64,000 nucleotides of DNA, taken from Candidatus Nitronereus thalassa. Lineage in GTDB: Bacteria; Nitrospirota; Nitrospiria; Nitrospirales; UBA8639. A model generated the notes under the pieces. The model made no database searches, was not told the origin of the DNA, and was given only the letters and a program-made list of their open reading frames with translations. The stretch spans positions 558,001 to 622,000 of the forward strand of contig NZ_JAQOUE010000001.1 of assembly GCF_032191465.1 (NCBI RefSeq). The letters run 5' to 3'. This document shows, one piece after another, positions 1-64,000 of this stretch (within the stretch, counting starts at the first letter, position 1; each line of letters opens with the position of its first letter). The position numbers and the translations under genes are program-made.

Positions 1-76
1 ATGGTGAAGGATTGGAATGGCATTCATGCCAAAGGGACATGACACTGGAATTCATGGTGAAGAGATAATGTAGATA

Positions 77-475
77 TTAAACCTTAGGTTTTTTTTCTGA
101 TGTCGCCTCGACAAATTTCATTCGCAGCGTGTAGAGCATATCTTTTATCACGGCGGCTTCTTCAGTGGACAAATTCCCTTTGGTTTTTTCCTCAAGCATG
201 GAAAGAATATCAATGATTTCCTTTGCTTGCGGTAAATTAACTGGAGCATTGGGCTGATCGGGACTTAACTTTTCTCCCATCAGCATGAGAGCGGAAGTAC
301 CCAATGAAAAAATGAATGAAGAAAATGTCAGCGGCGGGGCATGTTCTTGAGATTTTTCCGAAGCTGCGTGAGAAGACGAGGAAGCTCCTGCCTCAGGCGC
401 TGGAGTTGGGGATTCCTCACGAGCTTGCCCGCGTTTATCTCGAATGACAAACCCTTGTCCTTCTTCTTCAGCCAA
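77..475 (-). CDS. DUF1844 family protein
   Basis: A 132-residue protein whose second half (roughly residues 48-125) matches the DUF1844 pattern: a TFSSFIFSLGTSALMLMGE-type stretch, then PNLPQAKEIID and a helical segment ending in LRMKFVE. The first 45 residues are a low-complexity acidic, Pro/Ser/Ala-rich leader. DUF1844 proteins are small helical proteins of unknown role found in many diderm bacteria. The start is TTG, supported by an AAGGAG Shine-Dalgarno seven bases upstream. It is divergent from mazG. The family call is firm; no function can be assigned. Confidence 0.85.
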   Translation of the reverse strand: MAEEEGQGFVIRDKRGQAREESPTPAPEAGASSSSHAASEKSQEHAPPLTFSSFIFSLGTSALMLMGEKLSPDQPNAPVNLPQAKEIIDILSMLEEKTKGNLSTEEAAVIKDMLYTLRMKFVEATSEKKPKV

Positions 476-665
476 GAATAAACTCCTTGATTATTCAGTG
501 GTTAAAAATTATCACAATCAATACTTGCCTGCAAGGCAACGGGCATTGAAGAGCCCCTGGAAACAGGTATAATGGGGTCGGTTTAGCACTTGTTTCATTC
601 TGTGGAAAAATTCGAAACAATCCACGCAACTATGAATCTTCCAACCAAAAGATCTCCGTCCATCC

Positions 666-1553
666 ATGCCAACTCCTTTTGACGACCTTGTTGCCCTAGT
701 TGCCCAGCTGAGAGGCCCGAATGGTTGCCCATGGGATAGGAAACAAACCCATGAAACCCTCAAGCCCTATTTAGTTGAAGAAGCGTATGAAGTCTTGGAA
801 GCCTTAGACAAAGGCGATTCTAGGCAACTTCGGGAGGAATTAGGCGATCTTCTACTGCAAGTCCTTCTGCATTCGGAATTGGAGGAAGAACAACACCGGT
901 TTTCCATGAATGATGTCATCACCGCCTTGCACGAAAAACTTATCCGACGACATCCACATGTATTTGGGGCCCTTCAGAAATCAGAGACGTCCTTAAATGC
1001 GAACCAGGTAGTGAATCAATGGGAAAAAATTAAACAGTCGGAACGGTCTACGGATGGTCGTGACGATTCCATACTGGAAGGTGTTCCACCATCCCTTCCT
1101 GCCCTATTACGTGCCTATCAATTGCAAAAACGGGCTTCACGAGTAGGGTTTGACTGGGAAAAGCCAGAACATGTCCTCGATAAACTTAATGAAGAATTGC
1201 AAGAACTTCGCGAGGCGACCGACCACCACCGGACCTTAATGGCTGGGAGTCCATCAGACCAAGGGACTTCTTTGGCGCTCGAAGCTATTGAACAAGAGTT
1301 TGGAGACGTGCTATTCACCATTGCAAATTTATCCAGATATTTACATATCAATCCGGAAGAAGCCTTGCGGAAAACCTGTAATCGTTTCGAAGGACGATTT
1401 AAACATATGGAACAGCTGGCCTCGAAATCTGGCAAGGGTTTACAAGAGCTCACCTCCACAGAATGGGAATCTTATTGGTCCATGGCCAAACAGCAGGAAC
1501 AGGCATCCCTCAGCCAAGACCGCTCCTCTTGGGAACGAAATGAAAACGTATGA
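666..1553 (+). CDS. mazG: Nucleoside triphosphate pyrophosphohydrolase MazG
   Basis: MazG hydrolyses nucleoside triphosphates, including aberrant ones, to monophosphates and pyrophosphate; it is cytoplasmic and Mg-dependent. The 295-residue sequence has the usual two tandem MazG domains. The first has CPWDRKQTHETLKPYLVEEAYE and REELGDLLLQV; the second has LNEELQELREA and EQEFGDVLFTIANL. The EExxE and ExxD helices that bind metal are visible in both. Length is close to family norm (about 260-290), with a short polar C-terminal extension. It overlaps the next gene by 4 bp (ATGA), implying translational coupling. No clear Shine-Dalgarno is seen before the ATG. Confidence 0.95.
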   Translation: MPTPFDDLVALVAQLRGPNGCPWDRKQTHETLKPYLVEEAYEVLEALDKGDSRQLREELGDLLLQVLLHSELEEEQHRFSMNDVITALHEKLIRRHPHVFGALQKSETSLNANQVVNQWEKIKQSERSTDGRDDSILEGVPPSLPALLRAYQLQKRASRVGFDWEKPEHVLDKLNEELQELREATDHHRTLMAGSPSDQGTSLALEAIEQEFGDVLFTIANLSRYLHINPEEALRKTCNRFEGRFKHMEQLASKSGKGLQELTSTEWESYWSMAKQQEQASLSQDRSSWERNENV

Positions 1554-2179
1554 GTGATCCGGAAAACCAAGAAGGAAAACGAATCGGCATTCATCCTCTG
1601 ATAGTCATTTTTGGTGTGATCATTGGTCTGTGGATTTTCATTCAAGCCATTATTCCCAAATCCAAAGACATTCAACCCCCCCAGGGCCATGAAACCCAAG
1701 CTGAAAAAACTGCGACAATTTTACAGGAAGCCAAAGAAACCAATGTCCCGACATTTAAAATGACCGCGGCAGTCCCATCCATGAATGCACTCAGCCTTCT
1801 TGTTCCAGGACAAACTACAGATAGCCAGGTCGTAGCTTTACTCCTGTATCTTCGTGATTCCCGCCGGGACGGGACCCTTTCATCTTTGCTCCCTGCCACC
1901 ACACCTGACAATGAGCTCGGTCAATTTTCTATTGCGAATATCTATATTTTTTCTGATCCCAATTTTGCTGTTAAGGAAGCGATTACCATTTTATCGGTGG
2001 GTGCCCATGCCCCCGGTGATATCTATGGAAAGGAGATTCCGTACGAAGTCGCTATGAAACACGTACGAGGTCAATATGTGGTCAACCTCAACAATAAAGA
2101 TCTACCGGAAAAAGGTTCTCTTGGTTATAGCGAGGAAGCCACAGGTCTCTATTCCCGGCGGTATCTCCCTATTTTTTAA
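1550..2179 (+). CDS. Membrane-anchored hypothetical protein downstream of mazG
   Basis: A 209-residue protein not recognised as a named family. One hydrophobic segment at about residues 13-34 (HPLIVIFGVIIGLWIFIQAI) looks like an N-terminal membrane anchor with a short cytoplasmic tail. The rest is polar and probably periplasmic. The C-terminal 130 residues look like a compact domain (VALLLYLRDSRRDGTL, IYIFSDPNFAVKEAI, then VRGQYVVNLNN). The ATG overlaps the mazG stop by 4 bp, so the two genes are probably co-transcribed. No catalytic motif is visible. Confidence 0.7.
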   Translation: MSDPENQEGKRIGIHPLIVIFGVIIGLWIFIQAIIPKSKDIQPPQGHETQAEKTATILQEAKETNVPTFKMTAAVPSMNALSLLVPGQTTDSQVVALLLYLRDSRRDGTLSSLLPATTPDNELGQFSIANIYIFSDPNFAVKEAITILSVGAHAPGDIYGKEIPYEVAMKHVRGQYVVNLNNKDLPEKGSLGYSEEATGLYSRRYLPIF

Positions 2180-2396
2180 ATTTTTCTCCTCCTTTTTTGA
2201 TAAGACTCCTGAGAGGTCAATGCGTAAAAAGCGTGATTCTCTTCCTGACTGCACGGAAGGAATTGACGAAAACCCGCCAAACCCTATTTAAACATCGTTT
2301 TAGAAAGTCGAATATTGAGAAAAAAGTCTAGCAGATAGTAGGAGACGACAACCAAGGTGGGAGCGAACTGTCTGAGGACACTAATACAAGTACGTT

Positions 2397-2828
2397 TTAC
2401 ACCCCTACCGTCTTTTGGATCTCTTGTCTTAGCTGGGAGCGAACTTCCTGCATCCAATGTTCGAGCTTCGGGTAAAGGTAGGCTAACGAATCAGTAAAGG
2501 GGCCAATCATGACATCACGCCGGTCATCAAAGAGACCTTCTTCATTAGCCAGTATGAGCTTTTGATCTCCAATTGCACGGGTAAGGATCTGGTTAATTCG
2601 TAGTTGCTGCCCAGCAGAACCTCCAGAAATTTCCAAAATTTTATTTTTTAAAACACCCAACTCTTCTTCCAAAGCTATTTTCACACGTATGCCTTGGGGC
2701 GTCGCCCAGTCCGGCCGTTGAACGGAATAATCATACGACATGGCTAACTCTTTTGGTTCCCGGTAAGGGCCCATGACATTTAAAATCGTATATTCCCCGC
2801 TCATAATAAGTTCACAACGGTTGTTCAC
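2397..2828 (-). CDS. Conserved hypothetical protein, 143 aa
   Basis: Not recognised. A soluble, mixed alpha/beta-looking protein without signal peptide, membrane segment or cysteine motif; the C-terminal third is amphipathic helix (YPKLEHWMQEVRSQLRQEIQK). The longest frame uses GTG at 2828. An in-frame ATG at 2804 (MSGEYTILNV) is at least as plausible, and neither has a clear ribosome site. It lies just downstream of tRNA-Pro on the same strand, so it may share a transcript with ald and the tRNA. Confidence 0.6.
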   Translation of the reverse strand: MNNRCELIMSGEYTILNVMGPYREPKELAMSYDYSVQRPDWATPQGIRVKIALEEELGVLKNKILEISGGSAGQQLRINQILTRAIGDQKLILANEEGLFDDRRDVMIGPFTDSLAYLYPKLEHWMQEVRSQLRQEIQKTVGV

Positions 2829-2846
2829 ACGGGAGGATAGAGGAAA

Positions 2847-2923
<77 letters not shown>

Positions 2924-2944
2924 ATTTACAAAGAGAATTTCAAC

Positions 2945-4051
2945 TCACACGACTATTGGCACATGACGAAACCCGTGGGCCTCAGCAACTGCCTGGTAGG
3001 TGACTTGTCCGTCTTTAATATTGACACCCTTGGCTAGCCAAGGATCATCGGAAATAGCCCGTTCAATCCCAGCATCAGCCAATCGGACTATAAAAGGTAG
3101 TGTTGCGTTGGTCAAGGCGTGGGTTGAAGTAACCGGTACAATTCCAGGAATATTTGTTACGCCATAATGCAGGACACCTTCAACTTCGTAAGTAGGTTCA
3201 GAATGTGTCGTCGGTCGAATCGTTTCGACACATCCACCTTGATCAATGGCAACATCAACGATCACAGACCCAGGTTTCATGGAGGCCACCATGTCCCGAG
3301 AAACGAGTTGTGGGGCTCTCGCCCCTTTAATCATGGCAGCCCCAATGAGTAGATCAGCATCTTCAATGGTTTTTTCAATCACGAGCCGATTGGGCACCAA
3401 GGTCGTAATGCCTCCCCCAAATCGCTCCTCCAACCGCACCAATTGATGGATATCCACGCTGAAGACCGTCACGCGGGCTCCCATGCCCACGGCAATTTGT
3501 GCCGCGGAGGACCCCACTCCCCCAGCACCAATAATAACCACATGTGCAGCTTTTACTCCTGGAACTCCTCCCAAAAGAAGGCCCCGTCCTCCACTGGTGC
3601 GTTCCAAATAATGGGCTCCAATTTGAATAGACATCCGACCGGCAATTTGACTCATCGGAAGCAACATGGGTAATCGACCAGCACGATCTTCCGTGGTTTC
3701 ATAGGCTAAGGCCGTCATCCCAGAATCCATCAAGGCTTGAGTCAGGTCCTTTGAAGCCGCCAGATGGAGATAGGTAAACAAGGTATGATGCGATTGAAAC
3801 AAGGGAACCTCGTGAAGGAGCGGTTCTTTCACTTTCAAAATCAATTTGGCTTTCTGAAAAACTTCCTCTTTGGAGGCTGCCAGTTGGGCGCCAACCCGAA
3901 GATAATCGTCATCCGAAAAGCCACTGCCCGCCCCGGCGTTCAGTTCTATCCAAACCTGGTGCCCATGTTGCACGAGGTCTCCAACTCCTTCCGGAGTCAA
4001 TGCTACTCGAAATTCATGGTCCTTGATTTCCTTGAGAATCCCGATAATCAT
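2945..4051 (-). CDS. ald: Alanine dehydrogenase
   Basis: Catalyses reversible NAD-dependent oxidative deamination of L-alanine to pyruvate and ammonium, in the cytoplasm. The 368-residue length is typical. The N-terminus [20 protein letters not shown] holds the conserved KE and R residues that contact pyruvate. Later come KVKEP, the catalytic-His segment YLHLA, a Rossmann loop [17 protein letters not shown] near residues 170-185, and the C-terminal [20 protein letters not shown]. The ATG has a GAAAGGA ribosome site about 8 bases upstream. tRNA-Pro follows on the same strand. With gdhA elsewhere in the window it gives two routes of ammonium exchange with 2-oxo acids. Confidence 0.96.
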
Positions 4052-4250
4052 GTTTCATTCCTTTCACCAATGAATTCACGCGCATTTCCTGCACCTAGAT
4101 TTTCATGGGCTGACGAGTCTTACTCATATTGTCTCACGAGAAACGCCGGAAGACTATGAAAATCGAGTGGCATTTCAAAAAACATTTCTTCAAATTTCAG
4201 TCAATCCAAAACTTGCCTGACCAAGGGGTTCTAGAGTATGAAAGGAGGAT

Positions 4251-4616
4251 ATGGGCGGGTTTAAACATCATATTTTCATCTGTCTGAACCAGCGACCGAA
4301 GGGTGACCCCCGTGGTTGCTGTGCTGATTCCGGGTCGGTGGAACTTCATGCCTTTTTCAAAAAAGAAGTTGAACGCTTGGGACTCAAGGGCATTGTCCGG
4401 GCAAATAAAGCTGGGTGTCTTGACCATTGTGAGTATGGCCCCAGCATCGTTATTTACCCGGAGGGCGTTTGGTATTGGGTGGGCAATCAAGCGGATGTGA
4501 CGGAAATCATGGAGCGCCATATCTTGAAAGGAGAACTCGTTGAACGGTTACTCATGCCAGGTCACGATGTGCCTCCCATACAATTAGACTCTCGCGCTAC
4601 GCCCCTTCCTCAATAA
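4251..4616 (+). CDS. Thioredoxin-like [2Fe-2S] ferredoxin
   Basis: A 121-residue protein of the thioredoxin-fold [2Fe-2S] ferredoxin type. The motif is FICLNQRP (Cys11), then RGCC (Cys23/24), and GCLDHCEYGP (Cys56, Cys60); these are the four cluster-ligand positions, with one adjacent extra cysteine. Such proteins are small electron carriers. The ATG follows a strong AGGAGG with only two bases of spacing, which is short, but no other start fits the fold. It heads a plus-strand group with a hypothetical gene and a 4Fe-4S protein, divergent from ald. Confidence 0.88.
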   Translation: MGGFKHHIFICLNQRPKGDPRGCCADSGSVELHAFFKKEVERLGLKGIVRANKAGCLDHCEYGPSIVIYPEGVWYWVGNQADVTEIMERHILKGELVERLLMPGHDVPPIQLDSRATPLPQ

Positions 4617-4701
4617 GCGGCAAAAGATCCCAGGGTTTCCAATCTCTCTTCATGGCGTATTGACATTTCGATACTATGTTTTCTGATGAAATGAGGGTTG
4701 C

Positions 4702-5121
4702 GTGGCAAACAACGAAGAAAAGTGGCGAGCCAATCAAGAGAAGGTCGCTTTTTTAAAACAATTTCCCGGTCTCATGCATACATGGGAGGAAGCTCAAGGG
4801 CAAACCGTGCTATCGATCATTCCTCTGAAATCTGATGCCAAGCTTTCCGTCCTGGTGATGACCAATGGAAATTTTACGATTGCGCATTCTCCGGAAACCG
4901 AACCCAAATATTTGCGTGAAGGCATTGAAACAGCTCGACCAACATTAGAACCGATTCACACTGAGGCCTTTGCCCAATATTCGATTCTCGCAGGCCGGGA
5001 CAAAGAAGCAACACGAACCGCACGGCTCGAAAATATTCTAGGAGCCATCGAAAATAATCTCGAACAAATCCCTGAACTCAAAGACCGTATTCGCTCATTG
5101 GTACAGGAGTGGAATTCCTAA
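4702..5121 (+). CDS. Conserved hypothetical protein between two ferredoxin genes
   Basis: 139 residues, starting at GTG (VANNEEKW). It is soluble, with no signal peptide or cysteine. The middle looks like an alpha/beta domain (GQTVLSIIPLKSDAKLSVLVMTNGNFTIA), followed by a charged C-terminal helix (RTARLENILGAIENNLEQIPEL). The stop is one base before the next ATG, so translation of the downstream 4Fe-4S gene is probably coupled. Not recognised; the neighbours hint at a role tied to Fe-S electron transfer, but nothing in the sequence itself shows it. Confidence 0.7.
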   Translation: MANNEEKWRANQEKVAFLKQFPGLMHTWEEAQGQTVLSIIPLKSDAKLSVLVMTNGNFTIAHSPETEPKYLREGIETARPTLEPIHTEAFAQYSILAGRDKEATRTARLENILGAIENNLEQIPELKDRIRSLVQEWNS

Positions 5122-5122
5122 C

Positions 5123-5413
5123 ATGCGACGCCCAGCCAATATGCTCGATATGTTTTCCGGCGGGTTATTTGAAGGAGTAAAGCCTATGATGGTGACACGC
5201 GACCACTTGGTCAGACATCCAGATCGTTGCACCCACAACGCGGTGTGTATTCCAGTATGCCCAACAGGAGCCTGGCTCTCTACGCCACCCTTTAAATTTG
5301 ATGAATCCCGATGTCTCGAAACCTGTAGAATCTGCCTCGATGCCTGTCCGACCCAAGCAATCTATATGGTGTTCAAAAAAGGCGAAAAAGTGATTGTGCC
5401 GCAAAAAACATAA
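5123..5413 (+). CDS. 4Fe-4S dicluster ferredoxin-like protein
   Basis: A 96-residue protein with two cysteine clusters: CTHNAVCIPVCPTGAW and CLETCRICLDACPTQAIY. The CxxxxCxxxCP and CxxxCxxCxxxCP patterns are those of bacterial-type ferredoxins, although the first cluster is spaced irregularly (one Cys apparently replaced or displaced), so one or two [4Fe-4S] centres may form. A preceding 30-residue segment has no motif. Starts one base after the upstream stop. It closes the small redox operon begun at 4251 and converges on the squalene/phytoene synthase gene. Confidence 0.85.
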   Translation: MRRPANMLDMFSGGLFEGVKPMMVTRDHLVRHPDRCTHNAVCIPVCPTGAWLSTPPFKFDESRCLETCRICLDACPTQAIYMVFKKGEKVIVPQKT

Positions 5414-5416
5414 TTT

Positions 5417-6460
5417 CTAGCCCACAGCTTTTCGAAAATGTCCCCAATACGCTGTGCCCATATACTCGCTCCCGCCCGTCAGCGTTGTGCCGCAGACGAT
5501 TCTATACACTTCCATTCGAGAAATTTTATGGGATTGCCCAGGATCTAAGAGATTGTCACAGGTTGTGAGCAAATGGAGCGTACGAAGCGCGATAAGAATT
5601 GGCCACATGCAAGCAAGACGCAGCCGGACCTCAAAACGTGGAATCGACATGGTATAAAACCATCCTTGATCAAGGTGCGCCAATGTTATTCCAACGAGTT
5701 TTTGCAATACGGGACTAAATTTGGACATATTTCTTTTATCCAAAAGATCTTTAGGTTCCAACCCGACGGCTTCCAACATTTCCCGCGGAATATAACATCG
5801 CCCTCGACGTAAGTCCCTCGGCAAATCTTTTAGGATATTCGTCAATTGCAGGCCTTTCCCGAATCGAATTCCTATTCGTATTTTTTGTTCTCGATCCCAG
5901 CGCCGACGAATGCGCGGAAGATGTGCACACATAAGATTTGTCCAAAACTCTCCCACACACCCAGCCACCCGGTAGATATAGGTATCTAAATCTGCGACGG
6001 TCTGGAGCGCGGAAAGGTGGGCTGTGGAATCTCCTGGAAACACTTTAAGGTCCATCTCCATGCCACTAATGAGAGTCGGAAGCACTTGACGAATTTCCTC
6101 TTGGTCTTCCGGACTCAATTGTTCATAAATTTGGAAACAGGACTCTAATTGTTCGAGCAATTTCCGTTCTCCCGGATGGCTTTGTTGGGGAGACATCATC
6201 GCTTGAACAGCATTGATCTCATCCCAATTTAAACGCTCTCGTTGAAATTGGAGTTTAAACTGTTGCAGAAACATCACACGCGCACTTCGATCGACTTGCC
6301 CCGTATCCGCCACCGTATCCGCCGCACGGGCAAACAGATAGGCAAGACCAACCTGTTTTGCCACTCGCGAAGGCAATACCGCCAGCGTGAGATAAAACGA
6401 TCGAGAGACCTGTTTTAGGATGTCATGAAAAAGATATGACTCGTCTGGGGATGAACTCAT
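5417..6460 (-). CDS. Squalene/phytoene synthase family protein
   Basis: Class I trans-isoprenyl diphosphate head-to-head synthase: condenses two prenyl diphosphates through a cyclopropyl intermediate to a squalene- or phytoene-type product. Both Mg-binding aspartate motifs are present, ARAADTVAD (D48, D52) and NILKDLPRDLRRGRCYIP (D212, D216), with YRVAGCVGEFW between them. At 347 residues it is longer than HpnC/HpnD (about 280-300) and closer to eukaryote-like squalene synthase length. In this lineage squalene for hopanoids is a reasonable product, but carotenoid synthesis cannot be excluded. The exported cupredoxin gene lies 9 bp upstream on the same strand. Confidence 0.9.
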   Translation of the reverse strand: MSSSPDESYLFHDILKQVSRSFYLTLAVLPSRVAKQVGLAYLFARAADTVADTGQVDRSARVMFLQQFKLQFQRERLNWDEINAVQAMMSPQQSHPGERKLLEQLESCFQIYEQLSPEDQEEIRQVLPTLISGMEMDLKVFPGDSTAHLSALQTVADLDTYIYRVAGCVGEFWTNLMCAHLPRIRRRWDREQKIRIGIRFGKGLQLTNILKDLPRDLRRGRCYIPREMLEAVGLEPKDLLDKRNMSKFSPVLQKLVGITLAHLDQGWFYTMSIPRFEVRLRLACMWPILIALRTLHLLTTCDNLLDPGQSHKISRMEVYRIVCGTTLTGGSEYMGTAYWGHFRKAVG

Positions 6461-6469
6461 GTGGACAGG

Positions 6470-6907
6470 CTACCGAACCTCCAAGTGACCTTCCATACCT
6501 TCTTCACGGTGACTTGGAAAAAACAGCAATTGTTTATCGCAAAAAAATGTATAGTGCCCCGGTGAAGTTAATAAAAGTTGAAGATTGACGACATCACCAG
6601 CGCTGACATCCACCTCATGATGAAGACCCATGGGGCTATTTTCAATTACAAAATTATGCGGGACCAAAAACGAATGGTTTTCCAATTGAATGGAAACCGG
6701 TATGTCGGATCGGATAATAATCTCATTTGGGGTAAAGGCATAACTCTCCATTTTGATGGTCACCCGCTGGACCCCATCTTCACCAGGAGTCAAGGTGATT
6801 TTGGACGGCTCGTCGCCCCATCCTACTACCGCTGGGAACAACAGGAATTGGAGGAGACTCCCCAATACCACCACTCGAAAAGATTTACGTAATTTCCGAA
6901 AAGACAT
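6470..6907 (-). CDS. Exported cupredoxin-like protein
   Basis: A small secreted copper-protein candidate. Starting at the ATG at 6907 gives a clean signal peptide (MSFRKLRKSF, a hydrophobic core, then VVGWG); the frame stays open to a TTG at 6943. The mature part is a cupredoxin beta-barrel with type 1 copper ligands His in VPHNFVI, Cys in TFFCDK, His in PSHREEG and Met in EEGMEG. The Cys-to-His loop is nine residues (CDKQLLFFPSH), longer than the usual two to four. Such proteins carry electrons or copper in the periplasm. No partner oxidase is in view. The squalene/phytoene synthase gene is immediately downstream. Confidence 0.85.
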   Translation of the reverse strand: MSFRKLRKSFRVVVLGSLLQFLLFPAVVGWGDEPSKITLTPGEDGVQRVTIKMESYAFTPNEIIIRSDIPVSIQLENHSFLVPHNFVIENSPMGLHHEVDVSAGDVVNLQLLLTSPGHYTFFCDKQLLFFPSHREEGMEGHLEVR

Positions 6908-7127
6908 AACGAGCAACATATTGCACATCAAAGCATACAACAAAAAGGAAAATTCCTACTAAAAACCACCCAAAATTCCAAGGGGAATGACCAAAATTAA
7001 AATTTCTTAATAATGGAACCCGACCTTGACTCATAAAAAAATGGTATTATATATCAAATAGTTAACAAAAATATTGAAAATTTTTCTCTTTCCACAATTC
7101 TCTCTTATGAGGTTGCCGATTTTGTCG

Positions 7128-7133
7128 TATAAT
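7128..7133 (+). promoter_or_regulatory. Possible -10 element upstream of htpX
   Basis: A perfect TATAAT about 85 bases before the htpX start, in an AT-rich intergenic stretch. No good -35 hexamer lies 16-18 bases upstream, so this is a weak promoter call. No heat-shock sigma-32 type promoter was recognised. Confidence 0.25.
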
Positions 7134-7216
7134 AGTCCCAATAATTCAGTTTACAAGAGCCAGCATCAAAAAAAGTGGATAAAACAAAAGACACAGTATT
7201 CTAAAGGAGGAAACAT

Positions 7217-8101
7217 ATGAAAAAACTTAAAGGTATTGGATTGCTATTACTGTCCAATATTCTCATCATTGCCACTCTTTCAATTACCTTTACCATATTG
7301 TCGCAAGTTATCTTGCCGGCGTTTGGCATTGATGTCCGCGGCATTGTCTCAGGTCCAAATCTACTGTTTGCCGCATTTTTTGGTTTCGGAGGCGCTTTCT
7401 TAAGTTTGGCGATGTCGAAAACTCTGGCCAAAATGATGGTGGGAGCTTCCCCCATCACCCAACCCAAGACTCAGGCTGAACAGTTAATTTTTGAAACCGT
7501 TCAAAAAATTTCCGAGCGGCTAAAGATTGCTATGCCTGAGGTCTACGTATATGAATCCCCAGATCCAAACGCTTTTGCCACGGGGCCATCACGCAATAAT
7601 TCGATGGTCGCGGTTTCCACAGGCTTGCTACAAAACCTAAATCAAAATGAGATTCGAGCCGTCTTAGCACATGAAATGGGCCATGTATATAACGGTGACA
7701 TGTTCACCACGACTGTCTTAGCCGGTCTGATGAACACCTTTGTGTATATCATTGCCAACATGATTTACCGATTCTTGGCGGAACGGAGTGAAGGGATGGC
7801 GTTTGTGGCGTACTATATTATCCACATTGGGCTTTCCTTCCTTGCCATGATTCCTATTAGCTGGTGGTCACGGAGGCGGGAATTCTCTGCCGATCGGTTT
7901 GCCGCAAACACCGTTGGAAAAGAACACATGATCTCGGCCCTTCAAGCTATCAATCGATGGATTAACCAAGTCCAGTATCAATATCACAACGAAGATGCTC
8001 TAGCGACAATGAAAATCTCAGGTCAAACTCGAAGTTTCATGCAAATTTTCTCTACCCATCCTCCTATTGAAGCAAGAGTTGCTGCGCTACAAGATTTATA
8101 A
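7217..8101 (+). CDS. htpX: Membrane zinc metalloprotease HtpX
   Basis: M48 family integral-membrane protease that degrades misfolded membrane proteins. 294 residues is the normal length. Two hydrophobic segments near the N-terminus (about 7-35 and 45-65) precede the catalytic domain. Zinc ligands are H152 and H156 of HEMGH, and E222 in RREFSADRFA; E153 is the catalytic base. A further hydrophobic region lies at about 165-215. The ATG has a strong AAAGGAGG ribosome site. It heads the first copy of a three-gene unit (htpX, exported 233-aa protein, giant secreted protein) that recurs downstream, where its counterpart is a pseudogene. Confidence 0.97.
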   Translation: MKKLKGIGLLLLSNILIIATLSITFTILSQVILPAFGIDVRGIVSGPNLLFAAFFGFGGAFLSLAMSKTLAKMMVGASPITQPKTQAEQLIFETVQKISERLKIAMPEVYVYESPDPNAFATGPSRNNSMVAVSTGLLQNLNQNEIRAVLAHEMGHVYNGDMFTTTVLAGLMNTFVYIIANMIYRFLAERSEGMAFVAYYIIHIGLSFLAMIPISWWSRRREFSADRFAANTVGKEHMISALQAINRWINQVQYQYHNEDALATMKISGQTRSFMQIFSTHPPIEARVAALQDL

Positions 8102-8118
8102 TTACGAATACTTCTAAT

Positions 8119-8163
8119 AAATGAAGGCTGTCAGGATTTTTACATTAATGGCGGCCTTCATTT
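8119..8163 (+). terminator. Possible hairpin terminator after htpX
   Basis: A 10-bp inverted repeat, AAATGAAGGC with GCCTTCATTT, separated by 25 bases and starting 18 bases after the htpX stop. The following TTTACTTCTT is only a weak U-tract. It may attenuate read-through from htpX into the exported-protein gene. Confidence 0.4.
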
Positions 8164-8539
8164 ACTTCTTGTCCCTCACAGGCTTTTGTGACCCAACCAA
8201 AAGGTCAGGAAAAGGTCGTCTCGTAATTCCTATTAGGACAACACAAATCTAGAAACCTTTTTCAAAAAATCCCTCACACAAATATCACCCAATTCTACTC
8301 TGTATGGCCTCCTTTTTGATACTCGCATTAGGGTATCTAGAGACTCAGAGCGTTGCCGTTTTCAACTGCAAAATTTCCAACATCCAGGGCCTCTTTCACA
8401 AAAGGATAAGGCGAGGTGCGTATTTTCCGAAATTTTACATTCCTCCATTATGGTATTTTCCTTTGTAAATTTTAAAGAAGCAATTGTTTCAAGTCATTGC
8501 ATGATTTTCTCAATAAAGAGGTAATGGGGAGCACTAATA
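8164..8539. other. Intergenic region before exported-protein gene, copy 1
   Basis: About 375 bases without a credible gene. It is AT-rich and carries no RNA gene, repeat or operator that I can recognise. It presumably holds the promoter of the exported/giant gene pair, but no convincing -35/-10 pair was found. It is unlike the intergenic region before copy 2, so the duplication does not extend over the promoters. Confidence 0.5.
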
Positions 8540-9241
8540 ATGAGTGTATTGGCCAAAAAGCATTTCATTTCTCTAGTTATCCTTGGATTGATATTTGTCT
8601 TAAGCCCTCATGCCTACAGTGGACATGGGGCCACCAATGTATTACGACAAAATTTGGGACAGCTTACCGAGGCAGCAGATATCATTTTGGTTGGCAAAGT
8701 GATCGAAATGACAGATGGTCTGGCCGAAAACAACCTTCCCTACACCGAGATTACGTTTGAGGTCAGTCAAACAATTAAGTCCGGTGGGTATCAATTCGTC
8801 ACCTCCCCTAATTGGGAACGCAGAAACACTACGGCACTACCTGGACGCCAAACCTTTACCTATCGGCAATTTGGGCTCTTAAAACCCAGAGATATGGGAG
8901 ATGGAAAAACTTTGGCTGTCACCTTAGATGGATTCCCCAAATACACAATTGACGAAGAAGTGATGGTGTTTCTCTATAAGCCCGCCACACAAACTGGGTT
9001 TCGAACAACCGTGGGATTAGCGCAGGGGAAGTTTTCTATCAAAAAAGGAAAAATGAGGAACATCATCAATAACCGTCATCTGTTTGCCAATATGGAGATC
9101 GAGCGGGAGAACCTACAGGCTAGCGAACGACAGATGATGACACAACGATCGGGTCCCGTTGATGCCGACATGATGATTACCCTTGTCTCGCGCGCGGTGA
9201 AAGAAGGTCTGTTTAACCGCTTTAAAGTTGCACCAGAATGA
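8540..9241 (+). CDS. Exported protein, partner of giant secreted protein (copy 1)
   Basis: 233 residues. An N-terminal signal peptide (about residues 1-28: LAKKHFISLVILGLIFVLSP, then HAYS) precedes a mature region beginning GHGATNVLRQNLGQL. The core pattern ADIILVGKVIEMTDG, then PYTEITFEVSQTIKSG, resembles a loosely defined class of bacterial exported proteins in which an AD-I-VVG-V strand precedes a beta-rich domain. No catalytic residues are apparent. The TGA stop overlaps the ATG of the giant gene (ATGA), implying coupled translation and possibly joint function. From base 8621 on it is identical to copy 2 at 16421-17041; only the signal peptide differs. Function unknown. Confidence 0.8.
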   Translation: MSVLAKKHFISLVILGLIFVLSPHAYSGHGATNVLRQNLGQLTEAADIILVGKVIEMTDGLAENNLPYTEITFEVSQTIKSGGYQFVTSPNWERRNTTALPGRQTFTYRQFGLLKPRDMGDGKTLAVTLDGFPKYTIDEEVMVFLYKPATQTGFRTTVGLAQGKFSIKKGKMRNIINNRHLFANMEIERENLQASERQMMTQRSGPVDADMMITLVSRAVKEGLFNRFKVAPE

Positions 9242-10533
9242 AAGTATTCACTTCCAAATCATTTCAGGTATTACTTTGTTGCCTTTTGAGCTTGTGGAAT
9301 GCAAACCCGACCCATGCTGGCGGTCCGATCTCTCTTTTTGATAGCGGGACGCCGACTCTCTGGGGAGGAGGAACCTTTGCCACGTTTCCCATCCCCTATC
9401 TCAAGGATCAAGGTCCATTAGGCCCCTTGACCAAAGGTGAAGCTGACGCATTAACGACATTTAGCATGAACGAATGGGATGCCGTTTCCAATTCAACATT
9501 TTCAGTGATTGACGGCGGGGATACTCCCTTCGACATTACATCCGCCAATGCTTCCAACTATCTCTTTACGTTTCATGGCGCGGTCATTGATGTGGTGTAT
9601 GATCATGATGGAACAATTTGCACAGCCATATTTGGGTGTCCTCCCGGCGTTCTCGGATTAGGAGGTCCTATTTTTACTGGAACCGCTGTGCCTGAAATAG
9701 CTTCAGCTATGGTCCTCATGAACGGAGCCACGATTGATCCCTTAGATCCGGGAGGAGCGGCATATCGCGTAGTGTTCAGCCAAGAAGCCGGACATGCCAT
9801 TGGCCTGCATCATGATCAAACCAATGGAGCCGTGTCCTTTTTTGGTGATGAATCTTCTCCCACTGGGTGTCCCAGCGTGGGCACACCAACATTCTCCGAT
9901 TTTACCGCAATGTATCCCTTTGCCGATGTTACCCCCTTTGGCCCAGGCGCAGAAGCGGCTTCAATTGATCATCTTGAAGACCTCGATGCACTATCAAGAT
10001 TTCATCCGGTCGCAAACTATAGCACCACGACTGGCACCATTACTGGCACAGTCTTTCAATCCGATGGCATCACCCCAGTCAATGGCGTCAATGTCATCGT
10101 GCGAAGCATGACCAATCCATTTGGCGATGCACGCTCGACCATCACAGGCGACCTAGATTGCAATTCCCCTGGGTGTAAATGTTTTGATGACCCTCAATGT
10201 ACCCCGAGTAATGCATTTGAAGGAACCTTTGTTATTACCGGCTTGACCCCAGGGGTTAACTACACCTTAGCCATTGACAATATCGTCGACGGAGCCTTTC
10301 CCCAACTTCCGGCCCCTGTATTTACTGAAGAGTATTGGAATGACACCTCAGAATCTGGCAATGCGTCGACGGACAATCCCTGCGACCTCACTCCGATCAT
10401 TCCGACTGCCGGGTCCACCTTCGTGGCGGACTTTCTTCTAAATGCCCCAGATACTACTGGACCCACTGTCACGATTAACCAAGCCGCCGGACAAACAGAT
10501 CCCACCAACGCCAGTCCCATCAACTTTACTGTC
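8621..10533 (+). repeat. Identical block, first copy (pair with 16421-18333)
   Basis: Compared line by line with 16421-18333 at a constant offset of 7800 bases, I see no difference. The first mismatch is 10534 (A against G), the next 10549, and the sequences part after about 10590. The block covers the mature part of the exported protein, the coupled start and the first ~430 codons of the giant gene. Confidence 0.92.
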
Positions 10534-13500
10534 ATCTTCAGCGAACCCGTGAATGACTTCGCTACCGGCGATGTGACCCTAGGTGGAACGGCTGGGGCAA
10601 CGACCGGCATCGTCACCGGCAGTGGCACCACCTATAACGTGGCCGTCACCGGTATGACCTCAGACGGGACGGTCATTGCTACAATTCCCGAAGGCGTCGC
10701 CACAGACAGTTTCAGCAATGCGAATAGTGCTTCGACCAGTACCGATAACTCCGTCACCTTCTCCCCCGACACCACAGGGCCCACCGTCACTATTAACCAA
10801 GCCGCTGGCCAAACGGATCCAACCAACCTCAGTCCCGTGAACTTTACCGTGATCTTTAGTGAACCCGTTTACAACTTTGCCACCGGCGATGTGACGCTGA
10901 GTGGTACGGCTGGCGCCACCACAGCGACGGTTACTGGCAGTGGCACGACCTATAACGTCGCCGTTAATGGAGGCGCTGGAGCCTATACGTGGGACGGAAA
11001 TTCGTGGGCAGATTACTCGGCATTCATGAGCCCAATTACTTCTAGTGTCAAAGCGAACTTGCAAGCGATCATGACCGTTGGGCAGGCCAACGGCCGCGTC
11101 CTCGGTCGCATGGGACAAATTGGAGATTCCATCACCAATTCATCGGCATATTTCAGGAATGGCATTTTGCATGGTTCATTGGGAAATGAGACCAACCATG
11201 ATTACAGCAACATCCGTTCATGGATGGCCTATAGCGGCACCCAACCGGCCGATAATTCTTCTTTTTACAATGCTTATGGGAAAGGTTGGCCATACGGAAA
11301 CTTTGGAGGATGGACCATCCGTGATGCCGTCACTGCAGGCCACCCATCTGTGGCAGTAGAAGTTGGAGATGGAATTACCCCTGGCCAGTTCTCCTGGGCT
11401 CTTCTCATGTTTGGCACCAACGACATCGACAATTTTAATTGGGATGCACAAGCGTGGAAATCGGAATACTCAACATTTATTCAGAATTTCATGGCCCTCG
11501 GCGTCGTGCCTGTTTTAAGCACGATACCGCCTGAACAAGCCCACATCGGCGATGGACGCGTTGAACTGGCCAATCAAAAGATCAAAGAATTGGCCAATGA
11601 GCTAAATATTCCTTTCGTGGATTTCTATGCCCTCGTGCTTCACTATCAACCGATTAACTGGGTGGGTACGCTAATCAGCAGTGATGGGACTCACCCGAGT
11701 GCTGGCGGCGGGGGGCGAGATTTTTCACAAACTGGTCTGACTTCCAGCGATGGGTATGCGGCACGAACCAAACTTTCGTGGGACATGGCCGAAAAACTGA
11801 AGGCCATCGTTTTTGATGATGGACCCCCAGAAGACACGATGACCTCAGAGGGCACCATTATCGCCACGATCGCGGGCGGCGTGGCCACCGATAGTTTCGG
11901 CAATCCCAATACGGCTTCCACAAGTACCGACAACCAAGTCACATTCTCCACTGATACGACCGGCCCGACCGTCACCATCAATCAAGCCGCCGGGCAACCT
12001 GATCCGACCAATGTCTCGCCAATCAACTTTACGGTCGTCTTTAGCGAACCAGTGGCAGATTTTGCCACCGGGGATGTCACATTGAGTGGAAACGCTGGGG
12101 CCACGACCGCCACCGTGACGGGCACGGGCACCACCTACAACGTGGCCGTCAGTGGGATGACCGCGACTGGCACCGTCACCGCCACGATTGCCGCGGGCGT
12201 CGCTTCCGATAGTTTCGGCAATCCCAACACCGCTTCGACCAGTACGGACAATGTGGTGAGCTATACCGTCCCGACCGGGTCTCCCGTGGTGGCCTGGACG
12301 GCCGTGACCCAGAACCCCAACGGCACGTGGACAGATTCCTCCTGGGACAATCGCAGTTTTCGGATTCTGCTGAAAGGCGAAAACATCACCGAGAGTGGGG
12401 CTACCGTCCAGCTCACCCTCCGTGGCCGCGCCTCTAGCAGTTACACCCTCCAACGGGTCTCGCTCGTCCAGCGCGAGGGAAGTACACTCAATGGCCTCGA
12501 TAGCACCTTCGCGCCCGTCACCTTTGGGGCCGCGTGGGAGGCCGGGGTCACGGTCCCCGCGGGCGGCACCATCACCAGTGATCCGCTGGCCTTCGACCTC
12601 GTCACCGGCCAGGATGTCTTTGTCACCTTCTGGGCGCCGGCGGGCAATCCCACAGTCTGGCGTGGGGGGGGCGGTAGTGGCACGACGGTGTGGACCATCA
12701 TCAATGAGGATCAGTCCGCCGCCATCGACTGGGGCAGTTTTACTACCGAAACAAACAGTTCAATACTGTATGCCACCGACCAACTGGAGGTCGTAGTGAC
12801 CAGCGGGCCGGATTTGGCCCCGCCGGTGGTCACGCCACCAGCACCGAGTACGGTGGCGGCCGTGGATGCCACGGGCACTCCAGCCAGTGCGCCGGCGATT
12901 CAAGCCTTCTTGACGGGGGCCACTGCCATTGACAATGTGGATGGCGATCTGAGCAGCGTCATCACGCATAATGCCCCGGCGCAATTTCCTTTGGGGTCGA
13001 CGGTCGTGACCTTCAGTGTGACGGATACCGCCGGCCATACCGGGACCGCGCAAGCCACCCTCACCGTGACGGATCAAACCCCGCCGGTGCTGACTCCGCC
13101 CGGGTCAATCGCCGTGCTCTCCCCCGATGGCAATCCGTTACCGGCCACCGAGCCGGCGATCCAAGCCTTCTTGACCGGCGCCACCGCCACGGACAACGTG
13201 GATGGCGATCTGAGCAGCGTCATCACACATGATGCTCCCGCACAATTTTCGGTAGGCGCCACCGTGGTCACCTTTGGTGTGACGGATACCGCCGGGCATA
13301 CCGGGACCGCGCAAGCCACCCTCACCGTGACAAGCCCGAATGTCGCGCCGAGTATTACGCAACAGCCCCTGGACCAAAGTGTGATCGAAGGCCAACCGGC
13401 CACGTTTACCGTGACCGCAATCGGGTCGACCCCGTTGAGTTATCAATGGCAGCGGGATGGCGTGAATATTCCCAACGCCACGAGTGCAAGTTATACGGTC

Positions 13501-15483
13501 AATCCCACGAGTGTGAATGATAGTGGTGCAACCTTTGCGGTGATGGTCACCAATCCGGCGGGCAATATTACCAGTGCGCCCGCCACGCTGACCGTGACGC
13601 CGCCAGGCGGTGGGTCCGTGGTGGCCTGGACGGCCGTGACCCAGAACCCCAACGGCACGTGGACAGATTCCTCCTGGGACAATCGCAGTTTTCGGATTCT
13701 GCTGAAAGGCGAAAACATCACCGAGAGTGGGGCTACCGTCCAGCTCACCCTCCGTGGCCGCGCCTCTAGCAGTTACACCCTCCAACGGGTCTCGCTCGTC
13801 CAGCGCGAGGGAAGTACACTCAATGGCCTCGATAGCACCTTCGCGCCCGTCACCTTTGGGGCCGCGTGGGAGGCCGGGGTCACGGTCCCCGCGGGCGGCA
13901 CCATCACCAGTGATCCGCTGGCCTTCGACCTCGTCACCGGCCAGGATGTCTTTGTCACCTTCTGGGCGCCGGCGGGCAATCCCACAGTCTGGCGTGGGGG
14001 GGGCGGTAGTGGCACGACGGTGTGGACCATCATCAATGAGGATCAGTCCGCCGCCATCGACTGGGGCAGTTTTACTACCGAAACAAACAGTTCAATACTG
14101 TATGCCACCGACCAACTGGAGGTCGTAGTGACCAGCGGGCCGGATTTGGCCCCGCCGGTGGTCACGCCACCAGCACCGAGTACGGTGGCGGCCGTGGATG
14201 CCACGGGCACTCCAGCCAGTGCGCCGGCGATTCAAGCCTTCTTGACGGGGGCCACTGCCATTGACAATGTGGATGGCGATCTGAGCAGCGTCATCACGCA
14301 TAATGCCCCGGCGCAATTTCCTTTGGGGTCGACGGTCGTGACCTTCAGTGTGACGGATACCGCCGGCCATACCGGGACCGCGCAAGCCACCCTCACCGTG
14401 ACGGATCAAACCCCGCCGGTGCTGACTCCGCCCGGGTCAATCGCCGTGCTCTCCCCCGATGGCAATCCGTTACCGGCCACCGAGCCGGCGATCCAAGCCT
14501 TCTTGACCGGCGCCACCGCCACGGACAACGTGGATGGCGATCTGAGCAGCGTCATCACACATGATGCTCCCGCACAATTTTCGGTAGGCGCCACCGTGGT
14601 CACCTTTGGTGTGACGGATACCGCCGGGCATACCGGGACCGCGCAAGCCACCCTCACCGTGACAAGCCCGAATGTCGCGCCGAGTATTACGCAACAGCCC
14701 CTGGACCAAAGTGTGATCGAAGGCCAACCGGCCACGTTTACCGTGACCGCAATCGGGTCGACCCCGTTGAGTTATCAATGGCAGCGGGATGGCGTGAATA
14801 TTCCCAACGCCACGAGTGCAAGTTATACGGTCAATCCCACGAGTGTGAATGATAGTGGTGCAACCTTTGCGGTGATGGTCACCAATCCGGCGGGCAATAT
14901 TACCAGTGCGCCCGCCACGCTGACCGTGACGCCGCCAGGCGGTGGGTCCGTGGTGGCCTGGACGGCCGTGACCCAGAACCCCAACGGCACGTGGACAGAT
15001 TCCTCCTGGGACAATCGCAGTTTTCGGATTCTGCTGAAAGGCGAAAACATCACCGAGAGTGGGGCTACCGTCCAGCTCACCCTCCGTGGCCGCGCCTCTA
15101 GCAGTTACACCCTCCAACGGGTCTCGCTCGTCCAGCGCGAGGGAAGTACACTCAATGGCCTCGATAGCACCTTCGCGCCCGTCACCTTTGGGGCCGCGTG
15201 GGAGGCCGGGGTCACGGTCCCCGCGGGCGGCACCATCACCAGTGATCCGCTGGCCTTCGACCTCGTCACCGGCCAGGATGTCTTTGTCACCTTCTGGGCG
15301 CCGGCGGGCAATCCCACAGTCTGGCGTGGGGGGGGCGGTAGTGGCACGACGGTGTGGACCATCATCAATGAGGATCAGTCCGCCGCCATCGACTGGGGCA
15401 GTTTTACTACCGAAACAAACAGTTCAATACTGTATGCCACCGACCAACTGGAGGTCATAGTGACCAGCGGGCCGGAACAGTAA
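9238..15483 (+). CDS. Giant secreted mosaic protein, copy 1: matrixin-like, Ig-like, SGNH hydrolase, HYR repeats
   Basis: 2081 residues with a Sec signal peptide (1-27, ending THA). Order: matrixin-like domain (28-250) with Q182-E183-xx-H186-xx-G189-xx-H192 and Met-turn AMYP (M225), lacking the first zinc His; carboxypeptidase-regulatory-like domain (about 262-395); Ig-like domains starting at 405, 511 and 906 (DTTGPTVTINQAAGQ repeats). The second is split after residue 577 by an SGNH hydrolase of about 290 residues: GDS (S631), FGTND (N728), SSDGTHP (D816, H819). Then come beta-sandwich modules starting VVAW at 1017, 1461 and 1905, with HYR-like pairs and an Ig domain (PSITQQP) between them. 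No LPxTG, PEP-CTERM or other sorting tail is visible. Probably a surface or extracellular adhesin/esterase. Confidence 0.85.
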   Translation: MKVFTSKSFQVLLCCLLSLWNANPTHAGGPISLFDSGTPTLWGGGTFATFPIPYLKDQGPLGPLTKGEADALTTFSMNEWDAVSNSTFSVIDGGDTPFDITSANASNYLFTFHGAVIDVVYDHDGTICTAIFGCPPGVLGLGGPIFTGTAVPEIASAMVLMNGATIDPLDPGGAAYRVVFSQEAGHAIGLHHDQTNGAVSFFGDESSPTGCPSVGTPTFSDFTAMYPFADVTPFGPGAEAASIDHLEDLDALSRFHPVANYSTTTGTITGTVFQSDGITPVNGVNVIVRSMTNPFGDARSTITGDLDCNSPGCKCFDDPQCTPSNAFEGTFVITGLTPGVNYTLAIDNIVDGAFPQLPAPVFTEEYWNDTSESGNASTDNPCDLTPIIPTAGSTFVADFLLNAPDTTGPTVTINQAAGQTDPTNASPINFTVIFSEPVNDFATGDVTLGGTAGATTGIVTGSGTTYNVAVTGMTSDGTVIATIPEGVATDSFSNANSASTSTDNSVTFSPDTTGPTVTINQAAGQTDPTNLSPVNFTVIFSEPVYNFATGDVTLSGTAGATTATVTGSGTTYNVAVNGGAGAYTWDGNSWADYSAFMSPITSSVKANLQAIMTVGQANGRVLGRMGQIGDSITNSSAYFRNGILHGSLGNETNHDYSNIRSWMAYSGTQPADNSSFYNAYGKGWPYGNFGGWTIRDAVTAGHPSVAVEVGDGITPGQFSWALLMFGTNDIDNFNWDAQAWKSEYSTFIQNFMALGVVPVLSTIPPEQAHIGDGRVELANQKIKELANELNIPFVDFYALVLHYQPINWVGTLISSDGTHPSAGGGGRDFSQTGLTSSDGYAARTKLSWDMAEKLKAIVFDDGPPEDTMTSEGTIIATIAGGVATDSFGNPNTASTSTDNQVTFSTDTTGPTVTINQAAGQPDPTNVSPINFTVVFSEPVADFATGDVTLSGNAGATTATVTGTGTTYNVAVSGMTATGTVTATIAAGVASDSFGNPNTASTSTDNVVSYTVPTGSPVVAWTAVTQNPNGTWTDSSWDNRSFRILLKGENITESGATVQLTLRGRASSSYTLQRVSLVQREGSTLNGLDSTFAPVTFGAAWEAGVTVPAGGTITSDPLAFDLVTGQDVFVTFWAPAGNPTVWRGGGGSGTTVWTIINEDQSAAIDWGSFTTETNSSILYATDQLEVVVTSGPDLAPPVVTPPAPSTVAAVDATGTPASAPAIQAFLTGATAIDNVDGDLSSVITHNAPAQFPLGSTVVTFSVTDTAGHTGTAQATLTVTDQTPPVLTPPGSIAVLSPDGNPLPATEPAIQAFLTGATATDNVDGDLSSVITHDAPAQFSVGATVVTFGVTDTAGHTGTAQATLTVTSPNVAPSITQQPLDQSVIEGQPATFTVTAIGSTPLSYQWQRDGVNIPNATSASYTVNPTSVNDSGATFAVMVTNPAGNITSAPATLTVTPPGGGSVVAWTAVTQNPNGTWTDSSWDNRSFRILLKGENITESGATVQLTLRGRASSSYTLQRVSLVQREGSTLNGLDSTFAPVTFGAAWEAGVTVPAGGTITSDPLAFDLVTGQDVFVTFWAPAGNPTVWRGGGGSGTTVWTIINEDQSAAIDWGSFTTETNSSILYATDQLEVVVTSGPDLAPPVVTPPAPSTVAAVDATGTPASAPAIQAFLTGATAIDNVDGDLSSVITHNAPAQFPLGSTVVTFSVTDTAGHTGTAQATLTVTDQTPPVLTPPGSIAVLSPDGNPLPATEPAIQAFLTGATATDNVDGDLSSVITHDAPAQFSVGATVVTFGVTDTAGHTGTAQATLTVTSPNVAPSITQQPLDQSVIEGQPATFTVTAIGSTPLSYQWQRDGVNIPNATSASYTVNPTSVNDSGATFAVMVTNPAGNITSAPATLTVTPPGGGSVVAWTAVTQNPNGTWTDSSWDNRSFRILLKGENITESGATVQLTLRGRASSSYTLQRVSLVQREGSTLNGLDSTFAPVTFGAAWEAGVTVPAGGTITSDPLAFDLVTGQDVFVTFWAPAGNPTVWRGGGGSGTTVWTIINEDQSAAIDWGSFTTETNSSILYATDQLEVIVTSGPEQ
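9340..9960 (+). other. Matrixin-like (M10) domain with QExxH in place of HExxH
   Basis: The VFSQEAGHAIGLHHD segment aligns with the metzincin zinc motif HExxHxxGxxH, and TAMYP matches the Met-turn. The first ligand codon is CAA (Gln182), one base from His CAT/CAC. E183, H186, G189 and H192 are kept. The identical stretch occurs in copy 2 (Q at 17581). Reduced or altered zinc binding is inferred. Confidence 0.65.
10966..11838 (+). other. SGNH/GDSL hydrolase domain inserted in an Ig-like domain
   Basis: The Ig-like strand ending TTYNVAV is followed directly by NGGAGAYTW and about 290 residues carrying SGNH blocks: GQIGDSIT (Ser631), MFGTND (Asn728) and SSDGTHPS (Asp816, His819). The Ig-like sequence then resumes at MTSEGTIIATIAGGVATDSFGN. 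In uninterrupted neighbours these two halves are joined through TGMTSDGT. Thus a complete esterase-type domain sits in one loop of the host fold. The oxyanion Gly of block II is not certain. Confidence 0.75.
12286..15480 (+). repeat. 1332-bp tandem repeats (2.4 copies) in giant gene copy 1
   Basis: Unit boundaries at 12286, 13618 and 14950, each beginning GTGGTGGCCTGGACGGCC, exactly 1332 bases (444 codons) apart. Each full unit encodes one VVAW beta-sandwich module, two HYR-like domains and one Ig domain. The third is cut after the VVAW module. By eye the copies are identical at DNA level except for a G-to-A at about 15454 (Val to Ile). The segment looks visibly richer in G+C than flanking genes. 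Confidence 0.92.
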
Positions 15484-15502
15484 GCCCATAAGTTTGCATC
15501 TT

Positions 15503-16078
15503 ATGGCCTGGCAGGAAGTGTGGCTCTATGATTCTCCGGACCCCAATGCATTTGCCGCAGGACCTTCTAAAAACAACTCCATGGTCGCCGTTTCGACAGG
15601 ATTGTTGCAAAATCTAAGTGAAGGTGAAGTGCGCACTGTGCTCGCACATGAAATGGGACATGTGTATAACGGTAACATGTTCACCACCACTGTCCTGGCC
15701 GGACTGATGAATACCTTCGTGTATTTCATTAGCCGAATGGTTTACAGACAGGTCGCTAAACGCAATGCCATGTTGGGTTTTGCTGTATATTTCTTCCTTC
15801 AAATTGTCTTGTCTATCTTAGCGATGATTCCGATCAGCTGGTGGTCGCGACGCCGAGAATTTTCTGCGGACCGCTTTGCCGCGAATACCGTTGGCAAGGA
15901 ACAATGATCTCGGCCCTTCAGGCCATCGATCGATGGGTCAACCAAGTGCAATACCAATATCACACGGAAGATGCGCTCGCGACCATGAAAATTTTATGGT
16001 CAAACGAGTAGTTTCATGCAAATCTTCTCAACCCATCCCCCAATCGAAGCACGAGTGGCTGCGCTGCAAAAACAATAA
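15503..16078 (+). pseudogene. Truncated, frameshifted htpX copy
   Basis: Homologous to HtpX from about residue 107 to the end (EVWLYDSPDPNAF, AHEMGHVYNGNMFTTTVLAG, SWWSRRREFSADRFAANTVGKE). The N-terminal membrane segments are missing; the fragment begins some 20 bases after the stop of giant copy 1. One base is lost near 15902 (GAACA-ATGATC where htpX has GAACACATG). One base is gained near 15995 (ATTTTATGG against ATCTCAGG), which restores the frame to THPPIEARVAALQKQ and a stop. The HEMGH motif survives, but no membrane-anchored protease can be made. It has diverged visibly from the intact gene at 7217, so it is an old duplicate. Confidence 0.9.
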
Positions 16079-16106
16079 GAATAGCAATTTTTCTGTCATT
16101 CCACAT

Positions 16107-16146
16107 AAAAAGCCGTCAATTCAAAAATTGAATTGACGGCTTTTTT
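16107..16146 (+). terminator. Strong rho-independent terminator after the htpX pseudogene
   Basis: A perfect 16-bp stem, AAAAAGCCGTCAATTC with GAATTGACGGCTTTTT, around a 7-base loop, ending in a run of six T. It insulates the first unit (or the pseudogene remnant) from the second exported/giant gene pair. Confidence 0.9.
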
Positions 16147-16339
16147 CCTTTTGAAATCCAAGTCACTCTCATTTTTCATCTGTATTTAAAGAGCACAATT
16201 AAAAACACCCTCCAATACATTCTCCATACCCCCTTTTCTATTTTTTAATTTAATACCTATGTCATACTGCCCGAAAAGATAAAGAATCGCTGAAATCAAG
16301 AAATATCTTTAAAGAACGTTTCTTAAGAGAGATGACACT

Positions 16340-17041
16340 ATGAGGTTAAGGTTCAAAAAGTCTTCCATTACTGCCCTTGCAGTAGGACTAATGATGACCG
16401 CCTGTAACATTGCCTATGGCGGACATGGGGCCACCAATGTATTACGACAAAATTTGGGACAGCTTACCGAGGCAGCAGATATCATTTTGGTTGGCAAAGT
16501 GATCGAAATGACAGATGGTCTGGCCGAAAACAACCTTCCCTACACCGAGATTACGTTTGAGGTCAGTCAAACAATTAAGTCCGGTGGGTATCAATTCGTC
16601 ACCTCCCCTAATTGGGAACGCAGAAACACTACGGCACTACCTGGACGCCAAACCTTTACCTATCGGCAATTTGGGCTCTTAAAACCCAGAGATATGGGAG
16701 ATGGAAAAACTTTGGCTGTCACCTTAGATGGATTCCCCAAATACACAATTGACGAAGAAGTGATGGTGTTTCTCTATAAGCCCGCCACACAAACTGGGTT
16801 TCGAACAACCGTGGGATTAGCGCAGGGGAAGTTTTCTATCAAAAAAGGAAAAATGAGGAACATCATCAATAACCGTCATCTGTTTGCCAATATGGAGATC
16901 GAGCGGGAGAACCTACAGGCTAGCGAACGACAGATGATGACACAACGATCGGGTCCCGTTGATGCCGACATGATGATTACCCTTGTCTCGCGCGCGGTGA
17001 AAGAAGGTCTGTTTAACCGCTTTAAAGTTGCACCAGAATGA
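16340..17041 (+). CDS. Exported protein, partner of giant secreted protein (copy 2)
   Basis: 233 residues, same mature sequence as the gene at 8540 but a different export signal: MRLRFKKSSITALAVGLMMTACNIAYG. This signal contains MTAC, a poor lipobox, so lipidation at that Cys is conceivable; otherwise cleavage after the signal peptide is expected. Bases 16421-17041 match 8621-9241 exactly by eye. The TGA again overlaps the giant gene start (ATGA). The gene follows a strong terminator and about 190 bases of AT-rich intergenic DNA, so it must have its own promoter, which I could not identify. Confidence 0.8.
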   Translation: MRLRFKKSSITALAVGLMMTACNIAYGGHGATNVLRQNLGQLTEAADIILVGKVIEMTDGLAENNLPYTEITFEVSQTIKSGGYQFVTSPNWERRNTTALPGRQTFTYRQFGLLKPRDMGDGKTLAVTLDGFPKYTIDEEVMVFLYKPATQTGFRTTVGLAQGKFSIKKGKMRNIINNRHLFANMEIERENLQASERQMMTQRSGPVDADMMITLVSRAVKEGLFNRFKVAPE

Positions 17042-18333
17042 AAGTATTCACTTCCAAATCATTTCAGGTATTACTTTGTTGCCTTTTGAGCTTGTGGAAT
17101 GCAAACCCGACCCATGCTGGCGGTCCGATCTCTCTTTTTGATAGCGGGACGCCGACTCTCTGGGGAGGAGGAACCTTTGCCACGTTTCCCATCCCCTATC
17201 TCAAGGATCAAGGTCCATTAGGCCCCTTGACCAAAGGTGAAGCTGACGCATTAACGACATTTAGCATGAACGAATGGGATGCCGTTTCCAATTCAACATT
17301 TTCAGTGATTGACGGCGGGGATACTCCCTTCGACATTACATCCGCCAATGCTTCCAACTATCTCTTTACGTTTCATGGCGCGGTCATTGATGTGGTGTAT
17401 GATCATGATGGAACAATTTGCACAGCCATATTTGGGTGTCCTCCCGGCGTTCTCGGATTAGGAGGTCCTATTTTTACTGGAACCGCTGTGCCTGAAATAG
17501 CTTCAGCTATGGTCCTCATGAACGGAGCCACGATTGATCCCTTAGATCCGGGAGGAGCGGCATATCGCGTAGTGTTCAGCCAAGAAGCCGGACATGCCAT
17601 TGGCCTGCATCATGATCAAACCAATGGAGCCGTGTCCTTTTTTGGTGATGAATCTTCTCCCACTGGGTGTCCCAGCGTGGGCACACCAACATTCTCCGAT
17701 TTTACCGCAATGTATCCCTTTGCCGATGTTACCCCCTTTGGCCCAGGCGCAGAAGCGGCTTCAATTGATCATCTTGAAGACCTCGATGCACTATCAAGAT
17801 TTCATCCGGTCGCAAACTATAGCACCACGACTGGCACCATTACTGGCACAGTCTTTCAATCCGATGGCATCACCCCAGTCAATGGCGTCAATGTCATCGT
17901 GCGAAGCATGACCAATCCATTTGGCGATGCACGCTCGACCATCACAGGCGACCTAGATTGCAATTCCCCTGGGTGTAAATGTTTTGATGACCCTCAATGT
18001 ACCCCGAGTAATGCATTTGAAGGAACCTTTGTTATTACCGGCTTGACCCCAGGGGTTAACTACACCTTAGCCATTGACAATATCGTCGACGGAGCCTTTC
18101 CCCAACTTCCGGCCCCTGTATTTACTGAAGAGTATTGGAATGACACCTCAGAATCTGGCAATGCGTCGACGGACAATCCCTGCGACCTCACTCCGATCAT
18201 TCCGACTGCCGGGTCCACCTTCGTGGCGGACTTTCTTCTAAATGCCCCAGATACTACTGGACCCACTGTCACGATTAACCAAGCCGCCGGACAAACAGAT
18301 CCCACCAACGCCAGTCCCATCAACTTTACTGTC
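16421..18333 (+). repeat. Identical block, second copy (pair with 8621-10533)
   Basis: Second member of the direct repeat described for 8621. Its left edge is abrupt, at the junction of signal peptide and mature exported protein, with only tgccta shared just upstream. Its right edge fades within the first Ig-like domain. Confidence 0.92.
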
Positions 18334-21300
18334 GTCTTCAGCGAACCCATGAATGACTTCGCTACCGGCGATGTGACCCTAGGTGGAACAGCTGGGGCAA
18401 CCACGGCTACCGTTACCGAAATCGCCCCCAATGATGGCACCACCTACAACGTGGCTGTCAGTGGAATGTCGCAATCAGGTACGGTCATCGCGACAATCCC
18501 AGGTGGCATTGCGACGAATTCCTCTGGCAATAACAACACAGCATCAACAAGCACCGATAATACAGTCTCCTTTGAAATCCTACATACCCTAACGGTGAAT
18601 TTGGCTGGAACTGGAGGCATCACAATCAACAGCACACCAAACGGCATTGATTGTGGGTCAGACTGTACGGAAGATTATTTAGAGGGGACCCAAGTAACTC
18701 TTACCGCGACACCTTCACCAGGAACAGTCTTTTCCCGTTGGAGTGGTGCCTGCACTGATACGGCCCCGGCCCCGTGCATTGTAACCATGACCCAAGCTCA
18801 GACAGTAACAGCGCATTTCCTGGCAATTCTATACCCCTTAGACGTAGCGCTCATGGGAAGCGGCACAGGAAGTCTAACAACTACTAATGGAACTATTGAT
18901 TGTCCAGGCGTATGCCAAGCGCTATTTCAAGTTGACTCGTTGGTGCTACTTCAGGCTCAACCAAATCCAGGATCAGCCCTTGCGGGTTGGCTTGGATCAG
19001 GTTGCACCACTGAGTCTTGCTGGATTCGCATGGATAGTCCCAAAACTGTAACCGCTATATTTGAGGTGGCAGAAACCTTAGCCGTCACTCTGGCAGGGAC
19101 GGGAACGGGGGCAGTCACTAGTGATAGTGGGGCAATCAATTGCCCAGACACCTGCATGGATGATTTCCCAATAAATGCCCTTGTTACGTTGACAGGATCC
19201 CCTTCCTCAAATTCATTTTTAGAAGGATGGAATGGGTGTGGCCAAATCGTTGCGAATACATGCCAAGTAACAATGGATGCAGCCAAAAATGTTACGGCAA
19301 CTTTTTCTCCTATACTTCAAGCATTGAATGTAAATATTGCATCAACTCCCACTTATTTAATCGACATGTCTTTACACAGCGAACCCGGAGATTCCATTGG
19401 GCAAGAACAGGATTGGGTAATTACAAATTCTGATTTAAACAATGGGACCCCGACCATAACTTATGATGTAACAGGAGATGGACTAGTAGATGGATTAGGA
19501 CTAGCCTTTAATGGTCCTAATTTTTCCTCTCTCAATTTCAATATCACCTCGGATGAACTTAGCACCAATCTAAACCCTGGAATCTATGAAATGGCTCAAC
19601 GTTACCCTTTTGAAGCTCCAGGCCACCCAGGGCTTAGTTTTACGATAAATGGAAGAAGTTGTAATAACGCAAATGGAAGTTTTCATATATTGGACATAGA
19701 GTTTAACCAATTAGATCTTACTCGTTTGCGAACTCAATTTGTACAACAATGTGAATCCCATGTTGGAGCACTACTGGGAGACATCTATTTTGAAGCAAAC
19801 GCGGGAGATGGAACTGGAAGAGTAGTTAGCAACCCTCCTGGCATTAACTGCCAAGGAGGCTGCACGGTAAATTATCCCCAGGATACGACAGTTATCCTTA
19901 CGGCAATTCCTGATTCAGGCTCGACATTTACTGGTTGGAGTGGAGCGAATTGTAACGGATTAGGCACCTGCTCAGTTTCTATGGCTACTGCCAAAAATAT
20001 CACTGCGACTTTTTCAACCTCTTCACAACCCACACACTCCCTTACTGTAACCAAACAAGGAAGTGGTGTTATAACAAGTTTTCCTGCAGGCATTTTGTGT
20101 AAAAATGATTGCTCCGAACCCTATTTTCCAGGCACAAAAGTCACACTGAAAGGAATTGCAGATCCAGGGTATATTTTTGAGGGATGGAGTGGACTTTGCA
20201 TGGGAAGAGGACCTTGCAAAGTAACCATGGATGCAGCAAAAAATGTTACGGCAACTTTTTCTCCTATACCACAGAATACCTTTCCCCTAACAGTCTCGGT
20301 TCGAGACCCACAAGTGCCATTTATTGAACTACATGTCCAGAGTGCCCCAGGAGATTTTGTTGGACAAGGACAGAATAATCTTTTCACCAATGCCGAAGGA
20401 CGTCTGAGTGTGACTCCATACTTAAGTGATTTCACAGGAGACGGGGTTACTGATCGAATTAGATTCAGCTATACAACGTCCAATCCCCAATTACCCTCCC
20501 GTTGGAGCTTAACTTTGGGAACGGATAAATTAGGAAGCAATCTTGCCACAGGAAATTATTCAAATGCACAAAGAGCTGCCTTTGCGAATCCTGGTCACCC
20601 AGGGCTGGACTTTGATATGGAGTCGAGAGGTTGCAACACTGTTACAGGCAATTTCACGGTATCAGAATTTAATTCAAATTTTTTAGAAAGCGATCGACAT
20701 ATTAATCTCCTCCGTGCGCATTTTGAGCAACACTGTGAAGATGCAGTTCCGGCACTATTAGGAGATATTTATCTCAATGGCATTGCCGGTGATGGTGCTG
20801 GAAATGTCACGAGTGATATTACAGGTATTGATTGTGGTCTGGATTGCACAGAGTTTTATAGCCCCGGTACGATGGTTATTCTAACCGCATCCCCGCTACC
20901 CGGCTCAATTTTTACTGGCTGGAGCGGAATAGGATGTAGTGGCAGTGGAACATGTACAGTCACAATGACCCAAGCCCAACAAGTATGGGCAACTTTTTCT
21001 AAAGCGTTCGCTCTCAACCTTACAATTAATGGAAGTGGGATAGTTGACATTGCACCAGGCAGCCTCTCTTGTTCTGTTAGCTGCTCACATGAATTCACTC
21101 GCCTATCTGAAGTCACACTTTCAGCCACTCCTGATCCAGGAACTGTTTTTCATAGTTGGAGTGGAGGGGGGTGTAGTGGAAGCAACCCAACTTGTGTTGT
21201 ATCAATGGATCAATTACAAAACGTCACGGCAACATTTACCTCTGATACTACAGGTCCCGCCGTCACTATTGAACAAGAGGCGGGGCAACTCGATCCAACA

Positions 21301-24300
21301 AACACTTCCCCAATAAATTTCACCGTCGTGTTTAATGAAGTCGTTACTGATTTTACCACCGGTGATGTCACCCTCGGCGGAACGGCCGGAGGCACGCTCC
21401 TCGGGACCGTCACTGGCAGCGGCACCACCTATAACGTCGCCGTCACCGGTATGACCACCGACGGAACGGTAACCGCCTCGATCGGGTCTGGCGTCGCCAC
21501 AGACAGTTTCAGCAATGCCAATAGTGCCTCGACCAGTACCGATAACACCGTCACCTACTCTACTGATACAACCGGACCCACCGTCACCATTGACCAAGCC
21601 GTCGGCCAACCTGATCCGACCAATGCCTCGCCAATCAACTTTACGGTCGTCTTTAGCGAACCAGTGGCAGATTTTGCCACCGGGGATGTCACATTGAGTG
21701 GAAGCGCTGGGGCGACAACCGCCACCGTGACGGAAATCGCTCCCACGGATGGCACCACCTATAACATTGCCGTCAGTGGAATGGCTGGGGCCGGCACCGT
21801 GATTGCAAGCATTTCCGCAGGCGTGGCCATCGACGCATTGGGTAACGGCAACGCACTTTCGACTAGCACAGATAATACTGTCACGTATGATCCTACCCCC
21901 CCCGTGGTCACCCCGCCGGCTGATAGTACCGTCCCCGCGGTCGATGCCACAGGCACTCCCGCCAGTGCGACCGTCATCCAAACCTTTCTGACGAGTGCCA
22001 CGGCCACGGACAATGTGGAGGGCAATCTCACTAATGCGATCACGCATGATGCCCCCGCACAATTTCCTCTGGGGGCTACCGTCGTTACTTTTAGCGTCAC
22101 CGATACTGCCGGCAATACCGGCACCGCCCAAGCTACACTCACCATCGCCGACCAAACGTCGCCTGTTCTGACCCCACCCGGGGCGCTCGCTGTGCTTTCC
22201 CCCGATGGCAACCCGGTCCCGAACACCGAGCCCGCGATCCAGGCGTTTCTAACCGGGGCCACGGCCACCGACAATGTGGAAGGCACTCTCACTAACGCGA
22301 TCACGCATGATGCCCCCGCACAATTTCCTCTGGGGGCTACCGTCGTTACTTTTAGCGTCACCGACACCGCTGGCAACACCAGCACCGCCCAAGCCACCGT
22401 CACCGTCACCCCGCCAGGCGGCGGACCACCCGTGGTCGCCTGGGAAGCCGCGACGCAAAATCCCAGTGGCGTGTGGAACAATTCCGGGGTGACTAATCGC
22501 ACCTTCCGGATGCTACTACAGGGGGCGCAGATTACCGAGAGTGGGGCCACCGTCCAACTGACGCTGCGGGGCCGCACCTCCGGCAGTTACACCCTTCAGC
22601 GACTCTCCCTCCTCCAGCGCGACGGGAGTACGCTCAATGGCGTGGCCAGTACCTATCAAGAAGTCACCTTTGGCAGTACCTGGGCGGCGGGGGTCACCGT
22701 GCCCGCCGGCGCCACCGTGACCAGTGATCCCATCCCCTTTGAGCTCGTGGCCGGACAGGATGTGTTTGTGACCTTCTGGGTACCCGCCAACAATCCAACG
22801 GTGTATCGCAATGGCGGCAGCGGCATCTCCTTCTGGAGTATCGCCAATGTCGACCATACCAATACCCTCGACTGGACGGGCTTGTCGACCACCTCGGCCA
22901 CCTCCTATCTGTATGCCCTCGAGCAGCTCGAGGTCATCACCGCCAGCGGCCCGGATCTCATTCCCCCCGTCATCACCCCGCCGGCTGATAGTACCGTCCC
23001 CGCGGTCGATGCCACAGGCACTCCCGCCAGTGCGACCGTCATCCAAACCTTTCTGACGAGTGCCACGGCCACGGACAATGTGGAGGGCAATCTCACTAAT
23101 GCGATCACGCATGATGCCCCCGCACAATTTCCTCTGGGGGCTACCGTCGTTACTTTTAGCGTCACCGATACTGCCGGCAATACCGGCACCGCCCAAGCTA
23201 CACTCACCATCGCCGACCAAACATCGCCTGTTCTGACCCCACCCGGGGCGCTCGCTGTGCTTTCCCCCGATGGCAACCCGGTCCCGAACACCGAGCCCGC
23301 GATCCAGGCGTTTCTAACCGGGGCCACGGCCACCGACAATGTGGAAGGCACTCTCACTAACGCGATCACGCATGATGCCCCCGCACAATTTCCTCTGGGG
23401 GCTACCGTCGTTACTTTTAGCGTCACCGACACCGCTGGCAACACCAGCACCGCCCAAGCCACCGTCACCGTCACCGTCCCGGATCTCATTCCCCCTGTCA
23501 TCACCCCGCCGGCTGATAGTACCGTCCCCGCGGTCGATGCCACAGGCACTCCCGCCAGTGCGACCGTCATCCAAACCTTTCTGACGAGTGCCACGGCCAC
23601 GGACAATGTGGAGGGCAATCTCACTAATGCGATCACGCATGATGCCCCCGCACAATTTCCTCTGGGGGCTACCGTCGTTACTTTTAGCGTCACCGATACT
23701 GCCGGCAATACCGGCACCGCCCAAGCTACACTCACCATCGCCGACCAAACGTCGCCTGTTCTGACCCCACCCGGGGCGCTCGCTGTGCTTTCCCCCGATG
23801 GCAACCCGGTCCCGAACACCGAGCCCGCGATCCAGGCGTTTCTAACCGGGGCCACGGCCACCGACAATGTGGAAGGCACTCTCACTAACGCGATCACGCA
23901 TGATGCCCCCGCACAATTTCCTCTGGGGGCTACCGTCGTTACTTTTAGCGTCACCGACACCGCTGGCAACACCAGCACCGCCCAAGCCACCGTCACCGTC
24001 ACCCCGCCAGGCGGCGGACCACCCGTGGTCGCCTGGGAAGCCGCGACGCAAAATCCCAGTGGCGTGTGGAACAATTCCGGGGTGACTAATCGCACCTTCC
24101 GGATGCTACTACAGGGGGCGCAGATTACCGAGAGTGGGGCCACCGTCCAACTGACGCTGCGGGGCCGCACCTCCGGCAGTTACACCCTTCAGCGACTCTC
24201 CCTCCTCCAGCGCGACGGGAGTACGCTCAATGGCGTGGCCAGTACCTATCAAGAAGTCACCTTTGGCAGTACCTGGGCGGCGGGGGTCACCGTGCCCGCC

Positions 24301-25602
24301 GGCGCCACCGTGACCAGTGATCCCATCCCCTTTGAGCTCGTGGCCGGACAGGATGTGTTTGTGACCTTCTGGGTACCCGCCAACAATCCAACGGTGTATC
24401 GCAATGGCGGCAGCGGCATCTCCTTCTGGAGTATCGCCAATGTCGACCATACCAATACCCTCGACTGGACGGGCTTGTCGACCACCTCGGCCACCTCCTA
24501 TCTGTATGCCCTCGAGCAGCTCGAGGTCATCACCGCCAGCGGCCCGGATCTCATTCCCCCCGTCATCACCCCGCCGGCTGATAGTACCGTCCCCGCGGTC
24601 GATGCCACAGGCACTCCCGCCAGTGCGACCGTCATCCAAACCTTTCTGACGAGTGCCACGGCCACGGACAATGTGGAGGGCAATCTCACTAATGCGATCA
24701 CGCATGATGCCCCCGCACAATTTCCTCTGGGGGCTACCGTCGTTACTTTTAGCGTCACCGATACTGCCGGCAATACCGGCACCGCCCAAGCTACACTCAC
24801 CATCGCCGACCAAACATCGCCTGTTCTGACCCCACCCGGGGCGCTCGCTGTGCTTTCCCCCGATGGCAACCCGGTCCCGAACACCGAGCCCGCGATCCAG
24901 GCGTTTCTAACCGGGGCCACGGCCACCGACAATGTGGAAGGCACTCTCACTAACGCGATCACGCATGATGCCCCCGCACAATTTCCTCTGGGGGCTACCG
25001 TCGTTACTTTTAGCGTCACCGACACCGCTGGCAACACCAGCACCGCCCAAGCCACCGTCACCGTCACCCCGCCAGGCGGCGGACCACCCGTGGTCGCCTG
25101 GGAAGCCGCGACGCAAAATCCCAGTGGCGTGTGGAACAATTCCGGGGTGACTAATCGCACCTTCCGGATGCTACTACAGGGGGCGCAGATTACCGAGAGT
25201 GGGGCCACCGTCCAACTGACGCTGCGGGGCCGCACCTCCGGCAGTTACACCCTTCAGCGACTCTCCCTCCTCCAGCGCGACGGGAGTACGCTCAATGGCG
25301 TGGCCAGTACCTATCAAGAAGTCACCTTTGGCAGTACCTGGGCGGCGGGGGTCACCGTGCCCGCCGGCGCCACCGTGACCAGTGATCCCATCCCCTTTGA
25401 GCTCGTGGCCGGACAGGATGTGTTTGTGACCTTCTGGGTACCCGCCAACAATCCAACGGTGTATCGCAATGGCGGCAGCGGCATCTCCTTCTGGAGTATC
25501 GCCAATGTCGACCATACCAATACCCTCGACTGGACGGGCTTGTCGACCACCTCGGCCACCTCCTATCTGTATGCCCTCGAAAACTTAGAAGTCGTTCCTT
25601 AA
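17038..25602 (+). CDS. Giant secreted mosaic protein, copy 2: matrixin-like, InlB-like repeats, HYR repeats
   Basis: 2854 residues. The first ~430 (signal peptide, matrixin-like domain with QExxHxxGxxH, regulatory-like domain, start of Ig domain at 405) match copy 1 exactly in DNA up to about 18333. From about residue 515 to 1401 come seven InlB-like B repeats (GxVTS.., Cys pairs, WSG, VTATF endings) interleaved with two copies of an unnamed ~160-residue domain (about 761-921, 1082-1251) marked by GxY.NAQR, GHPGL, GCN and ALLGDIY. Two Ig-like domains follow (1402-1618). The C-terminus is HYR pairs and VVAW beta-sandwich modules starting at 1799, 2330 and 2685. No SGNH domain and no sorting signal. 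Likely an extracellular adhesin or matrix protein. Confidence 0.85.
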   Translation: MKVFTSKSFQVLLCCLLSLWNANPTHAGGPISLFDSGTPTLWGGGTFATFPIPYLKDQGPLGPLTKGEADALTTFSMNEWDAVSNSTFSVIDGGDTPFDITSANASNYLFTFHGAVIDVVYDHDGTICTAIFGCPPGVLGLGGPIFTGTAVPEIASAMVLMNGATIDPLDPGGAAYRVVFSQEAGHAIGLHHDQTNGAVSFFGDESSPTGCPSVGTPTFSDFTAMYPFADVTPFGPGAEAASIDHLEDLDALSRFHPVANYSTTTGTITGTVFQSDGITPVNGVNVIVRSMTNPFGDARSTITGDLDCNSPGCKCFDDPQCTPSNAFEGTFVITGLTPGVNYTLAIDNIVDGAFPQLPAPVFTEEYWNDTSESGNASTDNPCDLTPIIPTAGSTFVADFLLNAPDTTGPTVTINQAAGQTDPTNASPINFTVVFSEPMNDFATGDVTLGGTAGATTATVTEIAPNDGTTYNVAVSGMSQSGTVIATIPGGIATNSSGNNNTASTSTDNTVSFEILHTLTVNLAGTGGITINSTPNGIDCGSDCTEDYLEGTQVTLTATPSPGTVFSRWSGACTDTAPAPCIVTMTQAQTVTAHFLAILYPLDVALMGSGTGSLTTTNGTIDCPGVCQALFQVDSLVLLQAQPNPGSALAGWLGSGCTTESCWIRMDSPKTVTAIFEVAETLAVTLAGTGTGAVTSDSGAINCPDTCMDDFPINALVTLTGSPSSNSFLEGWNGCGQIVANTCQVTMDAAKNVTATFSPILQALNVNIASTPTYLIDMSLHSEPGDSIGQEQDWVITNSDLNNGTPTITYDVTGDGLVDGLGLAFNGPNFSSLNFNITSDELSTNLNPGIYEMAQRYPFEAPGHPGLSFTINGRSCNNANGSFHILDIEFNQLDLTRLRTQFVQQCESHVGALLGDIYFEANAGDGTGRVVSNPPGINCQGGCTVNYPQDTTVILTAIPDSGSTFTGWSGANCNGLGTCSVSMATAKNITATFSTSSQPTHSLTVTKQGSGVITSFPAGILCKNDCSEPYFPGTKVTLKGIADPGYIFEGWSGLCMGRGPCKVTMDAAKNVTATFSPIPQNTFPLTVSVRDPQVPFIELHVQSAPGDFVGQGQNNLFTNAEGRLSVTPYLSDFTGDGVTDRIRFSYTTSNPQLPSRWSLTLGTDKLGSNLATGNYSNAQRAAFANPGHPGLDFDMESRGCNTVTGNFTVSEFNSNFLESDRHINLLRAHFEQHCEDAVPALLGDIYLNGIAGDGAGNVTSDITGIDCGLDCTEFYSPGTMVILTASPLPGSIFTGWSGIGCSGSGTCTVTMTQAQQVWATFSKAFALNLTINGSGIVDIAPGSLSCSVSCSHEFTRLSEVTLSATPDPGTVFHSWSGGGCSGSNPTCVVSMDQLQNVTATFTSDTTGPAVTIEQEAGQLDPTNTSPINFTVVFNEVVTDFTTGDVTLGGTAGGTLLGTVTGSGTTYNVAVTGMTTDGTVTASIGSGVATDSFSNANSASTSTDNTVTYSTDTTGPTVTIDQAVGQPDPTNASPINFTVVFSEPVADFATGDVTLSGSAGATTATVTEIAPTDGTTYNIAVSGMAGAGTVIASISAGVAIDALGNGNALSTSTDNTVTYDPTPPVVTPPADSTVPAVDATGTPASATVIQTFLTSATATDNVEGNLTNAITHDAPAQFPLGATVVTFSVTDTAGNTGTAQATLTIADQTSPVLTPPGALAVLSPDGNPVPNTEPAIQAFLTGATATDNVEGTLTNAITHDAPAQFPLGATVVTFSVTDTAGNTSTAQATVTVTPPGGGPPVVAWEAATQNPSGVWNNSGVTNRTFRMLLQGAQITESGATVQLTLRGRTSGSYTLQRLSLLQRDGSTLNGVASTYQEVTFGSTWAAGVTVPAGATVTSDPIPFELVAGQDVFVTFWVPANNPTVYRNGGSGISFWSIANVDHTNTLDWTGLSTTSATSYLYALEQLEVITASGPDLIPPVITPPADSTVPAVDATGTPASATVIQTFLTSATATDNVEGNLTNAITHDAPAQFPLGATVVTFSVTDTAGNTGTAQATLTIADQTSPVLTPPGALAVLSPDGNPVPNTEPAIQAFLTGATATDNVEGTLTNAITHDAPAQFPLGATVVTFSVTDTAGNTSTAQATVTVTVPDLIPPVITPPADSTVPAVDATGTPASATVIQTFLTSATATDNVEGNLTNAITHDAPAQFPLGATVVTFSVTDTAGNTGTAQATLTIADQTSPVLTPPGALAVLSPDGNPVPNTEPAIQAFLTGATATDNVEGTLTNAITHDAPAQFPLGATVVTFSVTDTAGNTSTAQATVTVTPPGGGPPVVAWEAATQNPSGVWNNSGVTNRTFRMLLQGAQITESGATVQLTLRGRTSGSYTLQRLSLLQRDGSTLNGVASTYQEVTFGSTWAAGVTVPAGATVTSDPIPFELVAGQDVFVTFWVPANNPTVYRNGGSGISFWSIANVDHTNTLDWTGLSTTSATSYLYALEQLEVITASGPDLIPPVITPPADSTVPAVDATGTPASATVIQTFLTSATATDNVEGNLTNAITHDAPAQFPLGATVVTFSVTDTAGNTGTAQATLTIADQTSPVLTPPGALAVLSPDGNPVPNTEPAIQAFLTGATATDNVEGTLTNAITHDAPAQFPLGATVVTFSVTDTAGNTSTAQATVTVTPPGGGPPVVAWEAATQNPSGVWNNSGVTNRTFRMLLQGAQITESGATVQLTLRGRTSGSYTLQRLSLLQRDGSTLNGVASTYQEVTFGSTWAAGVTVPAGATVTSDPIPFELVAGQDVFVTFWVPANNPTVYRNGGSGISFWSIANVDHTNTLDWTGLSTTSATSYLYALENLEVVP
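18580..21240 (+). repeat. Seven InlB-like B repeats with two unnamed domains (copy 2 only)
   Basis: Repeat starts at about 18583, 18838, 19075, 19800, 20035, 20785 and 21004. Each is 70-80 residues with a G-x-V/I turn, a DC..DC or NC..xC cysteine pair, a second CxxxG-C pair, W.G/WSG and a terminal VTATF-like strand. The repeats are divergent in DNA, unlike the C-terminal repeats, and visibly more AT-rich. Two copies of an unnamed domain (DMSLHSEPGD.., IELHVQSAPGD..) lie between them. The block is absent from copy 1, where the sequences diverge near 10590/18390. Confidence 0.75.
21895..25599 (+). repeat. HYR-pair and VVAW-module repeats, giant gene copy 2
   Basis: Order H-M-H-H-M-H-M, where H is a 528-bp pair of HYR-like domains and M is a ~537-bp beta-sandwich module beginning GTGGTCGCCTGG. 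M starts at 22432, 24025 and 25090, so spacings are 1593 and 1065 bases; the extra 528 is a doubled H. Copies are almost identical in DNA (for example caaacgtcg against caaacatcg). The last M ends the protein with ENLEVVP in place of EQLEVIT. Confidence 0.9.
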
Positions 25603-25747
25603 TCAGTAAAAATGGAAGTTAAAGGAATACCTCTTCTAAATTTGGGGACATTCCAATCTTATTACTGGAGATTCATGATGGGAAAATTCCGGAAATGGTA
25701 TATTTCATTACTTACACACAGAATGATTGGGAATTTAGGAGAATCTC

Positions 25748-26497
25748 ATGAAATGTCATGAAGTCGATTACCATATAATTGGACATGAGATGCAGCTGGT
25801 GGAGGTGGATCTTGATCCTGGTGAATCAGTCATTGCAGAGGCTGGCGCTATGAATTATATGGAAGAAGGGATTACCTTTGAGGCCAAAATGGGAGATGGG
25901 TCCACGCCAAACGAAGGCATCATGGGCAAACTCTTGGGGGTGGGGAAACGAATGCTTCTCGGCGAATCAATCTTCCTCACTCACTTTACAAATAGAAGCC
26001 CGGCAAAAAAATGCGTGGCATTTTCTGCTCCATATCCAGGTTCGATCATTCCATTGAACATGGCGGATTTTGGTGGTGAAGTGATCTGTCAAAAAGACGC
26101 CTTCCTCGCGGCGGCGTTGGGCACAAGCATCCAAATCACGTTTCAGCGAAAACTGGGGACGGGAATTTTCGGTGGCGAAGGATTTATCTTGCAAAAACTC
26201 GTGGGCGATGGAATGGCCTTTATGCACGCTGGTGGAACGGTAGTTAAAAAAGATTTACAAGGTGAAACGCTTCGCTTAGACACGGGTTGTCTCGTTGCTT
26301 TTACCCAAGGAATAGATTACGCCATTGAATCAGCGGGAAGCTTAAAATCGATGTTTTTTGGTGGCGAGGGGTTTTTCTTAGCAACCCTCCATGGAACCGG
26401 AACAATATGGATTCAGAGCTTACCCTTCTCCAGGCTCGCTGAACGCATAGTCCAAAGCGTTCCAGGTCTGGGAATCAATCACCAGGATGAAGGATAG
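25748..26497 (+). CDS. AIM24/TIGR00266 family protein
   Basis: A 249-residue beta-rich protein of the AIM24 family. Landmarks are the N-terminal [25 protein letters not shown], the internal [18 protein letters not shown] and [11 protein letters not shown], and a C-terminal [24 protein letters not shown]. Bacterial members are trimeric cytosolic proteins of unknown role; the mitochondrial relative is Aim24. The ATG has a TTAGGAGA ribosome site. It is about 145 bases downstream of giant copy 2 and seems unrelated to it. Family assignment is firm. Confidence 0.92.
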
Positions 26498-26886
26498 GTT
26501 ATGCGGGATGCTCCAACGATTTTTCTCATCGGAATAAACCTTTCCAGTTGGATATCCCACGGGCCTAAGATTTTCGTCTCAACCGAGACTAATATTTACT
26601 GAATACTATTTCTTGGACCGTTAATTCGTCATTTTAATTCCCGCATTCTTAAAGACTTTAAAATCTTATTCCTATCCTTAGATATTCACCAGGAAGGAAT
26701 TACGCCCCCAGCAATTAATCCCACCAGGGAATTACATCGAAAATTTTTAAAAAATCGTTTTGTTTCAAAAATTCTTCTAGTCAAGATTAACCACATTCAA
26801 CCGATAATGATGAGTAGTAATGATTCGGCAATTCTAGTAATGCCGCACTGGATCATGTTTTCATTGCCCATAGATAATTTAATTCT
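26498..26886. other. Intergenic region, no gene seen
   Basis: Roughly 390 AT-rich bases between the AIM24-like gene and the PilZ gene. A short GTCTCAACCGAGAC hairpin is near 26577. Reading frames are short and codon use is not gene-like. No RNA gene or convincing promoter was recognised. Confidence 0.5.
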
Positions 26887-26967
26887 TTGCAATGCATCAA
26901 AAGTGGGGATGTTATCGTGTTGACGATTAAACAAAACAATCAAACTAAAGAACATGCAAAAATAATA

Positions 26968-27357
26968 ATGAAACAGCCTAGCTCGGAGAACTGGGAAGAG
27001 CGCCGTCGTTTTCCACGGCACACAATTTTACAAGGGATTCCAATTTCAACAGAAATAGAAACCATGAATAAAATTTTGCGATCCTGCAAATGTGTCAATC
27101 TTGGTACTCAAGGAGCTCTCATTGATTTTGGCGAAGACCAATGCCCCGAATTGCCTGTCCACAGTAAATTGTTTTTGAGCATTCACCTTGCGGGAGAAAG
27201 TGTCAAACTTCCCGGAATTGTCAGGCATCGCTACGGAAGTCGAATGGGGATATACTTTCCAATTGAAGGCGACCCACATTATGAAGAAGAACAAAAAGTG
27301 TTTGCTATTATTCTTCGGACCCTTGAACGGGGCATCGAGCGTCGAAGCCGACGCTGA
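26968..27357 (+). CDS. PilZ domain protein
   Basis: A small PilZ-type protein, expected to bind cyclic di-GMP. The motif RRRFPRH near the N-terminus supplies the RxxxR pair. The later VNLGTQGALIDFG stands where DxSxxG is usual, with the acid and Ser replaced by Asn and Thr-Gln, so binding may be weakened. LPGIVRHRYGSRMGIYFP is the typical closing beta hairpin. I prefer the ATG at 26968 (130 residues); the frame stays open to a TTG at 26887, and neither has a clear ribosome site. No neighbour suggests the regulated process. Confidence 0.8.
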   Translation: MKQPSSENWEERRRFPRHTILQGIPISTEIETMNKILRSCKCVNLGTQGALIDFGEDQCPELPVHSKLFLSIHLAGESVKLPGIVRHRYGSRMGIYFPIEGDPHYEEEQKVFAIILRTLERGIERRSRR

Positions 27358-27558
27358 CGCTAAATACCTCAGTTTTCCAGATCTATTTACTTCACAATAG
27401 TTTCCCACCCCCTATTTTCCGCTTCGCGGTCATACCATTGAGTCTCCCTTGTAGCCTTGGGACATTCTTTTCGTTTCTTGAACTATTCTGCTAGTCTAAG
27501 GGATATGAATTAGTCCAAGTGTTTGTGAACCTATTGACGACAACAAACGAAAGGTCTC

Positions 27559-28365
27559 ATGCCACGCCTTAAATATGTATTGCCTGTTTTTCTCTTCGGT
27601 GTTTCCCTTTTTTTAGGACATCCCAGTTATGGATTCCCTACGAGTCCTTCTGCTTGGACAAATTCGCAGTGGGAAGCGCGGTGCGCTAAAGTCCGAACTA
27701 CGTTCAATCCGGACTCTCCTCTGAGCAATACCCGACTCTCCCTCAATACCCAAGATCCACGATTTGTGGATTTTTTATATTGGGTATGGGCGAATAAGAT
27801 TACTGAGCACCAAGTTGAACAGGTGGGAGGGACTGAGTGGGACGGCCCCACAAACGGCGTCATCTTTCACTGGGCGCCAGGATCACGATGGGAAATGCAC
27901 ACGGTCGTACCATTCAAACATGCTATTCATCATATCGCCGAAGAGCACAACTGGGTGGATACCATGTTTAGCGATTTTTTTGATCAGTATAAAAAAAGTA
28001 CGGGAGTGAGCATCGCCCAACGATTATCGGCGGACAAAGCCCCAACCTGGGCTATGTTTTTGAAACACATCGGCGGTCCGGAAAGCCCGTACTATCGGTA
28101 TGTATTTCACCAAGAAAGCTTTATAGATACCAAAAACAAAAAAGTCATCATGGTTGGTGGCCAAGGAGTGGAATTTCATTATTCCTACGATCGATATATG
28201 CACGAAGTTAAAGAAGTCCTTACCGACTGCAAAGCATTTCAATTCTTTCAATTATACGATCACTATGGCCAAGGCTTTGCCTCAAAGCTCGGCTGGGCAG
28301 GACAACCTCTTCCCTTCACTGACAAACAACAGAGTCAAACAGGTCTCACCAATTCGAATAAATAA
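27559..28365 (+). CDS. Exported hypothetical protein, 268 aa
   Basis: Signal peptide at residues 1-25 (LKYVLPVFLFGVSLFLG, then HPSYG). The mature protein is aromatic- and His-rich, with VPFKHAIHHIAEEHNWVD near the middle and YRYVFHQESFIDTKNKKVIM later. It contains two mature cysteines (ARCAKV, LTDCKAF), which could form a disulfide. I do not recognise the family. The ATG follows an AAGG-type ribosome site. It stands alone, separated by about 200 bases upstream and 100 downstream. Confidence 0.75.
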   Translation: MPRLKYVLPVFLFGVSLFLGHPSYGFPTSPSAWTNSQWEARCAKVRTTFNPDSPLSNTRLSLNTQDPRFVDFLYWVWANKITEHQVEQVGGTEWDGPTNGVIFHWAPGSRWEMHTVVPFKHAIHHIAEEHNWVDTMFSDFFDQYKKSTGVSIAQRLSADKAPTWAMFLKHIGGPESPYYRYVFHQESFIDTKNKKVIMVGGQGVEFHYSYDRYMHEVKEVLTDCKAFQFFQLYDHYGQGFASKLGWAGQPLPFTDKQQSQTGLTNSNK

Positions 28366-28469
28366 CATCTTCTTTTGTAAGGAATATCTGGTAAAAATTT
28401 AGGGACACCTCCCCACACGTCCTTCCCCTGTTGCTTGCCCCAAGCACTCGTTCATGCGACACTTTGAGG

Positions 28470-29423
28470 ATGAATTCACCCTCCCTTTCGAATCAGACCC
28501 TCACACATCGCTTATATTGGGGGCTCGCTATCAATGCAGTGATTATTTTTGCGGAATTCACTGGCGGATATCTAGTGAATAGCATTGGATTGATGAGCGA
28601 TGCAGGCCACAATCTTATCGATCAAGGCTCGCTATTCCTCGCACTCTACGCCCATGTCCTTTCGGCTAAACCTGCGACAGAAGAACGAACCTTTGGTTAT
28701 CATCGCGCAGGAATTCTGGCAGCCTTTGTGAATGGATTAGTATTGATCATCACCGCCATAATTCTTGGGTATCTTGCTATCACACGATTATTCACACCCG
28801 TAGATATCCCAGGAGGCTGGGTCGTCGGGATCGCACTGGTCACCTTTGGGGCTAATTTAGCGGTGGCCTTGTTGCTTCAAGCCGGGGCTAAAGACGATCT
28901 GAATATTCGAGGGGCCTTTTGGCACATGCTGGCAGATGCATGGGTCTCACTGGGTGTCGTGTTATGTGGATTGGGAATTCTCTTCAAAGGTTGGACGTGG
29001 TTGGATCCAATGATTAGCGTGGTCATCGTCGGAGTGATCGTGAAGGGTTCCTGGCCAATTTTTAGAGAGTCATTAGAAGTCCTTTTGGAATCCACCCCAC
29101 CAGGAATCAAAACTGCACATATTGTGGACTCCATCGAGAAGATGAACGGGGTCGATAATGTTCACGATTTGCATATTTGGGCCGTTGAACCTCGACTAGT
29201 GATGCTGACTTGTCATGTAATGGTAAACCAGGACAGCACGCATTTAAAAGATGAATTGCTGGCCACGATACGTTCAATGGTGGCTTCAGAATTCGGAATT
29301 CACCATTTGACCATTCAACTTGAAACGGAATGTGCCCATACCACCGGCAGACATTGTGATTTAAACCAGCTTCCCATCCGTGAGGAGTCTCCCTCGAGCC
29401 ATCATCACATCCATTCTCACTAG
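28470..29423 (+). CDS. Cation diffusion facilitator (Zn/Co/Cd efflux, CzcD-like)
   Basis: A proton-driven divalent cation exporter of the inner membrane. Six transmembrane segments are predicted. The transport-site residues are visible in TM2 (SDAGHNLID) and TM5 (HMLADAW), the HxxxD/DxxxD arrangement typical of zinc-type members. The C-terminal cytoplasmic domain (VHDLHIWAVEPRLVMLTCHV) is followed by a metal-loving tail (CAHTTGRHC and SHHHIHSH). The ATG at 28470 gives 317 residues; the frame is open to a TTG at 28431. It converges on the PAP2 gene with a 4-base overlap. Confidence 0.95.
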   Translation: MNSPSLSNQTLTHRLYWGLAINAVIIFAEFTGGYLVNSIGLMSDAGHNLIDQGSLFLALYAHVLSAKPATEERTFGYHRAGILAAFVNGLVLIITAIILGYLAITRLFTPVDIPGGWVVGIALVTFGANLAVALLLQAGAKDDLNIRGAFWHMLADAWVSLGVVLCGLGILFKGWTWLDPMISVVIVGVIVKGSWPIFRESLEVLLESTPPGIKTAHIVDSIEKMNGVDNVHDLHIWAVEPRLVMLTCHVMVNQDSTHLKDELLATIRSMVASEFGIHHLTIQLETECAHTTGRHCDLNQLPIREESPSSHHHIHSH

Positions 29424-29980
29424 CCGATTATTTTTCTTCCTGATGGCCATTCATGTTGAAACCACTTCGAGCGAAACACCACATATCCTAACGTCATCCC
29501 TATCATAGCCCCTAACCCCCAACCGGCCAGCACATCTGTGGGATAATGGGCCCCGAGATAAATACGAGACACCCCGACCAGCATCATCATGATACCCACC
29601 ACCCACCTGGTCGACGGAAAAAGGACCCACAAGAATGCGGCCGCAGTGGCCGAGTTTATGGCGTGGTTCGAAGGCATACTGAACACCCCGCCGCACCCTA
29701 CGAGTTCTTGAATTTGAAGAAATGCCTGACAGGGTCGAGGCCGAGCAAAAAACAGCTTGAGCTGCATGCCAATAAAATCGCTAAGGCCAATGGTCAGCCC
29801 TAAAACGGAGGCAGCTAAGGCCCCTTGTTGCCAATTCAACCAACTGCGGTACCCCAAATACACTAAAGCCAGCACTATAAAATTTCTAGCATTGGAACAT
29901 TCCAACATGAACCAATCCATCAACGCCGACTGTCCCGACAAACCATTGATTTTTAAAAATAACGCGAGATCCCAATCCAT
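29420..29980 (-). CDS. PAP2 family phosphatase
   Basis: An integral membrane PAP2 phosphatase, the class that dephosphorylates undecaprenyl diphosphate or phosphatidate/lipid A. The three motifs are KLFFARPRP, MPSNHAINS and SRIYLGAHYPTDVLAG. The substrate cannot be told from sequence. The ATG at 29980 is preceded by GAGGAG at about 11 bases; the TTG at 29989 is too close to it. The gene is divergent from tatD, which starts about 95 bases away. Confidence 0.93.
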   Translation of the reverse strand: MDWDLALFLKINGLSGQSALMDWFMLECSNARNFIVLALVYLGYRSWLNWQQGALAASVLGLTIGLSDFIGMQLKLFFARPRPCQAFLQIQELVGCGGVFSMPSNHAINSATAAAFLWVLFPSTRWVVGIMMMLVGVSRIYLGAHYPTDVLAGWGLGAMIGMTLGYVVFRSKWFQHEWPSGRKIIG

Positions 29981-30075
29981 AAAAGTCAATCTCCTCTAAG
30001 CCTTCTTTGATCTTCCATGATGTGTTAGGATCGGGAGCCCAAGAATGAAAATGTGTGTGAAAGGGAAAATTTTCC

Positions 30076-30855
30076 ATGCTGATTGATAGTCATGTCCATT
30101 TAGATGATCCCCGCTACGATCAAGATCGTGACGCCGTATTCCAACGCGCGCAGGAAGCAGGGGTCGAAGCGTTTGTGACTATTGGGTGCGATCTTTCCAC
30201 AAGTCAATCCGCCGCTGCGCTGGCGGACTTTCACGAAAATGTCTTTGCGACGATTGGAGTGCATCCTCACGAAAGCAAAGAAATCGTTGATGGCTGGTAT
30301 GATGAATTCCGTCGGTTGGCGCAACACCCCAAGGTCGTAGCCTATGGGGAAATAGGTTTGGATTATCATTATGACCACTCTCCTAGGGTTACCCAACGTC
30401 TACGATTTCGTGAACAAATCCAGCTGGCGAAGGAACTCCAACTGCCAATGGTGATCCATACCCGAGAAGCCCAGGAAGACACCATTTCCATACTCAAAGA
30501 AGAAGGCGCCGCGGATGTCGGTGGAGTATTCCACTGTTTTTCCGGCGATGCGTGGCTCGCGAAAGACGCATTAGACCTTGGATTTTACCTGAGTTTTTCC
30601 GGGGTTATTACATTTAAGAATGCCACGATGCTCCGGGACATTATCAAAACGGTTCCGTTAGATCGGATGATGGTGGAAACCGACTGTCCCTACCTGACCC
30701 CTGTGCCCTATCGCGGAAAACGAAATGAACCGGCATTTGTACGCCAGGTCGCCGAAACTATTTCCACCCTTGTGGAATCTGACACGCTCAATGCTTTAGA
30801 AAAAGTCTCTCAAGCCACTGTGGAGAATACTAAACGATTATTTAAAATCCCCTAA
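30076..30855 (+). CDS. tatD: TatD family metal-dependent hydrolase
   Basis: Cytoplasmic metal-dependent deoxyribonuclease of the amidohydrolase fold. Metal-binding residues appear in order: DSHVHLDD at the N-terminus, GEIGLDYHYD, VIHTREAQ, FHCFSGDA, and ETDCPYLTPVPYRGKRNEP. 259 residues is standard. Its 3' end overlaps the convergent NYN-domain gene by 14 bases. Confidence 0.95.
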   Translation: MLIDSHVHLDDPRYDQDRDAVFQRAQEAGVEAFVTIGCDLSTSQSAAALADFHENVFATIGVHPHESKEIVDGWYDEFRRLAQHPKVVAYGEIGLDYHYDHSPRVTQRLRFREQIQLAKELQLPMVIHTREAQEDTISILKEEGAADVGGVFHCFSGDAWLAKDALDLGFYLSFSGVITFKNATMLRDIIKTVPLDRMMVETDCPYLTPVPYRGKRNEPAFVRQVAETISTLVESDTLNALEKVSQATVENTKRLFKIP

Positions 30856-31393
30856 GTTGTCGATTCCGGTTTCGTTGGGCTTTGGGAAGTTTGCGTGGAT
30901 TACCTTTTTTGTTTGGTCGTCGCAATGGCACTTCCTCTTCGACTTTTCCATACACGGCTGATGTTAGCGGTTTTGCCGTTCGCCCAGAAGTTAACCCATT
31001 ATTTCCTGCCGATTGCAGTTTGCCTTGAAATTCCTTGGCACTGATCGTCAACGCACCATGAGCTTTTGCCGTGGCGACAACCTCCAAATCCGAGGAAACC
31101 ACGACGCAATCACGCGTATACTTCCTGGTCATGCCCTGAATGACTTGGTCTGCCCGTTCCCCTTCTCTTGTAAAAAGCACCTGAACGCCTGAACGATGTT
31201 CCCGGCATTCCCCATGAGGTTGCCGCCATGCATCAAACACCACGGTCAAGGAATGTCCTTTGCGGTGGCTATATCGGGATAAGTCCTGAATAAGGCGTTC
31301 TCGACATTGCTCACTTTCTTGGGAAGAAGATTTTCCGCTCCACCCACGTACACCCAGAATATTATATCCATCGACAATAACATGCATGGCCAT
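30842..31393 (-). CDS. YacP-like NYN domain ribonuclease
   Basis: PIN-like NYN/YacP domain protein, the family of the B. subtilis endoribonuclease Rae1. Acidic positions are visible in HVIVDGYNILG, LTVVFDAW, EGERADQVIQGM and VVVSSDLEV. The C-terminal 45 residues are basic and low in complexity (RRPNKKGNPRKLPKAQRNRNRQ), suggesting RNA contact. I prefer the start at 31393 (MAMHVIVDGY) over the longer frame to 31432. It is convergent with tatD and overlaps it by 14 bases. Confidence 0.88.
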   Translation of the reverse strand: MAMHVIVDGYNILGVRGWSGKSSSQESEQCRERLIQDLSRYSHRKGHSLTVVFDAWRQPHGECREHRSGVQVLFTREGERADQVIQGMTRKYTRDCVVVSSDLEVVATAKAHGALTISAKEFQGKLQSAGNNGLTSGRTAKPLTSAVYGKVEEEVPLRRPNKKGNPRKLPKAQRNRNRQLRGF

Positions 31394-31510
31394 ACCGAGC
31401 CTCACGCTAACGTACCGACCATACACTGTCAAACCAGGTCTAAGACTTAGGTCTATCTTGACAATACCCCCATCTTCTGAGAAAACAAAAAGAAAGCCTA
31501 CCCATCAACG

Positions 31511-32917
31511 ATGATCCATCGCATACTCATTTCTCTCATTATTCCGATTGGATTTCTCCTGTTACTGCCACCAGGAGTCGTTCAGCATTCCGCACATTCG
31601 GCCATTTCAAATACAAGCTCTGAACACCCGGCTCCCATCGTGGTCGCCAGGGGAACCCAGAAATCCTCACGAAAGTCATCACCCCTTACCGTCACCAATG
31701 TTCGCTACCATGCTCATAAAAAATATACACGAGTAGTGTTGGATCTACCGGCTCGAGCTATTCTCCAGGAATCCAAAAATGATAAGAACCAGACGGCCAC
31801 GATCATTCTTGCAAAGTCTCAACTCAGTTCTCGTGCGCTTAAAAAAATTCGACACCGTAAATTTCCTCACGCCATTTCCATCTTCGAAGGTTCTACGCAA
31901 ACAGTCATCCTCACACTTGACCTCACGTCCTTATCCAAATATGAGTTGCAAACTCTTCGCAAACCGAACCGTGTGGTTGTAGATTTATATTATTCCAAAA
32001 AGACACCTCTGGTAACCTCAAAACGTCCGACGCCAGCACCAAAGACAGGCTCTGTGAAAGCACCACAAAAATCCCCAGCGAAAGAAACGCCTAAACCGTC
32101 AAAAGAACCTCCCAAAACTGCCATGTCGCCCCTGGAACCGGAGGCATCAATTTCTCAAAACCCAAACCCAAAAGAGGCGGATCAAGGCACCGCTGGCCCA
32201 ACTAGCCCATCGGGAAATCTCGTCAAAAATTTCAAAGATCTCGTGGTGGTCATCGACCCAGGACATGGAGGAAAAGACCCTGGTGCCACAGGTAAGAAAG
32301 GAACTCAAGAAAAACACATTACCTTAAAAATTGGGAGTTATCTCAAAGAGTTGATTCAGAGTCGGCTCGGGGCCCACGTCCTCATGACAAGGGAAAAAGA
32401 CATCTTTCTAGATTTAGAAAAGCGTGTGGAATTTGCAAATAAGAAAAAAGCCGATCTCTTTATATCCATTCATGTGAACTCACATCCCCAACGATCGATT
32501 AAAGGTCTTGAAATCTATCATTTCGGGAAAGCCAGCGATCCTCGTGCCCTGGAAGTGGCGGCACGGGAAAATGGTATGAAGCTCGAAGACGATGCGCCTC
32601 CTTGGCAATTTATCATTGCCGATAAATTAAACGATCAAAAAATCGAACAATCACAGACCTTTGCCTGGACTACAAATAAAACCCTGGTCAAGGCCTTGAC
32701 CGCCTCGTATAAGGTCAAAGATCATGGGGTGAAAACTGCGCCATTCTATGTGCTTCGTTTTACCACGATGCCAAGTATTTTGGCCGAAGTCGCCTTTGTT
32801 TCTAACCCGGATGATGAAAACCGCTTGCGAAGCAAGGCCTTCCAAAAACAACTGGCTGAAGGCATGTATCAAGCCATTTATTCATATCTAAAAACCTCCT
32901 TCCCCACCTTATCTTAA
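31511..32917 (+). CDS. N-acetylmuramoyl-L-alanine amidase with AMIN domain
   Basis: AmiC-type periplasmic cell-wall hydrolase that cuts the MurNAc-L-Ala bond during daughter-cell separation. There is a signal peptide (1-30). An AMIN domain (about 55-165, TVTNVRYHAHKKYTRVVLDL) is followed by a Pro/Lys-rich linker (about 170-235), then amidase_3. Zinc ligands are His in DPGHGG, Glu in GTQEKH and His in SIHVNSH; the catalytic Glu is in LAEVAFVSNP. The blocking-helix region is probably the PPWQFIIADKLNDQK segment, as in regulated amidases. truA follows 77 bases downstream on the same strand. Confidence 0.95.
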   Translation: MIHRILISLIIPIGFLLLLPPGVVQHSAHSAISNTSSEHPAPIVVARGTQKSSRKSSPLTVTNVRYHAHKKYTRVVLDLPARAILQESKNDKNQTATIILAKSQLSSRALKKIRHRKFPHAISIFEGSTQTVILTLDLTSLSKYELQTLRKPNRVVVDLYYSKKTPLVTSKRPTPAPKTGSVKAPQKSPAKETPKPSKEPPKTAMSPLEPEASISQNPNPKEADQGTAGPTSPSGNLVKNFKDLVVVIDPGHGGKDPGATGKKGTQEKHITLKIGSYLKELIQSRLGAHVLMTREKDIFLDLEKRVEFANKKKADLFISIHVNSHPQRSIKGLEIYHFGKASDPRALEVAARENGMKLEDDAPPWQFIIADKLNDQKIEQSQTFAWTTNKTLVKALTASYKVKDHGVKTAPFYVLRFTTMPSILAEVAFVSNPDDENRLRSKAFQKQLAEGMYQAIYSYLKTSFPTLS

Positions 32918-32994
32918 TCCGGTATTCTAGGATTACTCCAAAAACATTCACCTCGGAATAACAACGAGGAACTCACAAGACATTCCCAACGCCC

Positions 32995-33765
32995 ATGCAA
33001 ACCTATAAGCTGACCATTGAATATGACGGCACGGCCTATGCCGGTTGGCAACGCCAACCTAACCACCCTACGATTCAAAGCACCATTGAGGACGCCATCT
33101 TGCAAATTTCCCAGGTCCGGGTTCCCACTGTTGCAGCTGGTCGAACCGATGCAGGTGTCCATGCACTGGGGCAGGTCGTCAGTTTTCGGTCAGAATCATC
33201 AATCTCTCCCCATGAATGGACTCGGGCACTCAATGGAGTTCTTCCCAATGATATTTGCGTACATCAAACGGAAGTGGTTTCCAATTCATTTCACGCCCGG
33301 TATAGCGCCAGACAAAAAACCTATGAATACCACATTCTAAATCATCCAATCAGACCAGTTCTCGATCGTCTTCGATGTTGGCATATTCCTAAGCTCTTAG
33401 ATCTTTCTTCACTCCAGGCGGCGGCTCGAATTTTCCAAGGCCAACATAACTTTTCCTCGTTCCAAGGATCACCCACCGACAATCAAAACCCCGTCTGCAA
33501 GATGAATAGGGTGAACATTGTGGCAAACCCCCCGATCATTCGCCTTACATTTCAGGCAGACCGATTTCTTAAACAAATGATACGAGCTATTGTGGGTACG
33601 CTAGTAGAAGTTGGACATGGAAAACGCTCCCCAAGTGAAATACCGACTATTTTGGAGGCCCACGACCGCTGTGCGGCAGGAAAAACCGCACCGCCTTATG
33701 GCTTATATCTACTGAAGGTGGATTATGATGAAGAAAAGGAGAGAGAAAACTTTGGGAATCTATAA
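32995..33765 (+). CDS. truA: tRNA pseudouridine synthase A
   Basis: Converts uridines 38-40 of the tRNA anticodon arm to pseudouridine. 256 residues, with the TruA landmarks YKLTIEYDGTAYAGWQRQP, the catalytic Asp in AAGRTDAGVHALGQV, HARYSARQKTYEYHI and FLKQMIRAIVGTLVEVGHGK. The ATG opens directly into the first beta strand. It converges on the cupredoxin gene at 33760 with a 6-base overlap. Confidence 0.97.
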   Translation: MQTYKLTIEYDGTAYAGWQRQPNHPTIQSTIEDAILQISQVRVPTVAAGRTDAGVHALGQVVSFRSESSISPHEWTRALNGVLPNDICVHQTEVVSNSFHARYSARQKTYEYHILNHPIRPVLDRLRCWHIPKLLDLSSLQAAARIFQGQHNFSSFQGSPTDNQNPVCKMNRVNIVANPPIIRLTFQADRFLKQMIRAIVGTLVEVGHGKRSPSEIPTILEAHDRCAAGKTAPPYGLYLLKVDYDEEKERENFGNL

Positions 33766-34161
33766 TTCCGTGGAATTGAAATTTTGAGAAGGTTCCCGTT
33801 CAACCACAATCAGCCCACGCATAAAAGGATGAATATTACAATGATAAGGATAATATCCTGGCGGCAATTCACTCACGGTAAACTGTTCTCCTGGTTGAAG
33901 GTGACCCGAATGAAAAATGCAACCTTTACGCTCCCCACAGCCATCATGGGTGATGGTATGTGATTGCATCGAGCGATTCTCCCATTGAACAATTTGTCCG
34001 GCCTGAAGATTAATCGACGCTGGAAAATAAAACGGCTCCTGGTCAAGGAGGACAATCTGCAATTTGCCGAGCACGGCAAACCCCGCTGGAACTCCCAATA
34101 ATCCAGAAGCCCCTGCCACAACAATTAAAATGACAAGTTTCTTTAATATTTTTCTGAACAT
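33760..34161 (-). CDS. Exported plastocyanin-like cupredoxin
   Basis: 133 residues with an N-terminal signal or anchor (RKILKKLVILIVVAGASGLLG). The cupredoxin domain has its type 1 copper ligands in SHTITH and in YHCNIHPFMRG (Cys, His, Met), the ordinary short Cys-x2-His loop. An extra CGERKGC pair may form a disulfide. Likely a periplasmic electron carrier or copper handler. It stands alone, with about 220 bases of intergenic DNA on its upstream side. Confidence 0.9.
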   Translation of the reverse strand: MFRKILKKLVILIVVAGASGLLGVPAGFAVLGKLQIVLLDQEPFYFPASINLQAGQIVQWENRSMQSHTITHDGCGERKGCIFHSGHLQPGEQFTVSELPPGYYPYHCNIHPFMRGLIVVEREPSQNFNSTEL

Positions 34162-34380
34162 TCTCGTGAACTCCTTATATTTTATCTTACAGGGCCCAGG
34201 GTGATCAGTAAATGCCCTGTTATTGAATATATCGCTTACTTACCCAATGGCCTTAGCAGCCCATTCCTTCGACAACATCTTAATTCCTTGATGACATAAC
34301 TCCAATCCAGGAGTAAAATTTTCATAGGGCTATAGGTTTTTAAAAGCCTGCTCCTAAAAATCCTACAAAAGGATTCTCTC

Positions 34381-35640
34381 ATGATTATTCCAGAATTAGA
34401 TCACCCCACACTGCATCTTGCCATGGCCCAATTTGACCTGGCAGCTGAGGCCATGAACCTCGACCCACGGTTTCGTGAGCGCCTAAAAACTCCCCAACGA
34501 TCTTTGATGGTGGCTCTGCCAATACGAATGGACAATGGGAATGTGAAAATGTTTATGGGATATCGCGTGCAACACGATTCCGCTCGTGGACCTTCCAAAG
34601 GCGGTGTTCGCTACCATCCCGATGTCAACCTGGGGGAAGTGGCGGCCCTGGCCATGTGGATGACATGGAAAACCGCTTTGGCTGGACTTCCCTATGGCGG
34701 AGCAAAGGGGGGAATCTCCGTAGACCCCAATCAACTCTCACAATCTGAATTGGAACGACTCACACGACGATACGTGGCAGAAATTTTTCCATTAATGGGA
34801 CCGGACAAGGACATTCCCGCTACGGATATTGGCACTAACCAACAAATCATGGCCTGGATGATGGATACCTATAGCCAACAAGTCGGGTTTTCCGTACCTG
34901 GATCGGTCACGGGTAAACCCCTATCGATTGGCGGGAGTCTTGGACGGGAAGAAGCAACCGGACGGGGTGTCGTAGACGTCACACTCGAAGCCCTACATTA
35001 TAAAGGCATTAAAATTCATGATACGACCGCCGTCATACAAGGATTTGGCAATGTGGGGTCTCACACAGCTCGTATTTTGCATGAGGCCGGAGCTAGGGTT
35101 ATCGGAGTGAGCGATGTTACTGGGGGGTTATACAACCAAGCCGGGTTAAATATCGACGATATTTTTCAACAACATAAATTCGGCATTCCCATAGCGGAAA
35201 TGAAAGTCGGTGATCACTTGACCAATGAAGAGTTGCTCACGCTGGATTGTACGGTTCTCATCCCCGCCGCGCTCTCAGAGCAAATAACGGTCAAAAACGC
35301 CTCACACCTGCGATGCCAAATTCTCACTGAAGCCGCTAATGGCCCCACAACCTTGGAGGCAGACGAGATTCTCCATGACCGCAACGTGTTTATTATCCCG
35401 GACATTTTGGCGAATTCTGGTGGAGTTATCGTTTCATACTTCGAATGGGTTCAAGATGTTCAACGATTTTTTTGGAATGAAGGAGATATACGGCAACGGT
35501 TGCAGGAAATTATTACTTCCGCCTTTCACCGCTCGTTGCTGTTTTCACGAGAAAAGAAAACCACCATGCGACTGGCCGCTCTGATGAGTGGTATCGATCA
35601 AGTGGCACAGGCCCATGCTGTTAGAGGGCTCTATCCTTAA
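34381..35640 (+). CDS. Glutamate dehydrogenase (Glu/Leu/Phe/Val family)
   Basis: Interconverts glutamate with 2-oxoglutarate and ammonium using NAD(P). 419 residues is the normal length of the hexameric short form. Conserved segments: SKGGVRYHPDV, the catalytic region LPYGGAKGGI with its lysines, DIPATDIGT, and the nucleotide loop IQGFGNVGSHTA near residue 220. NSGGVIVSYFEWVQ is typical of the family. The ATG has an AGGA ribosome site (AAAAGGATTCTCTC). It converges on the aldolase gene, with a hairpin between them. Confidence 0.94.
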   Translation: MIIPELDHPTLHLAMAQFDLAAEAMNLDPRFRERLKTPQRSLMVALPIRMDNGNVKMFMGYRVQHDSARGPSKGGVRYHPDVNLGEVAALAMWMTWKTALAGLPYGGAKGGISVDPNQLSQSELERLTRRYVAEIFPLMGPDKDIPATDIGTNQQIMAWMMDTYSQQVGFSVPGSVTGKPLSIGGSLGREEATGRGVVDVTLEALHYKGIKIHDTTAVIQGFGNVGSHTARILHEAGARVIGVSDVTGGLYNQAGLNIDDIFQQHKFGIPIAEMKVGDHLTNEELLTLDCTVLIPAALSEQITVKNASHLRCQILTEAANGPTTLEADEILHDRNVFIIPDILANSGGVIVSYFEWVQDVQRFFWNEGDIRQRLQEIITSAFHRSLLFSREKKTTMRLAALMSGIDQVAQAHAVRGLYP

Positions 35641-35682
35641 AGAAACACAGCCTATAGAGAAAAAGAGGGATAGGGTTAGAAA

Positions 35683-35716
35683 CCTGAGGAAGATCATTAA
35701 GAATATCTTCCCCAGG
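35683..35716. terminator. Hairpin between convergent gdh and aldolase genes
   Basis: CCTGAGGAAGAT and ATCTTCCCCAGG pair over 11 of 12 positions around a 10-base loop, midway between two convergent stop codons. There is no T-run on either side, so it is a possible bidirectional transcript end rather than a classic intrinsic terminator. Confidence 0.45.
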
Positions 35717-35729
35717 CCCTAGAGGGAGA

Positions 35730-36653
35730 TTAGGCAATTTCTCCAGAATAAATTTTCATCACAGTCTCTAAAAACTTGAGAGCTTCCGGTTTGGACCGTT
35801 GGAAAGAATTACGACCAATAATCGACCCAAACCCTCCCCCATCACGAATCGCTCGAGCCTCGTCAAAAATCTTCTGATCTTCACCTTTGGCTCCACCCGA
35901 GAAAATCACGATTCTTCGACCATCAAATGCGCTTTGCACAACATGACGAATGCGGTCTGTGGGGGTACTTATGGGAATTTTTTCAGCCTCGTACACTTTT
36001 TTGGCCTCGGCTTGTTCAATATGATCGGTAGGCACTTTTACTTTAATGATATGGGCGCCGAGTTGAGCCGCAATCTGTGCCGCATAACAGGCCACATCAA
36101 TGCCGGTTTGGCCGGCTTTGCTTAAGGTACCACCGCGAGGATAGGACCATACTACTACCGCCAGACCAACGGATCTGGCCTCCAAGGCAATTTCTCGTAA
36201 ATTCTCATACATCTCTTGGCTATAGGCCGAACCGGGATAGATGGTATATCCGACGGCACAACACCCTAAGCGCAGCGCATCATCCACACTGCCCGTCACT
36301 GCTTGGTTAGGATCATCATCGCCATACAATGAATCACTGTTGTTGAGTTTGAGGATAAGCGGAATTTGACCAGCGAACTCCGCGGCCCCAGCTTCTAAAA
36401 ACCCCAACGGAGCCGCATAGGCATTACAACCAGCTTCTATGCCTAATTGAAAGTGATAGTGAGGGTTATACCCTGGTGGATTCGGCGCAAAACTCCTGGC
36501 CGGCCCATGCTCAAATCCCTGGTCTACAGGAAGAATCACCAATCGCCCCGTACCACCCAAACGGCCACTCATGAGGAGTCTGGCTAAATTCGCACGAATG
36601 CCTGGCGCATCGCTTTGATAATAACTCAAGATTTCTTGAACCCTCTTGGTCAT
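35730..36653 (-). CDS. Class I fructose-bisphosphate aldolase (DhnA/FbaB type)
   Basis: Schiff-base aldolase that cleaves or forms fructose 1,6-bisphosphate. Archaeal/DhnA-type features include ILPVDQGFEHGP, LKLNNSDSLY, the region VVVWSYPRGG, the probable Schiff-base lysine in AHIIKVKVPTD and the phosphate-binding FSGGAKGED and GRNSFQR. With FBPase at 39908 it supplies gluconeogenesis. The ATG at 36653 is taken as start; the frame is open to a GTG at 36671. A perfect 16-bp palindrome lies about 60 bases upstream. Confidence 0.93.
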   Translation of the reverse strand: MTKRVQEILSYYQSDAPGIRANLARLLMSGRLGGTGRLVILPVDQGFEHGPARSFAPNPPGYNPHYHFQLGIEAGCNAYAAPLGFLEAGAAEFAGQIPLILKLNNSDSLYGDDDPNQAVTGSVDDALRLGCCAVGYTIYPGSAYSQEMYENLREIALEARSVGLAVVVWSYPRGGTLSKAGQTGIDVACYAAQIAAQLGAHIIKVKVPTDHIEQAEAKKVYEAEKIPISTPTDRIRHVVQSAFDGRRIVIFSGGAKGEDQKIFDEARAIRDGGGFGSIIGRNSFQRSKPEALKFLETVMKIYSGEIA

Positions 36654-36711
36654 CCTGAACCCTTCACTCACGAGCAGGCCCTCCTGTAGATAGTGAAAAT
36701 TACAAGCGAAA

Positions 36712-36727
36712 ACGAAAGTACTTTCGT
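36712..36727. promoter_or_regulatory. Perfect 16-bp palindrome upstream of aldolase gene
   Basis: ACGAAAGTACTTTCGT reads the same on both strands. It lies between the 3' end of cysE and the 5' end of the aldolase gene, about 60 bases before the aldolase start. A dimeric repressor or activator site is the simplest reading; no regulator is named by the sequence. Confidence 0.35.
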
Positions 36728-36853
36728 CTCACTCTTTTTGATTGTCAATTCCGGAAACACCTAAAGATATGGACATTACCTGTCCATCTAAGAGCAGTAT
36801 ATGATTGAATAGACCTTGATTCAATACATTTTCATAATGGAGGGTCAAACTAT

Positions 36854-37492
36854 TTAGGCATTAGGATTTTCTAACTTTTTTCGTAGTTCAATTATTTCTC
36901 GTTCCATGGCTTCGAACCGTTCTGCAATGGGATCGGGAATGTTGGCATGATCCATAGATTCTTCCGGGACACGTTCCCCTACGGATTTAATGATTCGTCC
37001 AGGGATGCCAATGACCGTGGAGTTAGAAGGGACAGATCGCAAGACGACCGAATTCGCGCCAATTTTCACAAAATCCCCAACCCGAATATTTCCCAATACC
37101 TTTGCCCCAGAACCGACAACCACATGATTGCCCAAAGTTGGATGTCGCTTCCCTCGCTCTTTTCCTGTTCCACCCAAAGTCACCCCTTGGAATAGTGTGA
37201 CAAAATCTCCAATTTCCGCAGTTTCACCAATCACCACTCCCATCCCATGATCGATAAAAAACCCATGCCCTATTTTTGCGCCTGGGTGAATTTCTACTCC
37301 GGTGATCCACCGAGCAAATTGGGAAACTACCCGTCCCAACAATCGTAATTTCATACTCCATAATCGATGCGCAATCCGATGAAACATCAGGGCCTGAAAC
37401 CCCGCGTATGTGAGAAAAACTTCCACACGGCTTCGTGCTGCAGGATCGCGTTGAAATACTGCCTGCAAATCTTGTCCAATGGCTTTAAACAT
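36854..37492 (-). CDS. cysE: Serine O-acetyltransferase
   Basis: Makes O-acetylserine from L-serine and acetyl-CoA, the first step to cysteine. 212 residues is the short (EpsC/CysE) form. The N-terminal helices (FKAIGQDLQAVFQRDPAARS) lead into a left-handed beta-helix of hexapeptide repeats with the catalytic His in FIDHGMGVVIGETA and the GGTGKERGKRHPTLG loop. The last 30 residues form a coiled-coil tail. It follows ispF by 22 bases on the same strand, in the order PIN/TRAM-ispD-ispF-cysE. Confidence 0.95.
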   Translation of the reverse strand: MFKAIGQDLQAVFQRDPAARSRVEVFLTYAGFQALMFHRIAHRLWSMKLRLLGRVVSQFARWITGVEIHPGAKIGHGFFIDHGMGVVIGETAEIGDFVTLFQGVTLGGTGKERGKRHPTLGNHVVVGSGAKVLGNIRVGDFVKIGANSVVLRSVPSNSTVIGIPGRIIKSVGERVPEESMDHANIPDPIAERFEAMEREIIELRKKLENPNA

Positions 37493-37514
37493 TGCCCTAC
37501 AAATTCCTCAAATT

Positions 37515-38000
37515 TCACGAACTCGCAGAAGTCGTTTCAATGAGACAAATGGCTTGAGCTGCAATACCTTCCATTCTTCCCACTGCCCCAATATGGTCTC
37601 CACTTTTTACTTTGACACTGATCAAGTAGGGATCCACCCCCAACACCTCAGCTAATCGTTTGGCCATATCCGCTAAATGCGAGCCCAACCGTGGCGCCTG
37701 GGCAATAATAATCGTATCTAGATTAACAAGACGGAAACCCTGCTGAGCAAGTTTTTTAGCCACTCCAATAAGCATGTCCAAACTATTCATATTTTTATAC
37801 TTCGGATCGTTACTTGGGTAATACCGTCCAAGATCGCCTTCATTCATCGCCCCGAGTAACGCATCACAAATCGCATGGGTTAAGGCATCCGCATCGGAGT
37901 GACCTTCCAATCCATGGGTATGGGGCACCAGAATCCCACCCAAAACCAAGGGTCGGCCCTCCTGAAGTCGATGAATGTCATACCCGATACCTATCCGCAT
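37515..38000 (-). CDS. ispF: 2-C-methyl-D-erythritol 2,4-cyclodiphosphate synthase
   Basis: Fifth step of the MEP isoprenoid pathway. Metal ligands are in GIGYDIHRL (Asp, His) and the helix HSDADALTHAICDALLGA; VSVKVKSGDHIGAVGRMEGIAAQA closes the trimer site. I take the ATG at 38000 (MRIGIGYD); the frame continues to 38012. It follows ispD by about 90 bases. Supplies precursors to the squalene/phytoene synthase at 5417. Confidence 0.96.
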   Translation of the reverse strand: MRIGIGYDIHRLQEGRPLVLGGILVPHTHGLEGHSDADALTHAICDALLGAMNEGDLGRYYPSNDPKYKNMNSLDMLIGVAKKLAQQGFRLVNLDTIIIAQAPRLGSHLADMAKRLAEVLGVDPYLISVKVKSGDHIGAVGRMEGIAAQAICLIETTSASS

Positions 38001-38090
38001 GGAGCAACCCAAAAATCAATAATTTTTAAGATAGAATGCTTAGAAAGAATACAGGAAAGTCATGATCTCTGAAAAGAGAGAAAGAAAAGG

Positions 38091-38801
38091 TTATGGACAA
38101 CTCGCGGAACGTTTTGCGGTGAGAATGGCTTGGCCCATATGAAGGTCTTCTGGTCGTGTCACCTTGATATTGTCCGAACTCCCTTGAACAATAGCCACAG
38201 ATCGCCCCAACCTTTCCACTAAAAAGGCATCATCCGTGGCCTCCACCTCATCGGCTTTCCCTTGTTGATGAGCCTGAAGCAACAGTTCGTATCGAAATGC
38301 CTGGGGAGTCTGTGCGAGCCACAATTCATCTCGGTTTAGGGTGTGGGTAATGACACCATCAGGATTCACCTGCTTAACGGTATCACGCATGGGAATGGCC
38401 ACAATGGCAGCCCCATGTTGGCGCGCGGCCTCCACTACCTGGGTAATCATCATTGAAGAAACAAAGGGCCGGACCGCATCATGAATCACGAGGATCTCAG
38501 TCGTGGATTTTGCCGCCTGCACACCATTCAGCACCGAATCCTGCCGTCGTCTCCCTCCCGCTACCACTTGGGAAACTTTCGTGAGACCATGAGACGGCAC
38601 AATGGTCTCCCTACAATACTGGCAATCATCTTGCGGTACGACCAGAATGATTTCCGAAATGATGAGCGATGCCTCAAAGGTTCGTAAAGCATGAACGAGC
38701 AGTGGAATATCGCCTAATGTGAGAAACTGCTTGGGAACTCCCGTTCCCATTCGAACCCCACGACCAGCCGCCGGAACCACCGCCGTCACCCAATCAGCCA
38801 C
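38091..38801 (-). CDS. ispD: 2-C-methyl-D-erythritol 4-phosphate cytidylyltransferase
   Basis: Third step of the MEP pathway, transferring CMP to methylerythritol phosphate. The nucleotidyltransferase signature [23 protein letters not shown] opens the protein, followed by [25 protein letters not shown] and [10 protein letters not shown]. 236 residues is standard. Its start overlaps the end of the PIN/TRAM gene by 8 bases, so the two are probably translated together. Confidence 0.96.
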
Positions 38802-39843
38802 GCGCGAAACTCAACTCGTCTCGATCCGACTCTTCTTTCAGGCGCGTAAAGATCATTCTTCCAGCGCTCGTTTGTAGCACGCTGGTCACAATGACATCCA
38901 CGTTTTTGCCAATACAACGTTTGGCGTTGTCCACCACCACCATCGTTCCGTCATCTAAATAGGCGACGCCTTGTCCAGCCTCTTTTCCCTCTTTCAGTAC
39001 AAAGACTCGAATGGTCTCACCCGGCAAGACCACCGGTTTTAACGCATTAGACAAATCATTAATATTTAACACTCGAACCCCTTGCAACTCGGCGACTTTA
39101 TTGAGATTCAGATCATTCGTTAATATTTTAGCCCCGAGTTTTTTCCCCAATTCCACAAGTTTGGCGTCAACTTCCTTTATATGAGGAAAATCCTCTTCAA
39201 CGATCGTCACATCCACATCAACTTTCTTTTGAATATGGTTGAGAATGTCAAGCCCTCTTCTCCCGCGAGCACGTTTTAAGCCATCGGAAGAGTCAGAGAT
39301 ATGTTGTAATTCCTGAAGAATAAATTGAGGAATGATAAAGCCCCCTTCTATAAAACCCGTTTCACAAATGTCGGCGATCCGTCCATCAATGATTACGCTC
39401 GTATCCAGCAACTTGGGGACGAGGCCGGAAGCAACCACTGGTTCGGCATTTTTGGGCCGGAGATCCCACTCCCCAAATTTTCCCCACCGCAGCCCTACGA
39501 TGAGCCCAAGATACGGCAAAATCACCAGGACCGCCATGGTCCCAAACTGGGTCACTACTGTAGGTTGGGGGAAAATTTGACCAGTTGAAAAAATCAGAAC
39601 ACCCGCGAGGACGACACCAATACTAAACCCGACCCCACCGCCGATGGTCGTGACCGAAGGAATACGGTTCAGGGAATGCTCGACAGCCATCAGTGTCAGG
39701 CTCAACAAAGCTCCGAGCCCTGCACCAATCAGAATATAGGTACTGTCGCCCGACCCAGCAGCAAACCCGACCCCTAGGCCAAGCAACAGGCTTATGCTGA
39801 AAAAAACGACTCGTAGAGCCATCCTGGCTCCTCCTCTTCCCAT
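38794..39843 (-). CDS. PIN/TRAM domain membrane protein (YacL-like)
   Basis: 349 residues. Four hydrophobic segments (about 10-130) anchor it in the membrane. A PIN nuclease-type domain follows ([55 protein letters not shown]) and then a C-terminal TRAM-like RNA-binding domain ([30 protein letters not shown]). The acidic PIN residues are intact. The role is not established. The order with ispD and ispF is the same as yacL-yacM-yacN in Bacillus. The start may be the internal ATG at 39825 (MALRVVFF). Confidence 0.92.
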
Positions 39844-39907
39844 AACTCCTGATCATTCTACAAATTAAACTCAGTTATTGTGAGCGAATTATCGTCTTTC
39901 GCCCAGA

Positions 39908-40912
39908 TTATTCAATTTTAGGTTTTAAGAACGTTTCAGCCAACTCCACATCTTCCCGGCTGCCAATCACTAAAGGCACTCGTTGATGGGGAGCTTTGGG
40001 TTGAATATTTCGAATTCGTTCAAACCCTGTACTTCCAATGCCACCGGCTTGTTCAATTACAAACGTCAGCGGAGCGGCTTCGTACATAAGCCGGAGCTTA
40101 CCCTCGGGCTTCATCACTTCGCCAGGATATAAATATAACCCACCTTTTAACAGCACCCGATGGACGTCGGCCACCAAGCAGCCGGTATATCGTAAGGAAT
40201 ATGGGCGTCCCGTAGCCACGTCAGATTCCTGAAGGTGGGCAATATAATTTCTCATTTCATTTGACCACTTCTGACGATTACCTTCATTCACACTATAAAT
40301 TTTCCCACGGGAAGGCATGGTGATATTAGACGCGGAGAGCAAAAATTCGCCGATTCCAGGATTCAAGGTGAATTGATGAACTCCATCCCCACAGGTATAA
40401 ACCAAAATTGTGCTGGTACCAAAGAGAATATAACCTCCTGCTACCTGCTCAACACCCGGTTTGAGATAGAGGGAATTTTCCTTTCCCGAGGAGCTTGGCA
40501 AAAGCCGATGGATTGAAAATATGGCCCCTAATGGAGCATTGACATCAATATTTGATGATCCATCCAGTGGATCAAAAAACACGGCATATTTACCCGTTCG
40601 TTCTGCCGGTATGACGGTATAGGGTTCTTCCATTTCTTCCGATATAACCGTCCGAACAATTTTGCTCGATTCGAACACCTGAACGAAAGTATCATTTGCT
40701 CGTTGGTCAAGTCTCTGTACTTCCTCACCCTGAATATTAACATCCCCTGTCGAACCTAAAATATCGAGAAGCCCGGCTTGCCGTAGATCCTGGGCAATCA
40801 TTTTCCCACCCAGAACAATTTGGGTCATAATGGTGGAAAACTCACCAGTGGCATCAGGGTGCAATCTTTGCTGATCCAGGATATGCTCGGTAAGTGAAAT
40901 AGGGCTTGACAT
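39908..40912 (-). CDS. fbp: Class I fructose-1,6-bisphosphatase
   Basis: Hydrolyses fructose 1,6-bisphosphate to fructose 6-phosphate, the gluconeogenic control step. 334 residues. Metal-site motifs ISEEMEEP and VFFDPLDGSSNIDVNAPLGAIFSIHR are intact, with YSVNEGNR and the C-terminal AGGIGSTGFERI. In autotrophic relatives this enzyme also feeds sugar synthesis for envelope polymers. It sits alone between the PIN/TRAM gene and a DUF3108 gene on the same strand. Confidence 0.96.
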   Translation of the reverse strand: MSSPISLTEHILDQQRLHPDATGEFSTIMTQIVLGGKMIAQDLRQAGLLDILGSTGDVNIQGEEVQRLDQRANDTFVQVFESSKIVRTVISEEMEEPYTVIPAERTGKYAVFFDPLDGSSNIDVNAPLGAIFSIHRLLPSSSGKENSLYLKPGVEQVAGGYILFGTSTILVYTCGDGVHQFTLNPGIGEFLLSASNITMPSRGKIYSVNEGNRQKWSNEMRNYIAHLQESDVATGRPYSLRYTGCLVADVHRVLLKGGLYLYPGEVMKPEGKLRLMYEAAPLTFVIEQAGGIGSTGFERIRNIQPKAPHQRVPLVIGSREDVELAETFLKPKIE

Positions 40913-40965
40913 CTTAGAAAAATCCTTCTTTTCAACACTTAAGGATTTTTATTATAGGCCTTTTA

Positions 40966-41760
40966 TCAAAAAAGTCGAGCCGATTTTGGAGACCCTGGCC
41001 AGCTTTCCAAAACCGCCTGCACGGAACCAACGATCACCCGCGCTTCCATTTTCAATGGAATACGCTGCACATCATTGGTAAGCCAAAACCGAATATTCCC
41101 TTCGTTTAAAAAAATTCCCCGAAACGGCATAACGGCTAACAGGCGAATGGCCTCCGCCGCTCCCCAAGGCCCCTGAACCAGTTCAATGGTTTCAACTTGG
41201 ACTTCCACTTCATAATTATTTTTATCGTGATGAATGGTCAACATTACCGACTGTCCGGGAACCAGTCTCGACATCTGCCGTAAAAAATACAAACAAGACA
41301 GTCCATCATGCGTCTGATTCGGGATGGGCATGGTCCGACGTTCTCCCTTTTTCAAGATGGTGACCTGCCTGGCTTCGTGATCAAAGGTAATATCAAAATC
41401 TTCATGCCGGGTTCCTTCACGGCGCTGGAACAGCAAATGAAGAGGTAGCAAGGTGTGGGCATTCACCGTTGAACGCACCATATTATTGACTGGAAAGAAC
41501 AAAGAGATGAAATCATTCGATTTGGCCGTGCTATTGAGCTGCAAGACAGACAACCCATTCGCCAAGGTCTGAGAAAAAGTCTCCATTGTTGCTGTTCCCG
41601 CTGGAATACCCAAAAGAGAGATGGAATATTGCAACGATTCTTCCGGAAGTTCGTAAATTTCGGAATTCTCAGAATTGTTCGCAAAACAAGGCAAAGCCCA
41701 AATTCCAATGCAGAACACCACCATCCAGACCTGAGTCTTTGGTATACACTGCTTTAACAT
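40966..41760 (-). CDS. Exported DUF3108 protein
   Basis: 264 residues with a signal peptide (VWMVVFCIGIWALPCFA). The mature region fits DUF3108: EESLQYSISLLGIPAGTATMET, then HLLFQRREGTRHEDFDITFDHEARQVTI, and the closing WLTNDVQRIPLKMEARVIVGSV. The family is a periplasmic or outer-membrane-linked beta protein of unknown function. It is about 50 bases upstream of fbp on the same strand. Confidence 0.9.
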   Translation of the reverse strand: MLKQCIPKTQVWMVVFCIGIWALPCFANNSENSEIYELPEESLQYSISLLGIPAGTATMETFSQTLANGLSVLQLNSTAKSNDFISLFFPVNNMVRSTVNAHTLLPLHLLFQRREGTRHEDFDITFDHEARQVTILKKGERRTMPIPNQTHDGLSCLYFLRQMSRLVPGQSVMLTIHHDKNNYEVEVQVETIELVQGPWGAAEAIRLLAVMPFRGIFLNEGNIRFWLTNDVQRIPLKMEARVIVGSVQAVLESWPGSPKSARLF

Positions 41761-41893
41761 AAGAATATTGTACTTGATGAATCAGAGAAATGCCGAATCA
41801 AGATGGGCTTAGTAAATCTCGCAGGAGTCGCGTGAGGCCAATGGAATTATTATCCACGGCCTGTAGTTGCCCTTTCTGGGTATTGCAACGAGG

Positions 41894-43291
41894 TTAAGGC
41901 TCTAAGGCGCGTTGACAGGTATCCAATTCCCCTTCGAGGTAGGTTCTGATGGTATTGAGGCGATCCAGGGAATTGGCTTCGAATCGCAACACTAAGGCGG
42001 GTTGGGTGTTAGAAGCACGAATGAGCCCCCACCCATCATCAAAGCGAACACGAATGCCATCGATCGTCACGACATCACGAACAATCAATTGGGGTTTGGT
42101 AGGATCGGGATTCTTATGCAACGATAAAAAACGATTCCGCACTTTTTCGACGAGGGTGAATTTCACATCGTCGGAACAATCTACCCGAATTTCTGGAGTG
42201 ACTTCCGTAATAGGCAAATCAGCCAATAGAGAGGAAAGCGGTTTTCGCTTTTTAGCGAGAATTTCTATGAGCCGACATGATGCATAGATAGCATCATCAT
42301 AGCCAAAGTACCGATCCGCGAAAAACATATGGCCGGACATTTCTCCAGCCAAGACAGCCTTCTCTTCTTTCATCTTGGCTTTGAGGACCGAATGCCCTGT
42401 TTTCCACATAATACCTCGGCCTCCACGTTTTTCAATATCATCATAGAGGAGTTGTGAGGCTTTGACCTCCGAAATAAACGTGCTGCCGGGTTGGCTTTCT
42501 AATATATCCCTGGCAAAAATTAGCATTAAGCGATCACCCCAAAGAATATTACTTTTTTCATCGATGGCCCCGATGCGATCGGCATCCCCATCATATCCAA
42601 TGCCAACGTCGGCCCCTTGATCCTTTACGGTACGAATCAAATCTTGGAGATTTTCCACGACGGTTGGGTCAGGGTGATGGTTCGGAAAACGTCCATCTAA
42701 ATCACAGAATAATGGTGTCACTTTACAACCCATTTGCTCCAAAGCATCTTTGGCTACCAGACTGGCAGCGCCATTGCCTGCATCGATCACCACATGCAGA
42801 CCCGATCCGTCCACTTTTGAAAAATTTTCTTTGAGATAGGCCATGTATTCGGGAATTACCGGCGATTCAGACACGGCGCCAGTCCCCGTAGCATATGAAC
42901 CTTCATCCAAAATCTTCTTTAATTGCTGAATCCCCTCACCATACAAAGCGCCTTTTCCCACACACATTTTAAATCCATTGTATTCAGCCGCATTGTGGCT
43001 TCCTGTTATCATAACCCCACCATCAACAGGAAGATTAAAAAGAGAAAAATACAACAACGGAGTCGCACATACGCCAATATCCACCACATTCATTCCCGTT
43101 GAGATGACGCCGGCCACAAATCGATCTCGCAGTTCTGGCGAAGTTAGCCGACCGTCACGACCAACAGCCACGGTCTTGCATCCACGACTAAGGGCCAATG
43201 TGGCATACCCACGGCCAATAGACTCGGCGATTTCAACGGTGAGATCCTTGCCAACAATTCCACGAATGTCATACTCGCGAAAAATGCTCAT
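41894..43291 (-). CDS. Phosphomannomutase/phosphoglucomutase
   Basis: Interconverts hexose 6- and 1-phosphates (mannose and probably glucose). The four phosphohexomutase motifs are visible: the phosphoserine loop MITGSHNAAEYNGFK, the metal loop GIGYDGDADRIGA, the sugar-specificity GEMSGHMFF, and the phosphate-binding RASNTQPALVLRFE. 465 residues is standard. GEMSGH is the type found in bifunctional PMM/PGM enzymes such as AlgC. It lies 27 bases after manC, and together they take mannose 6-phosphate to GDP-mannose. Confidence 0.95.
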   Translation of the reverse strand: MSIFREYDIRGIVGKDLTVEIAESIGRGYATLALSRGCKTVAVGRDGRLTSPELRDRFVAGVISTGMNVVDIGVCATPLLYFSLFNLPVDGGVMITGSHNAAEYNGFKMCVGKGALYGEGIQQLKKILDEGSYATGTGAVSESPVIPEYMAYLKENFSKVDGSGLHVVIDAGNGAASLVAKDALEQMGCKVTPLFCDLDGRFPNHHPDPTVVENLQDLIRTVKDQGADVGIGYDGDADRIGAIDEKSNILWGDRLMLIFARDILESQPGSTFISEVKASQLLYDDIEKRGGRGIMWKTGHSVLKAKMKEEKAVLAGEMSGHMFFADRYFGYDDAIYASCRLIEILAKKRKPLSSLLADLPITEVTPEIRVDCSDDVKFTLVEKVRNRFLSLHKNPDPTKPQLIVRDVVTIDGIRVRFDDGWGLIRASNTQPALVLRFEANSLDRLNTIRTYLEGELDTCQRALEP

Positions 43292-43318
43292 GAATGTCTT
43301 CTCCTCAGTCCACGAAAC

Positions 43319-44770
43319 CTAAGGTGTTTGTGTGCGCCCGTAGTCATCTTGATAACGTACGATATCGTCTTCCCCAAGATATGGCCCATTTTGGACTTCG
43401 ATAATTTCCAGGGGATCGTTTCCAGGGTTTTCTAAACGGTGTTTGGTTTCCACTGGAATGGCAATACTTTTTCCAGGTCCAAGGTCGGACACCGTGTCAC
43501 CACAGGTCACACGTGCGGTTCCAGCAATCACGACCCAATGCTCACTTCTTTTATGATGCATTTGAAGTGAAAGACGTCCCCCAGGCAAGACACTAATACG
43601 TTTGACTTTATACCCTGGCCCTTCCTCTAAAATTGTATAGGACCCCCATGGTCGATGTATCGTGAGATGTTCCAAATGTTCAGGAGCCCCACGGCGCTTA
43701 AGCTCTTCAACCAGTTTTTTTACATCCTGTGAACGGGATTTTGGACACACCAGGGTGGCATCAGGGGTATCTACTACGACCATATCCTTGAGACCTATTG
43801 ACCCAACCAGGCGTTTATCCGTAAAAAAGACCGTGTTTTCACTATCCAGGTCGACGACATTTCCCGTTTTTACATTGCCGCGTTTGTCGCATGGGGCCAC
43901 TTCTTCTAAGCTTCCCCAACTCCCCACGTCCGACCAGGAAAAATTGACAGGGACCACCGCTGAGTGGGAAGACTGCTCCATGATCCCATAATCAATGGAC
44001 ACCGAAGGCAGTTTTTTATATCGGGCCGCGAATGGATTCCCGAATTGGCCTGACTCCATCATCTCATCAACAGCCTTTAACCCACGAAGCAGCGCAGGTT
44101 GATGCCGCGCAAATTCTTCTAAGACGGTTGAGGCTCGCCATAAAAAGATCCCGCTATTCCAAAAATAATTCCCAGATTTCAAGTATTGCTGCGCTTTTTT
44201 GACGTCGGGCTTTTCCACAAATCGAGCGACTTTATAGCCGGACAGCGTTCCCTGTTTACCAAGGCGAGCCCGTCGATTCGGTTGAATATACCCATACCCA
44301 GTTTCCGGTTTGGTGGGTTGAATGCCAAAAGTCACTAGATTCCCCTTTTGAGCGATTTCATAGCCCAAAGAAATGGCATTTTTGAATTTGGCATCACCTT
44401 GAATGATATGGTCCGCGGGAAGGACCAGCATGGTCGCATCGGGATCGCGTCGAAGTAATCGCAACGCCGCCAATCCAATGGCTGGGGCGGTATTTCGACC
44501 TTCTGGCTCCAGGACAAAATTATCTGCTAACTCATCTTTCCACTGAGCCAATTGAAGTTTGATGGATTCGGCTTGAAAGTGGTTCGTCACCACACAAATA
44601 TGATTCACTGGCACGGACGACATGACGCGGCGGACAGTCTGCTGAATTAACGTCTCTTCACCAATAATTTTTAAGAGTTGCTTGGGAAATCGTTCGCGGC
44701 TCATGGGCCAGAAACGAGTGCCACTTCCTCCGGCAAGAACGACCGCATATAAATGGGGTTGTTTTTTCAT
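43319..44770 (-). CDS. manC: Mannose-1-phosphate guanylyltransferase / mannose-6-phosphate isomerase
   Basis: Type II bifunctional enzyme making GDP-mannose. The N-terminal nucleotidyltransferase has AGGSGTRFWPMSRERFPKQ and FVEKPD. The C-terminal cupin (HRPWGSYTILEEGPGYKVKRI, LSLQMHHKRSEHWVVIAGTA) is the isomerase part with metal-binding His and Glu. 483 residues matches the family. GDP-mannose feeds LPS or exopolysaccharide. Confidence 0.95.
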   Translation of the reverse strand: MKKQPHLYAVVLAGGSGTRFWPMSRERFPKQLLKIIGEETLIQQTVRRVMSSVPVNHICVVTNHFQAESIKLQLAQWKDELADNFVLEPEGRNTAPAIGLAALRLLRRDPDATMLVLPADHIIQGDAKFKNAISLGYEIAQKGNLVTFGIQPTKPETGYGYIQPNRRARLGKQGTLSGYKVARFVEKPDVKKAQQYLKSGNYFWNSGIFLWRASTVLEEFARHQPALLRGLKAVDEMMESGQFGNPFAARYKKLPSVSIDYGIMEQSSHSAVVPVNFSWSDVGSWGSLEEVAPCDKRGNVKTGNVVDLDSENTVFFTDKRLVGSIGLKDMVVVDTPDATLVCPKSRSQDVKKLVEELKRRGAPEHLEHLTIHRPWGSYTILEEGPGYKVKRISVLPGGRLSLQMHHKRSEHWVVIAGTARVTCGDTVSDLGPGKSIAIPVETKHRLENPGNDPLEIIEVQNGPYLGEDDIVRYQDDYGRTQTP

Positions 44771-44874
44771 GATAGGCCTAGAAGTAGAATGGATAGGTCA
44801 AATTGCGAGACATTGTCATCAATAGCTGTTGGTTTTAACGACTTAATAGTGTTATCGGATCAATTCTGGTACAC

Positions 44875-45483
44875 CTAAAGTGAAACTTTCTTGGAGGAAA
44901 TTTTCCTCATTTGCGGAAGCCCGCTTTTTGATTGAGCCGAGAGAATCAAATCCGCGAGTTCCCGAACCGCGCCCTCTCCCCCCTTGGCTTTGCACACATA
45001 GTGAACAATTTTTTGTATTTCTGGTCTGGCATTTGCTGGGGAAGCTGAAAACCCTACACCCTTTAAGGCTTCGACATCATTGATGTCGTCACCAATAAAT
45101 GCCATTTCGTTTAGGGTCACTCCATAACGTTGCCCCATCTCTTCCAGTACTCCCAGTTTATCCCAGATTCCTTGATGGACCTCGGTAATTTGTAATTTCT
45201 TCGCTCGTTCCGCCACGAGTTTCGTTTTTTCGGTGGTAATAATTCCCACGATGAGTCCAGCTCGTCCTAACAGGGCTAACCCCATGCCATCCCAGACATT
45301 GAACTTTTTTATCTGTTGCCCGGAATCAGAATAATACATTCCTCCATCTGTGAGCACTCCATCCACATCCGTGGCAATCAGGCGTATTTTTCGCAGTGTG
45401 GCAAGAGAAGGATGCCGAGTGTTTGATAATGTTTTTCTTGATAGGGATTTTGCCATGGAAATTTTTGCTTTCTTTGAAGCCAT
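44875..45483 (-). CDS. kdsC: 3-deoxy-D-manno-octulosonate 8-phosphate phosphatase (KdsC-like HAD)
   Basis: Cap-less HAD phosphatase releasing Kdo for lipid A-core synthesis. Motif I is ATDVDGVLTDG, motif II the ITTEKT position (Ser/Thr), motif III the Lys in the HQGIWDK region, motif IV FIGDDINDVEAL. 202 residues with an N-terminal basic extension of about 28 residues before LRKIRLIATD. A nonulosonate 9-phosphate phosphatase is a possible alternative. Same strand as manC, 100 bases upstream of it. Confidence 0.88.
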   Translation of the reverse strand: MASKKAKISMAKSLSRKTLSNTRHPSLATLRKIRLIATDVDGVLTDGGMYYSDSGQQIKKFNVWDGMGLALLGRAGLIVGIITTEKTKLVAERAKKLQITEVHQGIWDKLGVLEEMGQRYGVTLNEMAFIGDDINDVEALKGVGFSASPANARPEIQKIVHYVCKAKGGEGAVRELADLILSAQSKSGLPQMRKISSKKVSL

Positions 45484-45550
45484 TTAATCATACTCCCTGG
45501 TCTAAGCAAAGAAAATTTTCATATTCTGCTCACTAGTTACAGGAAGGCAA

Positions 45551-45566
45551 TGCCTCAACAGAGGCA
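45551..45566 (-). terminator. Small hairpin after the radical SAM pair
   Basis: TGCCTC-AACA-GAGGCA, a perfect 6-bp stem with a 4-base loop, about 30 bases beyond the stop of the downstream radical SAM gene. It lacks a U-tract, so terminator function is uncertain. Confidence 0.3.
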
Positions 45567-45597
45567 ACTCTCTTAGGGAGCGGCAATATAATATTGA

Positions 45598-47346
45598 CTA
45601 GGACACAGAGGTAGGCTGAGTGGGCACCTGATGCACCTTGGAAGGCCGAGGATGGAAGACTTTTATGAGATCAAGATTCTCTTCCTCTTCAAGGGTTACC
45701 GGTGTAAGCGATAAATCCGTATACGTTCGCCGGTCAGGAGATAGTTTTACGCGTTTACGGATTTTTCCGAGAGTCCAAAACATCTTCAATAATGCGATAT
45801 GTTCAAATCCAATTTCCCATAGTCGTCGACAATAAAACAGGACAGGGTTTTCCAAAGAAAAAACGGGACGCCGCTGGGTTCTGACTTTACGTCGGAAATA
45901 CCCGCCTTCTAAAGGATGGAGTTTATTGATGGTAATACATCCGTAAAACAACACAATTAATGTTCTGAGAAATCCCGCACTGATGCGTTTGGCATCCACG
46001 CGACGCATCATCGTTTCGACATGGTCGGGCGTATAATATTGATCCCACGCATCTCGATACACTTGATACCATTCATCCCTAGACATCAGAGGATGTTCCA
46101 TCGTGACATGTTCAAGCGTATATTTGTTCATGTCCGGATCCATCCACACGCCCTGAGCCGAGAGGTTCTTATGATCTTCAGAACCAGGCAGCGGCGTCAG
46201 GCAGAAAAATTCCAGCAGGTCTACCGGTAGCTCCCGCTTGATGATCTCAATATTCCGCGCCACCGACTCAGGCGTATCTCCCGGGAATCCTAAAATATAC
46301 CCGGCGTACGTGATAACCCCATTATCCTTCCAGGCTTGCAACATTTGGCGATATTCCCAAATCTTATTTTGACCTTTTTTGGCGCTCTTTAAATTTTCCG
46401 GATCAATATTTTCCAAGCCAATAAACACTGACTTACAGCCAGCTCTTGCAGCCTTTTCAATAAAATTCGGTAAACGATGGCAAAGCGTATCCACCTGGAT
46501 GATAAATTTAACCTTTAAACCTTCCTCCTCACGGAGTTTGATGAGACGATCAAAAATAGGTTCCCAATTTTTATTCCTGGCAAAATCATCGTCCGTGATA
46601 AAAAACCCGCGCGCCCCTTCTTGGATATTTGCCCGCACGCAGGCCTCGATATCATCCGCCGTACGCCACCGGGATTTTTGGCCCTGCACATTAATAATCG
46701 TACAAAAGCTACATTGAAAAGGACATCCACGTCCCGCATCAAAACTTCCCATGCTGACCAACGACCGCGTGAATTTCCCTTTTGGCAAAAACGGCACCAC
46801 GGCGTTTGATAATTCCGGAAGATCATCAAGGTAGTTATACAACGGTTGAAGTCTATCTTCCCACACATCCCTCAAGAGGGAATCCAACCTTCCCTCGGCC
46901 TCCCCCGCATACAACGTAATTCCCATATCCATGGCAACCTGAAGATCGGCAGGAATCTCCGGCAACATCGAAAGACAGCCACTGACATGAAACCCGCCTT
47001 GGATCACGGGAATGCCAGCATCCAGAAAAGGACGAGCAATTTCTAATGAACGGGGAAAATGATTGGTTTGGACGCCAACCAACCCGACAAAACCACCATC
47101 GGCTTGCTGAATGTTTCTAATCATCTGCCGAATTGGAAGGACCGTATTCGTTTCGTCATGGGCATCAACCATGATTTCCACATCATCCCCTAACACCTTT
47201 CGCTTCGTGCAATCCATCGCGAGCCCATAGAGAACCGCTAAGGAATTTGAAGGTATCAGGGACCGAACCCACTGGACGACGTAGCCGTCTTCATCATAGC
47301 GGGAAGGTTTAATCAGCTCAATTCGAAAGGTTTTTGGGGAGCGCAT
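45598..47346 (-). CDS. B12-binding-type radical SAM protein, second of tandem pair
   Basis: About 582 residues from the ATG at 47346. The N-terminal third is a B12-binding-like Rossmann region (FVGLVGVQTNHFPRSLEIARP, GGFHVSGCLSMLPE) without the DxHxxG motif. The radical SAM core has GRGCPFQCSFCTIINVQG (Cx3Cx2C), the GLENIDPENL strand, and YILGFPGDTPESVARNIE. A C-terminal region (about 440-560) ends in YTDLSLTPVTLEEEENLDLIKVFHPRP. Closely similar over its whole length to the gene just upstream, whose stop is 4 bases before this start. A methyltransferase-like reaction on lipid or cofactor is plausible; the substrate is unknown. Confidence 0.9.
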   Translation of the reverse strand: MRSPKTFRIELIKPSRYDEDGYVVQWVRSLIPSNSLAVLYGLAMDCTKRKVLGDDVEIMVDAHDETNTVLPIRQMIRNIQQADGGFVGLVGVQTNHFPRSLEIARPFLDAGIPVIQGGFHVSGCLSMLPEIPADLQVAMDMGITLYAGEAEGRLDSLLRDVWEDRLQPLYNYLDDLPELSNAVVPFLPKGKFTRSLVSMGSFDAGRGCPFQCSFCTIINVQGQKSRWRTADDIEACVRANIQEGARGFFITDDDFARNKNWEPIFDRLIKLREEEGLKVKFIIQVDTLCHRLPNFIEKAARAGCKSVFIGLENIDPENLKSAKKGQNKIWEYRQMLQAWKDNGVITYAGYILGFPGDTPESVARNIEIIKRELPVDLLEFFCLTPLPGSEDHKNLSAQGVWMDPDMNKYTLEHVTMEHPLMSRDEWYQVYRDAWDQYYTPDHVETMMRRVDAKRISAGFLRTLIVLFYGCITINKLHPLEGGYFRRKVRTQRRPVFSLENPVLFYCRRLWEIGFEHIALLKMFWTLGKIRKRVKLSPDRRTYTDLSLTPVTLEEEENLDLIKVFHPRPSKVHQVPTQPTSVS

Positions 47347-47350
47347 AATG

Positions 47351-49141
47351 TTAGGGAGCCACACTTATCCCTTGAGATAGCTCCTTTGATGGGGATACCT
47401 CACCAGCTTCTTTCCTTTTTACAGCAGGTGAGATGACTGGACGAGGATTAAAGACTTTAATGAGGTCAAGTTCCTCTTCCTCTTCAATGGTGACGGGGGT
47501 CAGGGAAAGGTCGGTATACTGTTTTCGATTTGGGTCGGATTTTACCCGACGCCGAATATTCGCGTATTGGAGAACCAGCTGTAAAAACTTCGCGTGATCG
47601 CAAATGACTTCCCACAGACGCTTAGGATAAAACACCAGCGGATTTTCAATGGTAAAACTCGGCCGTCGTTGGGTGCGAACCTTTCGCCGTAAATAGCCAT
47701 TTTCCAGGGGATGCAATTTATTAACGATAATCCCGCCATAGAACCATAGAATGAGAAACATCATGTTGCCCACACTCATATGTCGGGCGGCGGCACGACG
47801 CATTAGGGTTTCGACATGCTCCAGCGTGTAATATTGCTTCCAGGCATTATCATAGGCTAGATACCACTCGGCTTCCGTCATTTTGGGGTGAGCCGTCGTG
47901 ACGTATTCGAGGGTGTACTTATTCATGTCCGTTTCCATAGGCACACCTTGGGCCGCGAGTTTTTGATGGTCTTCCGAACCAGGTAACGGCGTTAAACAGA
48001 AAAATTCCAATAAGTCGACAGGCAATTCTTTTTTGATAATTTCAATGTCACGAGAAATGGATTCCGGTGTGTCCCCAGGAAATCCTAAAATATAACCAGC
48101 ATAGGTCATACACCCCTGATTTTTCCAAGCTTGAAGCATTTGACGATATTCCCAAATCTTATTCTGACGCTTTTTTGCAGCCACGAGGTTATCGGGATTG
48201 ATATTCTCCAACCCGATGAATACTCGCTTACACCCAGCCCGTGAGGCCTTCTCAATAAAATTTGGTAAGCGATGACAGAGCGCATCCACCTGAATAATAA
48301 ATTTGATATCGAGGCCTTCCACTTCTCGAAGGTGAATCAATCGATCGAATATGGCTTCCCAATTTTTGTTGCGGGCAAAGTCATCGTCTGTGATAAAAAA
48401 CCTGTTGACGCCCTGCGCCACATTCGCACGGATCACCTTTTCCACATCGTCCGGGCTTCGCCATCGTGATTTACGACCCTGCACATTAATAATCGTGCAA
48501 AAACTACATTGAAAGGGGCACCCTCGGCCAGCATCTAAACTCCCCAAACCTTCAATCGTCCTCTTAATATGTTTTTTGGGCAAAAAGGGAATGACCGACC
48601 CCGTTAATTCTGGGAGATCGTCCAAATAGTTGTAGAGAGGTTTTTGGGTTCCAGTCCACACGTCACGCAATACATTCTCCAGACGCCCTTCGGCCTCTCC
48701 CGCAAAAATGGTGATTCCCATGTCCAAAGCCTGTTGAATATCCGTTTGCATATTAGGCAACATGGATAAGCAACCACTTACATGAAATCCTCCAATCAGC
48801 ACGGGAATATTAGCCTCCCGGAACGGACGGGCAATGTCCAGGGATCGCGGAAATTGATTGGATTGCACACCGACAAGGCCCACCATGGCCCCACTGGTTC
48901 GTTGAATATCTCGAATGATCTTTTTTATGGGAATGACGGTGTTGGGTTCGTCATAGGCATCAATCACAATATTGACGTCTTCTCCCAAGACTTTGCGATT
49001 CGCACAGTCCAGGGCCAAGCCATAAAGAGTTGCTAACGTGTTGGAAGGGATAATTGATCGTACCCATTGAACGACATAACCCTCATCGTCATAACGAGAA
49101 GGTTTGATCAATACGACACGAAATGTTTTAGAAGGATTCAC
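47351..49141 (-). CDS. B12-binding-type radical SAM protein, first of tandem pair
   Basis: 596 residues, the upstream paralogue of the gene at 45598. Same layout: B12-binding-like domain (VGLVGVQSNQFPRSLDIARP, GGFHVSGCLSMLPN), cluster motif GRGCPFQCSFCTIINVQGRKSRW, ITDDDFARNKNWE, GLENINPDNLV and YILGFPGDTPESISRDIE, then a conserved C-terminal region. The tails differ after NPRP, this one adding a Lys/Glu/Ser-rich end. The family is common as single or paired genes in Nitrospirota and deltaproteobacteria (family knowledge); the product is not known to me. Confidence 0.9.
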   Translation of the reverse strand: MNPSKTFRVVLIKPSRYDDEGYVVQWVRSIIPSNTLATLYGLALDCANRKVLGEDVNIVIDAYDEPNTVIPIKKIIRDIQRTSGAMVGLVGVQSNQFPRSLDIARPFREANIPVLIGGFHVSGCLSMLPNMQTDIQQALDMGITIFAGEAEGRLENVLRDVWTGTQKPLYNYLDDLPELTGSVIPFLPKKHIKRTIEGLGSLDAGRGCPFQCSFCTIINVQGRKSRWRSPDDVEKVIRANVAQGVNRFFITDDDFARNKNWEAIFDRLIHLREVEGLDIKFIIQVDALCHRLPNFIEKASRAGCKRVFIGLENINPDNLVAAKKRQNKIWEYRQMLQAWKNQGCMTYAGYILGFPGDTPESISRDIEIIKKELPVDLLEFFCLTPLPGSEDHQKLAAQGVPMETDMNKYTLEYVTTAHPKMTEAEWYLAYDNAWKQYYTLEHVETLMRRAAARHMSVGNMMFLILWFYGGIIVNKLHPLENGYLRRKVRTQRRPSFTIENPLVFYPKRLWEVICDHAKFLQLVLQYANIRRRVKSDPNRKQYTDLSLTPVTIEEEEELDLIKVFNPRPVISPAVKRKEAGEVSPSKELSQGISVAP

Positions 49142-49508
49142 TATAAAATTTCGACCTTTAGCTCAAGATTCCTCCCCCCTCACACACACTGGAATGAGAG
49201 GTAAGTAATTGAAAAACCAATACGGGAAACTAGCGTAGCCATTATCACACACGATGTGGCCTGTCAACGAAATCTTGTAGGACAAAGGGAGCCCCTGGCC
49301 ATATCTAGTGGACTTTTCTTAGATGAAACTAAAACTGTTTTGAAACCCAATTTTTGCTTATTCCATTTACAGCAATTCTACCCTGGGTTATGATTCGCCA
49401 AGGCAATGTGAACATTTCCCATCAGTTAACACTCAACGGCGTTTCTCAGGAATTCAATTTTCCGTTCAGGCTTATATCACCCCTTCCCTATCAAACCGTT
49501 CGGGCCAC
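49142..49508. other. Divergent intergenic region
   Basis: About 365 bases between the radical SAM pair (leftward) and lptF (rightward). It should hold both promoters. I could not settle on a -35/-10 pair, riboswitch or operator. No small gene with plausible codon use was seen. Confidence 0.5.
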
Positions 49509-50591
49509 ATGCGACTTCTAGATCGATACATCTTTAAAGAACTCATGATCCCCTTTACGGTCAGTTTGGGGGCACTGTGCTTCATTGTGTTCACCAAAGA
49601 AATGTTGCGCCTGGTCGAACTTATAGTTTCGAAGGGCGTTGGATTCATGGCGGTACTGAACATTGTAGCTCACCTCATGCCTTCATTTCTGGTCCTGACC
49701 TTACCCATAGCCTGCCTGGTGTCTTCCATTACCGCATTTGGCAGACTTTCCTATGACAAAGAACTGGTCGCCATGCGAGCCGCCGGAGTGAGTTTACTCC
49801 GAATCGCGTTTCCCGTGGTGATCTTTTCTTTTCTCGTGTTTCTCTTGACCGTATATCTTTCCCAATGGGGCCAGCCTTGGTCCAATGTGTCATTAAAAAA
49901 ACTCGCCATTAGTTTAATTAAAGATCAGCTAACCATAGCCCTTGATAAAGGGGTGTTTAACGAACCAACTCCAGGAATGATGATTTATGTGCCAGAGCCG
50001 GCGGAAGGAAAAAAAGCCGAAGGTATCTTTATCGCCGACCAGCGGGACCCCTCCAAACCACTCATCGTCACGGCTCATGCCTTTAGCATGCTGCAGGACC
50101 CCAAACAAAAACAGCTGGGGTTTCGCTTATTTGATGGCACAATTCATGCCATTCCTCGGGATATCACACAACATCACCAAGTCACATTCGGAACATATGA
50201 TCTCAAGATGGACCTCCCCTCGACCTTCGACGACTCCACTCCAGAAAGACGAGGATATGACTATATCGTGCAACAACTGGACGAATCCGGATGGAGAGAT
50301 TCCAACGCACTCCGGAGGTTAATGGAATATTACAAGGATCTTGGGTTTCCGGTTGCCACCCTCATTCTGGGAATTCTTGGGCTCCCAGTGGGTATTGTTT
50401 CCAAGCGATCTGGTCGCATGGGAGGTTTTGCCCTGGGAATATTGATTATGGTGGGATTTTATTTACTGAACGTCGTGGGAGAATTTCTGGTCACAACCTT
50501 GATTCTTCATCCCTTTGCCGGGGCTTGGTTTCCCAACGTAATTTTGTTACTCATCACCTGTTTCCTCTTTTACCGAGCCAGTCAGCACTAA
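49509..50591 (+). CDS. lptF: LPS export ABC permease LptF
   Basis: YjgP/YjgQ-family inner-membrane subunit that, with LptG and LptB, extracts LPS for transport to the outer membrane. 360 residues. The N-terminal LLDRYIFKELMIPFTVSLGALCF is characteristic, with further membrane segments near 50-75 and 95-115. A periplasmic beta-jellyroll occupies about 130-260, and three C-terminal membrane segments include ATLILGILGLPVGIVSKRSGRMGGF. The lptG start is two bases after the stop. Confidence 0.93.
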   Translation: MRLLDRYIFKELMIPFTVSLGALCFIVFTKEMLRLVELIVSKGVGFMAVLNIVAHLMPSFLVLTLPIACLVSSITAFGRLSYDKELVAMRAAGVSLLRIAFPVVIFSFLVFLLTVYLSQWGQPWSNVSLKKLAISLIKDQLTIALDKGVFNEPTPGMMIYVPEPAEGKKAEGIFIADQRDPSKPLIVTAHAFSMLQDPKQKQLGFRLFDGTIHAIPRDITQHHQVTFGTYDLKMDLPSTFDDSTPERRGYDYIVQQLDESGWRDSNALRRLMEYYKDLGFPVATLILGILGLPVGIVSKRSGRMGGFALGILIMVGFYLLNVVGEFLVTTLILHPFAGAWFPNVILLLITCFLFYRASQH

Positions 50592-50593
50592 AC

Positions 50594-51685
50594 ATGGGCA
50601 TTCTTTTTTGGTATATCCTCCGGCATTATTTGAAAATTTTGATCATGTGTCTCACCGGTCTGACCTCGATCTATCTGATCATTGATTTTTTCGAAAAACT
50701 ACGAAGATTCCTGCGGCACGACGCAGAACTTAGCTCTATGTTGATGTATTTCTTCTTTAAAATTCCGGACATTTCCTTTAAGCTCGCTCCATTTGCCACA
50801 TTAATGGCTGCACTGTTAGCAATTGGCCTTTTGAATAAAAACCATGAAATTACGGCCATGCGAAGTTGCGGGTTTAGCCTGCTGTATATTGCCGCGCCGT
50901 TTTTGTCGGTGGCCGCCTTGGCCACCGTGTTGATGTTCGGGTTTACAGCCGTCTTAATCCCATTAGGAAACGCACAAGCCGAACGAATAAAAACCGTTGA
51001 AATACAGAAAAAACCACAACCCTTGGCGTTTACGGCGGAAAACCTTTGGTTACGCATCCAGAACAATACCATCATGAACGTCAAAGAAATTTCACCGGAC
51101 GGCACACAACTCCGAAAGATTCACCTCTATCAAATGGATCCTAGCTTCCAACTCAACCAACTTCTCTCCGCAGAAACCGTTGATTATTTACCCAGTGGTT
51201 GGGCATTAAAAAACGTGACCCAACGCAATATGTCTTCCAATGGGCCAGTCACGGTCTCTCAAGTTAAACAACTACCCTTACAGCTCTCCCTGACTCCCGA
51301 AGATCTGAGAACTTGGATTTCCCTGGAACCTGAGCATATGCCACTTGGCCAATTATGGGAGCATATCCAACACTTAAAAAACGAAGGGCACAATATCACC
51401 GGCTTTTTGACGGATTATTGGGGTCGCATCGCGTTTTCCTTTGTGACACTCATTATGACCATTCTAGGAGTCTCACTCGGGCTCCTTGGGCTAGGATCAA
51501 GGAGCTCCAGTGTGGCAAAAAACATCGGCCAGGCATTGGGCATAAGCTTTCTATTTTGGACGACCCATTCCGTGGGCATAGCCCTCGGACGAAGCGGAGC
51601 ACTCATGCCTATCATCGCGGGATGGATTGCCTGTATCATGTTTCTCTCAGTCAGCCTGAATTTTTTTCTTAAAGTACGGTATTAA
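50594..51685 (+). CDS. lptG: LPS export ABC permease LptG
   Basis: Second YjgP/YjgQ permease of the LPS transporter. I start it at the ATG at 50594 (MGILFWYILRHYLKILIMCL), giving 363 residues, because the family N-terminus begins there. The frame extends upstream inside lptF but that part has no family resemblance. Membrane segments, the periplasmic jellyroll and the C-terminal GVSLGLLGLGSRSSSVAKNIGQALG region follow the LptF plan. The partner ATPase LptB is not in the window. Confidence 0.93.
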   Translation: MGILFWYILRHYLKILIMCLTGLTSIYLIIDFFEKLRRFLRHDAELSSMLMYFFFKIPDISFKLAPFATLMAALLAIGLLNKNHEITAMRSCGFSLLYIAAPFLSVAALATVLMFGFTAVLIPLGNAQAERIKTVEIQKKPQPLAFTAENLWLRIQNNTIMNVKEISPDGTQLRKIHLYQMDPSFQLNQLLSAETVDYLPSGWALKNVTQRNMSSNGPVTVSQVKQLPLQLSLTPEDLRTWISLEPEHMPLGQLWEHIQHLKNEGHNITGFLTDYWGRIAFSFVTLIMTILGVSLGLLGLGSRSSSVAKNIGQALGISFLFWTTHSVGIALGRSGALMPIIAGWIACIMFLSVSLNFFLKVRY

Positions 51686-51754
51686 CCTTCTCGACTCACT
51701 GAATCCCCCTCACCCCTTGAACGGTGAAAGGTTTCTGAAAGGCACAATTCACGC

Positions 51755-53014
51755 ATGGCACCAACAGTTGTGGTTACAGGTCTCGGCATTATTACCCCCA
51801 TTGGGATTGGATTGAATAATTTTTGGAACGCCGCCATTGAGGGCCGTTCCGGCATTTCCAAAATTCCTTCCTTTGAAGGTTTACCCATCGACGCCTATCG
51901 TTCACGAATCGCGGGACAAATTCATGATTTCGATCCTCTCAAATACATTGATGAAAAATATGCGAACCGTGTTGATCGCTATGCCCAACTGGGATTGGTG
52001 GCCGCCAAGGAAGCCATCGAAGATGCTGGCGTAGATATGGAGCGAGAAAATGCCGACAGGGTAGGAGTGATGGTGGGCGCCGGCATGGGTGGGATGATGA
52101 TGGGCGAGCGGGAAATTTCTCAACTATACGATACAAAAAAGCCCAATCGTGTCCATCCCAATTTTATTCCGACAATTACACTCAACTCGGCATCCGGAAT
52201 CATTGCGATGGCCTTTGGGGCACGCGGACCGAACATCACCATATCCACCGCTTGCTCTTCAAGTATTCATGCCATTGGCCAAGCCATGCACGCTCTTCGA
52301 ATGGGCAAGGCGGATATGATGATTACCGCTGGCGCTGATGCCAGTATTACCCCGTTGGTCTTCGCGGGATTTTGTTCGCTCCGAGCCTTATCCAGCCGCT
52401 ATAATGATCAACCCACCCAAGCCTCACGGCCTTTTGACCGAGGGCGCGATGGCTTCGTGATGGGCGAAGGTGCCGGGGCTTTGATCCTTGAGACCTTGCA
52501 ACATGCCAAACGTCGTCGAGCCCGAATTTATGCAGAAGTGGCAGGCTATGCCTCAACCAGCGAAGCCTATCATATGGTTGTTCCCAAAGAAGATGGGATG
52601 GAAATCGCCAAAACCATGAAACTGGCTTTAGATGATGCAAAACTTCGCCCAGCTCAAGTGGATTACGTTAATGCACATGCCACCTCGACGCTCGTGGGCG
52701 ATGATGTCGAGGTTCGAGGCCTTCGTCATATATTTAAAAGTCGAGCCAACAAGTTAAAGATAAATGCCACAAAATCGTTGGTTGGCCATACCTTAGGCGC
52801 TGCCGGGGCCTTAGGGGCCATTACCTCCATTATGGCACTAAAAACCGGCATTGTGCATCCTACGTTAAATCTTGATGATCCAGATCCAGAATGCAAACTC
52901 GATGGCATTTCGTCAAAAACCCAAGAAGGGCGTTTCAAAGTCGCCATGGCCAATGCCTTTGGCTTTGGAAGCAATAATGGTGTACTGGTTCTTAAAAAAT
53001 TCCCCACGCGATGA
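51755..53014 (+). CDS. fabF: 3-oxoacyl-[acyl-carrier-protein] synthase II
   Basis: Elongating condensing enzyme of fatty-acid synthesis. 419 residues. The catalytic triad is visible: Cys in TISTACSSSIHAIG, His in VNAHATSTLVGD, His in KSLVGHTLGAAGALG; the C-terminal NAFGFGSNNGVLVL is typical. The next gene is an acyl carrier protein, then lpxD. That order suggests a set dedicated to acyl chains for lipid A, though general fatty-acid synthesis is equally possible. Confidence 0.94.
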   Translation: MAPTVVVTGLGIITPIGIGLNNFWNAAIEGRSGISKIPSFEGLPIDAYRSRIAGQIHDFDPLKYIDEKYANRVDRYAQLGLVAAKEAIEDAGVDMERENADRVGVMVGAGMGGMMMGEREISQLYDTKKPNRVHPNFIPTITLNSASGIIAMAFGARGPNITISTACSSSIHAIGQAMHALRMGKADMMITAGADASITPLVFAGFCSLRALSSRYNDQPTQASRPFDRGRDGFVMGEGAGALILETLQHAKRRRARIYAEVAGYASTSEAYHMVVPKEDGMEIAKTMKLALDDAKLRPAQVDYVNAHATSTLVGDDVEVRGLRHIFKSRANKLKINATKSLVGHTLGAAGALGAITSIMALKTGIVHPTLNLDDPDPECKLDGISSKTQEGRFKVAMANAFGFGSNNGVLVLKKFPTR

Positions 53015-53104
53015 TGATCATGACAGGGATGGTGTTATAAACACTGGCCAGTGAAAACAAACGGCTGGAAAGTTGTTAACAGGCTACAGGAAAGGAATAG
53101 TGGA

Positions 53105-53614
53105 ATGGCAGTAGAGTCCGCAATTGGCAAACAAATCCGAGAAGTCTTGGCAACATCGCTTCGCCGAGATCCTTCTTCTATTAAGCCGGAACATTCACTC
53201 CGGGACGATCTAGGCTTGGATTCTTTAATGACCTTTGAATTATTGTATGATTTGGAAAAAGCCTTTGACATGGAAATTCCCAATGACGATCTTCCCGGAC
53301 TTCAAACGCTGGATGACGTGGTGAAATATGTAGAAGGTCGCGTCAATCCCAACAACTCAACGGCCACATCCAAATTCAAAGAGAAAAAACCTTCCGACGC
53401 CAAACCCACAAAAACCTCAAAAACTACCTTAGCATCCAAGCCGAAACCTAAGGCCACAACAAAAACTAAGAAACCTAGCGTTTCTCCAAAATCTCGCCCA
53501 ACAACGTCACCAACTAAGGCTCGGGCTACAACGCCTAAAACAAAACGGGTGGCCAGCACACAATCTTCAAAAAAATCTTCTTCCTCGGCAAAAACCAAAG
53601 CGAAAAAGAAATGA
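53105..53614 (+). CDS. Acyl carrier protein with long basic C-terminal tail
   Basis: From the ATG at 53105 (preceded by AGGAAAGGAA) the protein is 169 residues; the open frame extends to a GTG at 53051. Residues 1-80 are a normal acyl carrier protein, with phosphopantetheine Ser40 in [19 protein letters not shown]. Residues 81-169 are a low-complexity Lys/Thr/Ser/Pro/Ala tail ([22 protein letters not shown]) like histone H1 or bacterial Hc1-type tails. Ordinary ACPs are acidic and end near residue 78. It overlaps lpxD by 4 bases (ATGA), so ACP and an acyl-ACP-using enzyme are made together. The tail's job is unknown. Confidence 0.88.
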
Positions 53615-54687
53615 AGCAATCCGCATCCAGTGCCATTTCACTCACCATCCTTGCAGAGGCCATTGGCGCTCAAATCCATGGAAAAGATGACATCTTCATT
53701 TCAGGGGTAAACAATCTCGAAGGCGGGAAACCCGGAGATTTGGCGTATCTCGAGAAGGAACGCTTTCTCGAGACCGCCCTCCACTCAAAAGCTTCTGCAA
53801 TTATTGTGTCGAAGCACTATACTCAACTCCCCTGCCCACAACTCGTGGTTAAAAATCCCCAGTTCGCTTTTGTGCAAATCATCAACCAATTTTTTGCCCA
53901 AGATCAACCAGCCCCAGGCATAGCCAAGGAAGTATGGAAAGGCCCGGAGGTGTCAATTGGGAGAGACGTGTCGATCGGACCATTTGTGACGTTGGGAGCT
54001 CGGGCCAGAATTGGAGATCGAGTCACACTGTATCCAGGAGTCTCAGTTGGTGAGGATGTCACCATTGGCCATGATACCGTTCTCTACCCTCGAGTCACCA
54101 TTCTCGATCGCTGTTCGGTTGGCAACCATGTCATTATCCACTCCGGAACCGTGATCGGCAGTGATGGTTTTGGCTATCTTCAGCATGAAGGCCAACATGT
54201 GAAGATTCCGCAACGAGGAACCGTCATTATTGAAGACGACGTGGAACTTGGTGCCAATGTCACGATTGATCGTGCCACGTTTGGACAGACACATATTAAA
54301 AGGGGATGCAAAATCGATAATCAAGTTCAGATCGCGCACAACGTGATCATGGATGAACATTGTATTATCGTCGCCCAAGTCGGCATAGCTGGAAGTACGC
54401 AGTTAGGAAAACATGTGATCATTGGTGGACAAGCGGGACTGATTGATCACCTGACAATCGGTGACGGAGCCATGATTGCCGCGGGAGCCGGCATTGAAAA
54501 AAGTGTAGAACCCGGTGCCATCATGTCTGGTTGGCCTGCGAAGCGACACGAAGTTTCCCTTCGAACGCACGTATTAGTCCAACGCCTTCCAGAACTTCAT
54601 CAACAAGTGGCAAATCTCGAAAAACGATTGGCAACCTTAGAAAACACCAAGCCCTCAGCAAAAAATTCAAAAACCAAGAAACGGTAG
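53611..54687 (+). CDS. lpxD: UDP-3-O-(3-hydroxyacyl)glucosamine N-acyltransferase
   Basis: Third step of lipid A synthesis, transferring hydroxyacyl from ACP to the glucosamine amine. 358 residues. The N-terminal uridine-binding domain ([26 protein letters not shown]) precedes a left-handed beta-helix of hexapeptide repeats with the catalytic His in the [14 protein letters not shown] segment and [14 protein letters not shown]-terminal helix and basic tail ([10 protein letters not shown]) close it. Start codon overlaps the ACP stop. Confirms an LPS-bearing outer membrane. Confidence 0.95.
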
Positions 54688-54696
54688 TTCCCTCAT

Positions 54697-55239
54697 CTAT
54701 TTTTTTCCGCTAGGTCCTGTGGGAGGGATAACTTTATGCCAAGTGAAGAGTTTTCCCCAAAAAAATCCTGCCCATGGAAGAAAAAAGGCAGCCATGTAAT
54801 CTAACGAGCCAGACGAATAACACCAAGCGGACAAGCCAATTAATCCGGCCATTCCCAGAAGATACAAAACCGGCATTAACACTCGCCCTGGATGATCGGG
54901 TTGTACTTCGACCGGTTGCTTCTTTTGCCGATTCACCCGCCGGACTGCCGAAGATTTCATTCTCGAGGCAAAAAACCCAGGATACTTAGCAAGAATATAT
55001 CGATGATACCGAGTCTGGCTCCAACCTAACACGATCCCTGAGAAGATCAGTAAGGAGCTTTTGGCAAAGGTCCATTCATCATACGTATCAATAATGAGTT
55101 GATATACCAAGGCCACAATCCCCACAACCATGGCAAGCAAACCCATCACTCCCGACGGAAAAAGAATATACGTTTTAATATACGTGTGGGACTGCTCGAC
55201 TTCATTTTCTTTCCGTTTCGCGGTAATTACTTTTCCCAT
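54697..55239 (-). CDS. Four-helix membrane protein, hypothetical
   Basis: 180 residues. Four hydrophobic segments are visible: ILFPSGVMGLLAMVVGIVALVYQLI, SLLIFSGIVLGW, LMPVLYLLGMAGLIGLSAW and YMAAFFLPWAGFFWGKLF, with a basic loop (SSAVRRVNRQKKQ) between the second and third. No conserved motif is recognised. It lies 20 bases downstream of the yacG gene on the same strand and converges on lpxD with only 9 bases between stops. Confidence 0.75.
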   Translation of the reverse strand: MGKVITAKRKENEVEQSHTYIKTYILFPSGVMGLLAMVVGIVALVYQLIIDTYDEWTFAKSSLLIFSGIVLGWSQTRYHRYILAKYPGFFASRMKSSAVRRVNRQKKQPVEVQPDHPGRVLMPVLYLLGMAGLIGLSAWCYSSGSLDYMAAFFLPWAGFFWGKLFTWHKVIPPTGPSGKK

Positions 55240-55260
55240 AATATTGTGTACTCCAAAAAT

Positions 55261-55458
55261 TCAGTCGATGTAATCTTGATTCGGATAGGAACCCTCATCA
55301 GAAAGGGAAGAATGTGTGCTCTCATCCTCTGGGACAGCATACCCTTCCGATATCCAGGCACCTAAATCCAGGACTTGGCAACGTTCAGAACAAAACGGAC
55401 GATAGGGATTATTCTTCCAGGACGTCTCTTTCCGACACAGAGGACATTTGTGCATCAT
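55261..55458 (-). CDS. yacG: DNA gyrase inhibitor YacG
   Basis: 65-residue zinc-ribbon protein that binds GyrB in E. coli and blocks its DNA binding. The four zinc cysteines are C5, C8, C23 and C27 (CPLC and FCSERC), followed by the typical DLGAWISEGYAVPEDE. The start is either of two adjacent ATG codons. Confidence 0.92.
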   Translation of the reverse strand: MMHKCPLCRKETSWKNNPYRPFCSERCQVLDLGAWISEGYAVPEDESTHSSLSDEGSYPNQDYID

Positions 55459-55696
55459 GACCTGGCATTATAACAGGCCCCCTTCCCCCTTTGAACCTGA
55501 TGCAAGCCATTCGCATTATTTTTCCTGGCGCAGGAGATTTTCTCTGCAGAAAAATCAACAGTAAGTCAGCTAGAAAATGCTGGAACACCCTGCAGAGAAA
55601 GCGAAGAAGAAGACCACAGAACTAGAGAGTCACCTCGCCTTGCTAATACAGTAGGATCATAGTACCGTAAGAAAGGAGGAGAGCCAACCGTAACGT

Positions 55697-55918
55697 ATGC
55701 ACGGCAAAAGAAGAAAGGAATGGCCCATGCCCATGAAGAACGTACAAATCGTCTTTAATGTCCAAGTCCCAGATCATGTATCCGAGGAAGAGGTCAGCAC
55801 CCGCCTTCATCAGATCATGGGTTCAGTCCTTGATCAAGAATTCGGCATGGCTGGGAGTTTCAATGATACTTTTACATCATCTTTTGACGACCATGACAAT
55901 CAAGTTGGTCACGCCTAA
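55697..55918 (+). CDS. Small hypothetical protein, 63-73 aa
   Basis: Two starts are possible: ATG 55697 (73 residues, AAAGGAGGAG about 16 bases upstream) or ATG 55727 (63 residues, AAAGGA 7 bases upstream), the latter better spaced. The sequence has a beta strand (KNVQIVFNVQVP) followed by a helix (SEEEVSTRLHQIMGSVLDQEF) and an acidic, His-containing end. No family recognised. It stands alone after about 240 bases of intergenic DNA that contains only a spaced inverted repeat (TTCTCTGCAG near 55538, CTGCAGAGAA near 55593). Confidence 0.55.
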   Translation: MHGKRRKEWPMPMKNVQIVFNVQVPDHVSEEEVSTRLHQIMGSVLDQEFGMAGSFNDTFTSSFDDHDNQVGHA

Positions 55919-56051
55919 TACTTATATTCCCCCTTCCCTCTGATACCAATTTCCTTTGCTGGATTTCCCTTCCTCCGGTCCTGTCGTAAATTTTGCAGGA
56001 TAGACGCAAATCCAATTCGCCCATGCAAAACCTTGTAAAGTGCAGCCTCAA

Positions 56052-56384
56052 CTAGGCAGCGCTACGGGACTGGGAACTATCCGGAAAAATTTGCAACATA
56101 CTCGGCAAATCAGCCCGTCTCATCTGTTCAAGGACGGGTGGCGCGGGATTCAAGGCATAGGTAGCACCCCCAAATTTTTTGAGCTGGTGTGCGACAAGAA
56201 ATAAAACCCCCAAGCCCGACCCGTCAATAGACGAGACATGCGTTAAATCAAACGTCACCTTGGAAAATGAATGGATGCGAACCTGCTTCAGAAGTTTGAG
56301 AATTTTTTGGGTAGTGCGTTGATTAAAAAGGCCATACAGTCGGATCACAAGAACGTCATTCTGAACCAACAGGGAAAACTTCAT
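56052..56384 (-). CDS. STAS domain protein (anti-sigma factor antagonist-like)
   Basis: 110 residues forming one STAS domain: NDVLVIRLYGLFNQRTTQKIL, KVTFDLTHVSSIDGSGLGVLFLVAHQLKK, then GATYALNPAPPVLEQM. The Ser in IDGSGLG is at the usual phosphorylation position of SpoIIAA-type antagonists. No anti-sigma kinase or phosphatase is nearby. About 290 bases of intergenic DNA follow upstream with no feature that I can identify. Confidence 0.88.
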   Translation of the reverse strand: MKFSLLVQNDVLVIRLYGLFNQRTTQKILKLLKQVRIHSFSKVTFDLTHVSSIDGSGLGVLFLVAHQLKKFGGATYALNPAPPVLEQMRRADLPSMLQIFPDSSQSRSAA

Positions 56385-56677
56385 AGATCAAGCCTCCGCG
56401 ATGGTGAAAGGTGGGCACGAGACTCCATTCTTTCAATTGTCAATACTCATTAAGCCCACGAAGCGATAAAACCACAATTACCTAAATGACGTACAAGCAG
56501 ATACGTAGGAACCATTCAGAATCCCCAATTGTCACCATCCCGCTTCACGGATATCTCAAAGGGTAGCAAGGTGACATGCAAAGAAAAATGAAATAATACT
56601 GGGCAGGAGAGGCAAGCGAGTTGCTGGTTAGGCGATCCTCTATTTAAAAGAGAGAATTCAATCAAAAAAATGGCGTA

Positions 56678-57268
56678 CTAAAGTGCAGGAGATGATTGGG
56701 TGTCTAACTCCCAAAGCACCAAGGCTGTTCTTTGAGTTTCAATTGGATGAAAATCAATAACTACCATATACGTGTTTTCAGGGGCATACCAACGAAAAAT
56801 GCGCCAATGTTGCTTCTGGAGAGCAACGCACTCGATATTTCGGTTCAGCCAATGTCGTTTCATATTTTCACCCAACACGTCGGTGATAAACCCTTTATTC
56901 ACTTGAGCCAAAGAACCAGCCAACAAAGAGTCACGACGATATCCATACCCATACACCCTTCCGGGAATATCCACCAGTACCACGGCGTCGGCCGCTTGCC
57001 TGGGCGTCTCTTCACAGAGCAATCGAAGGAATTGTTCTACCATGACCATATGCCGAGTATCGCCTTCCCCCACCACGTAGTCATGTGCCAGGTCAAAGCA
57101 GTGAGGGTCACCAAAGCCATTGACTCCCAACTGAGACTTTTCCACAGGTGAAATCGCCAAGGATCCAGATGCGAAAGGGAAAGGAAAGAAACGTTTCAGT
57201 CCGGGTAAGGGATCGCAAAAATTTGGAGGAAAGACCAATCTTTGAGATTCTAAAGGATCAATGAGCAT
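56678..57268 (-). CDS. Hypothetical protein, 196 aa
   Basis: Not recognised. A soluble, aromatic-rich protein with no signal peptide. The central part (VMVEQFLRLLCEETPRQAADAVVLVDIPGRVYGYGYRR) and the C-terminal ECVALQKQHWRIFRWYAPENTYMVVIDFHP suggest a mixed alpha/beta, possibly PAS-like sensor fold, but this is a guess from pattern. The ATG at 57268 has no clear ribosome site. Flanked by intergenic DNA and tRNA-Gly. Confidence 0.55.
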   Translation of the reverse strand: MLIDPLESQRLVFPPNFCDPLPGLKRFFPFPFASGSLAISPVEKSQLGVNGFGDPHCFDLAHDYVVGEGDTRHMVMVEQFLRLLCEETPRQAADAVVLVDIPGRVYGYGYRRDSLLAGSLAQVNKGFITDVLGENMKRHWLNRNIECVALQKQHWRIFRWYAPENTYMVVIDFHPIETQRTALVLWELDTQSSPAL

Positions 57269-57402
57269 AGAGTAACTTATTGGCCCTTAAGGCCATCTTC
57301 AATATGTGATCTACAAACAGCGAATTAAATTACTTATTTGGAAAAACGGTGACAAGAGTCAATATGCGACATAAACCAAAGTCAGAAACTTTTAGATGTT
57401 TT

Positions 57403-57477
57403 TGGAGCGGGTGAGGAGATTCGAACTCCCGACCAACGGCTTGGGAAGCCGATGCGCTACCACTGCGCTACACCCGC
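57403..57477 (-). tRNA. tRNA-Gly (CCC)
   Basis: Cloverleaf on the minus strand: acceptor GCGGGTG/CACCCGC, D arm GCGC-AGTGGTA-GCGC, anticodon loop TTCCCAA (anticodon CCC), T arm GGGAG-TTCGAAT-CTCCT, discriminator T and encoded CCA. The outermost anticodon-stem pair is a T-T mismatch. 75 nt. Confidence 0.96.
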
Positions 57478-57558
57478 TCAAATAGTGGAGGAAATGCATT
57501 CTAGGCAGGGCCTAGAAAAATAGTCAAGGCAAGAAGAGAAATCGAAAAACAATAAGAT

Positions 57559-58785
57559 TTAGGATAACGCAACCTTCACTAACGCATATTTCCGCTTGCC
57601 GATTTTCATTTGATAGTCATTGCCGTCTTGGAACTCAATGATCGCGTTACCGTCTTGATACCGCTCACTGTTTATGGTCACTGCGCCTTGAGCGATCAGT
57701 CTTCGGGTTTCACCTTTACTGGGAGTCAGACCAGTTCGCATAATGAGATCGACAAGCCCCATACTGGGTGTCGCTGGCTGTTCGAAATCTTCTTTTTTTA
57801 AAAGCACCGTCGCATCCGGTTCATCGGGAAATTCGCGTTTTCTAAATTTCTGCTGAAATTCTTCTTTGCCGTGTTGGGCACCCTCCGTACCGTGGTACCG
57901 ACTGACAATTTGCTCCGCGAGGGCAATTTTTGCTTCCATGGGATGCTGCTCCCTCACCACGTTCAAATCATTTGATGTCAAAAGTTCGTAATAGCGGAAC
58001 ATCAATTCATCGCTGATGGACATGATTTTTCCAAACATGTCTTCTGGTTGATCTTCCAAGGCAATATAATTACCAAAGCTTTTGCTCATCTTTCGCACCC
58101 CATCGGTGCCTTCCAACAACGGCATGGTGATCACCACCTGAGGCGTTTGCCCAAAAGCCCGTTGTAAATCACGCCCAACCAGGAGATTAAATTTCTGGTC
58201 GGTCCCTCCAAGTTCCACATCAGCCTTGAGCGCCACCGAATCGTACCCTTGTACCAAGGGATATAAAAACTCATGGACGCTAATAGGTTTTTGATCACGA
58301 TATCGCTTCGAAAAATCATCGCGTTCTAACATGCGGGCCACGCTGTAATGGGAGCACAGCTCAACCATATCCTCCGCCCCCATCTTTTGCATCCAACGGC
58401 TATTAAACTCAATGCAGGTTTTGTCTTTATCCAAAGTTTTGAAAATCTGCCGTTCATAGGTTTTGGCATTAGAAAGCACCTCTTCTTTGGTGAGGGCTTT
58501 TCGTGTATCAGACACACCCGTCGGATCACCAATCATGCCGGTAAAATCCCCAATGAGAAAAATGACTTCATGTCCGAGCTCTTGAAAATGCCGAAGTTTT
58601 TGAATCAACACCGTATGCCCAAGATGAAGATCCGGGGCCGTGGGATCAAACCCAGCCTTGATCCGCAAAGGACGGCTCTCTTTTATCGAGGCAGCAAGGC
58701 GTGTTTCCAGCTCTTGTTCTTGGATGATTTCGATGGTGCCACGTCGTATAAGTTCAAGCTGACGGTTCAACTCAGTATTTGCCAT
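57559..58785 (-). CDS. tyrS: Tyrosyl-tRNA synthetase
   Basis: Charges tRNA-Tyr. 408 residues, the TyrZ-like bacterial form. HIGH-type motif [19 protein letters not shown] at about residues 46-64, tyrosine-site [30 protein letters not shown] loop in [12 protein letters not shown], and a C-terminal S4 RNA-binding domain ([19 protein letters not shown]). tRNA-Gly lies downstream; a ComEA-like gene lies just upstream on the same strand. Confidence 0.96.
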
Positions 58786-58805
58786 GTATTCCCTTCAAAT
58801 TACTT

Positions 58806-59270
58806 TTACGACTTCTCAGCCACGATGTTTGGATGAACCGTCACCAAAGGACTTATAACCTGAAGTTTTTTCGGCCCAATCCCCTTCACCTGTTCCAAGC
58901 TATTAATGCTTGAAAAGCCGCCGAGTTTCGTTCGATACTCGATAATCCGTTCGGCCAATGTCGGCCCGACCCCTGGCAATGACTCTAATTCCTGGGCCGT
59001 ACTCAAATTCAAGTCAATCCTAATGGTATGGGTTCGGATACCGCGAGGTTTCGGAAATTCGTCTAACCCATCAGAATTTAAATCCTTCTCTGTCGGGCTC
59101 TCAACCGAACCCTCAGGAGAACCCTTCATCAATGCTACCGGGGGCGAAGACTCTGCCTTAGAGCTTACACGAGTTTTTTCTCCTTGGTCTGAATTTGGCC
59201 ACCCCAACACCATGAGGAAACCTAAAACCCCCGCTAACAGGACGAATTTTATGGTGAGCGATCGAATCAT
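58806..59270 (-). CDS. ComEA-like helix-hairpin-helix protein
   Basis: 154 residues: an N-terminal membrane anchor (IKFVLLAGVLGFLMVLGW), a polar Ser/Glu-rich linker, then two helix-hairpin-helix motifs (LNLSTAQELESLPGVGPTLAERIIEYR and SLEQVKGIGPKKLQVI) as in ComEA DNA receptors. Periplasmic DNA binding during uptake or repair is the family expectation; ComEC is not in the window. It starts 20 bases before tyrS. Confidence 0.88.
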   Translation of the reverse strand: MIRSLTIKFVLLAGVLGFLMVLGWPNSDQGEKTRVSSKAESSPPVALMKGSPEGSVESPTEKDLNSDGLDEFPKPRGIRTHTIRIDLNLSTAQELESLPGVGPTLAERIIEYRTKLGGFSSINSLEQVKGIGPKKLQVISPLVTVHPNIVAEKS

Positions 59271-59333
59271 ACATGATTCCGATATTTCGTGGTCTGCATA
59301 TCCTTTTCACATTTCGGGAAACTACTGATGTCC

Positions 59334-59474
59334 TCACCCTTTATGAGCTTGATGTATCGCTAACGCCTGAACATCCTCAGCGCCTTCCACAAGAACTTCC
59401 GCATGGGTGGGATGGGCATGAAACATCTCAGCCATTTGCGTGGCGGTCGCCTTCATTATGTCTGGAAGGAGCCG
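59334..59474 (-). pseudogene. 3' remnant of a dihydrolipoamide dehydrogenase gene
   Basis: Directly after the gcvH stop, in the same frame, the minus strand encodes RLLPDIMKATATQMAEMFHAHPTHAEVLVEGAEDVQALAIHQAHKG and a stop (shown here in pieces: MAEMFHAHPTHAEVL and VQALAIHQAHKG). HAHPT with this context is the C-terminal dimer-interface end of lipoamide dehydrogenase (E3). Only about 46 codons remain and there is no start. E3 re-oxidises the lipoyl arm of GcvH, so a gcvH-lpd arrangement that was deleted is the natural explanation. Confidence 0.75.
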
Positions 59475-59864
59475 TTAGCTCTGTGAGGAAAGAAATTCTT
59501 CGTACTGGGAGGCCGTCATCAAATCCTCAACGTCGCCAGGATTTGAAAGTTCTACAACGGCGATCCATCCTTGGCCATAAGGATCGCTATTGAGATATTC
59601 CGGATGATCCTGAAGTTCCTCGTTAACTTTCACGATTTTTCCATTGACCGGAGAATAAATACTTGAGGTAGCTTTGGTCGACTCCACTTCTCCGATTTCC
59701 TGATCTCGTGCAATCACGGCATCAACTTTGGGCAAATCCACAAACACCACATCGCCCAATGCATCCTGTGCAAAATCACTAATACCGATGGTCGCAGTGG
59801 TTCCCTCTTGCCGCACCCATTCATGTTCTTTGTGATATCGCAACTCCGATGGAATCATGACCAC
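59475..59864 (-). CDS. gcvH: Glycine cleavage system H protein
   Basis: Lipoyl-bearing shuttle of the glycine cleavage complex. 129 residues. The lipoylated lysine is in VESTKATSSIYSPVNG. The N-terminal PSELRYHKEHEWVRQEG and C-terminal DPYGQGWIAVVEL are standard. GcvP and GcvT are not in the window. No glycine riboswitch is seen in the 60 bases upstream. A broken lpd fragment follows the stop. Confidence 0.96.
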   Translation of the reverse strand: MVMIPSELRYHKEHEWVRQEGTTATIGISDFAQDALGDVVFVDLPKVDAVIARDQEIGEVESTKATSSIYSPVNGKIVKVNEELQDHPEYLNSDPYGQGWIAVVELSNPGDVEDLMTASQYEEFLSSQS

Positions 59865-59925
59865 GCTCCTTTTGCCAAACGAAAAAGTGAAAGGTCTCTT
59901 TTCTTAAAGAAGGGTGTGTCGATTG

Positions 59926-61419
59926 TCAAGGAACTGGAGGCAGATCCACAATTTCTCCTACACCTTCGGGCCAATCCCAAATTTCGTTCCCTTCATTGCG
60001 GTAAACCGAAGGAGCCCCACTATCATTTCTTGCCCCGGGTCGACTTACCCAAACTCTGTGTGGATCTTCCAAATACTCAACCATACGCTGAACCACAGAT
60101 CGACGAAACTCCCATGGCATATTATGAGAGGGCCGTATCGGCGACGCCTGTCGGATTGGGTATGGTGAATCCACAAATCGAGCGACAAAAAAATCAAAAG
60201 GTGAATGGGCTGTTTCCACCCAATCCTCACTAAAATTGGCCAACGCCACCACCGGCGCATGGAGACTTTCCGGATGAATTTCTACGCCAAATTGGAGATG
60301 GGGAAATTGCTCTCGAAGAGATTGTACCAATTCATTCATAACACGCAGCCGCTCACGTGACTTCCACCCTACCCACTTCCAAAACATATCGGAAAAAGTG
60401 TCTGCCCATCGATCGCTCCCATTCTCTCCTCCGGTTTGGGTGATGTGCCTTGGGATACCATTCCTAAAGAGGCTGGGAGGATCAAGACGAACTTGAAACG
60501 TTTTTTCAAAACTATTGATAGCGATGGGCGTAAAACCGTCATAAGGCCCAAATGGCACTTCTTCTTGAAACACCATCCCTGCAATTTTGAGACGACTCAT
60601 CCTCGAAAGAATGTCGAGCACTGCGTTTTGATAGCCCGATGATAAGACCGAGTAATACGGAGAGGGCCGAACACGTTGGGTGACGGTTTCAAAAGTCCAA
60701 TCATGCCATTGGGGAGTTTCCGCTCCCGTGCCCTTAGCAAATGCCCCCAAACAGGGAAGCGACACCCCAAGATACACCACCTGACCTGACTGGGACGCAT
60801 CTTCAACCAGGGGAGCTAGGCCACGTCCAAGCCGGTTTTCCCAGGAGACATCTTCCTCCAGCCCGTTGCTACCCCTCTCCAGTACTTCTTGGATAGGGCA
60901 TCCAAGCTTAATCAACAACACCGCTCCCCTTCTTTGAGGAATTTGCGACATCATCCAAGAAGACTCTGCCCCACCGTGTAAATCAACGAGCCGAATCGAG
61001 ACACCAGTAATTTTCTGAGGCAACGGTTCAATACCAAGTGCCTCAATAAGAGTTTGCGCTTGAAGCCGAGCTTCGTGACGATAGGGATGATTGAGAGAGT
61101 CCTGAGCCAATCGCTGAAAGCGCCCTAAAGCCAATCTGAGATTGCCGGATTCCTCATAAGCACGTGCCAACCACCATTGCCCTTCTACAGCGAGAGGAGA
61201 TTGCCCATGGTTATTGACAAATCGATTCAGGAGCAACACCGCTTCAGGATAATCCCCTCGCATAAATGCCAATTTGGCATCTTGAAGTAATCGCTCCTCC
61301 GCTTGAACTCGAAGCTCCTGAAGGCCCACTTCTGGTGATGGAGATTTCATGCAGCTGGAGAGAAACAGCATCAGAGAAAAGAGGGTAATTACAAATTGAA
61401 GAAGCGCCGAAGTGGGCAT
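59926..61419 (-). CDS. TPR lipoprotein with PgaB-like glycosidase domain
   Basis: About 497 residues from the ATG at 61419. A lipoprotein signal with lipobox LSSC ends at FLSSCMKSP. Residues ~30-130 form BamD/YbgF-like TPR helices (AFMRGDYPEAVLLLNRFV, LARAYEESGNLRLALGRFQRL). The remainder (about 150-480) resembles the C-terminal glycoside-hydrolase-like half of PgaB: AGMVFQEEVPFGPYDG, then FDFFVARFVDSPY. PgaB acts on poly-N-acetylglucosamine in the periplasm. The deacetylase half is absent, so activity is inferred weakly. Frame is open to 61452. Confidence 0.65.
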   Translation of the reverse strand: MPTSALLQFVITLFSLMLFLSSCMKSPSPEVGLQELRVQAEERLLQDAKLAFMRGDYPEAVLLLNRFVNNHGQSPLAVEGQWWLARAYEESGNLRLALGRFQRLAQDSLNHPYRHEARLQAQTLIEALGIEPLPQKITGVSIRLVDLHGGAESSWMMSQIPQRRGAVLLIKLGCPIQEVLERGSNGLEEDVSWENRLGRGLAPLVEDASQSGQVVYLGVSLPCLGAFAKGTGAETPQWHDWTFETVTQRVRPSPYYSVLSSGYQNAVLDILSRMSRLKIAGMVFQEEVPFGPYDGFTPIAINSFEKTFQVRLDPPSLFRNGIPRHITQTGGENGSDRWADTFSDMFWKWVGWKSRERLRVMNELVQSLREQFPHLQFGVEIHPESLHAPVVALANFSEDWVETAHSPFDFFVARFVDSPYPIRQASPIRPSHNMPWEFRRSVVQRMVEYLEDPHRVWVSRPGARNDSGAPSVYRNEGNEIWDWPEGVGEIVDLPPVP

Positions 61420-61507
61420 GGGGTTGGTCAATGTTGTCTGAATAACTCGCACGAATATGAAGGTTATTCAGACAACTGAAGGATCGTATGATTAGTATGC
61501 CGAAAAA

Positions 61508-61918
61508 TTACTTGAGTTCAGGAAAGAAATACCCCATTTCAAATTTCGCGGTTTCTGGAGCATCTGACCCGTGAACGGCATTGGCTTCAATGGACGCCCC
61601 ATGAGCCGCACGAATAGTGCCCGCGTCGGCTTTTTTCGGATCAGTCGCTCCCATTAAGTCACGATTTTTGGAAATGGCATTTTCGCCCTCCAGCACCAAT
61701 ACAACCACAGGACCGGAGGCCATATACGTGGTCAAGTCCTGAAAGAATGGTCGTTCTTTATGAACGGCGTAAAACCCTTCCGCATCTTCCTTTGACAACC
61801 TGATCATTTTCATGGCAATCGGATGAAGCCCTGCCCCTTCATATCGGTGAATAATATCGCCGATGGCATGTTTGGCTACAGCATCAGGTTTGATAATCGC
61901 TAACGTTCGTTCACGCAT
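61508..61918 (-). CDS. ndk: Nucleoside diphosphate kinase
   Basis: Equilibrates NTP and NDP pools through a phosphohistidine. 136 residues. The N-terminal [13 protein letters not shown], the [19 protein letters not shown] segment and the phospho-His in [12 protein letters not shown] are intact. Confidence 0.97.
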
Positions 61919-62026
61919 TCCTCGATCCTTTCATGAAAATGACAAATGATTCATTATGGGGAATATGTTTTTTTGGTTTCCGAAAAGAAGAAACTCTTTT
62001 GTAACATAACCATTTTCTGAGACCAA

Positions 62027-63319
62027 CTATGAAGTTTTGGAAAGAAACAACACACCCGCAGGCTGAATTTCAAGAAAACCCCCGTCATGGGATTCTGGAT
62101 GATGTTGATCTGCCTTCGTCAGATCCCTCCAGGTAATCTTGCCATCAAGCTGAAGTTCATGGATTAACAACTGGGCAGAATGATCCCAATCCCTGTTCAA
62201 CACAATCCACCCTCTCTGTCCTGGCGCATGCTCGCTTTCCCGAGCTAAGACTAATAACGATGGATGGTTTACAAAAAGACGATTCAAGGTTCCCTCTCCT
62301 TGAAGCAAGGGGGTGTTCATTTTGATGTCATTCACGGCATGAATAAATTTTTGCAACTCCATGGTTCCGGACTCCCAATCTGACGGTTGAGTCTCTACCA
62401 CATGCAGCCGTTTCTGAAATCCAAACTCATAGCCAATCGGCATCATGATCCCCGCAGAAAAAGTCGTGGCAAAGGCATAACGTTGACGTTGAATTTTTTC
62501 CAATCCATGAGTCTCCTGAGCGAGACGATCGGTATCATGTGTTTCGGGAAATGAAATTGATGGCATATCCTCGAATTCTCGATGTTGTGCTAAACACCAG
62601 TCGTCCTGAAAATTCCACCATTTTGAACTATTGCAAAAATATTGAAATCCTGCGGCACGCAAAGCCCGGGTTTGTTCCACGGTGCAACCCAAATTTTCTG
62701 CCCAAAACACGGCATTCGGATTGACGTTTCGTGCCTCTTGGATCAACCGTTGCCACAATTTTGCCGGGACTTGATATGCGGCATCGCACCGAAAGCCCTG
62801 AAAGCCCAGGGCTAAATAGTGGAGCACCAGCTCTGTCCAATATCTCCATAAGCCCTCTCGATCGCTGGATTCTTCATTATCCACGATTGCCAAGTCCCCC
62901 CAAACCGTTTTCTTTGTTGGATCGTTGGGATCCACGGCACAAGGATTGATTACTTGCCCATCGGCATCCCTTTGAAACCAAGCTGGGTGCCGATGAATGA
63001 GTGGCGAATCGATAGCCGTATGATTTATCACTAAATCGATCATTGGATGAAGTCCTAGCTCCACCATGTGCTGAAGGGCTGGTTTGAGAACATCAAGTGA
63101 TTGACTGGCAGCGGTTGGTGGGACAAACGCTGTATTGAGTTGTTCATACTCCTTCGTGGAATATAAACTTCCGGAAAACCCTGGAGCATTCACAGGATTG
63201 ATATAGATCCAATTAAATCCCATCGAGACAGCACGTGCCGCATGCTCACCCCAGCGATCACATGATCCCGCCAAGCGAGGAAATAAATTATATATCAGAG
63301 GAGTTTGAAGGTAGTTCAA
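62027..63319 (-). CDS. GH13 alpha-amylase family protein (GlgE-like)
   Basis: 430 residues forming the (beta/alpha)8 barrel of GH13. Conserved regions: MIDLVINHTA (region I), GFRCDAAYQVP with the nucleophile Asp (II), VFWAENLG with the acid/base Glu (III) and SFPETHDTDR with the third Asp (IV). A small C-terminal beta domain follows. The DAAYQVP and ETHDT forms point to the GlgE/maltosyltransferase side of GH13 rather than secreted amylases; no signal peptide, so cytoplasmic glucan metabolism is likely. The start is TTG at 63319, where the barrel begins, 14 bases after the upstream stop. Confidence 0.85.
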   Translation of the reverse strand: MNYLQTPLIYNLFPRLAGSCDRWGEHAARAVSMGFNWIYINPVNAPGFSGSLYSTKEYEQLNTAFVPPTAASQSLDVLKPALQHMVELGLHPMIDLVINHTAIDSPLIHRHPAWFQRDADGQVINPCAVDPNDPTKKTVWGDLAIVDNEESSDREGLWRYWTELVLHYLALGFQGFRCDAAYQVPAKLWQRLIQEARNVNPNAVFWAENLGCTVEQTRALRAAGFQYFCNSSKWWNFQDDWCLAQHREFEDMPSISFPETHDTDRLAQETHGLEKIQRQRYAFATTFSAGIMMPIGYEFGFQKRLHVVETQPSDWESGTMELQKFIHAVNDIKMNTPLLQGEGTLNRLFVNHPSLLVLARESEHAPGQRGWIVLNRDWDHSAQLLIHELQLDGKITWRDLTKADQHHPESHDGGFLEIQPAGVLFLSKTS

Positions 63320-63333
63320 CGATTTTCAAAGGT

Positions 63334-63774
63334 TTAACAGGACCGTTCTTCCGGTCTGGTATCCTTGCCCAAGCCCACAGTAACCGTAATTTGACCAACA
63401 TTTTTCACATTCGCGCATAAATCTCCAAGACCAGGGGTCACTAGCCGGAACGGACCTCCTTTGTCTGCAGGCAAAGGCGCCTTATCTACCTGATAGAGTA
63501 AAATACCGAATTTTTTTGCTTGATCAAGAGTCAGGCTGGCGGAATATTGCCCATCAGCAGAAGAAAACGTCACATGATCGCTACCTATGGGAAGAGCGGT
63601 TAATTCTAATAGCCCAGCAACTCTTATCCCCAGGCCACCCATACCCGGCATCAATACGCTGATTTCCTCTACATGAAATTCTGCACCAAGGTTTGAAATG
63701 GTTTCCGTATCCACACAAATTGGGTCCCCAATCCCAACTAGCTTCAACGAAGGATTTTCTGGCTTATTGAACAT
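63334..63774 (-). CDS. Small molybdopterin-oxidoreductase-fold protein
   Basis: 146 residues resembling the sulfite-oxidase-type molybdopterin fold in miniature: HVTFSSADGQYSASLTLDQAKK, then LLYQVDKAPLPADKGGPFRLVTPG and CANVKNVGQITV. The cofactor-ligating cysteine of full-length enzymes is not evident at its usual place, so cofactor binding is doubtful. No signal peptide is visible. Start at ATG 63774 preferred to TTG 63777. Adjacent to the GH13 gene, probably co-transcribed. Confidence 0.7.
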   Translation of the reverse strand: MFNKPENPSLKLVGIGDPICVDTETISNLGAEFHVEEISVLMPGMGGLGIRVAGLLELTALPIGSDHVTFSSADGQYSASLTLDQAKKFGILLYQVDKAPLPADKGGPFRLVTPGLGDLCANVKNVGQITVTVGLGKDTRPEERSC

Positions 63775-63777
63775 CAA

Positions 63778-64000
63778 CTCAGCATACCCACAAAATCTAA
63801 AAAAATAATAAATGGTCCCATTAGATTGCCTAAATATTACTAAAAAAAGAAAGGATGACCTTTACGGCCCTCAATTAATTTTTGTTTAAGTATATGATTT
63901 TTTGGAAAAAATACCTCTACATGATCTCAAAAAAATAAAGTCTTCCCCTAAGGTCTTTAGCCACTCAGATACGGCAACCGATAGATCAATAATGAAACAA
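63778..64000. other. AT-rich terminal intergenic sequence
   Basis: The last 220 bases are AT-rich and hold no gene or RNA that I recognise. The region upstream of the molybdopterin-fold gene presumably carries its promoter. Confidence 0.4.

Follow-up and report, generated by a model that had tools for sequence, protein, structure and literature searches.

We consider it probable that a 64,000-nucleotide stretch of the Candidatus Nitronereus thalassa genome (the window) holds two paralogous two-gene modules in which a TIMP-like partner has been kept on a probably inactive matrixin domain, the two forming a binding or folding couple rather than a protease with its inhibitor. The fold prediction, gene adjacency, ligand loss, exact tract and rate asymmetry behind this reading were computed. 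An earlier note on this DNA had described the order htpX, exported protein gene, giant gene as occurring twice, with a truncated second htpX, two open exported/giant pairs and different central domains in the giants, and this layout is borne out. The ORF of the first htpX (7217-8101) and the four ORFs of the pairs (8540-9241, 9238-15483, 16340-17041 and 17038-25602) are intact and the order is seen twice in the ORF positions, the second htpX is a pseudogene with stops and a frameshift, and the central domains are an SGNH hydrolase in giant 1 and InlB-type repeats in giant 2. The features, in window positions, are as follows.

7217..8101, + strand: htpX, M48 protease (NF003965, E=2.5e-87); resident syntenic gene, outside the module.
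8540..9241, + strand: exported protein copy 1, predicted NTR/TIMP-like, 233 aa, signal peptide about residues 1-27, mature part Cys-free (family alignments A3/A6).
8621..10533, + strand: exact tract, first copy (equal to 16421-18333), running from where the mature exported protein begins to a point inside the giant's first Ig-like repeat; 1,913 nt, zero mismatches, diverged flanks.
9238..15483, + strand: giant 1, with signal peptide, matrixin-type domain, Ig-like repeats with a nested SGNH hydrolase, and HYR/Ig/beta modules.
9781..9816, + strand: degenerate zinc site of giant 1, QEAGHAIGLHHD (relatives: HExGHxxxxxH).
11119..11709, + strand: SGNH/GDSL hydrolase domain of giant 1, motifs GDSI, GTND and DGTHPS (PF13472, E=3e-11).
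12284..15480, + strand: C-terminal repeat block of giant 1, rich in GC, with a 1332-nt unit whose copies are 100% identical.
about 15503..16072, + strand: htpX remnant, about 103 initial codons absent, frameshifted, matching HtpX residues 104-293 with stops.
16107..16145, + strand: strong terminator-like hairpin of 18 pairs, separating the htpX remnant from exported copy 2.
16340..17041, + strand: exported protein copy 2, predicted NTR/TIMP-like, with its own signal peptide and the mature part of copy 1.
16421..18333, + strand: exact tract, second copy, 1,913 nt (equal to 8621-10533).
17038..25602, + strand: giant 2, with matrixin domain as in giant 1, then InlB B-type repeats, Ig-like modules, eight HYR modules and three beta modules.
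17581..17616, + strand: degenerate zinc site of giant 2, QEAGHAIGLHHD, identical with that of giant 1.

The exported protein matched no Pfam or NCBIfam family, a Pfam search of seven family members up to E=1 gave no match, TIMP/NTR models included, PDB sequence searches with it were uninformative, and plain scans of genome contigs and viral contigs with the window protein returned no match. The NTR/TIMP lead arose from a sequence pattern, prior to the structure search. The AlphaFold model of the protein (20 sequences; pTM 0.67, mean pLDDT 65) is of middling confidence. In the VIA structure comparison, where models without a clear match typically give Z of 7-8, the best match exceeded that range and was agrin NtA (Z 10.4 over 118 residues, 3.0 Å), followed by PCOLCE NTR (9.5), N-TIMP-3 (9.5), TIMP-1/2 (8-9) and then the NTR domains of complement C3/C5. 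Foldseek likewise placed the NTR/TIMP group on top, at ranks 1-15, with a best E of only 1.3e-3. The exported protein is predicted from this model to have an NTR/TIMP-type OB-fold, an assignment of fold rather than of TIMP family membership, because the mature window protein lacks the TIMP-defining cysteines and no sequence profile connects the exported family with TIMP/NTR. According to a review (PMC9409782), TIMPs are a family with expression throughout the Metazoa, and the N-terminal Cys1-X-Cys3 of the mature protein chelates the protease zinc. The mature window protein contains zero cysteines, so this feature is absent and chelation of the Cys1-X-Cys3 type is impossible. Its signal is of the Sec type, with no obvious lipobox.

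The exported protein has relatives in Pseudoalteromonas, Thalassotalea, Microbulbifer, Shewanella and Bowmanella and in other Nitrospirota families, and every member of the close subfamily with downstream sequence precedes a gene homologous to the N-terminal domain of the giant. Across ten whole gammaproteobacterial genomes the exported gene precedes a matrixin in 13/13 cases and such matrixins have the exported gene in 13/13; the close subfamily in Nitrospirota gives 7/7. The wider family, defined by profile A6, occupies 27 places in 19 of 296 Nitrospirota genomes, and once three places cut by contig ends are set aside, a matrixin lies directly downstream on the same strand at 20 of the 24 testable places. 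Strong or weak matrixin matches number only about 75 in the 296 genomes, so chance adjacency at this frequency is negligible. Six distant partners, from six genomes, score above the curated Pfam Peptidase_M10 cut-off. The stop codon of the window exported gene and the start codon of the giant overlap by 4 nt, and the gap in relatives is mostly -4 to -1 nt (range -11 to +45 nt). The earlier note had asked whether the exported protein always precedes a matrixin-like giant; by these counts a matrixin nearly always follows, the exceptions being four Nitrospirota matches without an adjoining matrixin (G150:C5, G134:C83, G244:C1 and a weak one in G020); given these four, the NTR-like fold can apparently serve other uses too. 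Judged by gene order, the conserved unit is the exported-matrixin gene pair, not three genes. Identity of the window exported protein to gammaproteobacterial relatives is about 40-45%, against a comparison range of 20-31%; a horizontal origin of the pair from Gammaproteobacteria is not claimed, since the long-branched trees give no direction.

Several variants of the pair were observed. Pseudoalteromonas carries tandem pairs, three in T1lg88 and two each in T1lg48 and T1lg75 (L051, L046, L047), so tandem multiplication of the pair without htpX occurs elsewhere. One Nitrospirota locus (L040, G150:C127, 282-2921) encodes an apparent single-chain fusion of an NTR/TIMP-like part, a zincin-like HELGHTVGL part and InlB/DUF5648 modules, the protease part having no Pfam name. 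Three partners (L037, L038, L039) read HExGHxLxLxDLY, with the third zinc ligand position apparently Asp. The NTR-like genes without adjoining matrixin lie at 1521-2204 (L103, G150:C5), 1519-2058 (L104, G134:C83) and 8936-9526 (L034, G244:C1), and the weak NTR-like match (L105, G020:C103, 3780-4472) lies amid secreted proteins with HEDYH/HEDSH motifs, which are possibly another metallopeptidase type. G174 has a second matrixin with no NTR-like partner (L106, G174:C39, 2684-3970), and the ORF after it resembles, by eye, a CRISPR Cse1-type protein. An AIM24 neighbour, sought in eight relatives without a positive control, gave no match.

The matrixin domain of the window giants is homologous to gammaproteobacterial matrixins, with E down to 5e-47, and on this ground is a derived rather than canonical matrixin. 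The label 'matrixin-like' used in the earlier note holds for descent and not for the active site, which does not fit the canonical HExxHxxGxxH/D. The first zinc His is replaced by Gln in both copies (QEAGHAIGLHHD; codon CAA at 9781), the zinc site being HExGHxxxxxH in 18/18 aligned relatives, and the adjoining Phe is replaced by Ala, which makes a single sequencing error unlikely as the cause of the Gln. The domain keeps the Glu, the second and third zinc His and the Met-turn Met (Met197 of the domain, invariant in alignment A5, within ETMFP in relatives and TAMYP in the window). Pfam PF00413 found no match in the window copy, against 15/15 gammaproteobacterial relatives matched (best 6.9e-6), and the structure model of the domain (pLDDT 52) was not good enough to search by fold. 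In matching trees the window matrixin domain has an end branch of 2.93, roughly fivefold the 0.54 of the exported protein, the matrixin length being uncertain as the tree tool flagged the long branch and unusual composition. The Shewanella and Bowmanella end branches show the opposite, with 0.26-0.40 for the exported protein and 0.13-0.19 for the matrixin. We infer from these alignments and trees that proteolysis has been lost or strongly changed in the window domain while its partner is still constrained.

The retained Glu, His and Met residues, the predicted TIMP-like fold, the upstream place of the partner in the operon and its conservation would also fit an exported protein that is a true TIMP-like inhibitor protecting the producer, with the window matrixin still active through an unusual Gln ligand, and a Gln at the first position might still coordinate zinc. 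We regard this as unlikely, given that the first zinc His and its neighbouring Phe have both been replaced, that the window copy has a very long branch and has lost the Pfam match found in its relatives, and that a cysteine-free partner lacks the TIMP mode of chelation.

The earlier note knew of no described system of this composition, which was too strong a statement, as metzincin/partner pairs are described from Listeria monocytogenes and Pseudomonas aeruginosa. The Listeria pair comprises a secreted metzincin, Mtz, and a TIMP-like lipoprotein, Tim, which Mtz cleaves and releases (PMC8235301). It resembles the window pair in having a TIMP-like protein adjoining a secreted metzincin, and differs in that the protease gene comes first, the partner is a lipoprotein, the locus is associated with a prophage and the protease is short with an intact HExxH, whereas in the window the TIMP-like gene comes first and lacks an obvious lipobox. 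The TIMP likeness of Tim was obtained with Phyre2 at about 60% confidence, and Tim is likened to the window family by description. The published cleavage of a TIMP-like partner by its own metzincin (PMC8235301) raises the reading that the protease releases the exported protein, as its substrate or as a signal; this seems improbable here, where a Sec-type signal with no obvious lipobox would leave no anchor for release and the protease site is degenerate.

In P. aeruginosa, BamI and Mep72 bind each other, coexpression relieves toxicity in E. coli, and no protease activity was found for Mep72 (PMC4334185). As in the window, where the genes overlap, the small gene comes directly before that of a secreted metzincin with several domains. 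The BamI and Mep72 genes are cotranscribed, and BamI, compared here by description, is reported to be partly natively unfolded, with no NTR-like fold ascribed to it. AprA and AprI, a serralysin-type metzincin and its inhibitor (PMC4334185 and general knowledge), share the plan of a secreted metzincin with a small partner, but belong to other protease and inhibitor families and are set apart by description. Animal TIMPs and matrixins (MMPs) likewise unite an NTR/OB-fold partner with a matrixin domain; the bacterial partner differs in having no Cys1-X-Cys3, no disulphides and no sequence similarity that we could find, and in being encoded next to its matrixin by an overlapping gene. Our literature search, covering few subscription papers, found only isolated bacterial metzincin-partner pairs, no paper describing this exported family and no experiment on any member.

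For the binding or folding couple that we favour, we propose the following mechanism. The first gene would encode a small exported protein with the predicted NTR/TIMP-type OB-fold, and the second, overlapping gene a secreted protein of several domains, the N-terminal one being a matrixin (metzincin). Across the wider family, by analogy with BamI-Mep72 and Mtz-Tim, the small protein would most likely bind this matrixin domain in the course of export or afterwards, in the periplasm or outside, and once bound would restrain the domain or aid its folding. In the window lineage, where the matrixin is without its first zinc ligand, this domain would have evolved rapidly and the partner remained under constraint, and the pair would now probably form, as a binding/folding couple, the base of large adhesin-like proteins, of which one bears an SGNH hydrolase. 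An inactive domain would no longer need inhibition, so a partner kept even then points to a role in folding, docking or structure. The parts of this scheme that we infer are binding, loss of catalysis, esterase activity and a surface role.

Metzincin-partner pairs in bacteria are already known. What is new is how broadly an NTR-like family goes with matrixins, across two phyla, together with its gene order, an apparent fusion and a partner kept beside a damaged protease site. A bacterial family of predicted NTR/TIMP fold that adjoins matrixins in both phyla and includes a probable fusion offers a testable model for how such pairs originate, and the window provides a natural separation-of-function case, in which the partner is conserved and the protease site is broken, arguing that the partner does more than inhibit. 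Tentatively, and as a speculation more doubtful than the reading of the window itself, this widespread and unnamed family could be the counterpart in prokaryotes of the animal TIMP-MMP pair and perhaps even its source, the couple having here outlived the loss of the protease to become a non-catalytic binding module of giant adhesins.

The earlier note had made htpX a member of a unit whose partner genes move together, and this part does not survive. Fifteen genomes from the same family or order (L087-L101) keep the gene order AlaDH-h121-h139-h96-SQS-cupredoxin-htpX, with two of the genes undetected in one of them (G133), and their loci yielded no relative of the exported gene. TatD and AmiC directly follow htpX in G179, G065 and G081, so window positions 8102-30075 are extra DNA relative to those three. 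A contig of the same genus (L084) has the same gene order up to htpX and ends inside it, covering the upstream side only. No HtpX homologue was found near the exported/giant pair in the retrieved loci of relatives, an outcome that the earlier note had itself named as refuting its unit. By this synteny, htpX is an unrelated resident neighbour of the pair. Tandem duplication of a three-gene unit in which HtpX works with the pair is thus very improbable and largely contradicted: the order does occur twice and the htpX copies are possibly sisters (FastTree 0.91; grouping not rejected, p-AU 0.43), but htpX resides in the same neighbourhood in genomes without an adjoining pair, the two intergenic sequences from htpX to the exported gene have nothing in common, and the remnant is nearer at the nucleotide level to the htpX of another genus (78%) than to the window htpX1 (74.5%). 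The two window copies are 74.5-76% identical in nucleotides and may be sisters, the trees leaving this undecided; separate origins, which the identities prompted us to consider, are not claimed for the same reason. One genome of the same genus (G125, 99% complete) has no HtpX match, though almost all relatives carry htpX.

The mature exported proteins are identical across all 206 residues, with differences confined to the signal peptide, and the giants are nucleotide-identical up to position 10533. In the signal-peptide codons just 5' of the exact tract 39/81 positions differ, drift is rapid 3' of it, and the C-terminal modules and repeats of the two giants are about 72% identical. Given 76% identity and assuming site independence, an exact tract of 1,913 nt has a log10 p of about -225 and is not expected by chance. 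On these comparisons the tract is the product of recent copying, by gene conversion or an equivalent, unlike htpX and the C-terminal repeats. The simplest reading is that two old paralogous pairs have been homogenised recently, as couples, by gene conversion that the signal peptides and the outer, C-terminal modules escaped, remaining different. That the repeat is an assembly artefact of a single pair is scarcely credible, for although 1,913 identical nt and perfect 1332-nt internal repeats are prone to misassembly, the assembly is 4.0 Mb in 2 contigs and the copies differ in signal peptide, upstream region and C-terminal architecture, so there are at least two genes.

Beyond the shared part, giant 1 is composed of SGNH, Ig-like, HYR and unnamed C-terminal modules and giant 2 of InlB-type, Ig-like and HYR modules with the same C-terminal modules. 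The three SGNH motifs of giant 1 are intact, and ester hydrolysis may thus be what this protein now catalyses. The C-terminal repeat blocks (12284-15480 and 21889-25400) have 62-63% GC against about 46% in their surroundings, with internal repeats that are perfect (1332 nt) or 99% identical (1593 nt), which suggests imported or recombining modules. A C-terminal module of about 175 residues (giant 1 residues 1017-1190), present in three copies per giant, has no confident Pfam name and may resemble the beta-sandwich domains of GDSL esterases.
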